Assembly (NCBI RefSeq): GCF_037392515.1
Contig: NC_090281.1
Location: 56,336,753-56,400,752, forward strand
Origin: Haliotis asinina
Lineage: Eukaryota > Mollusca > Gastropoda > Lepetellida > Haliotidae
DNA length: 64,000 bases
Direction of reading: 5' to 3'
Position numbers and translations under genes: made by a program. Positions 1 through 64,000 of the stretch are shown here, piece after piece. The notes beneath the pieces were generated by a model that saw only the letters and a list, made by a program, of their open reading frames with translations, did no database searches and was not told where the DNA came from. The stretch's first letter is position 1; every line of letters begins with the position of its first letter.

Positions 1-196
1 TGTACTGTTTTAACTACATCATTCTACAGGTTAACACGATGCGATGTGTGAGCTTTCTGTCTCTTCACACTGGCGATATTTCCCCCAGTAAAAGTATTAT
101 GGCAACCCATCAGTCACAGTATACACCTTGATGTCGTTTGTTTTCGTTACAAGCACCGTCTGGTTGGTTAGTTGGTTTGTTGTTTAATTAACACCC

Positions 197-585
197 ACCC
201 AGTAATATTCTAGCTATATGGCGTATCATAAGCGTCGTCCTACGGTAGTAGGGTACGATGCCATGTGTCAACCAAGTCAAAAGGCGACTAACGGGATCGG
301 GTGGTTAAGCTCGCCGACTTGGTTGACACATGTCATCTGTTCCCTCTTGCGCTGGTCGATGCTCATTTTGTCGATCACTGGATTGTCTGGTCCAGATATG
401 ATTATTTACGTACCGCCGCCATATGGTTGGAAATTTGCTCTGTGTGGCGTAAAAACTAAACTCACTCACTCAGTCACTCAAGCAAGTCAGCGAGCCTGAC
501 CAACCGATCACGTTATTCGCTTCTTACGACAAACACAGGTCGCTGAAGACCGGTTGTAACCCGGATCTTCGCGGGTTTACAAACG
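197..585. repeat. Nested SINE-B copies (SINE inserted in SINE)
   Basis: A plus-oriented SINE-B copy (about 275-480, ending in CTCACTCACTC) sits inside a minus-oriented SINE-B. The outer copy is split into about 200-275 and about 483-585. The motif AAGTCA occurs on both sides of the inner copy and looks like its target-site duplication. SINE-B is recognised by its internal strings (GGATTGTCTGGTCCAGA, CTTACGACAAGCATAG) and by the shared tail GCTGGAATATTGCTGAG. It has no coding capacity. Confidence 0.8.
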
Positions 586-729
586 TCACCACACTCCGGC
601 GCAGCGATGACTTAGCATAACATCACTGCCACAGGCTTATTTGCATATCACGTGATCGGGCTTTTCTCTTGTATGTAAACAAATGCGCACATTCCTTAAT
701 ATGCCGAGACTGGCATAAGGCAAACGATT

Positions 730-1012
730 CGACGAGTGATTTTAGTTTTACGCCGCACTCAGCAATATTCCAGCTATATGGCGGCGGTCCGCAAATAATC
801 AAGTCTGGACTAGACAATCCAGTGATCAACATCATAAGCTTCGATCTGCGCAGTTGGGAACCGATGACTTGTGTCAACCAAGTCAGCGAGCCTGACCACC
901 AGATCCCGTTAGTCGCCTCTTACGACAAGCATAGTCGCCTTTTATGGCAAGCATGGGTTGCTGAAGGCCTATTCTACCCCGGGACCTTCGCGGGTCGCGA
1001 TTCGACGAGGTT
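730..1012 (-). repeat. SINE-B, near full length
   Basis: Reverse-oriented copy of the long SINE family. Reading the plus strand, the shared tail (TTTTACGCCGCACTCAGC) comes first. The central part (CAATCCAGTGATCAACA) and the 5' head (TTACGACAAGCATAGTCGCC, GGGACCTTCGCGGGTC) follow. The short ORFs across it are incidental. Confidence 0.85.
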
Positions 1013-1862
1013 TTCGTAATGTTTTACACTGTTGCGTAAATATTTCTCAACAACTGCGTCAGTAAGGTTTATGTAATACATATTAATATTTCAAACTGGC
1101 TGCATCGCTTGCTATCCATTTGGCTTCGATGACAGCACGTGGAGCCGTGCAACCCATGTAAACAAGGGTCCCTGCGCAAATCGAAATAGTGTTACAAGTT
1201 TTAGGATAATTTTTCAGCGAAACTGAACCATTTTAACAAAGATGTTTAATTAGATGTGTAGACCTTATCAAAAACAAAACACTATGAAATGTGTACATTT
1301 TATCGACTGAACTGTGTAAGTCCATGTGGCTTGTGGCAGAGGTACTATGCAGGTTCGCCGCATGGAACTCTGGGTAGGAGGGTGACACTTCACGTATCTT
1401 CACATTCAGCTGTCATGTATGTATTAGAGGTTTTGTGAGTCTGAAGGTGGGTGGTACGTACATGTAATGTACGTTATATTAGGGAAATGCGTATATTTCA
1501 TAGTAAGCAGCTAATACTGCCGAAGCCGTCAATGAAGATCTGACTGGGATGTACTCTTGTTACCGGTCGATGTAACCGAGCGTTTTATGGAACACACCCT
1601 GGAAGTGGAGCGACAGGGCGTCATGATATTGTACATATATAATAATACTTCATTAAACCATTCATAAATTATTCTAAAATATTTTCATTTTGGTAAATAT
1701 GTAAGTCAGAGCGGAAGTGAGCTTTTCCACACCCAAAGGCCAGTCCTGTAAACTGGACCTTTATGAAGCATTACGTATTTTACCATATTACGGATGTGAC
1801 AGAGAACACTGCATTCGTTCTTGTACTGCACGTCTAACAATACATGTACTATAATGACGCAA
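1013..1862. other. Intergenic stretch upstream of the Ly6-like gene
   Basis: AT-rich sequence without a supported exon. No SINE or tandem array was recognised here. It probably includes distal promoter sequence of the gene starting at 2018. Confidence 0.5.
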
Positions 1863-1890
1863 TGACGTCATCGCCTGATGTATGACGTCA
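1863..1890. promoter_or_regulatory. Pair of perfect CRE palindromes (TGACGTCA)
   Basis: TGACGTCA occurs at 1863-1870 and again at 1883-1890, 20 bp apart start to start (about two helical turns). The pair lies 128-155 bp upstream of the Ly6-like start codon. TGACGTCA is the established CREB/ATF binding palindrome. Use in this gene is inferred from position only. Confidence 0.5.
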
Positions 1891-2017
1891 TTAACACTTG
1901 TCGAAATAAAAATGGCCGACAGAAAAGAGCGGAATGTAAACAACGCATTTTATCATCGGTTGTGACCACGATTTAGGACTGGAATATGCTGGTGAAAAAT
2001 CTTCACGTAAACAGATA

Positions 2018-4046
2018 ATGCCATACTTAATTGTCCTATTTGGTTTCGGTTTGATCACAGCGCAAACACGTGAGTATCTTTCAGCCAATTCCACCTGCGA
2101 CAAACAGCATTCTGCCAATCCAGATGTTCATTTCTATTGTATATACACAATAATGATAACATATTTTCCATGGTGGATATTTCCTCTGGATAGGATAATA
2201 ATATACACTCAAGATTTGTTTGATTGGCATTACTAGAAGCTGGTAAGTGATAAGAGGGTAAGATTCTTTATGGATAACAACTTCTTTATTGCATATGATG
2301 CGACGTTTCGGTATGGATCCTTATACCGTTGTCAAGCAAGAGTGGAGTAATACATCACAGAACAGACTTATATACATGGACAGGGATAAAGTAATAACAT
2401 CTACAACCAAATCAGATCGGAAATCTGCTATATCCGACCACATCTTCAAATGTCCCAATCACAGCATAATTTGGGACAGTGTAGAGATATTATCCAAAAA
2501 CCACAAGGACTTCACCCAAAGAAAACTGGCAGAAGCAGTTCAAATCAGGAGACACAAGCCCTCAATCAACAGAGATCAGGGATATCTCATCCCAACTGCA
2601 TACAATGACCTCATAAAAATAACAGATTAGAGCTCACCAGCCACCATTACTAATTACCCTATCAGCCATGTATACTTTGTCACAGCTACAGCCACTACTG
2701 GCTTCCTCTTATTGTCTCATCATTACTACCATCCATTGTTGTTGTTGTTAATCCCCCGCCTTTGATTCATACCTACATGTTGTTATTACTTTATCCCTGT
2801 CCATGTATATAAGTCTGTTCTGTGATGTATTACTCCACTCTTGCTTGACAACGGTATAAGGATCCATACCGAAACGTCGCATCATATGCAATAAAGAAGT
2901 TGTTATCCATAAAGAATCTTGCCCTCTTATCATTCGAGACTTGCATAACTAAAGGACATAGTCCATTCACCTGAAGTTTATGATACTAGTCAGCGCATGC
3001 CTGTTTATCTGTCAGTGCATACCTGGGACCCGTCTCTCAAAGCTAAAAACTCCCATACTTTAACACGGACTTAGTGTCTGTCGCTTTGAGTAACAGGGCC
3101 CAAGTTCATGTGATGGTATACTCGTAAGCGTAAGGTGAGGGTTTATAGGGTTACCAGTCAATGTATGTCTGCTAACAAAAGTTGTAATGGGGTATCAGTA
3201 AGTGTATTTCTGCTTATTTAAATCGTAAAAAGGGTACTCGTCATTGCACGTTTATAAATGCTGTAAACGGGTACCAGTAAGTGTATTTTTGTTTATTTAA
3301 GATGTGAAGGGGTGCAGCATTTCTGAGAAATGTTACGGGTGTACGTTTGTGCATATGTTTAAATGAGTTTGTGATGGGGTACCCGTCATCTGTTTATAAG
3401 CATGCGCTAATCAGAACCACGTGTCTGGTGACAGCAGGGTCGATCCAGTGTTTTAACTGTACAACGACAACAGACGTTTGGTGCAGCGACCCCTTTGACA
3501 CTCAGGGTAGGATGTCCTACACGTGTCGACAGGGACAGGCATGCTTCAAGGTCACCGCAGGATCGCAAGGTTGGTTCCATAAACAAATGAACGTGCATGC
3601 CTTGCACGCCATTCTGTGAAAGAGGAATTGTTACCCATAACATTTGTCCAGTATTGGATGTCCAATTTTCTAAAATGCCAAACTCAAAGAAGTGATTAAT
3701 TAAGGATGAAATATATCTATCTGTCTGTCTGTCTGTCTGTATGTATGTATGTATGTATGTATGTAAACACACATAATTTCGGACTGTTAAACTGAATGCA
3801 AATCACTGTTTTCATCCAGTGACCAGGGGTTGCATGTTTCACTCTGTGGGACGAGAGTCCGCCAGACAGCTGAACGAGGACGGTGCTAATTGCTACACCG
3901 ACATCATTAGCCCCACCTTCCAGGAGAGGACCGTCTGCACGTGCGATGACAACCTCTGCAACGCCACAGCACACGCCGTCTTCCCTGTCGCAGCTGTAGC
4001 TGTGGCCGTTGTAGCTGCTCTGGTCGTCCCACTTGTCATGATCTAG
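2018..4046 (+). CDS. Ly6/uPAR-type (three-finger) GPI-anchored surface protein, 3 exons
   Basis: Coding exons are 2018-2069, 3438-3569 and 3820-4046, with GT-AG introns; both junctions are phase 1, giving 136 aa. Exon 1 encodes a hydrophobic signal peptide (MPYLIVLFGFGLITAQT). The mature part has ten cysteines in Ly6/uPAR order: C-x2-C at the start, then single Cys, a C-x-C pair and a terminal LCN motif, enough for five disulfides of a three-finger domain. Two N-glycosylation sequons are visible (NCT, NAT). The C-terminus is an Ala/Val-rich hydrophobic tail ending VVPLVMI, typical of a GPI-attachment signal. The protein is therefore expected on the outer cell surface. Relatives include the quiver/sleepless-type Ly6 proteins of invertebrates; the ligand cannot be read from sequence. 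Intron 1 carries a Penelope-like fragment, and a large minisatellite begins just after the stop. No orthologue name is assigned. Confidence 0.85.
2248..2932 (+). mobile_element. Penelope-like retroelement 3' fragment with inverted terminal arms
   Basis: Two 152 bp inverted arms (2248-2399 and 2781-2932) differ at only one position that I can see. Between them, about 2400-2630 (+) encodes the C-terminal half of a GIY-YIG-type endonuclease. It reads ISDHIFKCPNHSIIWDSVE, then QIRRHKPSINRDQGYLIP, which matches the end of Penelope-like element (PLE) proteins. No reverse transcriptase part is present. PLEs are known to carry terminal repeats, direct or inverted, often containing hammerhead ribozymes. 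The arms here contain a ribozyme-like hairpin (GGTAT/ATACC followed by GAAAC). The element lies in intron 1 of the Ly6-like gene. Near identity of the arms suggests recent origin or gene conversion. Confidence 0.75.
3717..3764. repeat. Microsatellite (CTGT)n/(ATGT)n
   Basis: Adjoining tetranucleotide runs of CTGT then ATGT in intron 2 of the Ly6-like gene, about 50 bp before the exon 3 acceptor. Confidence 0.95.
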
Positions 4047-4069
4047 ATCTCCATTCATAGATTACCTTG

Positions 4070-4914
4070 GTGCGACAGTGACGACAGTGTCTGTGAGTGT
4101 GTCCATTATCTACAACATCAACCATAGCGTGTCCTGGTGCAGCAGTGACGACAGTGTCTGTGAGTGTGACCATTATCTACAACATCATCCACAGCGTGTC
4201 CTGGTGCAGCAGTGACGACAGTGTCTGTGAGTGTGACCATTATCTACAACATCAACCATAGCGTGTCCTGGTGCAGGAGTGACGACAGTGTCTGTGAGTG
4301 TGACCATTATCTACAACATCAACCATAGCGTGTCCTGGTGCAGGAGTGACGACAGTGTCTGTAAGTGTGACCATTATCTACAACATCATCCACAGCGTGT
4401 CCTGGTGCAGCAGTGACGACAGTGTCTGTGAGTGTGACCATTATCTACAACATCAACCACAGCGTGTCCTGGTGCAGCAGTGACGACAGTGTCTGTGAGT
4501 GTTCTGGCGCAGGAGTGACGACAGTATTCTGTGAGTGTGACCATTATCTACATCAACTACAGCGTGTTCCGGCGCAGCAGTGACGACAGTGTCTGTGAGC
4601 GTGACCACTATCTACATCAACCACAGCGTGTTCTGGTGCAGCAGTGACGACAGTGTCTGTGAGCGTGACCACTATCTACATCAACCACAGCGTGTTCCGG
4701 CGCAGCAGTGACGACAGTGTCTCTGAGCGTGACCACTATCTACATCAACCACAGCGTGTCCTGGTGCAGCAGTGACGACAGTGTCTGTGAGCGTGACCAC
4801 TATCTACATCAACCACAGCGTGTTCTGGTGCAGCAGTGACGACAGTGTCTGTGAGCGTGACCACTATCTACAACATCAACCACAGCGTGTCCTGCAGCAG
4901 TGACGACAGTGTCT
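4070..4914. repeat. Minisatellite, about 64-67 bp unit, roughly 13 copies
   Basis: Tandem units built around GTGACGACAGTGTCTGTGAG and ACCACAGCGTGTCCTGGTGC. Two length classes are visible: 67 bp units with CTACAACATCAACC in the first part, and 64 bp units with CTACATCAACC in the later part, plus one shortened unit near 4500. The array starts about 25 bp after the Ly6-like stop codon, so it probably forms much of the 3' UTR or immediate downstream region. Changing unit length would shift the frame, so it is not a repeat protein. Confidence 0.9.
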
Positions 4915-5054
4915 GTTATGTGACCGTGGTTTGTATGCCACGGTGTATTCGTGGTCAGGCTTCTGCAGTGCACCACGAACAATTAAGTGTTCTGCAAGGG
5001 CGCCCTGTCTCCTCTCTGTCATGTAACGGTGGGCATTTGTACATTTCATCTTAA

Positions 5055-6335
5055 TTTATAGAACAATAAAAAAAACCCAATACATTTACGATTTCATCCA
5101 TGAAAACTTAACTATACTCACTGTTGACCGTATTATTTACAAATTCATCTGAGCACAATACATACAAAAGTGGGTGAAAGATACCGCCTGGCACCACCCC
5201 AACATTTGAATTAGATCTCGGTCACTGAATAGGTACTACCTTAAATGACCACTGTCTTCAGTTACTGTACATGTTACGAAGAGTGTCTTGCAATATCTGC
5301 CATTTGTAGTAAGAATATAGAGAAGCTTACGTTTGTATCTAAATGTGTTTAAAACTCTTCACACAGAACTCTTGACAACTGATGAATATATTCTCTCTCA
5401 GTACATTACGTGTCGATATATAACTACAGATGCACCTGTTATGGACTGTTGTGCACTGTTCTTCTCACACGCAGCAACATTTTACCTTCCCTGTTAAGTT
5501 TTTCTCAGTTAACTCCAATGAGAGGATTATCACCTAAGCATGTTGACTGATAATGGCTTCATCTATTCATCTCTAAAAATATTTGCTGTCTTTAGATAGC
5601 CTTCTTGTTATTTATTATTCACCAATAGCCAAACATCAGTCAGTACTCAGCTTATAGATCCAATTTGTAATGTAAAATAAAGTCGGTATGATGCCAATAT
5701 GTGTCCAGGTGTTATAGCCTGTGGGGCATTATAACCAGGGAAGCCTTTCACTCAGTCAAGTACAAGTCACACATGAATGCATGTACAGTTAATACAAAAT
5801 AAAGAGTAGAGAGATCATTATTCACACAATAAGTGCATACACATAAGACAGAAAACAAAACTGATGTTGACTGTGAACTGAATGGACAAAGTAAATTGTA
5901 GTACCAGAAGTCATAGTTTGGTGAATCACCTTCACACAAGGAGAGAAGAGTTTGTCATCATGTGATTTGGACAAACATATTTTCACAGAAAATACAATGC
6001 ATGGAAGGATTAAATTTGGTGTTATTTTGAACGACAAAAAGATATGGGGAAATTAGACTGTAACGTCATTCCAAACAGAATGAAGGTTTTAGGATGCAGA
6101 AATCATGGACATAACATGTTAGTTACAGGATTTGTGACAGAAATTATTGAGTAGGCTGAACAGATTATCACTATGGGTTTTTGAGATTTCTATGGGGCCT
6201 TAGCATCTGCAAGCAATAACATGCTGAGCATGAAGAAGACCAAGAGTGACTATTGGTCAATTTGTTGGTTTGGTCCTCTACATTCCATGATATGTATCAT
6301 AAGCTTCTGCCAGATTTTCTAATGAGAAGCCATCG
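5055..6335. other. Intergenic region between Ly6-like and HtrL-like genes
   Basis: AT-rich sequence with no supported exon, RNA gene or recognised repeat family. The two genes converge here, so their 3' UTRs probably end inside it. Confidence 0.5.
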
Positions 6336-6420
6336 CTGAACCACACTCATGACTGAACGACACTCATGACTGAACCACGCTCATGACTGAACCATGCCCA
6401 TCACCACTGAACGACACTCC
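6336..6420. repeat. Short tandem repeat, about 17-18 bp unit, four copies
   Basis: Imperfect repeats of a CTGAACCACACTCATGA-like unit. They lie immediately downstream of the stop codon of the minus-strand HtrL-like gene, in its likely 3' UTR. Confidence 0.75.
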
Positions 6421-6444
6421 ACCTCAGAACACACAGAATGCCAG

Positions 6445-9400
6445 TCAATAAGTTTGTGTAATCTTGAAGATATCAAACCAGTCTGCTCTTATCAGGTTGA
6501 ACATGGACCTGTTTCTGAAGTACAGCTGCATATTGGCCGTCTGGTCATCATCGACGATGTTTCTGGCCATCCACTGCTCCAAGAGCCTGGAGTGGAGAGC
6601 GTGGTACAGAGACAACACCTCCACTCCACCACCGAACACTCCACCTACCATAATGTTAATATTCTTCTTATGAAGATCCTTGACCTTGGACCAGAGTTCA
6701 ATGTCATCTCTGATTAGGAAAGTCAGTTTATGGGGAACTTGAGTCAGTCTGCGGGGCTTCCAGACATTGTCCCGGGGAAAGATGCCTTCTTTGCCATGTC
6801 CATAACCACCATCCAACCAGAAGAAGTAAGAATTGTTGAAAGGGTTCAGACTCGTGGCTTCCTTCACAAGATCTATTTTTGACAGCTGCACAATATCATA
6901 GTCGGGGTTAGTTGCTTCAACATGATCTCCTTGGACTAGCAACTCATTACCTCGCTGAAACTCTTCACTTGCCATAATCTGCTTCATTCTGGACTTATAC
7001 TTGTAATATGGAAGATCAGGCAGTTGGATTGGGAGAATGGCGGTGGACCCTTCTCGCCCTCTTCTCATCCATTCTACAAACGACCGCCCCTTTTCCTCGA
7101 TGTAGATCACCATATTGACATCTAGCCTCAAGACCTGGGACATGTGTAGCAGGTACTCATTGTAGCTGCGACTCTGCTTCGACCATGATCCCCTCCCTAT
7201 GTCTATCATCCCCGTTACCACGGTGAAATTGTACACACCTGCAGAATAAAGATAGAGTGAGTGTTATTGTTCATGCTGTAGTCATCTACATTGGCTGGTC
7301 AATCTCTACACAAACTGTGTGTGTATCGTTTCACAACAGCAACGTCCCAGCAATATTAATAATATCACAGCTAGTGACAACAGAAATGAGCATCACACAC
7401 TGTGCCCATGTGAAGAATCAAACCTGGGACTTTGGTGTAAGGAAGCAATACTTTAATCATTGCCACGACAACTCAGTTGCCTCAAACAAGCAAACGAATA
7501 AATAAAACTGTTAACACAATATACTGAAAAAAAAACGAAGCTAAAAAAGCAAAATGTGCGGAGGCAATGCTTTAATCACGGCACCAACAACTCAGTTGAC
7601 TCAAACAAGCAAAAGAATAAACAAAACTGTTCACACAATATATTGCAAAAAACAAAGCAAAATAAAAAAACAAACAAAACACATACAAAAAAAAGAAAAG
7701 AAAAAAAAAAAACAAAACGAAAAACACCCCAACAAAACAAGTACATAAAGTATTACATAAAATCCATGATGGGACAAAAGACTATAAATTACATTGTTCA
7801 AAATGTATTTTGGAAAGAACAGTGAACTGTTTGCAAATATTACATATTGCAGGCTGCAACTATATGCTTGACCTTGAGGCACTAAACCGTTAGGAACAGA
7901 GTGAAGACAAATTTTCTGATTCGTATTCATGCGTGTATTAAACCTAACGATTCCAGCGGTAATTCATAACTACGCTATGACAAATAGCACCTCTTAAAAT
8001 CGCTTTAAAAGACAACACAAAAATCCTTTATGGAACAACTTATTAACATTTGTTAAAACAGGGATACTCTAAAACTCTACATAGGCTCCCTGGTTAAGAT
8101 GACCTACAGGTGCATCATCCTTGAGCTTAATAACAGCGAAAACGTTAGATCAAGTCAGTGCGCCTGAATATCGTTCATTCACGACTGACGTGTGGTCTGG
8201 TGACGGTGAAGTGTTGATACACCTGTCAATTGTTTGAAAAGTAAACGGGTAGAATTTGGGAAATCTAAAAGACAACCATCCCACAAGTACATCTTGAAAA
8301 TGTTTTCTGTCAGAAACTCAATAGGTTTGATTAAGCAAAATTTCGTTCTGTAGAAGGATTGTTACAGTCAGGTCACTGGCCCCAGCAGTGTACAGCAGTT
8401 TCAAGAAGGATAACTCCAGTCGGAATCCACGTTAATGGGAAGCCTCTATGGAGCAGATCATCGACTTACACAGGAGTCCTATTAAAGTGGGTAGACCACC
8501 ATAAATTGCACCTGGGAATAGTGTATGTACAGAATGAAGTTGTACGGCATGCAACAAAGACTGCAGCGTCATGGCGTCTGTCTCAGGCAGAGGATGAGTG
8601 GCCAGAGCAGTGGCGTTACAAGGGTTTGACAATAATGTATTGAAGGACTGATGTTTCACATTGATTGAAGAGTAACTGTTAACTAATTGAACAGTTTTGT
8701 GCCTGTGAATGTGCATGATTTTACGTGCTGGTATCCCATTGTCAGAAAGGGTCTGGATGAGACTCTTTCGGGATCGGGGTTAGCCTAATTATAGCCATGT
8801 TTGTTACAAACAATGCAAACGATTGTTTTGTACGCTTATATATTCATAGAAAAAGTAACACTACTACACATGTACTTACAACGTAACTTTATTGGAAAAC
8901 AATGTATAATAAAAATAGTACTCACATTTATGTTTTCTTTTTCTAAATCTCGGAATGTGTGAGCACAGCACTTTCTAATTATCAATATGAATGGTAAAAG
9001 TTGTCAATGAACTTGGATCATGAAAAGTAGTTCCGTCAACCTCAGTAGTTTCTGTTCTTCTTAGCTGACCAATCAACGCCGAGAATCACTAAATTGCAAA
9101 TATCGAATAGATATTGTACGGGGTCTTTTTTTTTACATTTTTCACTGAAAACGAATGAAGAATGACTTTTTATGATTCACAGAATCTCACCCTCGTGTCT
9201 TCTGTTATCAGTTATAAATCAATACTCGTTGATAAAGGTACAAATATTTTTTTCTGTAACTTTATCAATTCGTTTTGATAGAACTGATATCAGTAGACAT
9301 TTTGGTGAGATTTTCTATCTATCATTATTACACATCTGAATGTTGACTAAGGCAATAAGGGGTGAATAAGGATTTGGGCTCTCTAAATCTAACATTCAGA

Positions 9401-9693
9401 ACAACAACTTTCGGGATTTTCATAAGGAAAAATCGGTTTGGACAAATCACACCTGATTAATAAACAGCGAATAGATCTGTCGGGCTGATGAGTGTGCGTA
9501 TAAATGTAATACCTCTCTTTTCTCCAAAGCCTTGCCAGTGCGTTACCATTTTGCTGAGCCGTACATCGTCAGGCGTTCGTCGGAACATCGCCAAGACTTG
9601 GAATCCACACACGCAGACGGTGAATGTCGTCGCCACTACCACAAACGTCCATGAGGCGACAACCGCGTAGGTCAACCCTATCCGTCTCTTCAT
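6445..9693 (-). CDS. Type II membrane protein with HtrL/YibB-family domain, 2 exons
   Basis: On the minus strand, exon 1 is 9693-9513 and exon 2 is 7238-6445, with a GT-AG intron in phase 1; the product is 324 aa. Residues 1-4 (MKRR) are basic and about 5-34 are strongly hydrophobic, so a single signal anchor with the bulk of the protein outside the cytosol is likely. Exon 2 encodes almost the whole HtrL/YibB-type domain. It starts VYNFTVVTGMIDIGRGSW and includes MVIYIEEKG, the aromatic/Asp motif FFWLDGGYGHG, and GGGVEVL. The family is named after E. coli htrL/yibB and also occurs in nematodes and other invertebrates; its biochemical activity is not established. The layout (short anchor, then a domain with an Asp-containing WLDGGYG motif) resembles Golgi enzymes, but that is only an inference. 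An out-of-frame ATG lies 4 bases upstream of the chosen start; the chosen frame continues into the anchor. Confidence 0.8.
7340..7745 (-). repeat. Degenerate SINE-A with duplicated head and A-rich tract
   Basis: 7340-7475 resembles a reverse SINE-A (CAGCAATATT, AGCATCACACACTGTGCCCATGTG, ATCAAACCTGGGACTTTGGTGT). Its last part is repeated in tandem with a unit of about 115 bp (about 7440-7556 and 7557-7665; compare CAACTCAGTTGCCTCAAACA with CAACTCAGTTGACTCAAACA). An A-rich tract follows at about 7640-7745. All of it lies in the HtrL-like intron. Confidence 0.65.
7750..9510. other. Remainder of the HtrL-like intron
   Basis: No further exon with both splice signals and a recognisable product was found. 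The ORF near 8359-8643 has no recognisable domain. I see no clear repeat family. Confidence 0.45.
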
Positions 9694-10757
9694 CCATCTC
9701 CAACATATCTAACATGGGAAAATATCGACATGTATGTCTTGCACAGAGGACTGGTCACAACCTGATTACATACTTGCCAACTCTCTCGCGTCTGGCTTAG
9801 TCTAAAGACTCACGCGTTTATTACCCTGGTCACGAAACTGCTTAAACACACACCAAACTGGGTTCATATGAAAACTGAAAATAACAAAAGCGCTTCTCCC
9901 ATTCTGTTTCATATTCAGACCACTTAAAATCACACAAAAAGTCTGAATTCAGTGTTCGCGTTAACGCAGAAACCTGCAAACATTTTTTTTGCGTGCGTCT
10001 CTTGTACAGATAGATCTACATACTTTTAAAAGGAAACCTAAAACAGCAACATATCAACAAAAAATTGAAATTATTAAAGACTGTACTAAACATTTCACGC
10101 GCAAAAGACTTGGACTACATATTTATGACTTTATTTCCGCATGCACTCGTACCGCGGACACTGGTTTGAATGAATCTTTTTCGGACAGACGGCCGGTCTG
10201 TGTCTCTTGGACCCAGAATCTCCAGCATTTTTCTCTCCTGGGGTAATAAGCTCTGCGTTTATAATCTGTGTAACAACTTTGACAGGTACGTCATGTACCT
10301 ACCCAACCGGAACGAGAAGGTTGACATCTCCAGTATAAACAACGCTGCATCGCATTCAAGCAGCGACCACACACTGTTATCATACTGCAGACAGTATACA
10401 TACTGTACCTTTTGAAGATCCATTCATCAACAAGACGTCTTTCGGGCATGTATATTTTCAGCAAACACCTTTGTTTTTGTGAGCAAGACGATATATCAGT
10501 TTGATGGAACGAGGGCAGAACGGCCAACGTGTAAAAACGGCCAGTGTGTGGTTAACAAAAACGGACATAATATAGTAATTAACAGTAGTAGGAAACATGT
10601 ATACTAATAAGAGTAAGTCAAATTTTGTTAGTCACAATAAAGAAGTTGACACCATTCTTGCTCTTCTTATGACAGTGAGGACACATATACCATCGTAAAA
10701 TGTAAAGTCATCAGACCGACCGACCCTTTGCGAAGTGACTGAGAAAATCAGGGAATC
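9694..10757. other. Intergenic region upstream of the HtrL-like gene
   Basis: Contains the likely promoter of the minus-strand HtrL-like gene. It also holds an unassigned exon-like ORF at 10462-10607 (+), preceded by TATATTTTCAG and carrying a C-KNGQ-C motif. A small hairpin-rich segment at about 10604-10672 (AATAAGAGTAAG / CTTGCTCTTCTTAT) resembles part of the cassette described at 53004. Nothing else is recognised. Confidence 0.4.
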
Positions 10758-10759
10758 TA

Positions 10760-12304
10760 TGCACCTCATCCAAAGTACCGCACCACCCACATTTTAAGAA
10801 AGTTGTGGTACATAAAGATGATTGTGCAAAAGAAAATGGTATTCAAAGGCCGTTGATTGGGATATTTGTGATCTTTAGGTGTCCTTCTCAGTTCTCAATG
10901 GCAAATCACCTGTAAAAAATGGTAATGCATGAGTTTGAGGCAACATCTTTTAATGACAACAATACCAGCCAAAACAAGCCCCTGAAAAGTATTGCAACCC
11001 ACAGTTATTAAATGAACACAAGACATCGAATGTGCATAGAAACTGAACCTTATATGGGACAGTTTCACACAGAGAAATGTCTTCAGTATCTTGTGTATCC
11101 ATCTCTGGCAGCAATGGTCACTCTAACACGACGTCTATTCTGTTCCACTCCTCCACCAAAGCCTGGGACAATCCCTGCAGGGAATTGACTGGAAGTTCCC
11201 TCTGCTTGACCTTGTGGCCAAGAATGTCCACAGATGCTCCAGGGGGTTGAGGTCAGGGCTTCGAGCCGGCCATGGCATCGTGTATATGGCATTGTTCCTG
11301 AGAAAATGGCGAACTGCATGGGCTCGATGAGGTCTAGCATTGTCGTCCATGAAGATAGGTCGGCTTGCAAGATTGTGGTTGTCAAAATGAGGCACCACAT
11401 GTTCATTCAGAATCTCATTCTAGTATCTCTGCCCATTAAGATTCCCAGGAATGATGATCAGATCAATCTTGCAGTCAAATGGAACAGCAACCCCACACCA
11501 TGACACTACCCCCTCCAAAGGGTACCTCCTCCTGGATGTTTCCCTGGTGATATGCTGTTCCTCCTGACCTCCAGACTCGCGCACAGCCGTCTGTAATGTG
11601 CAGGAGGAACCGGCTTTCGTCGGACCAATGAATGCGCCACCATGATCTAATGTTCCACCACTGCCTTGCTGTGCTCAAATTTAGACGTTTGTGCATGGAG
11701 GTCAGTAGTTGTCTTCTGACTGGACGTCATGCTCTCAGACCATGCTTCATGAAGACAGTCTCCGGACAGTGCCGGTGGACAGTCTCTGGAAAGGGCGCCA
11801 TAGGTTCAGTAGCTGCACACTGTTGAGGAATGGAGTATATGTACGCCGAGCCATTAGAACCAATGATCTGTCCTCTCTAGCATCTGTTTTCCGTGGCCTC
11901 CCTGTCCTGGATCGGTCCTTAACCTCTCCTGAGGCACCATGTTTGCCAATTAACCTGCTAATCGTCGTGTGGCTTAGATTCAATTCTCGGCCAATAGCAT
12001 ACCAGTGATCAGCCATCTTTGTCCTAAGGACACCATGGGTGCCATTTAAACCCGAAAAGTCACTCGGGGATGAAAAACGCAGCCTTATTTGGCTGCGGGT
12101 AAACATGCATGTTCGTGTTGAGATGGCGGCCTGTTACCCGTGCGTTTCACGTGCACGTGAATTTCCTCAAGGTGCATGCTTTAGGCAGAAAGTATGCACA
12201 GAACAACGTTTTTTCATATAGACCTATCGTAAAAATCATCCCTGGAAAAATTGTTAAGTTAGGGTAATTAATATTGGGTGGTGCGTTACTTTTGATGAAG
12301 TGTA
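10760..12304 (-). mobile_element. Tc1-like DNA transposon, degenerate but with both ends
   Basis: Matching terminal inverted repeats of about 30 bp lie at 10760-10789 and 12275-12304 (core GCACCACCCA / TGGGTGGTGC). Each is flanked by TA, the Tc1/mariner target duplication. On the minus strand the transposase parts appear in order. A helix-turn-helix region lies at about 12010-11750 (SHTTISRLIGKHG, RTGRPRKT). Catalytic blocks follow: WSDESRF at about 11620, FMDDNARPHRAHAVRHFL at about 11350, and WPARSPDLNPLEHLW at about 11250. These carry the DD-D/E residues. The blocks are in different reading frames, so the transposase is inactivated by at least two frameshifts. The 1545 bp length is normal for Tc1. 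Confidence 0.9.
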
Positions 12305-12475
12305 TATAATACTGTCTATCGTTTATACCACGGCATGTTTTTAAAGACTCGTGATAAGATCAAACTGCTCACCCTCGGAGGCGATTAGTACATGGCACTG
12401 TTTGCTGAAATACACTAGCGGGATGCTGATGGACCTGGGGATGTGCACAATCATGGGCCCCACAGTGCTGGGTGG

Positions 12476-12640
12476 GTGGGTGGGTTTAGTTTTACGCCGC
12501 TTTTAGCAATATTCCAGCAATATCACGGCATAGGACACCAGAAAATGGGCTTCACACATTGTACTCATGTGGGGAATCGAACCCGGGTCTTCGAAGTGAC
12601 GAGCGAACGCGTTAACCATTGGGCTACCCCACCGCCCCTT
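12476..12640 (-). repeat. SINE-A (tRNA-headed), near full length
   Basis: Read on the minus strand, it starts with a tRNA-like head. The A box lies in TAGCCCAATGGTTAACGCG and the B box in GGTTCGATTCC. The body (GTGTGAAGCCCATTTTCTGG) and the shared tail (GCTGGAATATTGCTAAAAGC, then GGCGTAAAACTAAAC) follow. It resembles a tRNA-derived SINE rather than a tRNA gene, since no acceptor stem closes. Confidence 0.85.
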
Positions 12641-14344
12641 GTTAGGCTGTACAGTTGGGGCACTGAACTGTTGGTTGCCCATATATCATCACTTGTTCAA
12701 ATCCATTTTTCACTGACATCTAGTTTGTCTGGAAGCCCAGATTGTTAAGGGAGCTAAAAATCATTGCGAAATATGTAATACAGAATTTATTACGTTCGCG
12801 TATATCTCATGATCATTTAACGAGAATATGTAAACAGGTAATGCATAACATTCTCAATATGTAATACTGGGTTCATTTTTAATGTAGGTTTGGTTTGCCC
12901 ACTTTACCCTTAAGGTGCGTGTTCTTTTCAAACGATTGAGGTAACTGGAGCCGACGTTGCGGTTTCTACCTTACACGCACCGCCCGTTTTGTACTGTTGC
13001 TGTTTTCTCTGTATTCTCACTACTTGCAGAAGAGATTTCATGGCTCATCTCACTCCTACTGCAGGGCATCCTGGTTTCCTGACCTCTCATTAATTCAGTA
13101 TTAATGAGAGGGCCGGGAACCAGGACGAGTGAGGCATTAAACAACCACAACACCACGAACACCACCAACAAACACTTATAATCTGAAGTATAAGTAAACA
13201 AGCGGCATAAAAAACAAAACCAAAAAAACGAAACAAAACAAATAACAAAGCAAAAAAAACCCACAAAAACCCCACCCATTTCAAACTAAAAGTATTTACT
13301 CATATTGCGACACTTCTGATGATTACGATGGTGGATGATGCAAATACACAAACAGCTTCACCCTTTGTACCTATGTAGGGAATCGAACCAGGGTCTTCGG
13401 CGTGGCAAGCGAACGCTTTAACCACTTGGCTCCTTCACCGACTCTGTACTTGGAAAGGAACCTCTCGCAGAATTCCTGCCGATTCACAGTATGATGAAGT
13501 CATAACATTTGAAAATGTCAATGAATTTTTACAGATATCGTTGTGAGAAAATGTGTAGACAAGTTTTGAAAGAAAATATGTTCACATTAATTTACTTATA
13601 ACATGTATACTTACATCTCACTAATAATATCCGTTTACTCGTTTAATATTTGTTACAGCGATATTTAAGCAAATCCACGTCTTTCTAAAGAGGCGTTTAA
13701 CATGGAAATGGCGTCAAGCAAACAAACACTCACCAGTATGTAGACACTTGTCAATATACGTCTTTATATTTGGTCACATAATCCTAATTACTTTATAATC
13801 ATACTTGCATGTATTTTGAAACTTAATAAAAAGAAGCGATCTGCGAATCAGGAATGTAATATCTAAACATTTTATAGTTTGCCTGTAAGAATCATAATTC
13901 GCACGCGCGCCCTAGTGTAAGTCGTCTGCATCATTACACTTCACGACGAAAACAATGATTCTATTGAAAGCAACAAGTTAATAAAAACAAAATGCAAATA
14001 TTAAAATTAAGACAACCACGGCCCTGTGTTTGGGATGCAAGGGATACAAGGGACCCATGTAACAACCTATGCACCCGTGTAGTAGTACGATGTCCCTAGA
14101 AACGCTACGTAAGTTCTTTTTATGTAATATGTTTAAAATAGGTTCTCAGGTTGGGAAAGAAACCAAAATACTTCATGTCTACTGAAGGATGTAAGCTTAC
14201 ATTTTATGTATGCTTCATTCGAAAACTACATATAATTCAACTAAGCAATGTCGCGTAAGCCACTTGATCTGAGTATATATTTGTCGGGAAATGTATTTAT
14301 GAGACTCTTATAACACAATATTGCCTGTTGGGAATCTACTCTCC
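12641..14344. other. Intergenic stretch with SINE-A fragment and A-rich tract
   Basis: About 13370-13442 is the head of a reverse SINE-A (AATCGAACCAGGGTCTTCGG, CTTTAACCACTTGGCT). About 13195-13280 is an A/C-rich low-complexity tract that creates spurious hydrophobic ORFs on the minus strand. No supported gene. Confidence 0.6.
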
Positions 14345-14862
14345 AACACTGCAGCATCCCCGATACCTCCAGGGTATAAGTTCCGATAAGTCTCCACTAT
14401 ACCCGGGATGCACCTAAGGCCACGCCCTGTAAATTAACTCCCTAGGCTGACTATTTATCCTATCAGGTGTATAAGCTGGGAAGTTGAGTGAACCAATCAC
14501 AACTCACTTTTGCTTTTTAAATTATCTATCCGATTAAACTTGGCAACACAAATCATACACAGGTTCTCTGAAAGAGGCAGGAGTTCTTGCATATGTTTTA
14601 AAAAAAATTTCGCACCTATCAATGATTTCCCGAAAATCTTGAGTCGCACTGCAAACAAACATTCAAAGCTGCGACCTCTATCTTTGTTGACACCGGCAAG
14701 TTCAGTGGTGTCAGCGGTTCACATTATTGGTAATGCTATGAATGCCGAGTCATCAAAGGGAAGTAATAACATTTTTCAGCTGAGGCGTAGATGCATCCTG
14801 GGTATGTGGAGATTCTTCGGAATGTATATCCTGGAGATATCGAGGATTACACTGCAGTTGTG
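14345..14862. mobile_element. MITE-like element with imperfect inverted ends of about 80 bp
   Basis: 14345-14425 and about 14780-14862 are inverted copies. The left reads ACTGCAGCATCCCCGATACC and CTCCAGGGTATAAG. The right, reverse-complemented, reads ACTGCAGTGTAATCCTCGAT and CTCCAGGATATAC. There is no transposase between them. The superfamily is not assigned; target duplications were not clear. Confidence 0.65.
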
Positions 14863-14949
14863 TTCCTGCGACAAGTGGGAACAGCAAGAGGAATGTTGGC
14901 TGAAGCGCTCCTAAAATCTCTTTTAGTTGTACTGGCAAGACATACCTCG

Positions 14950-14965
14950 CTCAAAAAAAAAGAAG

Positions 14966-14996
<31 letters not shown>

Positions 14997-15080
14997 CAAA
15001 ACAGACATGAGCTTCACATGTGGGTAATCTAACCCGGTCTTCGGTATGACAAGGGAACACTTTCACCAAATGCCTCACAT
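14950..15080 (-). repeat. (AAAAC)n tract plus SINE-A head fragment
   Basis: About 14951-15003 is an A-rich run ending in repeated AAAAC. It is followed by a reverse SINE-A head (GAGCTTCACATGTGGGTAAT, AACCCGGTCTTCGGTATGAC). Confidence 0.75.
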
Positions 15081-15810
15081 TTGCTTGGAACCATATACCA
15101 TACATAAGAGGACAAAGTCCTCCATATCCCCTGTAATGGTAAAATACCCTTCATGAATATGTCTCCTAGTTAAGAGAATGTTTTGATGTGTAAATACCAC
15201 AGTGGAAAGAGATTACTGAAATGTGCTTAGTTCTGCTTCAGAGAGGAGCATTACAACCATTATGATTTCAGTCAAGGTCACACTTGTTGCCATGGAAATG
15301 AAAAAAAAAAACCCCCAAAAAACCCCAACATTTTATTAAGGATTCCAAAACTATCAAAAGTCACCAGTCTACCATCAGACCTATGTATGTGTCAGGTTTG
15401 GTGAAGAAATAGTGAATGGTTTGTAGGTTCTGCTCCAGAAAAGACAAATGTGTACTGACGGATGCATGGAGTCCATTTTAACGAGTAGTACTGGCATCTA
15501 TGCTTGTCAGCTGCCAAGAAAATTGAGACTCGTTTGGTTACAACATAAGATCTGAAAGTTTAGAGCATAATCTCAAGTGGACAGCCCTTTTATGGATCAG
15601 ATTATTTGCACTGGTTTGCTGGTTCAGATTAGAATTTAAATCATTAAAGATTTGATATTGCTGGAATATTGTGGACTGCTACACAAAACATTCAGTTTCA
15701 TTCACTCTCAAGCTTACAAAGTTTTGATCAGCTATTGAGTCAACAAATCTAAAACTTTTAACTTTTCTGGGAGAATCAAGAACTAAAAGCACCTCTAGTG
15801 AATGAATATA
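15081..15810. other. Region downstream of PWP2
   Basis: No supported exon or recognised repeat family. PWP2 transcripts are expected to end in its right-hand part. Confidence 0.45.
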
Positions 15811-15816
15811 TTTATT
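15811..15816 (-). terminator. PWP2 poly(A) signal AATAAA directly after the stop codon
   Basis: On the minus strand the PWP2 stop TGA (15819-15817) is followed with no gap by AATAAA (15816-15811). If used, cleavage 10-30 nt further on would give an extremely short 3' UTR. The signal is seen in sequence; its use is inferred. Confidence 0.55.
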
Positions 15817-18800
15817 TCATGTATCAAAATTGGACTTAAAATCTTCTTCCCTCATCATGCCCTGGAGGTCAAGGTCAGAGTCTGATTCGTCCGCCTGCAT
15901 CAGCTCTTCTCCACTCCCATCCTCCTCGTCATCCTTCACATGTTTCCGCTTGTTCCGCGACATCGCCAGGATGAAGTCCAGGTGGTACTTGTTGTGATCA
16001 CATCTACAATTCAAATGTAAGGTAACAAGTTTTCTTATACAAGACATTATTGATACTGGGACCTTTTCCATGAAATGTTCATAGCACTATACCATTCATA
16101 AGCCTTTAAAATAGGATAGTGAGTGAGTTTAGTTTTCTGTTGCTTTTAGCAATATTCCAGCAATATCACAGCAAAGAACACCAGAAATGGGCTTCACACA
16201 TTGTAACAATGTAGGGAATCTTAGCCGGATCTTCAGCGCGAGTGAATTAGTTTAGTTTTACGTCGTACTCAGCACTATTCCAGCTATATGGCGACGGTCT
16301 GTAAATAATCAAAACTGGACCAGACAATCCAGTGATCAACAGCATGACCATCAATCTATGCTACTGGGAACCAATGACACGTGTCAACCAAGTCAGCGGC
16401 CTTGACCAAGCAATCCCTTTAGTAGGCTCTTACGACAAGTTTGATCGCCTTTAATGGCAAGCATGGGTTACTGAAGGCCTATTCTAACCTGGACCTTCAC
16501 AGGTCTCTTCAGTGTGACAAGCAAACGCTTTAACCACTAAGCTACCCTACTGCCCCTAATGTAGGATCAAGTTACAACAGGTCATTACAAATACACTGCA
16601 GTTCAGGAAAATCTTTGCACGATGTGTATATATGGCACTATATGTTGCAATGGTGATGGTTTGGAGTTTGAATTCCGGTTTCATCCTGGCTATGGTTTGA
16701 GGGTGGTCTGCCAGCCAGCATACTAGTATTAGTGGTTGAGCATGTAAGTGAGTGGTTCATTTGGTGAATGGGAGGCAGCCAAAGCTACACTTGTTACAGC
16801 TATTTGCTGACTTCACATCATTCCCTGGTTTGGTGCTGACCGTGGGTCACTTGGAATAGTCGACTTGAACCAATGTGAGGAATGGTTGACATGTCACAGC
16901 GAGCAAACTCCATCACTGACTGCCCCAGGCAGATGGCCAACCATATAGCAATAGGGCCATAGATCCATCACATATAACTTCTGCCACATGGAAACTCTAC
17001 CTCTGTCTCACTAACTAACTTGCGGTGGGTAAAGTGGGGGCTCATCAGCGGTTCGATTCTCCACATGGGTACAATGTGTGAAGCCCATTTCTGGTGTCCC
17101 CTGCTGTGATGTTGTTGGAATATTGTTAAAAGCGACATAAAATCATACTCAGTCACTTGCAAACAAAAGATACAATCTCACACATATAACCAATTACATA
17201 TAACCAGTGTCGCCCACTGTATGAATAGCTCACAGATAAAAACATTCTCCTAGAAGAATAATTTTATCTTTCATGAAAATTGTAACAAAGGCATCACATT
17301 GACCTATTTCAGTCCTTCACCTGTGTTGTCTTTACAGGGATATATAGGAATTCAGAATATATGTTCAGCCACTACCTGTGCAGAAATTGCTCTTTTCACA
17401 ATTTTCAATACCTTTCTTTTACAAACTATTTGGAAATAGAGAGCATAATGAATAAAGCTTGGAAAAACTCATCTTGTGTATCTGTACTTACAGTTTTCCA
17501 ACATCATCGTACTTTCGTGTGACATTTTTCTGAAGAGTTCTCAGAGTAGCCATGACCTTTTGTGACCTTTGCTTGACCTTTGGCCCATGTATAAAAAGCA
17601 GACATTGTATCCAAGTGAGATAGAACTGCAGATGGGCAGACACCTCTACTTGATTGGCTACAAAGCTGAGCAGACGGTCAACATACGTGTCTGGTAATGA
17701 CTGGCAGATAACATCAGCTGTAATACAATGGTTTATATTTGTATTCTTAAACAATACTGATAGAGCAGTTGGTAAACATTTCATCTGTGCAACAGTTCTG
17801 AGATAGTCCAGGAAAGAGAGAATTCAGTTACAGGCACTTTCAACAGTAATCCAACATGATAATGGAAGCTATACATTTGGATAATGATGGAAGAACTCTC
17901 AATATCGTAACTTGGAACAAACGTCATAGAAACACTGTTAAAAAAAAGTCAGATTAATGCTCATTTGAACTTTACTGCAGATACTCGACAGCATAATGTC
18001 TAAAGCTGAGAGTATCCTTTGGTTGATGATGTATCATGATGTAAGGGACGTCGACATGAATTGGGACTGAAAATACGTGACAATCGTTCTTACTGTCATT
18101 GGGTGGAATAGATTCCATGACTTCCTGAATCAGCTTCTGTTCATTCAGCCGGAAACTGAGCAATAGGGCTTTAGAGTGATCTCCCTTTGCCAAGGTCTTT
18201 CTTACACTAGCTGGTGTGATCTCTGTGTCAAGTTCATAGGGGTCAAACACGAGGTTGTGGTCAAGAGAATAGAGAAGGAGTCCTTCCGTCGATGTTGCTG
18301 CCCATGCACGCCCTGAAGCAAATTAGTACATCGCTCAAACTTGGTGAATCGTCTTTCATAAAAAGGACTGGTTCTGTATTTTCATAAAATATATGATGAA
18401 TAGGACTGAGTAAGAGAGAGTTGTTTCCCCTGATTCCTCATACTGTCAATATGTGAATGAGATAGTGTGATATTGATATGTTCAGTGGCCATGATATGTT
18501 GAGTTGTGATGAAACATTTAGTGGAAATGATATACTTGGTGCTAATGATATATTTGGTTGAAAGGATATGTTCGGAAGTAAAGATAAAATTTGATTACAG
18601 TAAGTTCAGAGGGATAGGGTCGTTATCAGGAATGAATCACCAACCTGTGGGAGAGAATTTGACTGTGGAGACACGGACCTCTGGTTTGAAGTGCCGTGAA
18701 CTCATATCCCCCTTACGCACCCCTGGGAGGGCAATCTGCTCCCCTTCCTCACTCTCCACCAGCGCTATGTTCCCCCACTCGGTCATTTTGCGGCGGTCTA

Positions 18801-21800
18801 GGAACTCCTACAGAAGTTGAAACATTGGAAATCTAAGGATAAGAAGGCAATGTGATTGTCTCTGCCTCATAGCATACATGACAAAACAAAGATGATGATT
18901 TGATTGAACATATTGATGCTCATTCTGTTGATCACAGGATTGTCTAACCCAGACTCAATTATTGACAGATGGCTGTCAAATAGATGGAATACTGCCAAGT
19001 GTGGTGTAAAACACACGTCTTCTTGCTCCCTACCTCCATCCCATCAAAGGACATGTTGCACGAGATCTCAAACTTCTTTATCAGTAGACGATCCGGGACA
19101 GAGTAGATACAGACGAACTTTGATCTGCCTGCAGCCAGGAGACAGTTGCCGTCAGCGCTGTAGCAGATTGTTGTGAAGGCCCTGAAACAGTTGGTGAGAC
19201 AATAGGTTCCATGACTTTTATGGACTGGAGTAATTTAATATTTTGACTCCAATCGGATCCTCCTCACCTACCTTACAAGCCACGGTTTTACCTTGACTCA
19301 CTGACATGGGGGTCCCAGGGACCCCAAATTATTAGTTTTAAGGGTCCATGCAGGCAATATCCTGTGAAGTACCAGTTTAGAGAATTGTATGCTCTACAGA
19401 CTGGAACAAATCTTTGATCATGTGGACTGATGGATAAAATGATGCACATAACTGCTCTGTAAGAACAACATAACACTTAGCTAAGTCACAGATGTGTTAT
19501 TTTTACAGTGTATAATATTGTGTGCTCTCTGGATGCAGTGAATTATTTTTCTGCATCCATTCTCTCTATTTGTGAGTAGCAGTGTGACGCATAAAACCCA
19601 ATGTCAACAGGGCAGGCTGGAATCAATGACCATCAATAGCTATACATGACAGCATATAGCCAAAACCACAGCAACTATCTATGTAATTGCATACAATGTT
19701 CATTAGAAACTGTACTAAGTGATCAAAATGAAACCTACAACCCCTGCATGAGGTCCAAAGTGACTACTGACTTCATAGCCTATAGATGTTGATGCTGTGA
19801 TCACTGGATTGTCTGGTCCAGACTCAATTATTTAGAGACCGCTGCCATATAGCTGAAATATTGCTGAGTGCGGCGTAAAACTAAACTCACTCACTCTAGT
19901 ATCAGCAGATACACAGATTAACACCAACAAACAACATGTCACCTATAAACAGGTACTTCTGGAATAAAACTACATAGGAATTCTAATAAATGCTGTTACA
20001 CACATTAATATGAACATATTAAATTGTTGAAAAAACATGTTGGCAATATTAAGACTCTCTATAAACTATTTATCTACACTTAGGGTAACAAGTGTAGGTT
20101 TACAAAACGCATCAAATATATTTTGAATTTAACGGCAACTTACACCTGGACTCAACATTCAATCTCTATTGTAGTAGAGTGGGACACTACAAATGGGCTT
20201 CACAAATTGTACCCATGTGGGAAATCAAACCCAGTTCTTCAGTGTGACAAGCAGGTACTTTAACCACTAGGCTACCCTTCTGCTCTTGTGATGTAGAGTT
20301 TGGGACAGGTATAAACCTTGTCATTTGCAACAAACAAATACTTACTTTCCAGCTGCTGATTTTTTAGCTGTTATTTTGTCCATCTCCTTCCTCGAGTAGC
20401 CAACATCATGTTTTCCCTCAATGGCGCCCACCTGGGTTCCTGTATCTGGATTCCACAGAGTAATGGTGGCATCCAGACTGGCAACAGCCAACTCATTGCC
20501 ATCAGGGCGAAACGCAACAGCCAGAACTGGTGACGAAAAAACATCATAAGAATGCTAAGACGCTTTCAAATGGCAAACACTTGATGGCAAATATGAGTTT
20601 AAGAGTGTGAACATTCCACCAACTCGCAACCAACTCCAATTTCAGAGTTTTCAAACTGTTGTCAAGAATAAGGATTGGTTTCTATTTACCAACTTTTCCA
20701 TAAAATTTTAAGTGTTGTCATATACATAATTGCAGAGAGAAGTGTTGTCAAACTCATGTTGATCAGAAACAACCTATCACAGTCAACAAAAATATCACAA
20801 TGTTTTGGTCATCTGGTCAACTTCAACTACAAAATGACATCGCTGAAAGTTTGACAATATGTGTTTGACCTGTGAAAATGCAAGTTTGAAAACAGAAAAA
20901 CATTTAACAGCGTTGTCAAGCTTAAGTTTGTCAAGTGAAGGCTGCCTTAAAACAGCATGTGAAATAACATAACACCATAATTTAATGTCATGCAGTTAGT
21001 CTGCGTATACCTGCATATACAATGAAAAGTTTACAGCAACATATCAATACACAAACAGTTAAATCAAACTTGTTACCTCAGAAACACATATTAGATAACC
21101 CCACTTACCATCTGTGGGCAGTCCATAAGTTTCCTTGGCAGATTTGTTCTCAAACACATCCCACACTTTGATAGTTTTGTCCCATGATGCACTGGCCAAG
21201 ATGGCTCTTGCCGGACTGAAACTGAGGCTGCTGATTGGTCCTTCATGTCCAGTCAATATCTGCAATACAACCATGCAATTTTCTCCATACATCACAGTCC
21301 TGTATTGGAACACTATAAACCACCTTCACATTTTCATCAATAATAAAGCTTTTAAAAAGTAAGTATACTGAATATGCTACAAGAACAAGGAAGCAAACAC
21401 CGCCTGCAATCAGAAGAACCCACTCGCTACGATGGATAGTCACTTCGAATTTTCTATTGTCACATTTTTGAGTAGAGTGAGTGAGTGAATGCGTGAGTGA
21501 GTGCGTGAGTGAGTTCAATTTTATGCTGCACTCAGCAATATTCCAGCTATATAGCACCGGTCTGTAAATAATCGAGTCTGGGCCAGACAATCCAGTGATC
21601 AACAGCATGAGCATCAATCTGCACAAGTGGGAACCAATGACATGTCAACCCAGTCAGACAGCCTGACCACCCGATCCCGTTAGTCACCTCTTACAACAAG
21701 CATAGTCACCATTAACAGTAAGCATGGGTTGCTGAAGGCCTATTCTTCCCCTGACCTTCACAAGTCCATTCAAGTAGAACTCAAGTATCCATTCAGCTAT

Positions 21801-24800
21801 CAGTTCAGTCATTGGTACCCCAGTAACAGAGTGTTAAATTTGGTTTGACTGTCACACAGACCATGAAACAAACATAACTAAGATCACGTGTAAGTCTCTG
21901 ATAGTTAGCAAGACAAGATTACTGCAGTTTCAGGCAAAACATCTGTGTACATAGTTTATGAAGTTTACGTCCGACTAAAATTCTGTGTGAATAGGCAGAA
22001 TGCAGTTCTGTGATTGTCACTGTTTAATGACAAACTACTGTCTTTCTTGCAGCAAGGTTTTATGATCTCATTACATCATTCAACCATTTATCCAAAAGCA
22101 GACCAGACATGAGGAGACCATTTTATCCAGCAATACTCATAAATCATTAGATCATTTCACTCAGCTAGTCAAGGGCCACTTTAAACAGCCCTAGTCATGG
22201 GTGAATCAATTAACCTCTTTATTTCCAGACTGGTGAGTATTCCTTCTCATGCCTGCATACAGACTGTCAGATGACAGAGGTAGATCTATAACAATGTTTA
22301 ATGAGAGAAACACAACACATACAACAGCAATTTGTGACCTTCACAGAAAGATGGATGGTGCTACTGGTTTGTTCTTTCTTGCCCTAATGGGATGTCTCAC
22401 TCCAACAAAGTGTAACAAACCTCTAGCAGTCTGCCAGTTTGCATGGACCACACAAATATCTCGAACACATCAACACCGCCGGCACACACTACTTCCCCAC
22501 TGCTGTCTGTCGCCAGACAGGAAAACTGCACTGGTCGTGGTGATGCAAATGTTCTGAAGTTGCGATATCTAAAATACACAAAATGTCAAATGCAACATGT
22601 ACTTCATGATGTAGAATATGTGTAAGAAACTAGACCCAAATATATCCAAACCACAAAAACAATGCCAGTAATATTCCAGCAATATCATAAGGTCTGTAAA
22701 CAATAAGTGGTTGATGGCTTCATCAGAGCATGAGGAGCACGAAACAAGAAATCCCCTTGGCCCCCACAAATATGCAAAGAACAAATCATCTGACAGTTAC
22801 TTAAAGTCCAACTTGATTTTTTGTTAGTAAGTCCTAATTGTTTCCATGGAAGTAATGAAAAACATAAATGCCAAAAATTTGACTCACCTTGTGAGGTCAA
22901 AGGCTCGGACGGTGCCATCAAGTGATGCTGACAACACCACCTTGCCATTCTGACTGAATGTGACATCAGTGATTCCTCCAAGGTGCTCGCTAAACGTCAC
23001 AAAACAAAACGCACTGCTGGTGTTCCAAACCTTCACCTTCAAGATTTGAAATAAATCTGTGTCATAAATTATGTTATTACACAACCAGGGATCCAAAAAC
23101 TGCCTTCCTCACAAAGGAAATGTCTTGCAGACATTTGTAAAACCATCAGTTACCATGACAGCACAATCAAATGGTTTCCTTTTCTGTTTAAAAACAAAAC
23201 ACTGATGGTTACTGTTCACACGCTGAAACAAGAAGATGTGAATCCCCCCAGTCCCCACAAATTTAGAAAATAACAAAACAAACAAATCGTCAAAAAGACA
23301 AACTTGATATGTTTTAAATTAAGTTCAAAGTCACCACTTTGGTATCTACTTCATATAACAAGATTTCTTGAAAAATATTGAAAGGTTTTCGAGGTGTGCT
23401 GCGGAAATGAAGCCTATGTCCCTTTTGAGACAGTCCAGATTGTTTCTACTGCAACCAAAAAAGTAAAACTGCCAAAACTTTGCAAATAGCAAAAGGCATC
23501 ACTTTAGATTGTGCTTGATATTCATGCCAGATTTTACTGAGGAAAAACATTGAATATTGATTTAGTTATGCTCCGGAAATTGAATGATTATATAGACGAC
23601 AAGGTGTTGACTGTTCCCCTCCCTTCAATACTTGCCGGGGTGTAAAAATGGAAGAATAGTTTTGGATAATGAATAAGAGTCTCAGTCTGATTGACCCCTG
23701 TTGATAACTTTGACATCAAAAGATGCCCTGGTGAGATTCTGAGTGTGCCTGCATGAGTCTGCATGTGCATGCATGTGTGCAGGTGCTATACCTTCCCATC
23801 ATCCCCTCCTGTGGCAATGTGTTGTCCGTCTGGGGAGTAAGCGAGGCAGTCCATGTTGTTGAAGTGGCCCTGCTGTTTCAGAACGTATGTTTCACTCTGC
23901 CACTCCCACACCAGCAACTGTCCCAATCCAGAACAGGCCAGCGCAATCCAGTCACCACTGGAGTTTATTGATATGGAGGCAATACTTTGGTCAGAAATGC
24001 TGAAACAAACAGGAAACCATGACAGCACTGGAACCACTGGCTATGGAATATGTAATTTTCTGAATAAAATTTATATTTTATACTTATCCTGACTCATGTA
24101 TTAATTGTATGGGACACCAGAAATGGGCTTCACACTCAGATGAATCATACAGAAGTGTCCTGGCACTTCTGTCTGGTAAGAAAAATTCTTAAAATATTTA
24201 CAGGTTCTGATCCTCTTTTGTTCTATTATGATAAATTTTTCCTTATCCTGACTCATGCTTAATTGCTTATCTCCTCTTCCTGGCAAAGGTAGTGGAACAC
24301 CTGAATTCCTTTGAAGTTCCCTTCTAAAAGAAGCGGACGTAAAATTCACACTCACCCATGGGTTACCTCCCGTCCCACGCACATGGTCAGCGGACAGGCC
24401 ATGATACTTGCTCTCTCCTACAATCGCCTGGCACGAGAATATGAGAATTCGGCATGTCTGTGAGGGGCAGCTGGGAGGGCTTTCGTCATGAGTCAGGATA
24501 AGTATAAAATATCAATTTTATTCAGAAAATTACATATTTTTCCTTATCCTTACTCATGCTTAATCGCTTACAGAATCCGATGGAAACAGCGGTGGGTCAG
24601 ACCACGCTGGATTCTGCTGGCTGTTCAAAATTACGTCCAAACATTTCCCCCTCTAACGGGAACTTGTAATTCGGTCCTGTCCTTTCTAATATTCATAGTA
24701 GATTCTGGGATGATCACATCCAGTCAAAAACTTGTCTTCCATAGACGACTTTGTTGACTGGCACATGATGACATCAAAAGTAACTAGCATCCTGCTAGTT

Positions 24801-27800
24801 TCTGATGCAACTAAATGTCAAGATATAGCAATCGAGACTAGTTGCAACCCCTCTTCGTGTACACAAGTATCTTCATTACGAGTATAGGGTCATAATCACT
24901 CATGCTAGTCTGTTTAAGACGTGTGCATGGACTTTCCACCATTATACTCCGCTTAGTGTCTGGCTTCCATAAGTCATGTGATAAAACGGGTGAGTGAACT
25001 CGGCACCTTCAGGGAACTGTTAGTTGCTGAGCAACGACAAGAGGATAAAAATGATGAATGCCAGAGACGTCTTCCGTGGCTATGTCTCGTAGGTAGTGGT
25101 TGTCAAACACCATGTTTGACTTCCAAAAGCAGCCCTCCATTATAGTTGATAGCGAGCAATTCCCATGTAACGCTAGTGTAGAGGCCAAGGCTCCGACTTC
25201 ATGTAGGTTAGAGGCCTGCGGAGGTTCCAATCCTGCTGCTTTAAAGGCTCTCAATATAACAGCTCTGATCCACAGTGAGATAGTGTTGCGGGATACTTCT
25301 GTATGTGTCTCAGTAGATATAGGGATAAACAGGCGCTTGAAATGTTGCCTTCTGGACTTGGTAATTGCGATGGATATCTTCAATGCTCTGACTGGACATA
25401 ATGATAAATCTTGAGTATCATGGGGTCTAGGGATTGAAGATAGTGCCGGTATGTGAAATTGTCTATCCGGTTGAACTGGCAGTTGATTTTTCGCAATAAA
25501 ATCCCATCGTAGACCCAGATGAGCTTTCTGCTGATGACTTGCATCAAAGCTCATGTGGTTGAAGTCTAGAGCATGAATTTCTGACATTCGTGCAGCTGTA
25601 GCCAAGGCAAGTAAAAAGAGTGTCTTCTGAGTTGGCAGTTCAAATGAGGTCCGATCAAGCGGCTCGTACGCATCACTTGTGAGATGTGAGTACAATGTTT
25701 AGATCCCATGCTGGAGCTCGAAATCTACGTTGCTGATCTTCTAACTTGAAGAAGCGTAGCAAGGCAAGTAGCTCGGGTTCTTTAGTTAGCTTGGTCCCCA
25801 TTTCCATGGTGACAACTGAGCTGAGAGCTGCGAAATATGTAGATAAGGTAGAGCCTTTCAGACCTCTGGAATGTTGTAGGTGACATAAATATTCTGCTCT
25901 CTGCGGATATGTTGCTTTCTTCTTGGAGTATGTCTCAAACCGCTTCCACTTGTCATCATAAAGGGTGTGAGTGGATTTCCGTAAGGCCAAGGTAACTGCT
26001 TTCACTGCTCTCGTCAAGTATGCTCGTGTTTTAAACAGATTTGATACATTCCACACATGAAATCGGAACACAGATGGTTGCTGTGTGCCTGTTTTGTGTG
26101 GGGATGGATGAGAAGATTTTCATAATCTGGTAGTTTTAGTGTTGGTTGTCCTAAATCCTCTAGTTGTAGCCTCCTGGTCTGTTTTATTTTCTCGATGACT
26201 TTTGGTAGCAGCACTGGAGGTGGAAAAGTGAATGCATTTAGTCCTTCCCATGGGATGCTGAGAGCTGGAATGCTGAGAGCGTCTGTTGCCCAGGCTAACG
26301 GATCTGGTACCGGAGATACAAAGGTTGTAGTTTGTTTGTGGAACCTTGTTGCAAATAAGTCTATTTGCAGTGATCCAAATGTCTGGCTGATTAGTTGAAA
26401 CACTTCTTGAACCAGCATCCACTCTGTTGGTGATGGATGAAGAGGACGAGATAAGGCATATGCCATGATGTTGCAGAATCCTGGTATGTGACATGCTTTC
26501 ATTTGGAGATTCAGACTGTCAACCATGTTGGAAAGTTGAAACAACAGGTGTAGTAGAGATGGCGATCTCCTTGACCCTTGCTTGTTTAAGTAGAAAGCCA
26601 CTGTTGAGTTGTCTGTGTGGATTATCAGTAGCTTGTCACTCAGTGTTGTCGACCAGTGATGGATAGCATGAATCACCACTTTCATCTCCAACTGGTAGAT
26701 GGGAAGAGTTTGATCTTCCTTCTTCCAGATTCCTGCTGCAAAGTCATTGTTTAGATGGGCACCCTCTATGTCTACATAGAGATGGTTGTTGAATAACATA
26801 TAAGTTCCTGCGCAGACATTTGACTGGCGAGTTCCCCATAGCAGGTGTGGTTTCAAGTTGTCCAGCATTGTAAATCAGTCAAGACGCGAAACCGTGACTA
26901 AGGAATCGCTGTCATAGAGATAGATGTAGACGTCTTCTGGTCATATCCTGAGAAGATGTAAGCAGACCAAGTAGACACTGACACTGTCGTAATGGTAGTG
27001 GAGAGAGTAGAACTTGTTCTAACATCAACTTGAACTTTGACCCACTGATTCTCTGGTGTATTTCCATGTAGTGATGAATCAAATCCCGAGGAATTCAGAT
27101 TCACATTCCATCCAAGCTGAGTTAGTAGCCTCATAGTGAAGTCCAACTGCTGAGTTGACTTCTCTCATGAAGAACTTGCATGCCGTGAAGATATGTCATT
27201 CTTCGTTTCCAGATCGTCAATACTATTCATTATGAGCGTGTTGACATTTGCAGGAAGTCTATTTATAGCTGGCTGCCTGTCCAGTCAGGACCTGTCATTC
27301 TTTGCTGCAATCCTCATGATAGGTCACGTTGAGTCTGCTGTTAGAAGATCTCTATGCTGCCTGACGAATCAAATGACGCTGTAGTGTTAATCTAGTATGT
27401 AATTGACATCTTTCTAGCTTCGAAAGACAACTTCCTGATACTGGAACAATAACAGCACATTCTGCGCAGGGCCTTGTTTCTCAAAGATCAATCAGATTGT
27501 AGATGTAACGTCACCGGCTTTCTTTGCAGGGCGTTGTCTCCCGGGGACCAATCAGATTGTAGACGTGACATCACCGTGTAGCAGACAACTGATCATCATG
27601 AAATGTTGTTCAAATGGTGATACAATTGATAGCATTTAGGTTTGTCCGCAACCATGCTGTTTGGCAAGCAAAAAAAAGTTCCGTTGCTTGAAGCTGATGT
27701 AGACAAATTGTCTTCCAGGTAGATGTGTCGGAATTTTTCCCTGAAGATTATACTGGATAATTGTCTCGGAAAAATCTTCGCGACGCATTAATCGTTGAGA

Positions 27801-30800
27801 ATTCCCAAATTCTTCCAGTAGGGTTGAAAACATCCACACAGGTTGGATGATCTTCAATGTTTACCTCCTGGACGCTCCGGTATTAAACTTCTTATCTCTC
27901 GCTCTCTGGACTCTAGTGTAATGCTGACTTGTCTGCTTAAGCACCGTTGTTAAGGTGACAATGGACTTGACATCATGACTTCTCTGAAGTCTAAGACTAA
28001 GTCCACACTATTCGTGATTCACGATGTGACTTCTGAGTCCGAGACGAGGACTTCCTTCAGAGAACGAAACATCTGTCTTCATCCTTCCATGAGTGCGACA
28101 CATTTGATGGATGCTGATGATGTTCTTATATGTGTCCAGGTCTGAAGGGGATGACAAGCACTAACGGCACCTTTGACAAACTGGGGAGACTGCTGAAGAT
28201 CTTCTCCATTGACGAGTAGACCTGTGAGTGCACTCATCCACGTGAGCTTCCTCTCTCACGCAAGTGTAGTCACCCACATGAGTGCACTCGCTGGACCCAA
28301 GGTCTAACCCCAGAGACATGCCTGACTGGTAATTGGAATGAAATTCAGCAGTTAATGAAAAAACGACTACCCAAAGCTAAATCAGGTGTTCCACTACCTC
28401 CTCCAGGAAGAGGAGATAAGCAATTAAGCATGAGTCAGGATAAGGAAAAATTTATCAAAAGAGGATTAGAACCTGTAAATATTTTAAGAATTTTTCTTAC
28501 CACACAGAAGTGCCAGGACACTTTTGTATGAGTCATCTGAGTGTGAAGCCCATTTTTGGTGTCCCCCCTACTGTGATACTGCTGGAATATTGCTGAACAG
28601 CATAAAACCTGCAACATCCCGGATGGGACTCAACCAAGAAAGTTCTAGAATTTGTACTTTACTGAGAAAATGAAATCCCAAATATGACATGTTGCATTGG
28701 ACCACTTTGTAAATGGCATCGTGTAATCATAGTATAAAACCTAACTCACTCACTTTATGATTCATCAGACACACAGAGAAGTCTCATTTTCGTATGACAA
28801 TTATCTAACTTCATCCAAAGTTGGTCTAAATCCATTTTGTTGTTTGGTTGTGGTTTCGCCATCAATTAATCAAATTCTAAATGATGTTGAACTTGAGAAA
28901 CGTACTTGAGAGAGTGAATCATGCTGAACTCTGGCATTTCGTGGAGGTAGAATGATCCATCTTGGAAACCAGTGACAAGGATGTGAGTATCTGGATGGAA
29001 TGCAGCAGACGTCAGTTTGGTCATGGTGCCATCAGACTTCTGTTGATCCTTGATGCTATGTCTGTACAGAGAAAGAAATTGGGTTAGTGTCACGGGCTTC
29101 ATCACTGTAAAAACTGTCTCAAGATATATATACTCTTAAAAGAAAGTAGGGGAACCTTAACTTTCACTTTGGATAGGAAGTGTAAACGTTGACAAACGTT
29201 TCAAGTAAAGACATCTTATGAATGCACCACCATTTCCCTCTATTACCACCCCTAAACATAATGCATGATATGCAGGTGCACAATGCAATAGCCCCATAAA
29301 CGTGCATGAGGTCCCAGTCTTGATTTTGACGTTAATTATTAATTATGACACTCACCTTGCATCACATATTTGTTAGCATTTGTTTCTAGTCGCTTGTTTT
29401 AAAATGAAAAACGTACACATGCAAAATACATGCCATACACCAATCATCTGTCAAAAGCGACTACATTTTAAACAGCTACGGTTGTGAGGAAGTGCATGTT
29501 TACATCACCCTAATTTCAGCCACACTTGTGTATAGGACAAGCAAACAACCCGGATCCTATGGCAGTTCCTGGAGTCCATTCTCACCATTGGAGTCTGTCT
29601 TGATGAATATGACAGACCAGAAATTGACATTTCTTAAGTAAGCTATTTGAGTTCAATGTACAATGTATTTCATCATAACATTATCAACTTTTGAATAATA
29701 TCTTACATGGGACAGTGAAAACGTGAAGGTGTAAGTGAGAGGTCAGAGATGAGAGGTGAAGGTGAAGATGAAGGTGCATCAGTACATTATTCATTACTTC
29801 AATAACCTGACCTAAAAACCTACTTGGCAAACTGCCGGTAGTGGATTTTCTTCCTAACCCGAGCTTCAGCTTTCTCTTGCTTTTTCTTGGCATCTGTAAG
29901 CATACCATGCAGATCCTAACGACATGTACATGATCACAATGCTCTGTATCCGATTTCTTGAAATGAACTTAGTTTTTACTCAAATTTCAAACTGAATTTT
30001 TAACAGCTGAAGTTTTAACTAAACTGCATTTTTAAAATAGAAAAGCCAAATCAACTTCAGTAATCTATCCACCAAACTCAAATTGTCTACCTGGGTTGAG
30101 TTTGATGTTGATTTCAGTGCATTTGGGGAAATTCATTTCCTTGTGTTTTCTCAAATTTGAGTAAAACTCTAACTTCAGTCATAACTAAAACATAAGAGAA
30201 ATCAGGACTTGGTTTCAACTCCATGTGGAACATACAAAAGCCATGTAAAGTCTCTGTTATCTGTCATCAATACACAGATGTAAGAACAGATATGTTTCTG
30301 AGGAACCTACATTCAACATGACAGATACGAATAGTCTGTTTGATGCAAGGATGAATGTGTAAGGTATCAGAACATTTCACAACTCTTCAATACTGGAATC
30401 TACAAAAATGTAATGCCACAAAAGTAAACCTGACAAGAATTTGCTTAAAGTAGTTTTCTACGGACACTTTGATCATGGTGATCTCAGGCCATGTCATCAT
30501 TTCCTTCTCAATACACAAATGATGATCCTACTTCTCAGCTGCTCCTTCCCATCATTCTCAGCTTCTTCTCCTGCTTCATCTGATTCAGCGTCCGACTGTT
30601 CCACATCTGTCACTTCTGGCTTGTATGGCTCAAGGCCGTCCAGTTTTGTGTCACACTTCCATACAACAAGGCGGCCATTTTGGGCCAGAGAGTATATCTG
30701 GGAGAGTTCAGGAAAGACAGTCTCAGCAGAATATACCTGAGGGGTCAAGCTTGGGCTTCAGGGGACTTTTTCTGCCCTGGGATCTACTGGGCAACAAGCT

Positions 30801-33800
30801 TGGGCTACTTGGGACCTATTTTTGCCCTGGAATCTAAAAAAAAGACAAGTTTGGGCTACTGGGAACCTATTCCGCCCTAGAGTCTACAGGGTGACAAGCT
30901 AGGGCTACTGGAGACATTTCTGCTCTGGATTCTACATTGAGACAACCTATGGCTACTGGAAACCTATTCTGCCCAGGAATCTACAGGGTGACAAGCTAGG
31001 GCCACTGGGAACCTATTCTGCTCTGGATTCTACAGGGAAACAAGCTAGGGCTACTGGGAACCTATTCTGATCTACAGTCTGATCGATTCCATTTGAGACA
31101 GATGAATTGCTCACTAATACAAAATCTAATAATTGCAACAAAACCAAATTTTGCACAGCCACATGAAATCAACAGACCAACTCTGATGTGTCTCATAATT
31201 TGGGACACCCGAATAAAATAGTTGTTTAACAAACGATCATCATTTTCTTGTCACCTTTAGCTATTTTGTATGAGGGGGGGGGGCACTTGCTGGTAGAACA
31301 GCCAGGTAATCAACAAGCGTGTGTTGTGAAGATTTGGTCATCTCAAAAGCTGTTATCTGGTTACCACTTGAGATGTTTAATGGGAGTCAGTGTTGCCACT
31401 TTTAGAAGACACTGTTGTCCGAATTTGTGTCGCTGTCGTCAGAGCCTACCCTGATGATGACTGGCTTGATGGTGGCATGGTCCAGTCCACTTTCTTCCAA
31501 ATAATGTCTATTTCATTCACTCTTTTGCCATGTTTCCTGCGTGATGGTGTCTATTGACTGAACAATCGTCTGTACATACCGAAGTTTGAATGTTACATTT
31601 TGCCTGCCAACATCCGATTTCATGAGACCCCAAATGAGTTCTACTGGGTTTAAATCGCAATGATAGGGTGGTAATTGCAAAACTGAATGACCATGTTCTG
31701 TAAGGTACTCATCAACCTTAAAGGCAGGTGTGGTTTTATTTGACTTTATGATGTCATACAGAACAGGTTTGGTTGCTTTTCCTGGATATGATATTGCTGT
31801 GTCTTGCAACCATTCATGTCACCCTTCTTACTGTTAGACGTTGGGGCCTTTGTATTAGGTACTTGAAAGCCATGACATGCAGCGTTATCCATGACAATCA
31901 GACTTTGGGGGGGTGGGGGGGTGGGGTGGATTTTGTACCCATTCTAACAAAATCATCCCGTTCATTTTGGTATGATAGTCTCGGTTGTCTTTAGATTTTG
32001 GCTTGAAGACTATGCAGAATACGCAGAGACAAAGGTATTTTGTTCATATAGAGACTTAATGGCGTTTCTGACCAGCTGTTATTGAAATGAATCGACTTTC
32101 TCACATCGTGTGTCCCTTCAGTTGTGTCTGTGCAGGTTGAATCGGTACAGTTTTTAAAGATAGTTTTTAACTTCCTCTCTGTCATTCAACTCAACAGCAA
32201 GTGCAGTTCGTAAATGATACTTAGCCAAAGCATACTGAGGCCTAGCCCTTTCACCTTCGTTTTTATAAAAGTTAAATACTTTGCAAATAATTGACTTAGT
32301 GTCGTGTGATAATCTCACTGTTTCAGGTACTGCAATCATGAATGTCTGGTTTGCCCAGCAAATCACACGTGTCAATTTCACACATGCACCTTGCCCACCT
32401 GGCTGTTTTCCCAGCAAAAGGCCCCCTTGTACAAAATAGCTAAAGGTGACAAGAAAATGATGATCGTTTGTTAAACAACTTTTTTATTCGGGTCCCAAAT
32501 TATGAGACACATCATCAGAGTTGGTCCGTCGATTTCATGTGGCTGTGCAAAATTTGGTTTTGTTGCAATTATTAGATTTTGTGTTAGTGAGCAATTCACC
32601 AGTCTCAAATGGAATCAAACGGACTGTAGAGTCTACAGGGTGACAAGCTAGGGCTACTGGAGACATTTCTGCTTTGGATTCTACATTGAGACAAGCTAGG
32701 GCTACTGGGAACCTTTTCTGCCCTGGTGTCAACACGGAGACAAGCTAGGGCTACTGGGAACCTATTCTGCCCTGGTGTCAACATGGAGACAAGCTAGGTC
32801 TACTGGGAACCTATTCTGATGATCATGCACCAGGCAATGGATACGTCCAATGAGTGTTTCCCGAAGAAGGCGTTGACGATGACATCGGTGTGTCCTCCCA
32901 TGGAATAGACCACCAGGTTGGAGAACCTCTCCAGCCCGTACACTCGTGTGTTCATGTCCTTGCAGCCAGCACACAGCACTCTGGAACACACGAAGCCGTA
33001 CCATGATAACATCACCTGATAAATACTAGGATTTCACTGGATGGCGATATGTTGATAAATTACCAGATATCTTCCTTAAAAGTGTTACCTGCTCTTGGCT
33101 GCAGAAATTTGGGGACATGAAAATGCTTATATGTACCCAAGAAGGAATCTATGGAAAATAATACCAGATATCTTTCTTAAACCGGAAGAAAGATAGTATC
33201 ATACTATATTCAGTTGGAGAAGGAGGAGGTTGTGACATACTGTAAGTGAACTTCTTTAATTTATTCCTGAAGTTCAGCAATGATCAGACAATTTTTTGAG
33301 AGTGTAACATGATATGTAATCAGTAGGGCTGCAACAATGAAATGAACTATCGATGCACTGCAATTATTGAGTCCCTGATAGCAATTAGTGCATCATAAGT
33401 ATGTGTAACTATTGATACCTTAGTAACTGGCTTCTGTTGATAAATGTGCGTTGCTAAATACAGGAAGTACCAGATTTGTTCACTTTGATTTACAGTTATC
33501 CACCCCTGTTTCCTCTTGAAATTCATCAGAGTTTCAAATGTCTAGTCACTTATCAAGGCACTGAAGCTACCTCAGCTTGCACGATGACATGAAGGAAACG
33601 AAGTCACTGAACCTGATCCCTTAGTCCTATTTGCTGCCTCTTACGACAATGAACAATAACCTTGTCACCAACAGGGGTTGCTGAAGACCAATCCCAACTA
33701 AGAATTTTACGGGTTGGCTTGTACTTATGGGTTACAAAGAACTACGGGTGCGTTGCAAGCCAATACTAACTTCCAGTAAGCAACTGAATCGCATATTTCG

Positions 33801-36800
33801 GTTATGCAACAGCTTGAAGAGTTTATCACTCTTCCAAAAATGGTGGAGTGATTACCGGTTGCTCGTCTGGCACTAATAAAGAATGTACTAGGAGAGTCAG
33901 GAGGACAAGTGATGAATTTATGACTGTTGATGACTACATTCAATCTATGGAACAGACTGAGGATGCTGGGATTTAAGTCAATTTGGCAGCCAAACAATTT
34001 TGTTCAGCCTAGGAATTCAAATTTTCCTGAGCCACCATTTTGGTTTGAGAATGAAATGACCTCATCCAGCTATTGATGTGATTGCAAGCGGCTGAAAGTT
34101 AGCACTCTTTTGTGAGGCGAACTGCTGTACATTGCTTGCAAGCAACTGGTTGTTTGCAATGCACCCTAAATCAATACATGAAGTATAACCTCTACAAATG
34201 AATAAGAAAGACCCATACGACCAAAATACACATTCAAATGTCTGAATGTCTATGTTATGCTCATGACCTGTCCTGACATTTTGCCATCATCAAGAACTAC
34301 CTACTACACATCACACTGGTACCACTCACTACCTTCTGCACACCTACCTTGAGTCTGAGCTCCAGGAAATACAGACGTTGTCATCATATGCACCAAAGAA
34401 AGTTCTGTAGTGGACAAAGGGGTTGAACTCCCTTGTCTTCCCTGGAGCATGGAACACCAAGATGACACTGTCTCTCGTCACAGCAAACTTTCTGGAAGCA
34501 GATGAAATAAAACATAAAAATCACTTTAGTGAAGAATACTGACTTAATCAAAGAGATTTAGTTGTCCTGTAAATTTATCCAAACTGAAAATGTGCTTACT
34601 TTCCATCAGGACTGAACCTCACATCGTACACGTGCTTGTGGAAGTGATATGTGGCCAGCACTGAACGACTGACCAGACTACAAAGAGTTGCCTCCCCTTC
34701 TGCAAACACAAACACAAATGTCAATAAGGCCAAGCACAAATCTTGCAAAAAAAATCAGCTGAGATATATCACTCAGGAATTTTTTTGAGAAAGTACACAA
34801 ACATATTGCAATTACATGTTCTATATGTCATCTCCACTTGCTGAACACCTCAGTACATGAGGATGCAAGAGAAAGGAATACAGTATTTCTTTATGTCATC
34901 TCTATCAAAATATAAAAAGGGTTCAAAGACCATTTATGGTTTCCTCTAAGTAGCCCACCATACACTTTTAGAGTCCCATGTTGGGATTTGAACCACAGAC
35001 CTTCCAAACGGAGTTGGACACAATGTCCACATGACCAAAGAGGTCAACCCTGTCAGGAAGCTGACAAGGTATGGATGTCGTCTGCAGGTTGACTCCACGC
35101 CCTGATATATCCGCAACTGTGTTTCATGCATAATACAGTACCACAATGACTGAACTAAAACATTTAGCAATCAGGATGTTTTTAGTGAGTTTCTTTAAAT
35201 GTCTGTGAAACAAAAAAAACCCAACATATTTCAGCTTGAACATTTTGATTTCGAATATGCTAAGTAGCTAAGCTGCAAGTGATGTACTGAACACGTTCGA
35301 GATACAGTTATGGAGTAGTCAGAAATGACAAAACACAATAGACAGTTCATTGAATGTTTACTATCTCAATGCACTTAAGGCATATTATGTGCATTCAAAC
35401 ATCCATGGTACCTGCTTACACCTCTTCCTACACTTATCAAATCATACTGATTTCTAAAGAACCCCTGGTGCATTCTATAAATCCCTTAAGCGTGGCATCT
35501 GACATCAATCCAAACAAACATATTTTGCAATTCACCAAATTTCATTGCTTGTTTGACTACGAGGAAGTGTTTAGTAATCTTAGCAATGAGATAATGTGCT
35601 GTGACAAAGAGAATTGTTAAATTTTAAAGGGTCAACAAATTTATTTGTGAGTTGGCCCTTGCCCTATAATACTAAACGAAAATAACATGAGTGACTCTAG
35701 ATTTATGCCACACTCAGCAGTATGCCAGCTATATGGTGGTCCATAAATAACTGAGTCTGATCAACAGTGACCAACAGAATGAGCATGTGTCTATCCATGT
35801 ACAGTAAAGAAGGCATCACTTTACTAATACAGGCTGGGGATGCTCATATTAGAGGATATAGCATAGATGTCCCTTATAGAGATGCTGAGATTACCTTCGT
35901 CAACCAGGATCATTGTGAATCCATCCGGTGATACAGCCACGCACCGGATGTTCAACCGACATTCTATAGGCAGTGTTTCAGACTTGTTGCTGGAAGAAGA
36001 TTTGAATTGAATTGAAAAAACTGAATTATTTTCTGTAACATCAAACCTACGTTACAATACATATCGTATGAGTGAGTGCGTGATGGGAGGGTGAGTGAGT
36101 GAGATCTATGGTCCGTATGAAAATGCAACTCTGACTCTTCAATAAACAAAGTATCATATTTTTTATTGTAAGTGCTCTGCTCTTACATCTTTAACTTCTG
36201 AACAGAGAGGTTCATCATCATTTGCAACTGCAGTACATTACACAACCCTTTATCCGTAATTCTCAATATTGGAACCTGATCATACTTTCTTCTTAAAGGT
36301 CACATGCAACGTAAAACACAACTTTGCAGATTCTGGTACCTTTCGGTATGCACTTACTGAAACAAACCATAAAAAATGCCAATTCAACCTATAAAGTGGA
36401 AAAAGACGCGATGAAAAAAAAGCCCGCGAAATCGGAGTTCAAACGTTTCACTAAATTCCCCCCAGCGCTGGGGGGAAAACTGGTTTCAACAGCTGTGATG
36501 CGCTGCGTCCATAACGCATGCTCAGTGAATAGGTTCGCGGAGCTTGAAACAGTATGCATGATCAGTGTCTGAGGTCGTGAGCAGTAGTCTAATCTTGGTT
36601 GTGTACATAAACAAGTAAATAATCTACTTGTTACGTAAAACAACTTGTTGATTGTGGTAAGCAGTCTCTGTCTCAGAGAAAGCTCAGTGTCTGGTTTATT
36701 CACACCTATATGTCTGCCTGCCTGCCTGTCTGCTAAAGACAACATGCAATACACAGCTTTAATCATTGACCACATGCAATTTGAACTTAACACCTATCAG

Positions 36801-39800
36801 ACTATACGACATAAAGAAAATAAGTTGATTTATAACTCGTGCACCCGAGTCCCGTGTCTGCCACATTATGTAATTAGGCACGTGTGATACACATGACATG
36901 TTTTTATGTCTGTGGGTTGCAAACAAACTACATTCACTTTTTTCGGATGACTGGATCTGATGGAAACATGTGCAAACTCTTGTCAGTTTCAAGTCCTGCT
37001 TTGTACTTGGACGAATGACAGATTCCAGCCACGCAGTAGTTTACCATCTCTACTGACATGATTTTTTATTGGATCGAGCGCAAATTCAAAGAACATGTAT
37101 TTTCTAAACCCAACATCTGTATAAACATTCTTCGTGGATAACGACTTCTTTTCGTGTATATGATTTTGTTTGACAACAGTATATGAATCCATACTGAAAC
37201 GACGCTTCAAGTACACAAAAAGAAGTTGTTATCCATAAAGAATCTTACTTTCTTGTGACTGGCTATACTTCTAAAATGCCCATCAAACAGATCATCTTTC
37301 TGTACACACAATCAGCCCTCAGCATATCAGCAAATGAAACAGCCAATCGGAAGCCGTCGTTACACTTGAGTGCATATCCATCCGCTATGACTGGGTTCGG
37401 TCTCCCGAGGGCTTCGTTTCGGGGGAAGTAAGCCCAAGTACAAATTATTGCACTTTTGAATCGCGATTGTACGCTTATAATTGTGTTTATTTGTTTTTTC
37501 AAAAGCAGCAATGTATATTATATGTCATGAATAAGTGATAAATGTGTTTTAATTATGTTTGATTTTTTGGTTGCATGTGACCTTTAACATCTTAATGCAC
37601 AGGAATGCATTTGGAACAGGAGGTTTCAAATGAAATATTCCCGTGCTTCAAATACTCAATAACACCCGGAAATTGGCCAACACATGATGTTTATCGACAT
37701 TGTAAACACAAAAGTAAACCAAAGGGTTTTACTGTCTGCGCTCGTTTACATGGAGAACGAGTACAGCAGTGAAGTGTCATCAGCTGGCCGTTTCAGCTGG
37801 TTCCCATGGTAGCATCTGGAGTTGCTCATTTGTGACGTCATTCTAACTTTACGTCACAATATGATTTGAATGACGTCCCCACTCTTGATGACGCAACAAA
37901 ACAATTGTTTGCGGTGTTTCTACGTGTCAGTACGCATTAAACAGTCTTGCAGTTTCCGGGAATCTAATACCATTTGATCACGTTTTTCAACCAATCAGAT
38001 TACAGAACACAGTGACTTTTGGTTTACAATTCTCAATATTGGAACCTGATCATACTTTCTGAGGTCAAAGACGGTGACCCTGTTCCCCACTGGACTGACG
38101 ACACTATTCCCATCGGGGGTGAAGGTCAAGTTTCCTTGCCGGTATACAGAACCCAATAAGTTAGCAAACTGAAATACAACACAGAGTAGAAAATTAAATT
38201 ATGTACACATTAAAGAGAAAGCAATGTCCAGACTGGCCTGAGTTCAAGAAAAACACATGTTGAAACAGTATATTATACAATAATACAGTATTGTATTGTG
38301 ATACAAACAGTACTTAATTAAAAGTGAACACATTTTTCTCTGGTAATTTTGTCATACAAAACATTAGGTATGATGAGAGAGGGTGAGATGATTTATTGAT
38401 ACTTGGCTGATACCATTGGCTCTTCTCACCTCGAGTGCGTGAGTGAGTGAGTGAGTGAGTGAGTGAGTGAGTGAGTGGAGTTGAGTTGAGTTGAGTTTTA
38501 TGCTGCACTCAGCAATATTCCAGCAGTCTGTAAATAATTGAGTCTGAAACAGACAATCCAGTGACCAACAACATAAGCATCAATAGGGAACCAATGAAAT
38601 GTGTCAACCAAGCCCGCGAGCCTGTTAGTTGCCTCTTACCACAACCATAGTCGCTCATCTCTAGTAGTATCTACAAAAATATTTGGTGACTGGAAACCTA
38701 TGGTATCAACTAGCCATCCATGAAATCATGATATACGCATTGTATCATTTTGTGACCTCTGACCTGAGATATGTATCATATCATGAGGGACCTGTATCAT
38801 GACATCACTAGTTTTATTTATGTAATAAAGTGAGCTGAATGCTTAGTCAAGTACACTGGACAGTACACTGGTCTGTCCAGTGTACTCGACTAAGCATTCA
38901 GCTCACTTTAATACATAAATAAAATTGTTTGAAGGCACAATTAATATTTTTATGGACATAGTTTTCTGGAAAAGAATTACTGTCAAATTCTGCTGAATGC
39001 TGGCTTCTTGAATACTATGCATCACTCAAAGTATATGGCGTTCCTGACCAATCCCTGTTACAGATATCATCATTTGACTTCCGGTTACATGAATTCGTTA
39101 TATAATAATTATTGTTAACTCAAAAAGGACATCTGGTCCCATGGATTCAAACAACAGCAATCTTACATATATATAAGCTGAAGTTAGTCAGTGAGAAGTT
39201 AATTTGCATTGTAGCTATCTTATCCAATTAACAAATCAGTGCGGCTCACACCTTCCCACCATTGATAACTGAGTTCAAAAGGCAGATTAGTGCCATGTAT
39301 ATCTGTCGATTGCCGACAGATTTTGTTCATGGATCTTAAGAGGTATGTGTATTTTGTATTTCATTGTGCTAGTATTCAAATGAGTTCATATTTATATACT
39401 ATTTGTTTTCATTATCTATGCCACCTAATGTATTGTTGTGTTATATTTTGAGACGATGTGCTGAATATTGAATTGTTCAAGTTTTCATCATCTTTTTTTC
39501 TACCCTCATAGACATACCTGTGTCTCAAGTACATTGATAAGCCAAATTTACTACTTGGTACGCAGCAATTAGACTAATCGAGATTTGACTTACATTGTAA
39601 TGAGGGAATGTATCACATTAGTATACACACAGATTTTAGAACATCACTGTGGATTTGTGATTATCATGTTTATTGCATCTTCTCATATTCCTCGTAAACA
39701 ATTATTTTCTAAAAGGAAATCTGTCATTTGATTGAGTTTATACTGATCACAATCTACACTAGATCCTGTTGTACAGATTCCATGCTGCTTTCAGTTTTTC

Positions 39801-40532
39801 ATGTATAATGCCTGAGAAATAAGTTAAAATAAGTAAAGTACAGTGCACCATGGTGAAAATGTTAAACATGTACAGTCGCTTTTATGGTGAAAAGGAAAAT
39901 ACAAAATATTTCAAAATTTGACAGTTGGTGCCACTCTGGCAGTTTGCCCAGTACACTGAACGCAGGAACATTTACACAGGGTCTGTTCTTCCCTGGGAAG
40001 ACAGAGAGAGATATAATAACATGAATTGATGAAAGACCAAGTTTAGAAAAAGACTTAGAAAGACTAGGTTACTGTTCAGGAAAGTTTCTGTTTCAATTGT
40101 TGCATTTGCATAATAATTGCTTGTACTTAAGTAAACAGAACAAACAAAAATTTAGATCTCAATAGTTCTTTATCCTGTATGAATATTATAGAAACCAAAA
40201 GAACCACTTAACAATTAATAACATGTTTATTACTGCAAATGTTGTAAGCTTTTCGATGAAGAAGGAATACTCATGCATTCATCACGATAATCAATCAACC
40301 GGCATATCCACTCATGCATATTAACATCACAACTAATAGAGGTTATCTGACAGATTACACGTCGGTGAACACAGAAAATTGAATTTCGTGGGAATCGAGA
40401 TGTTCTGTGCATCTAAGATACAGTGGCCGTAAATGTGTGAATTGAAAAGACTTCCCTATTTCCGTAATCCCATTTGTCATTTTACCATTTGACCGATCAA
40501 CCACTCATACCTACCCTGTAGGCAAATTTCAT
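15817..40532 (-). CDS. PWP2: Periodic tryptophan protein 2 (PWP2/UTP1), 19 exons
   Basis: Coding exons, minus strand: 40532-40515, 38168-38056, 35989-35895, 34699-34600, 34491-34348, 32980-32845, 30697-30532, 29893-29824, 29061-28906, 23999-23792, 23036-22888, 22568-22421, 21259-21109, 20526-20346, 19181-19034, 18807-18645, 18312-18094, 17717-17492, 16003-15817. All junctions are GT-AG and in frame; they total 2778 nt (925 aa), close to my recollection of human PWP2 length (919). The start MKFAYRFANLLGSVYR and blocks such as VCAGGVDVFEIFVWSMQTGR, SASWDKTIKVWD and LPGVRKGDMSSRHFKP are diagnostic. PWP2 is a core subunit of UTP-B in the nucleolar small-subunit processome, needed for early 18S rRNA processing. 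The family has two WD40 propellers, then a Utp12 domain (here about residues 716-863) and an acidic/basic tail. An acidic then lysine-rich insert at about 225-280 splits the first propeller. Introns hold most of the window's transposons, including a DIRS fossil in intron 9. Confidence 0.97.
16122..16556 (-). repeat. SINE-B inserted into SINE-A, PWP2 intron 18
   Basis: A reverse SINE-A is split into 16122-16243 and about 16505-16556. A reverse SINE-B fills the gap. The junctions repeat TCTTCAGCG / TCTTCAGTG, a 9 bp target-site duplication of the SINE-A sequence with one later change. This dates SINE-B activity after this SINE-A copy. Confidence 0.85.
17025..17157 (+). repeat. SINE-A copy, PWP2 intron 18
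   Basis: Plus-oriented: GGTTCGATTCTCCACATGGG, then GTGTGAAGCCCATTTCTGG, then the shared tail (TTGTTGGAATATTGTTAAAA). The head is degraded. Confidence 0.8.
18909..19015 (+). repeat. SINE-B 3' fragment, PWP2 intron 15
   Basis: The 3' third of SINE-B (GTTGATCACAGGATTGTCTA, GAATACTGCCAAGTGTGG). It ends about 20 bp beyond the exon 15 donor at 19033. Confidence 0.75.
19787..19899 (+). repeat. SINE-B 3' fragment, PWP2 intron 14
   Basis: GATCACTGGATTGTCTGGTC, then CCGCTGCCATATAGCTGAAA and the tail GCGGCGTAAAACTAAACTC, ending in CACT repeats. Confidence 0.85.
20177..20286 (-). repeat. SINE-A 5' part, PWP2 intron 14
   Basis: Reverse copy: AAATGGGCTTCACAAATTGT, then AATCAAACCCAGTTCTTCAG, then CTTTAACCACTAGGCTACCC. 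Confidence 0.8.
21474..21770 (-). repeat. SINE-B with (GAGT)n tail, PWP2 intron 12
   Basis: A tetranucleotide run GAGTGAGTGAG (about 21474-21512) leads straight into a reverse, near-complete SINE-B that ends in the head string AAGGCCTATTCTTCCCC. The microsatellite is the copy's 3' tail. Confidence 0.85.
24111..28566 (-). mobile_element. Fossil DIRS-type (tyrosine-recombinase) retroelement in PWP2 intron 9
   Basis: Inverted terminal repeats of roughly 190 bp lie at about 24111-24310 and 28380-28566 (core CTTATCCTGACTCATGCTTA and its complement), as expected for DIRS elements. On the minus strand a remnant of the reverse-transcriptase end (about 26900-27150), an RNase H region (about 26014-26870) and a tyrosine recombinase (about 25009-26070) follow in the family order. 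A gag region is not recognisable. The element is broken, with at least a handful of lesions. Extra copies of the terminal motif at about 24050-24100 and 24487-24560 suggest an internal complementary region or a second, nested terminus. The outermost part of both inverted repeats contains a piece of SINE-A. The terminal repeats are still easily aligned, so it is not very ancient. Confidence 0.75.
28541..28606 (+). repeat. SINE-A 3' fragment at the edge of the DIRS fossil
   Basis: GTGTGAAGCCCATTTTTGGT, then CTGTGATACTGCTGGAATAT. A shorter inverted piece of the same SINE segment lies at the opposite edge (about 24111-24136). Confidence 0.75.
29062..29823. other. PWP2 intron 8
   Basis: Unique-looking AT-rich intron sequence. 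Close to the next exon there is a short run of GGTGAAGGTGAAGATGAAGG-like repeats (about 29727-29775). Confidence 0.5.
30745..32815. repeat. Minisatellite of about 45-60 bp units, split by a transposon, PWP2 intron 6
   Basis: Units around GACAAGCTAGGGCTACTGGG and AACCTATTCTGCCCTGG recur at about 30745-31072 (at least six) and resume at 32629-32815 (about four). The Tc1-type element at 31075-32626 separates the two halves. The array runs to within 50 bp of both flanking exons. Confidence 0.85.
31075..32626 (-). mobile_element. Tc1/mariner-IS630-type transposon with long (about 197 bp) inverted repeats
   Basis: Inverted ends lie at 31075-31271 and 32430-32626. They begin CAGTCTGATCGATTCCATTT and, from the other end, CAGTCCGTTTGATTCCATTT. 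Both are flanked by TA. On the minus strand, about 32417-31990 carries an N-terminal part (ETVRLSHDTKSIICKVFNFY). About 31809-31513 carries the catalytic end (LQLPPYHCDLNPVELIWGLM), where the DLNP-E block supplies the last acidic residues of a DDE transposase. The parts are in different frames with stops between, so it looks inactive. TIRs this long are unusual for Tc1 itself but known in other Tc1/mariner lineages. Confidence 0.85.
32981..34347. other. PWP2 intron 5 with SINE-B head fragment
   Basis: About 33550-33715 is a reverse SINE-B 5' part (TGCCTCTTACGACAATGAAC, GGGGTTGCTGAAGACC, TTTTACGGGTTGGC). The remainder shows no recognised feature. Confidence 0.65.
34945..35110 (-). repeat. Possible third tRNA-headed SINE, PWP2 intron 3
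   Basis: Read on the minus strand there is an A-box-like CTTTGGTCATGTGGACATTG and a B box in GTGGTTCAAATCCCAAC, followed by ATGGGACTCTAAAAG. It differs from SINE-A and SINE-B and lacks their shared tail. Only one copy is in the window, so the family assignment is tentative. Confidence 0.4.
35690..35785 (-). repeat. SINE-B 3' fragment, PWP2 intron 3
   Basis: GCCACACTCAGCAGTATGCC, then AGCTATATGGTGGTCCATAA and TGATCAACAGTGACCAACAG. Confidence 0.75.
36293..37587. mobile_element. TTAA-flanked non-autonomous element, copy 1
   Basis: Ends are TTAA-AGGTCACATGCAAC and GTTGCATGTGACCT-TTAA. A second copy lies at 48800-50012 and aligns along its length (for example GTAAAACACAACTTTGCAGA near the left end and TTTAATTATGTTTGATTTTT near the right). 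There is no transposase ORF. TTAA duplication is typical of piggyBac and Kolobok elements; I cannot decide between them. A hairpin cassette like the Penelope-like arms is embedded at about 37126-37247. Confidence 0.8.
37126..37247 (+). other. Ribozyme-like hairpin cassette inside TTAA element copy 1
   Basis: Outer arms GGATAACGACTTCTTTT and AAAAGAAGTTGTTATCC are inverted. In the centre AGTAT...ATACT is followed by GAAACGACG and preceded by TTGACAAC. The same order is seen at 2781-2932. The CTGATGA box of a true hammerhead is replaced by TTGACAA, so activity is doubtful. Confidence 0.55.
38430..38660 (-). repeat. SINE-B with (GAGT)n tail, PWP2 intron 1
   Basis: A GTGAGTGAGTGAG run (about 38435-38476) joins a reverse SINE-B: TTATGCTGCACTCAGCAATA, then CAATCCAGTGACCAACAACA, ending near TAGTTGCCTCTTACCACAAC. 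Confidence 0.85.
38812..38924. repeat. Long near-perfect palindrome, 52 bp arms, 9 nt spacer
   Basis: Arms 38812-38863 and 38873-38924 match at 50 of 52 positions when inverted (for example GTGAGCTGAATGCTTAGTC and its complement). The spacer is TACACTGGT. It lies in PWP2 intron 1. It could be a compact MITE or a recent inverted duplication; no target duplication is evident. Confidence 0.85.
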
Positions 40533-40835
40533 CGTTATATATTCACATTATCATGGGGGTATGACAAGACATTAGACCCTTACATATCCCCATGTGCTTT
40601 TCACAAGTTCCGTGCGCATAACCTATCTGAAACGTTATCACGATTTTCATTGGTGCGGTGTATTGTTATGAGCCAATCAAATTGTTTATAAGAACGGGCA
40701 CCTGCTGACGATGTCACATGATCATATGACATATACATCATTCGCCATCTTGAAGCCTACTGACCGGGAGTGAGAGTGATTGCTTGGCTTGTTTGTCTTT
40801 TTCTGTCTGCAATAACACATTTTATACTCAACGAA
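40533..40835. promoter_or_regulatory. Putative bidirectional promoter between PWP2 and ATP6V0C
   Basis: The two start codons are 303 bp apart and point away from each other. In between lie an inverted CCAAT box (ATTGG, 40649-40653) and a CCAAT box (40673-40677). GTCACATGAT (40713-40722) is close to the M-box/CLEAR motif bound by MITF/TFE factors. CGCCATCTTG (40743-40752) is a YY1-type motif. No TATA box is obvious. In vertebrates V-ATPase genes are TFEB targets; use here is inferred. Confidence 0.55.
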
Positions 40836-43800
40836 ATGGTCGAGGAATTCAGCGCCGACGCTCCCCCATATGCCTCATTCTTTGGAGTGATGGGAGTGAC
40901 ATCCGCAATGGCATTCTGTGGTAAGATGGTGCCTTTCGTCTTCAGAACTATTGATCACATTGAATATGTAATGTGATGGACCTAGTTATCCTGGAAAATC
41001 GCAGGTTTTCCAACATAAGGTTGACTCTTGTGACGACTGTACGAGTCTGTTTGATTGTTTAAATGTGTCCTAATGATCATATTGCAGAATTTTGCTGTTT
41101 AAGAGTCACAGAGTCGTGTTCATAGAAATATTTACTTAGTAGACTGGAGTTTCGTGCTAAACGCCCAATCCCAAATAAATTATTTCATTATTCAGTGTAA
41201 AATGAATACATCCTTGCTCATTCTGCTGGTAGATATATGGATACTGTTGAAGAATGTCTAACAGGCTGTTACAGTGAGGTGTAGTTTTCAGGTTTAACAC
41301 TCGTTGAAACATAACGTGATGGTGCAGAAATCAACTGACATTTCTAGATCACGTTGTTCAGGTGTCATGTGACCATCACTAACAGCGTTCAACACTCAAG
41401 CAATTGTAACTTATGAAATCTTTTCCTCTGCCATTTTTTTATAACTATTTTGTCATGGAGTTTGTATGTATTTTATTTTGTAGTCAAATCCTTTTAGTTT
41501 TTATTTTATTCACATATTTTTCTCGATCTGTAAAATCATTAATATAGCGGGAAATGCCAGTTGTTATACAACATCACAAGTGGAATGGTTTTATTATCAA
41601 GATGAAGTTTGGATTAGATTTGACAGTTCTGTTTACATTATTATGTTAAAAGTAATGACATACAGAATTCAGTAGTTAATTTAGACATCCCTTTTTCTAG
41701 ACAGATTATATTTCGTGTAGAGTGAAAATGTTAATCCAAATGCCAATTTTATTAACATTATGAAAACATGCAATGTATTATAAGAGACGTTAGTATATTT
41801 CTGTATTATGTACTTCGACACAGTAGAACTGTTCCTTTTAAATCGCATGTACACTTAAAATATCAATACCATATGCAAATGACTGTATGCTTGACCTCTG
41901 GCCATTCACTTATTACACTTGCCTGTCTGTAACGTGAAAATTTGTGCTAGACCTATTTGGATAAAATTTGAATTTAAATGAATAATTGAGCCTAGGGATA
42001 GGAGTAAGGTTAATCGTTTAAAATGATGTATTGATCCTGTGGTAGGCCTTTCTAAGTTTCTTCAGGCTGGTCAGATAATTCTTGGCAGAGTAAACAGGTA
42101 TGTGTTGAAACTTGATTTGTACTCATTTCCACATTTCTACACTTATGGTTAGATAAGAAACTGCAGTGTCTTTAAGAGAATGATATTATCTGTACTAGGC
42201 AACCAGGTTTACCTGAGAATTTGTGATGGAGTGACCGGTACACTTAAACTAGGGCAGACTCAAGGTTACCTTCAATATTCAAAGGACCAAACTTTGGATT
42301 TTATTTGAGTTTTGTCAGTTTATTCACCTTTACATGGAAAGTTGTACTAAGACAAAATAAATAGGAACACTCGTTTTGTATTCAGAATCAACATTATAGT
42401 TTAATATAGATTAATAAGAATATGTGCTTTTACTCTTTAATGGAATGTTTTGTCTGGGGCCAGAAAGCTACGGGAAACCAGACATAACTTTTGTGTAATA
42501 GTTTGTATTCCCAACCTTGCTTCCTTAGTGAAAATTTAAACAGATGTAGGTGTGTGCCAACACTGCAATATGTATTGGAGTTAGGTGCTGTGAACATGGA
42601 TGAATAGAAAATTTATTTTGACCTTGTTTATTGTGTATCTGAATATAAGCAGGTGTTATGTGTACATGAAATGTTCAGGATATCCTGATGGCTGAGTAGG
42701 AAATTGAACTGACTGTGTTCAGGATGTTAGTAAAGGTCACCTTAACAGTGAATATGGGGGCTTGTCATGCTGATATGGAGGGAAGAATGAAGTTATACTG
42801 GTCAACACCTCAAATGTATTCACTTATTTTTGTTCTTGTGATCATCATTAAGGATAAGACATGTTTGAGAAATGAAATGAAAGTTTGACTCACCATTCAG
42901 TGAACAGTGAGTGAATGAGTTTAGATAACGCCACACTCAGCAGTATTCCAGATATATGGCAGCGGTCTGTAAATAATCGAGTCTGGATCAGACAACCCAG
43001 TGATCAACAACATCACTGGAGCCTGTCCACAGGATCCAGTTAATTGCCTTTTACGACAGGCATAGTCGCCTTTTGTGGCAAGCATGGGTTGCTGAAAGCC
43101 TGTTCTATCCAGGAACCTTCATGGGTCAGTGAACAGAGAAGTAACACTGTATGAAGACCCAGTGTTGGCTCTTTCTGTATATGTGGAAGTAAGGAATGAC
43201 ATTGTGTAACACATGCATATATTCTGACACAGAATGCCTGTAACTACGATTATGAGATTTGACCAATCAACGTGTGACCTGGTTGATAGGCTCTCTCATA
43301 ACAGCATGTATACTTCTCATGCTGTTATCCTCAGGTTTGTGTATCAGAGACTTGACTATTTTACGGTTGTAACTGAAATATTGCTACAACAGGTGCTATG
43401 TCTGTATGAATACTTCTAACTGATCAGAAAAATACTTGTGTGTATCAGGGATTTACCTTGAGTACCATATTTGAGGGTTCCTAGGACTCCTCTTAGTTTT
43501 TATGGGTCCTGGACTATGAAGTGGGGTCCAAGGCACTTAAATATTATTACTAATACTATGATGTGATATTGTAGCACTTTCGTTACTCGTTAGTGTTATT
43601 GTATTGTGTATCCTGATCATAACAGTAATTAAGCTGTAAATGATATCAGAACCCTGCTAGTAGCAGACTCAGTTGTAACTTACAGTTACTTGATCAGCAT
43701 TTTTAAACAAAGAATTTGGACTTTTTCTGTATCCCTGTGGACATCAGTGGTCATTTTCTATGTGGATAGGACACAGGATTTGCCTGGTATTATGCACCAT

Positions 43801-45433
43801 AGAAAGATTATGAAAATCTTTTAAGTGTTTCCTTTAAAACATTTTACTGCTGGGATATGAATAGTGAAATGAAAAGAAATAAGATAAAACAACAAATGGC
43901 ATGTCAATATTGTTTTTGACTTATTTTTTTCCCTCCTTATCTGCAGGGTGGATGTTTGTTTGGTGATCCCGATTACTAATGTAATGTTATTGGATCTTCA
44001 GCTCTAGGAGCAGCCTATGGAACAGCCAAGTCTGGTACGGGTATTTCAGCAATGGCTGTGATGCGTCCAGAACTCATCATGAAGTCTGTCATCCCCGTTG
44101 TTATGGCTGGTATCATTGCTATCTACGGTTTGGTGGTGGCTGTTGTTATAACACAGAATATGACTCCCTCGGGCTACACCCTTTTTAAGTAAGTACAGTC
44201 ATCACTAGCTTGACAGTGTCAATTTGTGTGCGCAACTTATTCATACAAACATGAAATGTAATTAATCCATTTACCAAGTACTATGGCAGCTAACGTAGGT
44301 CATTCCCTAGTGTCAACTCTATCCCTGGGTTTCCCTGTTCTTGTGTTGTAGTATATTATTTAAAAAAAACAAAAACAGAATTTGCAGTCAGTCCCCTTGC
44401 ATTGATTATAATGATCAAAGCTAGACCCTGATATACATTTTTAGTGTTCATGTTTAGGAAGAGGACACCTTACAGGTAATACCAGATATACCACTCAAAT
44501 GAAACTATAGACAGATTATGGAACAAGTGGTTGCTCCTTGATTCTTTTGGGTGGTATATATCGTGATGGAGTCCAAGGGGAGCTTAAGTGCTTGATAGTT
44601 TCAAGCTGTAAATCTTTATATGACATACAAGGATCTATTCCCATTTGTGATTGGCAAAATATTTGTGTCATATCTAACAGATTTCTGGAAAATCTTCAGT
44701 GTATACCATGATGTTGGGAAGATTTGTTAATTACTTTACTTTGCTTTAATGAACCAAACAGTACTTTATTTTGATGCCTGAGTGGTACCATCAGTCACCA
44801 CTAATAAGTGTTACAGTTCACATTTACATAGGGATGGTGGGGTTACACCAAAGACCCCGTTTCAATTTCCTCCAAGGGAACAATGTGTGAAGCCTATTTC
44901 TGGTGTTCCGTGACATGATATTGCTGGACTACTGCTAAGAACAGTGTAAAAGTAAACTCACTCACTCACAGATAGGTAACTACAGTTGTGATAAAGGGAG
45001 TTGACAGTAATTAGACTTGCACTGTTGAGGATTGATATGCAGTGTTAACAAATGGTGTTTCATAGTAACAGGACATTGGGTCCTGTAAGCTTCAGATGTC
45101 TGTCTTACCCATTGTCTGACACTATTCGTGAACACTGATATGATCTGTCATGTGTAATAGTACATAATGATAATAACAAGTAGTAATTTATTTTCTACAA
45201 CTCTACCTGTCTTGGTTTCCAGGAGCTTCCTCCATCTTGGTGCTGGCTTAAGTGTAGGTCTCAGTGGATTAGCGGCTGGCTTTGCTATTGGCATTGTTGG
45301 CGATGCCGGTGTACGAGGAACAGCACAACAGCCGAGGTTGTTTGTAGGAATGATTCTCATCCTTATCTTCGCTGAGGTTTTGGGTCTGTATGGATTGATT
45401 GTGGCCCTCATCCTCTCTGTCAAACAATCCTAA
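40836..45433 (+). CDS. ATP6V0C: V-type proton ATPase 16 kDa proteolipid subunit c, 3 exons
   Basis: Exons 40836-40920, 44002-44188 and 45223-45433, all GT-AG, phases 1 and 2, giving 160 aa, close to the 155-160 aa usual for the family. The protein starts [20 protein letters not shown] and contains [38 protein letters not shown] and [19 protein letters not shown], which are nearly invariant in metazoan subunit c. Four transmembrane helices are expected at about residues 13-34, 54-78, 93-116 and 130-154. The proton-carrying glutamate is E142 in [10 protein letters not shown]. Subunit c forms the rotating ring of the V0 sector, which moves protons across lysosomal, endosomal and plasma membranes. 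The gene is divergent from PWP2. The ATG was chosen because it opens the conserved N-terminus; the upstream in-frame ATG-initiated extension has no family match. Confidence 0.97.
42905..43130 (-). repeat. SINE-B, ATP6V0C intron 1
   Basis: Reverse copy: GCCACACTCAGCAGTATTCC, CAACCCAGTGATCAACAACA, TTTACGACAGGCATAGTCGC, GGAACCTTCATGGGTCAG. Confidence 0.85.
44836..44968 (+). repeat. SINE-A, ATP6V0C intron 2
   Basis: Plus copy with degraded head: ACAATGTGTGAAGCCTATTT, CTGGTGTTCCGTGACATGAT, ATTGCTGGACTACTGCTAAG, then AAACTCACTCACTCAC. Confidence 0.8.
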
Positions 45434-46900
45434 ACCAACCGAGGACCAGTGACGGCAGCGAAACACCATTCCCGGCAGAGAAAGGAGAACAGTTGTAAGC
45501 GTGGAAACCTCCCTTCTTTTTCTTCTGCCGCGTTGCTCACTGACTTGTAGGCTCAGTTGTGAGACTGAAGCAGACAAAGTTGTTCCAAATTGGGGGGAAA
45601 TGAACAAATAATGCTGTAGATGGTTCCATATTACTGCACACCTGGAAACAAGAGATCGTGTACAACCTGTATGTATATAGTGCAGTGGCCGATTGTCCTA
45701 GTCGGTCCCCAGTCAGTCTGCGTGAAGTGACTGTGTATGTGTAAATGGTGAACTAGTGTGCATAAATCATACGCACTGCTGGCTAGTAGGTATCCTTGCA
45801 TCTAGCTTGTGCCCTACTGGAGTAGATTAATTTTCGTTGATACAGACAAGACGGTCTGCAATGGGATCAGTTGTGGCTGACAGACTTAGTACTAACGATA
45901 GTCAAAAGCTTCGTATTTGCTCGGTAATATTCAGAAATCCCATTATAACCGTTTCCACATAGTACTGGGCCTGTCTCGATTTGTGCACATATGGGTGTTA
46001 ATTTGCTGCCACCATGAAGCCTGTATTTGATGCCATTGTCTGTACATTTTGCTTATTTTCAACCAACAACTGTGATCTTAGTTTGATTCCCTACGAGTGT
46101 TTGTTTATTCATTATTTCTTATGATAACCACTGGCTTTGTATTATTAGCTAACGTAAACATCAGGAAAATGTAAGGCATGGCTTCTTACATCTTTCAAGC
46201 TTTGGTAAACATGTTTCCTCGGAAGCTAGGGATAGGGAATGAACAGTTCAATGCTGAAGTTAAATTTCATCCACATTGCCAAATTCATCAACTGTTTAAC
46301 CTATCTGAAATAATATCAGTGATTGCAGGGGTTCATAAGAATATGGTCATGAATGCAGAACTAGCTCATGGTGAATTTTTATGTGTACTTGATTTTCAGT
46401 CTTGTGGATTTAGAGTGATATTAATGTGCAGACTTACTTCAAATACTGCTTAGTGACTTCCCATCTTTTGTTTCTTGCTGTTAATACCATGCTACATTCC
46501 AGCTGTTGTGAGTACTAGGTAACCATATCAACACTGTAACCGTAGCAACCTGTTCTTTACTGACTGTACTTTTCTTCTCATCTTTATCATTTTAATAAAA
46601 TTGTGTAGATATTTGTAAGTTATAGACCCGACCGATGTTGTTGTACTTTATCTCCTTAAGACTTGTATAATATCAGGAACTGTTGATATGTTTAGAAGCA
46701 CAGCGGCAAGATGGCACAGCAGAGAATTTATAAGTTGATTTCATTGGCTGCTCAAACTAGAATTTTCACCAATCAAAGTGGAATGTTGCTGTTCTGTGCA
46801 GAGGTTTATCAGATCTTGTAGATTCCATACTGTATGTGTAAACACATGTAAGTTGTTTCATTGTCATATTATGTATGAATAAAGCATATAACTGTCATTA
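45434..46900 (+). terminator. ATP6V0C: ATP6V0C 3' UTR and poly(A) signals
   Basis: AATAAA occurs at 46594-46599 and again at 46878-46883, both in AT-rich contexts with GT-rich sequence after the second. The 3' UTR is therefore likely 1.2-1.5 kb long. The ORF at 46178-46453 has no recognisable domain and is taken as UTR. Confidence 0.55.
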
Positions 46901-47118
46901 CCACTTTGTAGTGTGTTTCTGTCCAGTAAGCTACCATAGCATTGTCATCACCATCTGTAGTGACATGTGAATGTCATCATCTCTCTTGTACGGTCTTACT
47001 GTCCAGAAAGAGTTTTCCTAAGCACTGTTGTCGCAATCTATAGTGGAATGTGAATCTTGTGTAGCGTCTTCCTGTCAGAAATAGTAACAATAGCAGTGTC
47101 ATCACCATTTGTTGTGTA
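46890..47118. repeat. Degenerate tandem repeat, about 73 bp unit, three copies
   Basis: Units contain, in order, a GTCCAGTAAG or GTCCAGAAAG string, a TAGCATTGTCATCACCATCT-like string and TGTAGTG..ATGTGAAT. It begins at the second ATP6V0C poly(A) site. Confidence 0.65.
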
Positions 47119-47190
47119 TTGCCATAGTAAGGACAGTGAGTGGAGGAAGTTCAACATTGTTCCTTTAATTTTCTGCTACAGCCAATATAA

Positions 47191-47292
47191 GTTATCACAT
47201 CGTGTTGAGGGAAATACGAGCCAGAGGCGAGGGGAATACAACCTTATGAGGGACTGATAGAACCCTGTATTTCCCTCGACACGATGTGATAA
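47191..47292. repeat. Small inverted-repeat element
   Basis: Arms 47191-47216 and about 47268-47292 are inverted (GTTATCACATCGTGTTGAGG / CCTCGACACGATGTGATAAC), about 50 bp apart. A MITE-like or structured element; no family assigned. Confidence 0.65.
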
Positions 47293-47299
47293 CTAACTT

Positions 47300-48750
47300 A
47301 TCTAGCTGAATGTTTTCACTAAATCAAAACAAAACAACACGCATCGAATATACTTGCTGTCATGTTGACTCCAGCTGATCGTTTGACCTCAATGCACCGC
47401 ACGTTACTAAAGGCTTGTCGATGCATGCTTTTCTCACTTCTAGCGTCGTCACCGAGGCGTAACGGGAGGATATAACTTTTGCAGTGGGGGTATAAAAGTC
47501 GTATACTCCCGCTGGCGGATCATGATGGATGTACAGAGTCACATGGACCAATCAGAACTTGACATTCTTACATGAGGTTAGATAACTGATTTTGTTTAAC
47601 ATTGTGGACATCTCAGGTGGATATCAAATAACTGAAAATCATTCCTAACAAAGCATCACTTTGGTTCACTGAAGTGACCTCTGGGGACAGTTGGATAACT
47701 TGTCTGTGATTTCGTTGGTGGGTGAGAGTGAACCAAACAACTTTTTGACAACATTTAATTGCTTGGTATTAATTAACCACATATTTTGTGTTTCATTTAA
47801 GACTAAACAGAAGTCCTTAATGGTGAGAGTACAAAATACAAAAGTTTATTCTTTCTTTGAAGTTCAAAGTTCTGTTGCAGTAAATTGAAATGTAGTCCAC
47901 CCAAAAGAAGTTAAAGAACATATGAAGCTGTTTTCATGTGATTGGTCAGACTTATAAGAGAATTGGATGTTCTCTGACTTATAGTATATATAAGTAGTTA
48001 TACCGTGGGCAGTAGGGCACTAAAATGCCTACTCTGAGATTTGAAGGAATGTTTAAGTCTTTACACTGACTTTGCTTCTTGTAAGGAGAATAGACCAGTT
48101 AAAAGATAACTGGCTGTGAATAAGTAGTGTTAGGTTGTCTTGACATAGCTCGCTGTTACTGTAGTACACATGGTGTTGAAGAGAAGAGTGTAAATACACT
48201 TGTGTTTGTGTTTGAAAGGAACATAGAACCTGTTTGCGGTATTGTGGTCTGCCGGTTGCAGACTTCCTATGTGCATGTGACTATCTTCAGTGTCACATGT
48301 AACTTGTAAGCTGTGTGCACAGTCAGTAAGGATGGCAATGGTTGGTATTCCTGTGTGAGTCCTGAACACTCATACCTTTGATGCTGCAACCACTCATTAC
48401 TGAGAGCACTTGCTGATAAACCTGGGATCTGGGAACATCCCATGGTCAACAAGTCTAGTATGTGCTTGTCAAGACAGACCCTCAACATTACTGCCTTTTG
48501 TCACAGATTAGATCAACCTTTGTTTACTCTGTTGACTGGATGTGGATGTGTATCCTTTGGGCTTGACGATTCATGTAAACTAGATAGTTAATGTTATTGT
48601 GAAAGAACGTTCAGACACAGCTGTCAGTTCTTGCTGGATATACAATAGAAATTTATTCACAACATATTTTCAAGCTTGTTTTGTAAGGTAGTGATTTTTT
48701 AAAATGATATCAAACATGAAATATTGTTTTTCATATTGTTTTTAACATCA
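47300..48750. other. Intergenic stretch
   Basis: No supported exon or repeat family seen. The several ORFs of 60-79 codons have no recognisable motif. Confidence 0.45.
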
Positions 48751-50275
48751 GGCCAGACCAATTATATTTTTTGTTTTACCAATTTTTGTCCTCACAAACT
48801 TAAAGGTCACATGCAACGTAAAACACAACTTTGCAGATTCTGATACCTTTTGATATGCGCTTACTGAAACAAATCATCAAAAATGCCAATTTAACCTATA
48901 TACCTATAAAAAACGTGATGAAAAAAAAGCCTGCGAAATCAGAGTTCAAACGATTCACTAAATTTCCCCCAGCACTGGGGGAAAAAGTGGTTTCAACAGC
49001 TGTGCTGTGCTGTGCTGTGTCCATAACGCATGTGCAGTGAATATGTTCGCGGAGCTTGAAACATTATGCATGACCAACTAGGAGGTCGTGAGCAGTAGTC
49101 TAATCTTGGTTGTATACACAAACAAGTAAATAATCTGCTCGTTACATAAAAAATGTGTTAATTGTGGTAAGCAGCTTCTTTCACAGAGAAGGCTCAATGT
49201 CTGATTTATTGACATCTATATGTCTGCCTGCCTGTCTGCTAAAGACATGAAATTTGATCTTAACACCGATCAGGCTACACACCATAAACAAAATAAATTG
49301 ATTTATGACTTCTACACCCCAGTCCTGTCTCTGCCACATTATGTAATTAGGCAAATATACATACACGTGACATGTTTTTGTGTCTGTGGGTTGCTATCGA
49401 ACTACATCCATTTTTCTCTGATGACTGGATCTGACGGAAACTGGTGCAAACTCTTGTCAGTTTCAAGTCCTGGTTTGTACTTGGACGAACAACAGTTTCT
49501 AGCCACGCAGTAGTTCACCATCTCTACTGAAAGGATTTTTTATTGGATCGAATGCAGATTCAGAGAACATGTATTTCCAAAACCCAATATCTCTATATAC
49601 ATTCTTTATGGAAAACATCTTCTAGTCTAAATGAATTAGTTTGACAAAGGTATATGAATCCGTACTGAAACGCTTAAAGCACATTAAATGAAGTTGTTAT
49701 CCATAATGAATCTTACTTTCTTGTGACTCCCCATACTTTTAAAATGCCCATCAGCAAATGAACCAGCCAATCGGAAGCCGTCGTTACACTTGAGTGCACT
49801 CCTACCCGCTATGACTGGGTTTGGTCTCCCACAGGCTTCGTTTCAAGGGAAGTAAGCCCAAGTACAAAATATTGCACTTTTGAATCGCGATAGTAAATTA
49901 TACATTTTGTTTATTTGTTTTTTTCACAAGCGGCAATGTATATTATATGTCATGAATAAGTGATAATTGTGTTTTAATTATGTTTGATTTTTTGGTTGCA
50001 TGTGACCTTTAAGGCAGGTTCAAAATAAAAATCAAATCAGCAGTCAAAGTATTATTTCCTTTAAAATAAAAGTATTTTACTTGTGTCAATTTATGGAGTG
50101 ATTATGGGGCCAAAACAAAATTCCCCCAAATATTTCTTTTAAGTTTTCATTTTTTGCCAATAAATATATAAGGATTCTATTTGTTTGAATATGGAATATT
50201 GAGCTTTACTTTTATCTCTTCTTCTTGAACAAATATGACCACTGTAGCTGTAAAGCAAGAAATAAAACTAGTCTG
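48751..50275. mobile_element. Older inverted-repeat element carrying the nested TTAA element
   Basis: The left end (48751-48780, GGCCAGACCAATTATATTTT) and right end (50250-50275, GTAAAGCAAGAAATAAAACT) are inverted relatives. They also match the ends of the element at 61206-61509. The TTAA-flanked copy 2 sits at 48800-50012, about 20 bp inside the left end. No coding capacity. Confidence 0.55.
48800..50012. mobile_element. TTAA-flanked non-autonomous element, copy 2
   Basis: Same ends and internal order as the copy at 36293-37587, about 80 bp shorter, with scattered substitutions and small indels. It includes a more degraded hairpin cassette at about 49600-49716 (TTTGACAAAGGTATATGAAT, GTACTGAAACGC, GAAGTTGTTATCCATAA). 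Confidence 0.8.
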
Positions 50276-50654
50276 TCCTTAATGGGTTTATGAAGGGCTA
50301 TCAGAAGCTGTAGAATTTACACATGAAAGTCTGTGTTGGAGGTTTAAATGCACACACATATATAGTGCATTACCATTAAATACTTAATGGAGAACCTTTT
50401 ACAAACAACTTGAAATAAAATAATTGCAGATTTGGCTGATCCAAAATATTAAGAGTGACAAAGGGTTACTGTAAACTAAATGTGTTACATGGCTACACTG
50501 GTCAATACAAATAAGCCACAAACAGCACCAGCCTCCTCAGACATATTAATTATTGTTCATGGTACTGTAAGAATATTAAGCATCTCACATATTTTCAACA
50601 GAAAATAATTTGTCTACCTATACTGATACACTCAATTATCTTATCTTATCTTGG

Positions 50655-50865
50655 TTGTAATATTCCAGCTATATGGTGGCTGTCTGGAAAAAATGAAGTT
50701 GTGACCAGACAATCCACTGATCAACAGCATGAGCTTCGATCTGCACAATTGGGGTACAATGACCTGTCAACCATGTCCATGAGTCTGACCACCAATCCCA
50801 TTAATTCCCACTTATGAGAAGCATGGGTTACCGAAGATCAAATAACCCAGATTTTTGTGGGTCGA
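50655..50865 (-). repeat. SINE-B, degraded
   Basis: Reverse copy: GTAATATTCCAGCTATATGG, CAATCCACTGATCAACAGCA, AGCATGGGTTACCGAAGATC. Confidence 0.75.
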
Positions 50866-53003
50866 CAACTACCTTGAGCCATAGAATAAGGCAATAGAGT
50901 GAAATAATAGAATTATGGGTTATAAATTATGTAAGACCTTTGATGTGGTATTAGTCTGTGTCAAAGGTAGCAATTCTGCATTTTCTGCACTTTAATCTTA
51001 TTAGTAGCCCCAGGCAAGCAGACTAGTGTCCTCATTAAGGCTAAGGCATTGCAGTTGAGTGTCACCTGTCATAAGATGGTGTGACTGTCTTCACAGATAG
51101 ATGATGGTGATTGTTGCCAACTGATCCATGACAATCACATGACCAGGAGGTACAGCCACGGTACAGTTATTTCCCTGGGGGACTGGCATGGAGAAGTGTG
51201 TGGTTGCACCTGATGACTTAATGAGGTATTACCTGTATATCACCTGAGAAAACTGCTCATAAACTCATTGTGCTATTGCCAGGTTAATGAGTTGGGAACT
51301 TCCAGCAGCAATCTGAATGGAACCTACAGCCAGCTGTCAGTGTTCATTTTGTAAAGAGTGAATTATACGTTTGTATGTTGTTAGCTGTAAACAATGGAGC
51401 TGGTAGACATGTACTATATTTGTTTGAAATATTGTATGTGTTGGGGTAAAACAAGATCAATAAAGTCTTGTGTTGTTTCCTGGGGCTATCCCACAAGGCA
51501 CTTGTTCCTTCAGGTGTACCTGAAATGTGGGATAGGTGTTGGAATTGTGGCATTGGTCTGACTGTTACCAGGCTTGTCAGCTTCTCACCTGTGTTCTGGG
51601 GTTTCATCATTCAACAAACAGTAAATGTCTTATATCTGCTTGAACTGAAATATTTACATGATCAATACTTTATGAAGACACAGTGCCATATAGACATGAA
51701 AACTTTAGTTACTAACAACTATGGAGGGCAATGTGTGATTAATGTTGGCAAGATTAATTAGTTGAAGCAGTGTTTGTCCATAGCTGTAATTTTACTAAGC
51801 CCCTTGAGGGTGATCATAAGCAGGTCCTCTCAGAACTGGGTGACTCTGTGACACATTCATATGAGTGAAGGTAGACACGTTGCAGAAAACATCAAACATA
51901 TTCATGGACATGAACCCAGTGGAGTTTGTAAACATATCAATATAATCATTTACCTGACCAGGTGAGGATTTCCAACTGACTGACTTCAATAAACAAGGTT
52001 TGAAAAATATTGCTGAGATCGAATTGAATTTGTAAGTGGGCCATACCTGGATACAAGATAACAGCAGTGGGCTGCCAAAAAAAAATCAGCCATCTGTAAA
52101 GGACTAACCATTTGGTATGCTTTGAGGGGAGTGGAGTGGGATTTTATCCTCCCAAAATATTGTCTAACAAGGAGCTTGAAAGTAGTCATCATCCAGATTG
52201 TTGAAAGGAAAGCAAATTGTCAGCCACAAATAAATATCGGTTGCCAGGAGGTTTTTGTAAAAAGAACTACGATTTTGATCTACATAAAACACCCAGACCC
52301 CCTCCTGTGAATAGACATTTCCATGGTAAGCTCTGATCATGATGATGATGACGACCTCCAGTTTATTGAACAGGAAATGTCTGTGACTCACATCATTGTG
52401 ATCCAAGCTCTCTCAGGCTGTGGTGAGATGACCACCAGTGGATATACAGGGTGTATACAAGACACCTAGATCCATCCCATACGACCAACAACTTTATCCC
52501 ACTGGAGCAGCATATGCCCACCATCTTGTGAGACCTTGAAGTGACCTTGACCCTCTATACACAGCAGCTGTTCATGTTTTTACACTCTGCATAATCATGA
52601 GATGCGTTGTTTTTAAGAGGCAGAAATCATGAATACAAAATAATTGTTTGTGGTAAATTCCACATCTGTTGTCTGTCACTTCACTGGTGGAGGTCACGTT
52701 TTCACCAAATATTTAGTGACACATTTTTGGTTAAACTTTGAGTTTGGAAGTTTGTAATTTTCACACTTTCATTCTAATTCCTTTTTTCTAAACTGAAACA
52801 GTTTACTGATGGCAGACACCAATACTGGATCTACAAATTACTTGTCAGGATTGGACATTGATGCAACGAGCAAATGCTGCAAGAGTGAGGCTGTTTGGTC
52901 ACCTGGTTATGACCCAGGACTTCCCTTGATCTAAGGATCCTCTCTGAGAGATTTCATTTCATTGAGTATGGTTTTATACATCTTTGAAGGGCATTTAGAA
53001 GTG
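50866..53003. other. Intergenic stretch without recognised features
   Basis: Unique-looking AT-rich sequence. Several ORFs of 60-97 codons on both strands show no domain or splice-supported continuation. Confidence 0.45.
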
Positions 53004-53162
53004 GAAAGCATAAGAAAAGCCAGATTTATGGATATTAACTTCTTTATTATGGATTACACAGGTGAATAAACCTGATGAAGGAGCAAGCATTATGCTCTGA
53101 AATGTTCTGTTATCCACAATAAGAAGTGGATATCCATAAATCTGGCTTTTCTTATGCTTTCA
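53004..53162 (+). ncRNA. Palindrome with hammerhead-ribozyme-like core
   Basis: Outer arms 53004-53052 and about 53112-53162 are inverted (GCATAAGAAAAGCCAGATTT / AAATCTGGCTTTTCTTATGC). In the centre CTGATGA (53072-53078) is followed by a hairpin GGAGCA...TGCTCT (53080-53098) and GAAA (53099-53102). This is the order of the two conserved hammerhead boxes around stem II. A convincing cleavage-site strand (UH before stem I) is not clear, so catalysis is uncertain. Such cores are known from termini of Penelope-like elements, whose arms elsewhere in this window resemble this cassette. Confidence 0.55.
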
Positions 53163-53221
53163 TACATTAGATATAGATGTGCAGACTTGTACATTGCTGC
53201 TTGTACTAGTGTGGACAAATG

Positions 53222-53310
53222 TTAAGTTTTACGCTGCACTCAGCAATATTACAGTTTTGTAGCGGCCGCCTGGAAATAATTGCATCTGCACCAGACAATC
53301 ATTTGTTAGC
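53222..53310 (-). repeat. SINE-B 3' fragment
   Basis: AAGTTTTACGCTGCACTCAG, CAATATTACAG, GACAATCATTTG. It lies about 60 bp from the ribozyme-like palindrome. Confidence 0.75.
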
Positions 53311-55244
53311 AGTGATGCCTTGCACCGTTCCACATGGATACTCTACTGAAACGCAGTATTCTGACTTAACTGCCCAGTCCTTTTTTAATCTCATGAATGC
53401 TAAGAACCTGACCGAGTAGCAAGATAAGTCATCTTAATCTTTTGGTATGGCATGGCTAGAGACCAAACAACCAATCTTCGACTCTCTCATGAGTCTTTCT
53501 ATCCACTCACTGTTTTAAACAGTATTTAATTTCTATCACAGTACATCTGTGTGGGAAGAGGTCACAACATAAGTCACTGACATTTACACATCACATAATT
53601 TGGGTCTGACACATTAACATTGATTATCAATGCATACATCAGAATCAAATCTACAGGCATAGCCTGCCACAACAAAGGGAGGTAACTCTGCATACAGTAG
53701 CACTACACTGTGCTGCCATATCCCCGTCTAGCAATATTCCACCATCACATCGACCTTATGCCACTGGATCAGGTAAAACAACACATATGGTATTTGATTC
53801 TGTTTATTTCATGAATATTAAATACAGACTGACTCAGATGTACAGTGATGTACAGAGAAACATGGAGGGTACTACCTTGTTGCCATATGTCCCTCCGTAA
53901 GGCAGACTTTTGACCTTGCATGGGGTAGTGAGAAACTTGTAACAAATCATGTGCAACGATTACAATGTGAAATGCAGTTTGTTTTTGGTTTCGTTGAACA
54001 AAATGAAAGAAAGACAAGACATCAAAACTCCAATTTCAAGACGTTTGATAAATCTGTCCTAGACAAACAAAAGCACCAGTACATACAACTGTAGATACAT
54101 GAACCTTTCAGAAGAGAACATATGTATATTTCTCACAAGAATCTGACTTTCGTCATTTTACTTTATTTCTGATGTGAATATAGTCATGAAAGAATATCCA
54201 GTATTCTTTAACTTGTTTTGAGTAGAATACCTCTGTCTGTAAGACAATGGCTGAACATAATTAAATACCAGCTTGACAAAACTGTAATTTTATGAAGACA
54301 AGGAACTGAAGATACATGAATTCATTAGATCGACATCAGAATTAAGCATAATATCTTATAAACTTTATTCCCTTGTATAAACATATGAATTATTTAAAAA
54401 ATCCCTTGCCATGAAATAGAATCTATTCATAGCCACATCCTTATGCTTAATTTCCAACTCAGAAACAAAAGTCCATATACTGACACAATTAAAAGTAGTT
54501 CTTGGTGAATAGTATTTCAAATGTTAAACATGATGGACAAGTTAGCTTTGATTTTTCAACTGAACACATCTGTGTGAGTAGCAGAGGCCATTACAAGCCA
54601 CACCTATGCAGGGAACTGTACTATCAGATCTATGTATATACACACTCTCCTATAGTCAGTCACTCATATCATCTACAATACACACTCACACACAGTAGTA
54701 CTGTATTCCTACTACATACAATCACTCTAAATAGTACTACATTCCCTACAACTTACATTCACACAAACAAAATATTTCCACAACTCTTTGAAATATTAAG
54801 AAAATACTACCTGGATGAAAAGTGAATTCTATACTGACAAACAATAGTGTTGAATATCTCTGATTACCATTTCATAGCTGTAATGGAAATATGACATTTC
54901 CACAAATGTCATGATCTGTAAATGTCATTAAGTCTAAATCAGTCTTCTAAATTAGTCTGGTATTAACTGTGGTGATAAGAAATGCTGCAAACTCATTTGT
55001 CCAAGATGAAAGGACAAGATTAAATGCAGATGAATTCTATTAAAATTTAGTTTGTCAACATAATGGCTTTATTGTGCCTGAAGAGATGGACATAAAGTCA
55101 CAAATAAACGTTACAAACAAGAGCCTGATATCTGTGAACGACATCATGAGAATAGTTCATGCTACTTTTGTTCACTGCCACCTCCACGGTTCAGATGTTT
55201 ACATTGCCACCTACTTCCTGTCACTGCCACCTAGCGGTGGTGCT
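53311..55244 (-). other. Likely TRAP1 3' UTR and downstream region
   Basis: Minus-strand AATAAA signals lie at 55073-55068 and 53808-53803 (among others). The first gives a 3' UTR of about 190 nt, the second about 1.4 kb. No other gene is recognised. Confidence 0.4.
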
Positions 55245-55346
55245 TCACTTGTCTTGCAGCGCCCTCTCCAGCAGCTGGTTCAGCCTACCCACCATCGTCC
55301 TGGGATCATCGATCAGCCCGGCATTAATCATTGCATTCTCATATAA
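55245..55346 (-). CDS. TRAP1: TRAP1 (mitochondrial Hsp90), last coding exon only
   Basis: On the minus strand an acceptor (TTTTGCAG) precedes 55346-55245, which encodes 33 aa and a TGA stop. It starts [20 protein letters not shown] and ends [13 protein letters not shown]. This closely matches the C-terminal end of TRAP1/Hsp75, where the family reads [20 protein letters not shown]. TRAP1 is the mitochondrial-matrix Hsp90-type ATPase chaperone; this segment belongs to its C-terminal dimerisation domain. The exon is entered in phase 0. No preceding TRAP1 exon was found up to 64000, so the last intron seems to exceed 8.6 kb, or an intermediate exon was missed. Confidence 0.85.
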
Positions 55347-56689
55347 CTGCAAAATAAAAATAGAGTTTAACATTAACAAAATAAATATGTTTTAATGTTG
55401 TAAGAGATTACCCTAGGATTAATCCTCCTTGAAGTGTGAACTGGTGTGGGTTCATGGAGCTTCAGAAACAACAGATGCAGCAATGATGGCAACATGGCAT
55501 CAGAAAGAGATGGGCTCTAAGAGGTATCAAGAACAGACCTATTTTGATTGGAGGCTCTGAAGAAGCCAGGCTGTTCCTGTATTCAGACTGGTGTGAAATA
55601 TTCTGAGTGAGGTTCCGATCCAAATCATAGTCATGAAAGTAACTTCTGATGTTGATCCAAGAAATGGCTACAGTTGTAATACAACAGCACCTCACTATAC
55701 CCACCATATGATTCCAACACATACCATCTGATCCTAACACTGGCACCATTTGACCCACCCCACCCCATCCCACCATCTGAGCACCATTCCCACTTCTGAT
55801 GCAGCCCCATCCTCGATTTTAGTCAAGACTCAAGTCAAACTGAGTGGTGCCGTTAACTGTGCACACACATATAATAAAAGTATCCAAAACCCTTTCTACT
55901 CGTATCATCCTGTGTCAATACTTCATCTAGACACGAACCAAAATTATAGCAAGAAAATGGGGACCAAGAGAAAAGATCTTCAATTTTTGTAATATACACA
56001 ACCTATCCGTGATTTACTTGTATCAGAATAGGGACTACACCTAGGTGTCTCGAAGAGAGGAGGGTGGGGTATGGTTATATATAGGGAAAGGGTAGCATAC
56101 AGTGTAGATTCCATGTTGACAGGCCTGTATCCCAGCAGATAGTGCCGACCAGGGTTTCATCACTCATGTCTGTGACTCCCAGATCTCGACAACCTGTGCT
56201 ATACCCTATTCATCTCCATATTGCTTCTCTTCACCGCAAATATATTTCTCTTCCATTAAATGTGTTTAACTTCAAAAATCAATACTGAATATAATGTTTA
56301 CCATATATAAACTGCAACAGTTGAGCAAGCTTGGGCTGACTGCCAAATGTGTCACATGAGATAGTTTTCAGAATTGTGGCACAGGATGTTACTGGCAAAG
56401 ACTATTCTCATTCTGGAGCTGTACATTTTTGTCAAACCGACATCAGATGACTGCATCAATGCATTTATGAATGTAGAATGGTGGAATATTTGCAAGGGAA
56501 TAGCCAAATGACACGTTGGTCTGTTATCACACGGGGTCTTGGAGACGCTGGTGTATATACAGTGCTTATTTCAGCAGCTTCACACAGGCATGGAGGTGAT
56601 AGGTGGATGTCCAGCTCGTACTGTAACTCTCACATGTTGATGGTATACTGGTATTACTATGTGTGGTGTTGGCAATACTGGTTATGACA
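55347..56689. other. Probable TRAP1 intron, proximal part
   Basis: No supported exon or known repeat. A C/A-rich stretch with CCACCCCACCCC lies near 55750-55775. Confidence 0.4.
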
Positions 56690-57830
56690 GGGGTGGGTGA
56701 TGTTGGTAATACTGGCATTGACATGGGTGGGTGATGTTGGTGATACTGGTACTTCAGACATGGGTTGGAGGTGATGTTGGTAAAACTGGCATTGACATGG
56801 GTGGGTGATGTTGGTGATACTGGTACTTCAGACATGGGTTGGAGGTGTTGGTAATACTGGTATTACATGGGTGGGCAATGTTGGTAATACTGGTATTACA
56901 TGGGTGGGCGATGTTGGTAATACTGGCATTGACATGAGTGGGTGATGTAGGTGATACTGGTACTTCAGACAAGGGTTGGAGGTGTTGGTAATACTGGTAT
57001 TACATGGGTGGGCGATGTTGGTAATACTGGCATTGACATGGGTGGGTGATGTAGGTGATACTGGTACTTCAGACAAGGGTTGGAGGTGTTGGTAATACTG
57101 GTATTACATGAGTGGGCGATGTTGGTAATACTGGCATTGACATGGGTGGGTGATGTAGGTGATACTGGTACTTCAGACAAGGGTTGGAGGTGTTGGTAAT
57201 ACTGGTATTACATGGGTGGGCGATGTTGGTAATACTGGCATTGACATGGGTGGGTGATGTAGGTGATACTGGTACTTCAGACAAGGGTTGGAGGTGTTGG
57301 TAATACTGGTATTACATGGGTGGGCGATGTTGGTAATACTGGCATTGACATGGGTGGGTGATGTAGGTGATACTGGTACTTCAGACAAGGGTTGGAGGTG
57401 TTGGTAATACTGGTATTACATGAGTGGGCGATGTTGGTAATACTGTCATTGACATGGGTGGGTGATGTAGGTGATACTGGTACTTCAGACAAGGGTTGGA
57501 GGTGTTGGTAATACTGGTATTACATGAGTGGGCGATGTTGGTAATACTGGCGTTGACATGGGTGGGTGATGTAGGTAATAGTGGTACTTCAGACAAGGGT
57601 TGGAGGTGTTGGTAATACTGGTATTACATGAGTGGGCAATGTTGGTAATACTGGCATTGACATGGGTGGGTGATGTAGGTGATACTGGTACTTCAGACAA
57701 GGGTTGGAGGTGTTGGTAATACTGGTATTACATGAGTGGGTGATGTTGGTAATACTGGCGTTGACATGGGTGGGTGATGTAGGTAATACTGGTACTTCAG
57801 ACATGGGTTGGAGGTGTTGGTAATACTGGT
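56690..57830. repeat. Higher-order minisatellite, 104 bp unit of three sub-repeats
   Basis: About ten units recur with a 104 bp period from about 56860 to 57830; irregular shorter blocks lie at the left edge. Each unit consists of three related parts of about 32-38 bp, all containing GGTGATGTWGGTRATACTGG-like text. One part carries ACTTCAGACAAGGGTTGGAG and another ATTACATGGGTGGGCGATG. Since 104 is not a multiple of 3, the overlapping minus-strand ORFs are a by-product of the repeat. Confidence 0.95.
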
Positions 57831-57834
57831 AGTA

Positions 57835-58594
57835 CAGTGTGGTCACATTACAGTGAGATCATAGTAAACTCACTGATTGACCCTTTCTACGTGATGACAC
57901 AGAACAATGTTGACACAACTGATCTAGATAATAGCTCACAGACACAAGTACATCATGCCTTTATTGACATTAACTCACATGCTTGTGTACAAGCAGCCAA
58001 GATTGATACGTCATTAATTCCACCAATGTCAGCAGATTCATCCTTATATTGCAAATATACACATTCGGACTGTTTTATGGGAGAATCACTCCATGTATTG
58101 TAACAAAGTGAGGATTTAGTATGTATGGTAAAGCAGTAAATACAAAAGACTACCGGTATGTTTTCTGATGGCTGCTGGTCACTTGTGACTGCTGATGGGT
58201 GAGTATTTCTTTTTATCATATCAATGACTTTAAATACCTCCATTTCAAAAAAAGCTTCAACAATATATTTTATCTGGCTCACAATTCATTTTTTACTGAG
58301 CTGTCAAAAATCAAAATATAATTTTAAGAATATTCTCAAACACATGTCTTTCTATACATTTCTGAGGCTCTTTATGACTTCATGAAAGAGTAACAAAAGG
58401 TTGAATATGAAGAATTGTGCACTTAAATGTCTGAACAACTGAACACTGGTATGCTAATGACAAACTAGCAGACTAATTGGGGCGAATCCAGACTTTGAAG
58501 CCATGATCATGTACAACTCATATGAAATTAAGGACAACCTGATTACTACACAATACTGCAGTCAATATGTCTATAGTTTTCTTGTTACTGGTGC
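57835..58594. other. Stretch between minisatellite and SINE-A
   Basis: No feature recognised; ORFs here lack motifs and splice support. Confidence 0.4.
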
Positions 58595-58760
58595 AGTGGG
58601 GTAGCCTTGAGGTTAAAGTGTTCGCACATCACACTGGAGACTCAGGTTCGATTCCTGACATGGGAACAATGTGTGATGCCCATTTTTTATGTCCTCCACC
58701 ATGATATTGCTCTAATATTGCTACAAGCAGTGTAAAACCAAACTCACTCACTTACTCATC
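58595..58760 (+). repeat. SINE-A, near full length
   Basis: Plus copy with A-box region GGGGTAGCCTTGAGGTTAAA, B box GGTTCGATTCC, body GTGTGATGCCCATTTTTTAT and tail AAACCAAACTCACTCACTTA. Confidence 0.85.
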
Positions 58761-60488
58761 TGTCAGATTAAAAGCAATGATGTGAAAGAAATGGCTGTTC
58801 CTTTACATGTTTTGAGCAGCATAGTTTCTAGCCTACACAACTCTATTGAATCATAACTTTTACTGCCTGAGTACAGAAAACGTCAGTAATATGGGTCATA
58901 CCAACCTGGTACATGTATTACTAATCAGCTGGCGTTGACATTTGGACATTTAGAGTAGTTGCTAGACCACTAACAAGCACGGTCCACCACCATGAAGACA
59001 CATACCATCATATGGTGCATGCTTTCAAACAATGGTTTCAGAGGGCAGCGATTCATGAAACCACAAAATCAGTTCAGATGATCAAAGCAAATCAAAGAAA
59101 TGTGTCATGTGTTACGAGTGTGTATTTTCTGCATGTTTTGTTATTAATTAAGTAATAATCATTATTGGGTCACAACCTTGAGTGTTTTGAATAATAATTA
59201 TGATGGATCACATTTCGTTTTAATAGCTGGTCAGATTTTGGTGAGTTTGCTATATTATACTTTGTGACCCATTGCCTTAGATTTTGTCTCATTTGCATTG
59301 TATTTGAAATTGGTATTGTGAAATTGACTTGTGACTTTGTTTAACTTGCTCTCTATTTGCTAAATAATACAATATTGGAATGTTTTTTAACTAGTCTTTG
59401 TTCTGTTTTGCTAGTTCAGGAGGGATTTCTTACATCGTTTGACACGGCAAATTCTTAACCATAACACATGCCTGATTACAATAATTTATGACAGATGGTT
59501 GTTTCGGGGACTAACAGTAATCAATTCATACTATCCAACCTGAAGTCATAACTTTACACACATCTTCCTTGTTACAGCATTCATAAAATACAATGAATAT
59601 CATCATATGTAATCAGTCAGATCTGTCATCATAAACAATGCTAATGACTGAAGCATTGAAATATATTTGTGAAATTAGTCAGCTTTGCTATCCCCAAGTG
59701 TTGGATTTAGTTACATTTTTAGCCACAGGGTAGGTCTCACTTCCGTTGCACGCCCAAGGATGTCCCTGAGCAATAATCCCTTTCATCACCACTAGTTGAA
59801 AACTTATACGAACAACCAGACCACTTCCTGGTTTAACCCTACAGGAGCTGAATCCATACACTGATTCACAGTTATCTGGGGTCATTTTTCTTTTATAGAT
59901 TAGCATATTGAATTTAAGATGAAAAGTTCATATTTATAACCTGTTGAAGCCATCACCTGTCCCACAAAATAATTTATTGTTAAATAATCAATGCATGTAA
60001 GATATTTCAACCATGTCACAGTGGGACATATTCAATCATAAGACGCCTTGACAAGCTTCTATACCCTGCACCCCTCCCCAAGTCATGTAATCCGCCTATA
60101 AGTCTCTCTGCCATCACCGCCTGTGATCAACTCTACCTGTCCCCTCCCTCCCCAAGTGATGTGGACCTTCAGTAAGCCTCAATAGCATCACTGCCTATGA
60201 TCTATACTGTGATTGGCCGTACCTGCCTAACTCTCCCTGACTACCAGACATTCCCAGAAATCAATGCTTACCAAATGTTGACTGGAGGTGATTAGACTGA
60301 AAGCTGTCGGAATGCCGCCACTTAATTCTCAATGGGAATTAAAGGAGGTCCACATACAGTCAATTACCCACCCTGGTCATGCTAATAGAACAACACTGTT
60401 TGCAGTATACAGGGTCTGGAGAATAGTATCAACATAAGGGCACAGAGGGGATTATACAGACAGATATCCCTCAGTCCCAACAAAAAAA
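58761..60488. other. Non-coding stretch
   Basis: No exon or repeat family recognised. The minus-strand ORF at 59688-59906 has no recognisable domain. Confidence 0.4.
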
Positions 60489-61057
60489 AATTTCCCACTG
60501 TGCAGAAAAATGCAGAAAAGCCAACAATAGTCATGGAAATAGCAACATAAACTTAATACCTCACTACTGGAACAGTAAAAACGCCAACTTTAAATCACTA
60601 AAACTGTAGCAAAAGATGAAAATCCTGCAACCAGGACTTTGCGCACGCATGCATGGAAGAGGAAGTATTGATGGCATGGCACCATGCTGTAGTCTGAACA
60701 AAAGTTACATTCCCTTTTCACAGTATTTCTGTGGTGGTATTTGGCAGTTATCACCATGATGCTTGTGTGCACACTTGGTTAGTTTACTTTCAATTCATCG
60801 GAAATAACTGACTGTAATTATTATGACATATTTAATACATTTTTGATGCGAGGCGATCCATGACTGCTTGGAAATTTGACAGAAACGCGGATCATAATGT
60901 GCATGCTCAGTAGAGGTCAAAGTTCGCTGTTGTAAAAATGTTGCAGTTACATAGGTTTTTGTTGTCTTCTTTACTGTTTCAGTTGCGAGGTATTATGTTT
61001 ATGTTGCTATTTCCATGATTCATGTGGGCTATCCTGAATTTTGCTGCACAGTGGGAA
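60489..61057. mobile_element. MITE-like element with long imperfect inverted ends
   Basis: The left end (TTTCCCACTGTGCAG..., then ATGGAAATAGCAACATAAAC) and right end (GTTTATGTTGCTATTTCCAT ... CTGCACAGTGGGAAA) are inverted over about 85 bp. The 570 bp element encodes nothing recognisable. Superfamily not assigned. Confidence 0.7.
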
Positions 61058-61205
61058 AACATTGTCTGGTAGGCTTGTATCTGTGGTTGCCATAAGCTAG
61101 ACGGAACTAATAATGATGTACGGTATTACCAGTCTAACATCCAGCATCTTGCATCAACATAATTATGTGCAGAAATATCAGATTTTCTTAATAGTATTTT
61201 CATAC

Positions 61206-61509
61206 GGCCAGGTCAATCTTATTTCTTGTTTTATGATGGTGAAAGTTTTTCAGGCATAAGAAAAAACATCAAATTAATTTTGCCTGCTCAAAAATAAACT
61301 CCTTATGTTCTTCTTGGGCAAAAATCTAAACTTACAAGAAAACTTTTTTGGGGCTTGCTTTTAGTCCCAAATACACTTCATAAACTGCCAAATGTAAAAT
61401 ATTGTGAGCATTTAATAGGAATATTACTTTGATTGATGATTTTTGTTTTCCCTCCTGCCTTTAGGTTTTCTGAAGACAAAAATCCATAAAACAAGAAATA
61501 AAAGTGGCC
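61206..61509. mobile_element. MITE-like element, relative of 48751-50275
   Basis: The ends GGCCAGGTCAATCTTATTTC and, at the other side, GAAATAAAAGTGGCC are inverted and share TTATTTCTTGTTTTAT. About 300 bp, no coding capacity. Confidence 0.6.
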
Positions 61510-61962
61510 CACCAAAAGTAAAATATAAAGGTGCCAAGAGACTATCTTCATTTTCTTGACACTGCGGTAATCTACACTTTTCACATATTCTAGATTTACA
61601 TGGGCTGCATCGGGTATTTTTGTTTCAGGGGGTGTATTTGTTTTGTTTTGTATTGGGAATACATGTATTTATTTCAGGGGCTGTTTGACAGGCAACAGTA
61701 TTACCTATATTGTGTTATGAATTACTAATGGTTACTATCAAAATACATTTGGGCAATTATCAACATGCATTCAATAAAGCGATAGCTGAACTGAAATTAT
61801 GAAACAAGGAAATTAGAAACTGTATCCTGTAATTATGAAACTGAATCTATCTAAAACCAGTATCCTGCAACATGACAAAAATGTTCGTTGACTTCAAATT
61901 AAAAATGTTCTTGCTCATTGATGTTCATAAATGTCAAAAATCAAATGCAGATACAGATAGAT

Positions 61963-62150
61963 AAATGAGTGAGTGAGTGAGTGAGTGAGTGAGTGAGTGA
62001 GTGAGTGAGTGAGAGATCAATTTTGTTTTGTTCCTGAAATATCACAGTAGGGGGACACCATAAATGGACTTCAGACATTGTACCCATGTGAGGAATCGAA
62101 GACAGGTCTTCAGCATGACGTGGGAATGTTCCACGCTCTAGGCTACCCCA
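61963..62150 (-). repeat. SINE-A with (GAGT)n tail
   Basis: A (GAGT)n run at about 61964-62012 is followed by a reverse SINE-A: GGGGACACCATAAATGGACT, TTGTACCCATGTGAGGAATC, CTAGGCTACCCCACTG. Confidence 0.85.
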
Positions 62151-63204
62151 CTGACCTTGATACAGTGGAAAAAACACATAACCCATTATTGACGTCATTA
62201 CTGCAAAAGACAGAAGTATAAACTAAATAAGCTGAACTTACATGAATGAATAAATGAAGTCAAGGTAGTCTAGTGGTTGAAGTGTTCAGTATTCAGTCAA
62301 GCCTTCAAGAAAGGCTAACTCTGTTACATCAGCATGGAATGAGGTGTTCATGTGTTCAGGTACAGCAATCGTATGAATGTAAAACACTTTGTGTATGATG
62401 GTTGTGTAATTGTTGCTGACAACACATAACTAAATGAGTTAATTATTAAGTCTGAGTATTAATCAACAATTCATCTACATTATGCTGTATTCCTCAAGTA
62501 ATCATTATTACGCAGATGTGGGTTCATCATTAAGCTACTAATAGGATGAACATTTTATCAGGCCATAATTTTGAATGATTTTAAAGCTTGTTATAACTTA
62601 ACATGTCGGAGAGAGTGATATATTTACAAAAGGAAGCCATGATAATGTTTTAAAAAATGCTATAAATAGCATGAAATGTAAAATGAGAGAAAGTGACTAC
62701 AGATACATAAGGCTGTTACAATTCACTTGTGTATTTGGAGCTGTGTAATTGAACTGTATCCCTTCATTGAGCCAAATGATTGTTCATTGTCACTAGAATT
62801 AAATATTCATGAAATCCATAAAAGGAGCGTTATTTATTAAAATGAGATATAAAGGGAATATATCCAAAACAGGCAGAACAATACTCAACACGCCTGTATC
62901 TACCAGTACTTCAACTTCATCACTAGTCACTAACACTGCTTATATGGTTAAAACAGGTCCAAACAGTATTTTCAAAGAAATAAATGAATAATACATCAAG
63001 AGTTGGCTTGTTAATGTATTTCTTACCCAATATCTGCGTTACGAATCATATACACCTAAAACTGAATTCATGTGATCCCAGAACTATTAGCTATATTTGT
63101 TTGTACATCAGTACTGAAGCTATGATTATCCTATTTGCAGAGCTACTATATTGAACATTACAGTGATTGAATGGTTGAGTATTATGTTTATACACCACTG
63201 TTAG
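62151..63204. other. Non-coding stretch with SINE-A head remnant
   Basis: About 62263-62290 (AAGGTAGTCTAGTGGTTGAA) matches only the A-box end of SINE-A. The rest is unassigned. Confidence 0.4.
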
Positions 63205-63330
63205 TAATATACCAAGAATATACGGCAAGGATGTCAGAAATGACCAAACATTGTGACCATGTGGGAACTGAAACCCGGTCTTCTGTACGACAAGCAAATG
63301 CCTTAACCATTAGGCCACACCACCACCCCT
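63205..63330 (-). repeat. SINE-A, degraded
   Basis: Reverse copy: ACCATGTGGGAACTGAAACC, CGGTCTTCTGTACGACAAGC, CCTTAACCATTAGGCCACAC. Confidence 0.8.
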
Positions 63331-64000
63331 ATAAACATTACACCTGAGATGTTTATCACACCCTGATGATGAGTACAGTGTTGATTTGTAACATAGTTTG
63401 GAGATGTTTTTGCAGCCAGTCATCTTAAACTGTGAATGTAATTTTGAATCAACAATATTGTGAAAAAATCATCCATCACACTTGCACCTGTCCTGAATGA
63501 CCTTCAGCCATCTTTGTGTTATGTGACAGCATCTCAAATCAATTCTGTAATCAGCTAGTGCTGGACAAACCAGATTATAAAACCAAAAATAAATGAAACC
63601 CCACACTGATGTCAACGTTCTCACCCATGAAAGTGTCTCACCATCTAAATACAGAAACAATATTTATTTGTTCTTCCACTGTAACTTAAAAGGGATCACA
63701 GAAATCACATTTCTAACAAATTATTTCTCCACCTGCCAACCCAGGGACAGTGTAACTAAATATGTATTGGCACCATAGTTCCATTAGCAGTGATATTTCT
63801 CCTCCTGCATACTTTGAGCAGGATGATAATGGAAGAGATTCTATTCGCTACTCGGTGGGAGGAACCGACTGTCCAGTTTGTAATCACCGTCTACTCTCTA
63901 CCCAACTCCTTCATTAGACAGAAGACCAGTAGCTGAGCCATTACAGGCCAGTGTGTGGGTGGTAGTGCCAAGTAGTCACCATGGTGATGCTGCTGTTATT
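63331..64000. other. Window end, nothing firmly assigned
   Basis: A 51-codon plus-strand ORF near 63760-63920 contains DSIRYSVGGTDCPVCNHRLL, with one CxxC, but has no recognised homologue or splice support. No other feature is seen. Confidence 0.35.

Follow-up and report, generated by a model that had tools for sequence, protein, structure and literature searches.

The hairpin cassettes that recur in the 64-kb stretch of Haliotis asinina DNA analysed here (the window) are the known hammerhead end of Penelope-like elements (PLEs), which is very common in the genome of this species. They belong to two kinds of element, PLEs and one family of TTAA-flanked elements, and not to three as the first-pass annotation had proposed, the palindrome at 53004 being a PLE-type insertion like that at 2214-2932, with duplicated target sites. 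Very probably, the cassettes are PLE ends throughout, the palindrome is an insertion devoid of an element body, and a single PLE insertion was spread by the TTAA element as a passenger. Taken as a whole, this is mostly known biology plus a few unusual details. The features concerned are the following:

2214-2399, minus strand: inverted pLTR end of the PLE insertion, with a hammerhead at 2302-2335 (minus strand) and the leader to about nt 88 past the predicted cut, tail included
2400-2633, plus strand: remnant of the PLE ORF, 76 aa up to the stop
2781-2932, plus strand: 3' pLTR of the PLE, with the hammerhead core at 2845-2878 (TTGACAA, stem II, GAAACGTC) and the motif AATAAAGAAGTTGTTATCCATA; the short arm stops about nt 54 past the cut
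36293-37587, plus strand: T1, a TTAA-flanked element with terminal inverted repeats of 29 nt and without a long ORF
37124-37293, plus strand: PLE-derived cassette in T1, with a short inverted arm and a long arm to about nt 90; hammerhead-like core at 37170-37203 (TTGACAA ... GAAACGAC; position 16.1 is A); target-site-duplication-like pair CATCTCTATATACA / CATCTTTCTGTACACA, seen by eye in the subfamily alignment
48800-50012, plus strand: T2, TTAA-flanked, second member of the T1 family, 81.5% identical to T1
49600-49760 (approximate limits), plus strand: PLE-derived cassette in T2, core from 49641, more decayed than that of T1
52980-53161, plus strand: PAL, a body-less PLE insertion, with a long inverted arm from 52980 (leader about nt 80) and a short arm to 53161 (about nt 56); hammerhead-like core at 53072-53106 (CTGATGA ... 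GAAATGTT); flanked by ATACAT at 52976-52981 and again at 53162-53167

Within the window, the arms at 2248-2399 and 2781-2932 form an inverted pair with 99.3% identity, and position 2213 marks the limit of T1 homology at the inverted end of the PLE. The T1 interior at 37166-37293 matches the inverted PLE copy at 2339-2213 (E 1.6e-26), as does the interior of T2 (E 5e-14). A palindrome search recovered 37124-37246 (83% complementary) and 53004-53161 (95% complementary); for T2 it returned the terminal repeats alone and not the inner arms. TTGACAA occurs at 2845-2851, at the mirror place in the inverted copy, at 37170 and at 49641, while the 53004 palindrome features CTGATGA instead, at 53072. 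PAL and the PLE have only 24 nt in common within the window (E 2e-4), and the connection between them is drawn because of the genome-wide families and not because of this short match.

Each cassette comprises a hammerhead-type core and, after it, AATAAAGAAGTTG-N(2-3)-ATCCATA; among 22 loci with exact AAAGAAGTTG, the spacer before ATCC measures 2 nt in 12 and 3 nt in 5. The genome holds 1,751 exact copies of the AATAAAGAAGTTG motif with the two-base spacer (control 0) and 2,712 exact copies of a 20-mer from the arm (reversed-pattern control 0). Among 100 places listed, 13 of 16 neighbouring motif pairs within 3 kb are divergently oriented, and an inverted upstream partner with differing break points accompanies 9 of 57 core loci. 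With inverted arms, palindromes and cores located and the arm 20-mer so abundant, the shared layout that had been read from the letters is real, and the annotation was right to regard the cassettes as one homologous ribozyme-like terminal module.

The ribozyme at the PLE ends belongs to the minimal type I hammerheads and lacks helix III; a leader of about 80-90 nt comes after it. Positions in the cores are given in hammerhead numbering. The PLE copies display the pattern Y3-U-G-A-N-R8-A, stem II, GAAA and NUH, with counts above those of reversed controls; in place of GTC, T1 has GAC, T2 GCT and PAL GTT. Across 56 core loci, the stem II pairs 11-24, 12-23 and 13-22 beat all 500 permutations and the pairs 9-26 and 10-25 were no better than permutation, while in stem I the first pair did not surpass the permuted values, pairs 2-3 were modestly better and pair 4 was worse. 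Folding yielded z-scores of -8.1 for 37115-37255 and -10.4 for 53015-53150; the window PLE core, folded as a single strand, gave no clear hammerhead (z -1.3 and +0.06), and in the minimum-energy fold of a shorter piece of it nt 10 is paired to G12. An alternative in which the core strand would pair with the arm motif of its own locus was considered and rejected (U3-A8 cores 9.62 versus permuted 10.01; C3-G8 cores 9.24 versus 9.27). In the 64-kb window, no Rfam family reached its gathering score and no hammerhead was found at E up to 10. As a side observation, an Rfam microRNA model matched the T1 palindrome far under its cut-off.

TTGACAA is the hammerhead core in which the pair C3-G8 is swapped for U3-A8. 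Genome-wide, pattern counts with reversed-pattern controls in brackets amount to 2,227 (14) for U3-A8, 780 (1) for C3-G8, 130 (10) for U3-G8 and 149 (10) for C3-A8. The annotation had asked whether the TTGACAA form constitutes a clade of its own, and it does: 26 of 54 rows lie to one side of a branch (support 99/93), the swap having arisen once in the sampled tree. Because it is the commonest form here and of single origin in that tree, the U3-A8 core is probably compatible with ribozyme function. The AATAAAGAAGTTG motif, in turn, is common to both ribozyme clades and probably not coding.

A dead core, in which the U3-A8 lineages would be devoid of ribozyme activity and the double change a product of drift, is possible though rather doubtful. 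A single event on the tree means that the 2,227 copies are not independent evidence, and the core table was collected with the core itself as the pattern. Moreover, all 26 U3-A8 loci have C at nt 10, which can pair with G12, and hammerhead mutants of an Anolis PLE kept their insertion level in vitro (PMC11167929). Against this, the two bases changed jointly, mixed forms being rare. The same picture emerged from 20 loci retrieved with only the arm motif as pattern: in 10 distinct loci, most of them with other core changes, the bases at positions 3 and 8 were readable by eye, and 5 of these loci were U3-A8, 5 C3-G8 and none mixed, the rest being truncated, decayed, at a junction or duplicate (L146). 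A test of positions 3 and 8 on independent pairs of the 54-row tree offered too few pairs. Furthermore, Perreault et al. (2011; PMC3088659) report natural U3-A8 covariation at this same core pair and, citing Przybilski and Hammann (2007), activity of such hammerheads in vitro. The 2011 paper speaks of "several hammerhead ribozyme examples", whereas about 2,200 pattern-perfect cores are found here in one genome and in one clade of the sampled tree. A functional reading of U3-A8 is preferred. With about two thousand swapped-core hammerheads, this genome is also a natural collection of them.

The ends of the body-less copies were analysed in a sample of 30 palindrome loci, against a leader ruler derived from the same loci that ends at nt 82. 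One arm extends to leader nt 77-82 in 27 of the 30, while in 23 the other stops at nt 43-51, usually one of each kind per locus and in opposite orientations. The two points at which arms preferentially end lie about 30 nt from each other and correspond to the published PLE "tail"; the window PLE ends at about nt 54 and nt 88 past the cut, and the T1 cassette shows the same asymmetry. In 29 of the 30 loci (the duplicate L054 left out), the true flank pairs scored 6.93 for target-site duplication against a permuted mean of 4.39 and a highest value of 5.41 among 5,000 permutations; an earlier test with strict end patterns caught 11 of the 30 loci only. Some flank pairs are without a clear duplication, e.g. 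L041, L061 and L066, and for the window PLE and the T1 cassette the duplications, judged by eye, are no more than suggestive.

By analogy with the Anolis PLE, the element's reverse transcriptase would use both cut target strands and initiate within the RNA, at two sites close to each other; the resulting cDNAs would meet near the ribozyme, leaving divergent inverted arms with or without the element body between them. PAL at 52980-53161 is very probably such an insertion with no body left. In the Anolis element, reverse transcription starts 111-118 nt into the ORF and the hammerhead cuts 26 nt in, i.e. about 85-92 nt separate start and cut (PMC11167929), which is close to the outer end point of the Haliotis copies. 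The two-start-site mechanism that one lizard PLE showed in vitro seems to have left its footprint in this very different genome as well. An inverted pLTR together with a 31-bp tail is likewise published (PMC3846280). EN-containing PLEs as described there and in PMC11167929 share with the Haliotis copies the divergent arrangement of inverted pLTRs, the short target-site duplications and, between two end points, a tail of about 30-40 bp; the hammerhead in the pLTR is shared with the Anolis PLE (PMC11167929). Unlike the EN-containing PLEs in these sources, many insertions here are body-less and most ribozymes are U3-A8.

Body-less PLE copies seem many (1,127 first-look candidates in the genome, 40 of them scored). 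Their number and their target-site duplications are what would be expected of a non-autonomous element, and a TTAA family carries the cassette, so that an independent, retrozyme-like mobile ribozyme module residing in several unrelated transposon families comes into consideration. It is nevertheless unlikely: in end points, tail and inverted arrangement the copies agree with PLE insertions (PMC11167929; PMC3846280), the TTAA family is the only non-PLE host seen, with no second capture among 40 scored candidates, and 6 of the first 8 arm matches lie in this same family. Metazoan retrozymes (PMC7229834) are also small non-autonomous hammerhead elements found in molluscs among others, though they lie in tandem repeats and yield RNAs of about 170-400 nt, in contrast to single palindromic inserts with PLE end points. 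As regards minimal type I PLE hammerheads, the lack of helix III (GAAACGUC), the thousands of copies and the PLE association are alike, while the majority core here differs by U3-A8 and an extra C before stem II; for such ribozymes cleavage as dimers has been proposed (Cervera and de la Pena 2014; Lunse et al. 2017, as cited in PMC7761336).

Very probably, one insertion of the window's own PLE lineage, with its U3-A8 ribozyme, fell into a TTAA-flanked DNA element, which then copied this passenger, probably to a thousand or more places. Of 30 retrieved copies, including that of the window, 28 have TTAA at both ends, and the ends form terminal inverted repeats. The family resembles TTAA-target MITEs of the piggyBac type, with which it shares the TTAA target duplication, terminal inverted repeats, many copies and lack of a long ORF; unlike these, it carries a PLE-derived hammerhead passenger. 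A nested copy of the family with a 4-nt overlap was also encountered. Between T1 and T2, the cassette is identical at 128 of 152 positions (84.2%) and the remainder at 925 of 1,054 (87.8%).

Empty sites were sought by scoring 40 of 2,203 first-look candidates of the TTAA family, and no ancestral empty site or pre-insertion copy was present among these 40. L129, the only contiguous match, was rejected as an empty site, since it keeps ACATTCTTTATGGATAA of the left arm and represents a secondary deletion. Of 36 TTAA-related loci searched for the cassette, L018 lacked a match, and the match in L002 fell on an unrelated stretch. A PAL copy near TTAA-element remains (L068) was dismissed, since its position is not the homologous one. 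The TTAA family looks derived from a single copy that received a PLE insertion and was then amplified, which also fits the A at position 16.1 in 98 of 100 listed places with the segment typical of its ribozyme. That TTAA elements carry the ribozyme-like module, as annotated, is right; of the wider claim that unrelated transposons captured it, one family stands, apparently by a single old capture followed by amplification. One old PLE insertion without further conservation, which the annotation had named beforehand as speaking against its proposal, agrees with the identities of cassette and remainder and with 1 contiguous match in 40. As module capture by unrelated transposons, the case is ordinary, apparently one passenger insertion.

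That the TTAA elements keep the hammerhead because it is useful to them, as a domesticated ribozyme, is highly improbable. The T1 subfamily has a fully paired stem II, with an A-U closing pair versus G-U in L006, L008 and L128, most fetched copies still have TTGACAA and GAAA, and a hammerhead with a changed 15.1-16.1 pair (U-A) cleaves, if less efficiently (PMC3088659). On the other hand, the TTAA-typical core segment has 1,190 places, and 98 of the 100 listed (counted by segment, not host by host) have A at position 16.1, opposite A15.1, while A15.1-U16.1 is usually considered essential according to the same paper. In addition, the cassette shows no more conservation than the remainder of the element, and the otherwise complete L129 lost most of it.

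The annotation knew of no description of such a module, but its parts are in print: PLE hammerheads (PMC11167929; PMC7761336), the inverted pLTR with its tail (PMC3846280) and the U3-A8 pair (PMC3088659). A limited literature search returned no published report of a hammerhead inside a TTAA element. Apparently new are the scale of the U3-A8 clade, the many body-less insertions, the motif in both clades and the hitch-hiking in the TTAA element. Quite tentatively, AATAAAGAAGTTG-N(2-3)-ATCCATA might be the binding or start signal of the PLE RT, the hammerhead end plus motif being mobilised in trans, which would have yielded many palindromic mini-PLEs of about 170 bp, most PLE lineages running on U3-A8 and one mini-PLE being spread further by the TTAA transposon. 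The short conserved motif constitutes a testable candidate signal for internal reverse-transcription start in the PLE class.

Alternatively, the shared text could be the coding start of the PLE ORF (K-E-V-x-I-H-K), kept as protein. Among 12 C3-G8 loci with CTGATGA ATG, 2 are without a stop in the stretch read and 2 more are open for 31-32 codons, yet the other 8 hit a stop after 3 to 18 codons. Exact AAAGAAGTTG is present in 22 of 56 loci, 10 of which meet a stop within 48 nt when read in the K-E-V frame; the spacer varies between 2 and 3 nt. A coding role is very unlikely, early stops and variable spacer having led to its rejection in large part.

The 76-aa remnant upstream of the window core is presumably the C-terminal tail of the PLE endonuclease, a name given from sequence features and context. 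Neither Pfam nor NCBIfam returned a GIY-YIG match or any family that would name it, and the PDB match was at chance level. Relatives were scored at 150 of 3,306 candidate places, with open frames up to 813 aa. For 13 fragment matches on C1 below 63.34 Mb, a perfect U3-A8 core follows 200-305 nt downstream on the same strand in 9 and a C3-G8 core in none, a link that partly reflects a query taken from the U3-A8 lineage. Pieces of the same protein end also occur upstream of C3-G8 cores (L081, L135).

Cassettes, i.e. predicted minimal hammerhead cores with leader arms as found at the ends of Penelope-like elements (PLEs), or parts of them, are distributed over the following features of the window:

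2248-2399 and 2781-2932: inverted cassette pair of the window PLE (insertion 2214-2932), 99.3% identical, enclosing a coding remnant of 76 aa
36293-37587: T1, flanked by TTAA, inverted ends of ~29 nt, without a long open reading frame
48800-50012: T2, flanked by TTAA, inverted ends of ~29 nt, the same element as T1 (81.5% identical)
53004-53161: palindrome, a body-less PLE-type insertion, arms of 41 nt, 95% complementary

Within the window, sequence comparison aligned the inverted PLE copy with the interiors of T1 (E 1.6e-26) and T2 (E 5e-14), while the palindrome has only the arm text in common with the other cassettes (E 2e-4). Throughout the genome (1.14 Gb, 159 contigs), an arm 20-mer occurs in 2,712 exact copies, compared to none of its control, and hence the common layout proposed by the first-pass annotation is not due to chance. 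That annotation knew of no description of such a module; for its parts this does not hold, as publications already cover PLE hammerheads, inverted ends, tails and U3-A8 covariation.

In hammerhead numbering, the core reads as a minimal hammerhead comprising Y3-U-G-A-N-R8-A, one extra nucleotide, a stem II of 5 bp with a loop of ~8 nt, G-A-A-A, C and G-U-C. A relaxed version of this pattern yielded 5,125 genome matches and its reversed control 1,029; eight matches form a tandem array of exact 165-bp spacing at C1:14249759-14250945, probably a satellite that fits the pattern by chance. With the 19-nt stem-loop held fixed, the genome contains 2,227 U3-A8 cores (TTGACAA; control 14), 780 C3-G8 cores (CTGATGA; control 1) and, as mixed forms, 130 U3-G8 and 149 C3-A8 cores (control 10 each), which identifies TTGACAA as a base-pair swap from C3-G8 to U3-A8. 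Among 56 of 57 loci from the start of C1, a contig the size of a chromosome, retrieved by the core itself, these forms number 26, 21, 6 and 3, respectively; the extra nucleotide is C in 26/26 U3-A8 and A in 20/21 C3-G8 loci. In the same 56 loci, stem II pairs 11-24, 12-23 and 13-22 exceed all 500 permutations, and pairs 9-26 and 10-25 do not. In a tree of 54 rows, built after removal of two duplicates and exclusion of positions 3 and 8, a single branch (support 99/93) separates all 26 U3-A8 rows from the remainder, where the 8 mixed rows are scattered. The tree thus shows one switch instead of repeated compensation, and TTGACAA forms a clade of its own in it.

Behind cores of both clades stands an arm motif, exact or slightly altered, of the form AATAAAGAAGTTG-N(2-3)-ATCCATA, located 10-13 nt from the predicted cut in 20 of the 22 core loci (of 56) with exact AAAGAAGTTG. 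Its exact form with a two-base spacer is present in 1,751 genome copies (control 0). Since the K-E-V frame meets a stop within 48 nt in 10 of these 22 loci and the spacer varies between 2 and 3 nt, the motif is probably non-coding. Of 20 loci retrieved by the motif alone, 10 distinct ones had positions 3 and 8 legible by eye: five carry U3-A8 (L134, L136, L137, L141, L142), five C3-G8 (L130, L132, L133, L135, L145) and none a mixed form. Most of the 10 have other core changes; the remaining loci are truncated or decayed, apart from L144, which lies at a junction, and the duplicate L146. Short tandem repeats of stem-II text, e.g. GACAACGGTAT, lie directly upstream of the ribozyme in L007 and L143.

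According to PMC3088659, several natural hammerheads possess U3-A8 cores, and covarying cores are active in vitro. In the present U3-A8 cores C at nucleotide 10 could pair with G12; folded as a single strand, the window PLE core makes no convincing hammerhead, and stem I pairing is weak in the 56 loci. The U3-A8 cores may therefore be active or not, and self-cleavage is a prediction.

The remnant, for which Pfam, NCBIfam and PDB gave no naming match, is presumably the endonuclease end of a PLE, judging from sequence features and genomic context. As a query it led to 150 scored places among 3,306 candidates, with open frames of up to 813 aa. For 9 of the 13 related places on C1 in the range of the U3-A8 core listing, a perfect U3-A8 core follows downstream on the same strand at a distance of 200-305 nt; a listed C3-G8 core follows none of the 13. 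C3-G8 cores are nevertheless preceded by pieces of this protein end in L081 and in L135, the latter with an additional core change.

End points, target-site duplications (TSDs) and inverted arms, like the two ribozyme clades, are observed in samples of loci. In 30 palindrome relatives, measured with a leader ruler derived from these same loci and ending at nt 82 from the predicted cleavage site, the outer arm reaches nt 77-82 in 27 and the shorter arm ends at nt 43-51 in 23, with a centre junction that by eye is unlike between most copies. Their flank pairs repeat (29 loci; score 6.93 vs 4.39 permuted, highest of 5,000 permutations 5.41), though not every locus has a clear TSD (L041, L061 and L066, for example, lack one). 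The window PLE ends at leader nt ~54 and ~88, the T1 cassette at ~43 and ~90. The 100 motif places listed include 16 neighbours no more than 3 kb apart, of which 13 are divergent; 9/57 core loci have an upstream inverted partner with varied break points, and further partners in L074, L098 and L115 exceed their own shuffles weakly. Two palindrome loci on different contigs, L053 (C7) and L054 (C2), are identical in aligned sequence and flanks, which suggests a segmental or assembly duplication.

This footprint equals that published for PLEs. In Anolis, reverse transcription starts at two neighbouring internal sites, both strands are cut and extended, and what lies between the start sites forms the 'tail' (PMC11167929); for rotifer copies, PMC3846280 describes inverted pLTRs (PLE terminal repeats), with TSDs 8-10 bp long and a tail of 31 bp. 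By analogy, the PLE enzyme would prime internally at twin sites, body-less copies would be mobilised in trans, and the arm motif may have a role in the process.

Capture of the module by unrelated transposons, as initially suggested, apparently comes down to the one TTAA family, to which 6 of the first 8 arm hits belong; TTAA stands at either end of 28 of the 30 copies fetched. No second capture was found among 40 copies scored, and T1 and T2 are 84.2% identical in the cassette and 87.8% in the rest. Most simply, a single PLE insertion preceded amplification and then decayed as a passenger. A TTAA-typical core segment has 1,190 exact copies, presumably within this family, with A at position 16.1 in 98 of 100 copies listed (T 1, G 1). 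Against a ribozyme that is simply dead stand the still-paired stem II of the T1 subfamily and the report in PMC3088659 of weak cleavage by a natural hammerhead whose 15.1-16.1 pair is altered. The only contiguous match to a joined-flank query, among 40 scored candidates, was rejected as a pre-insertion site, being a secondary deletion. Within a limited literature search, amplification of a hammerhead-bearing PLE insertion by a TTAA element appears to be new; the papers compared describe neither a U3-A8 clade nor a set of body-less copies on the present scale.

One TTAA element (L018, C2:84499142-84501674) is nested in its own copy in reverse orientation, the host halves overlapping by 4 nt as expected for TTAA duplication; remains of a diverged one (L068, 1902-2621) lie ~200 bp from a palindrome insertion. 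The window also contains a dispersed repeat of ~165 bp (~50659-50824; copies or pieces ~71-81% identical at 764, 16276, 21537 and elsewhere) and, on the minus strand at 63254-63324, a tRNA-like match just below the gathering score (28.3 vs 29 bits), possibly a tRNA-derived repeat.
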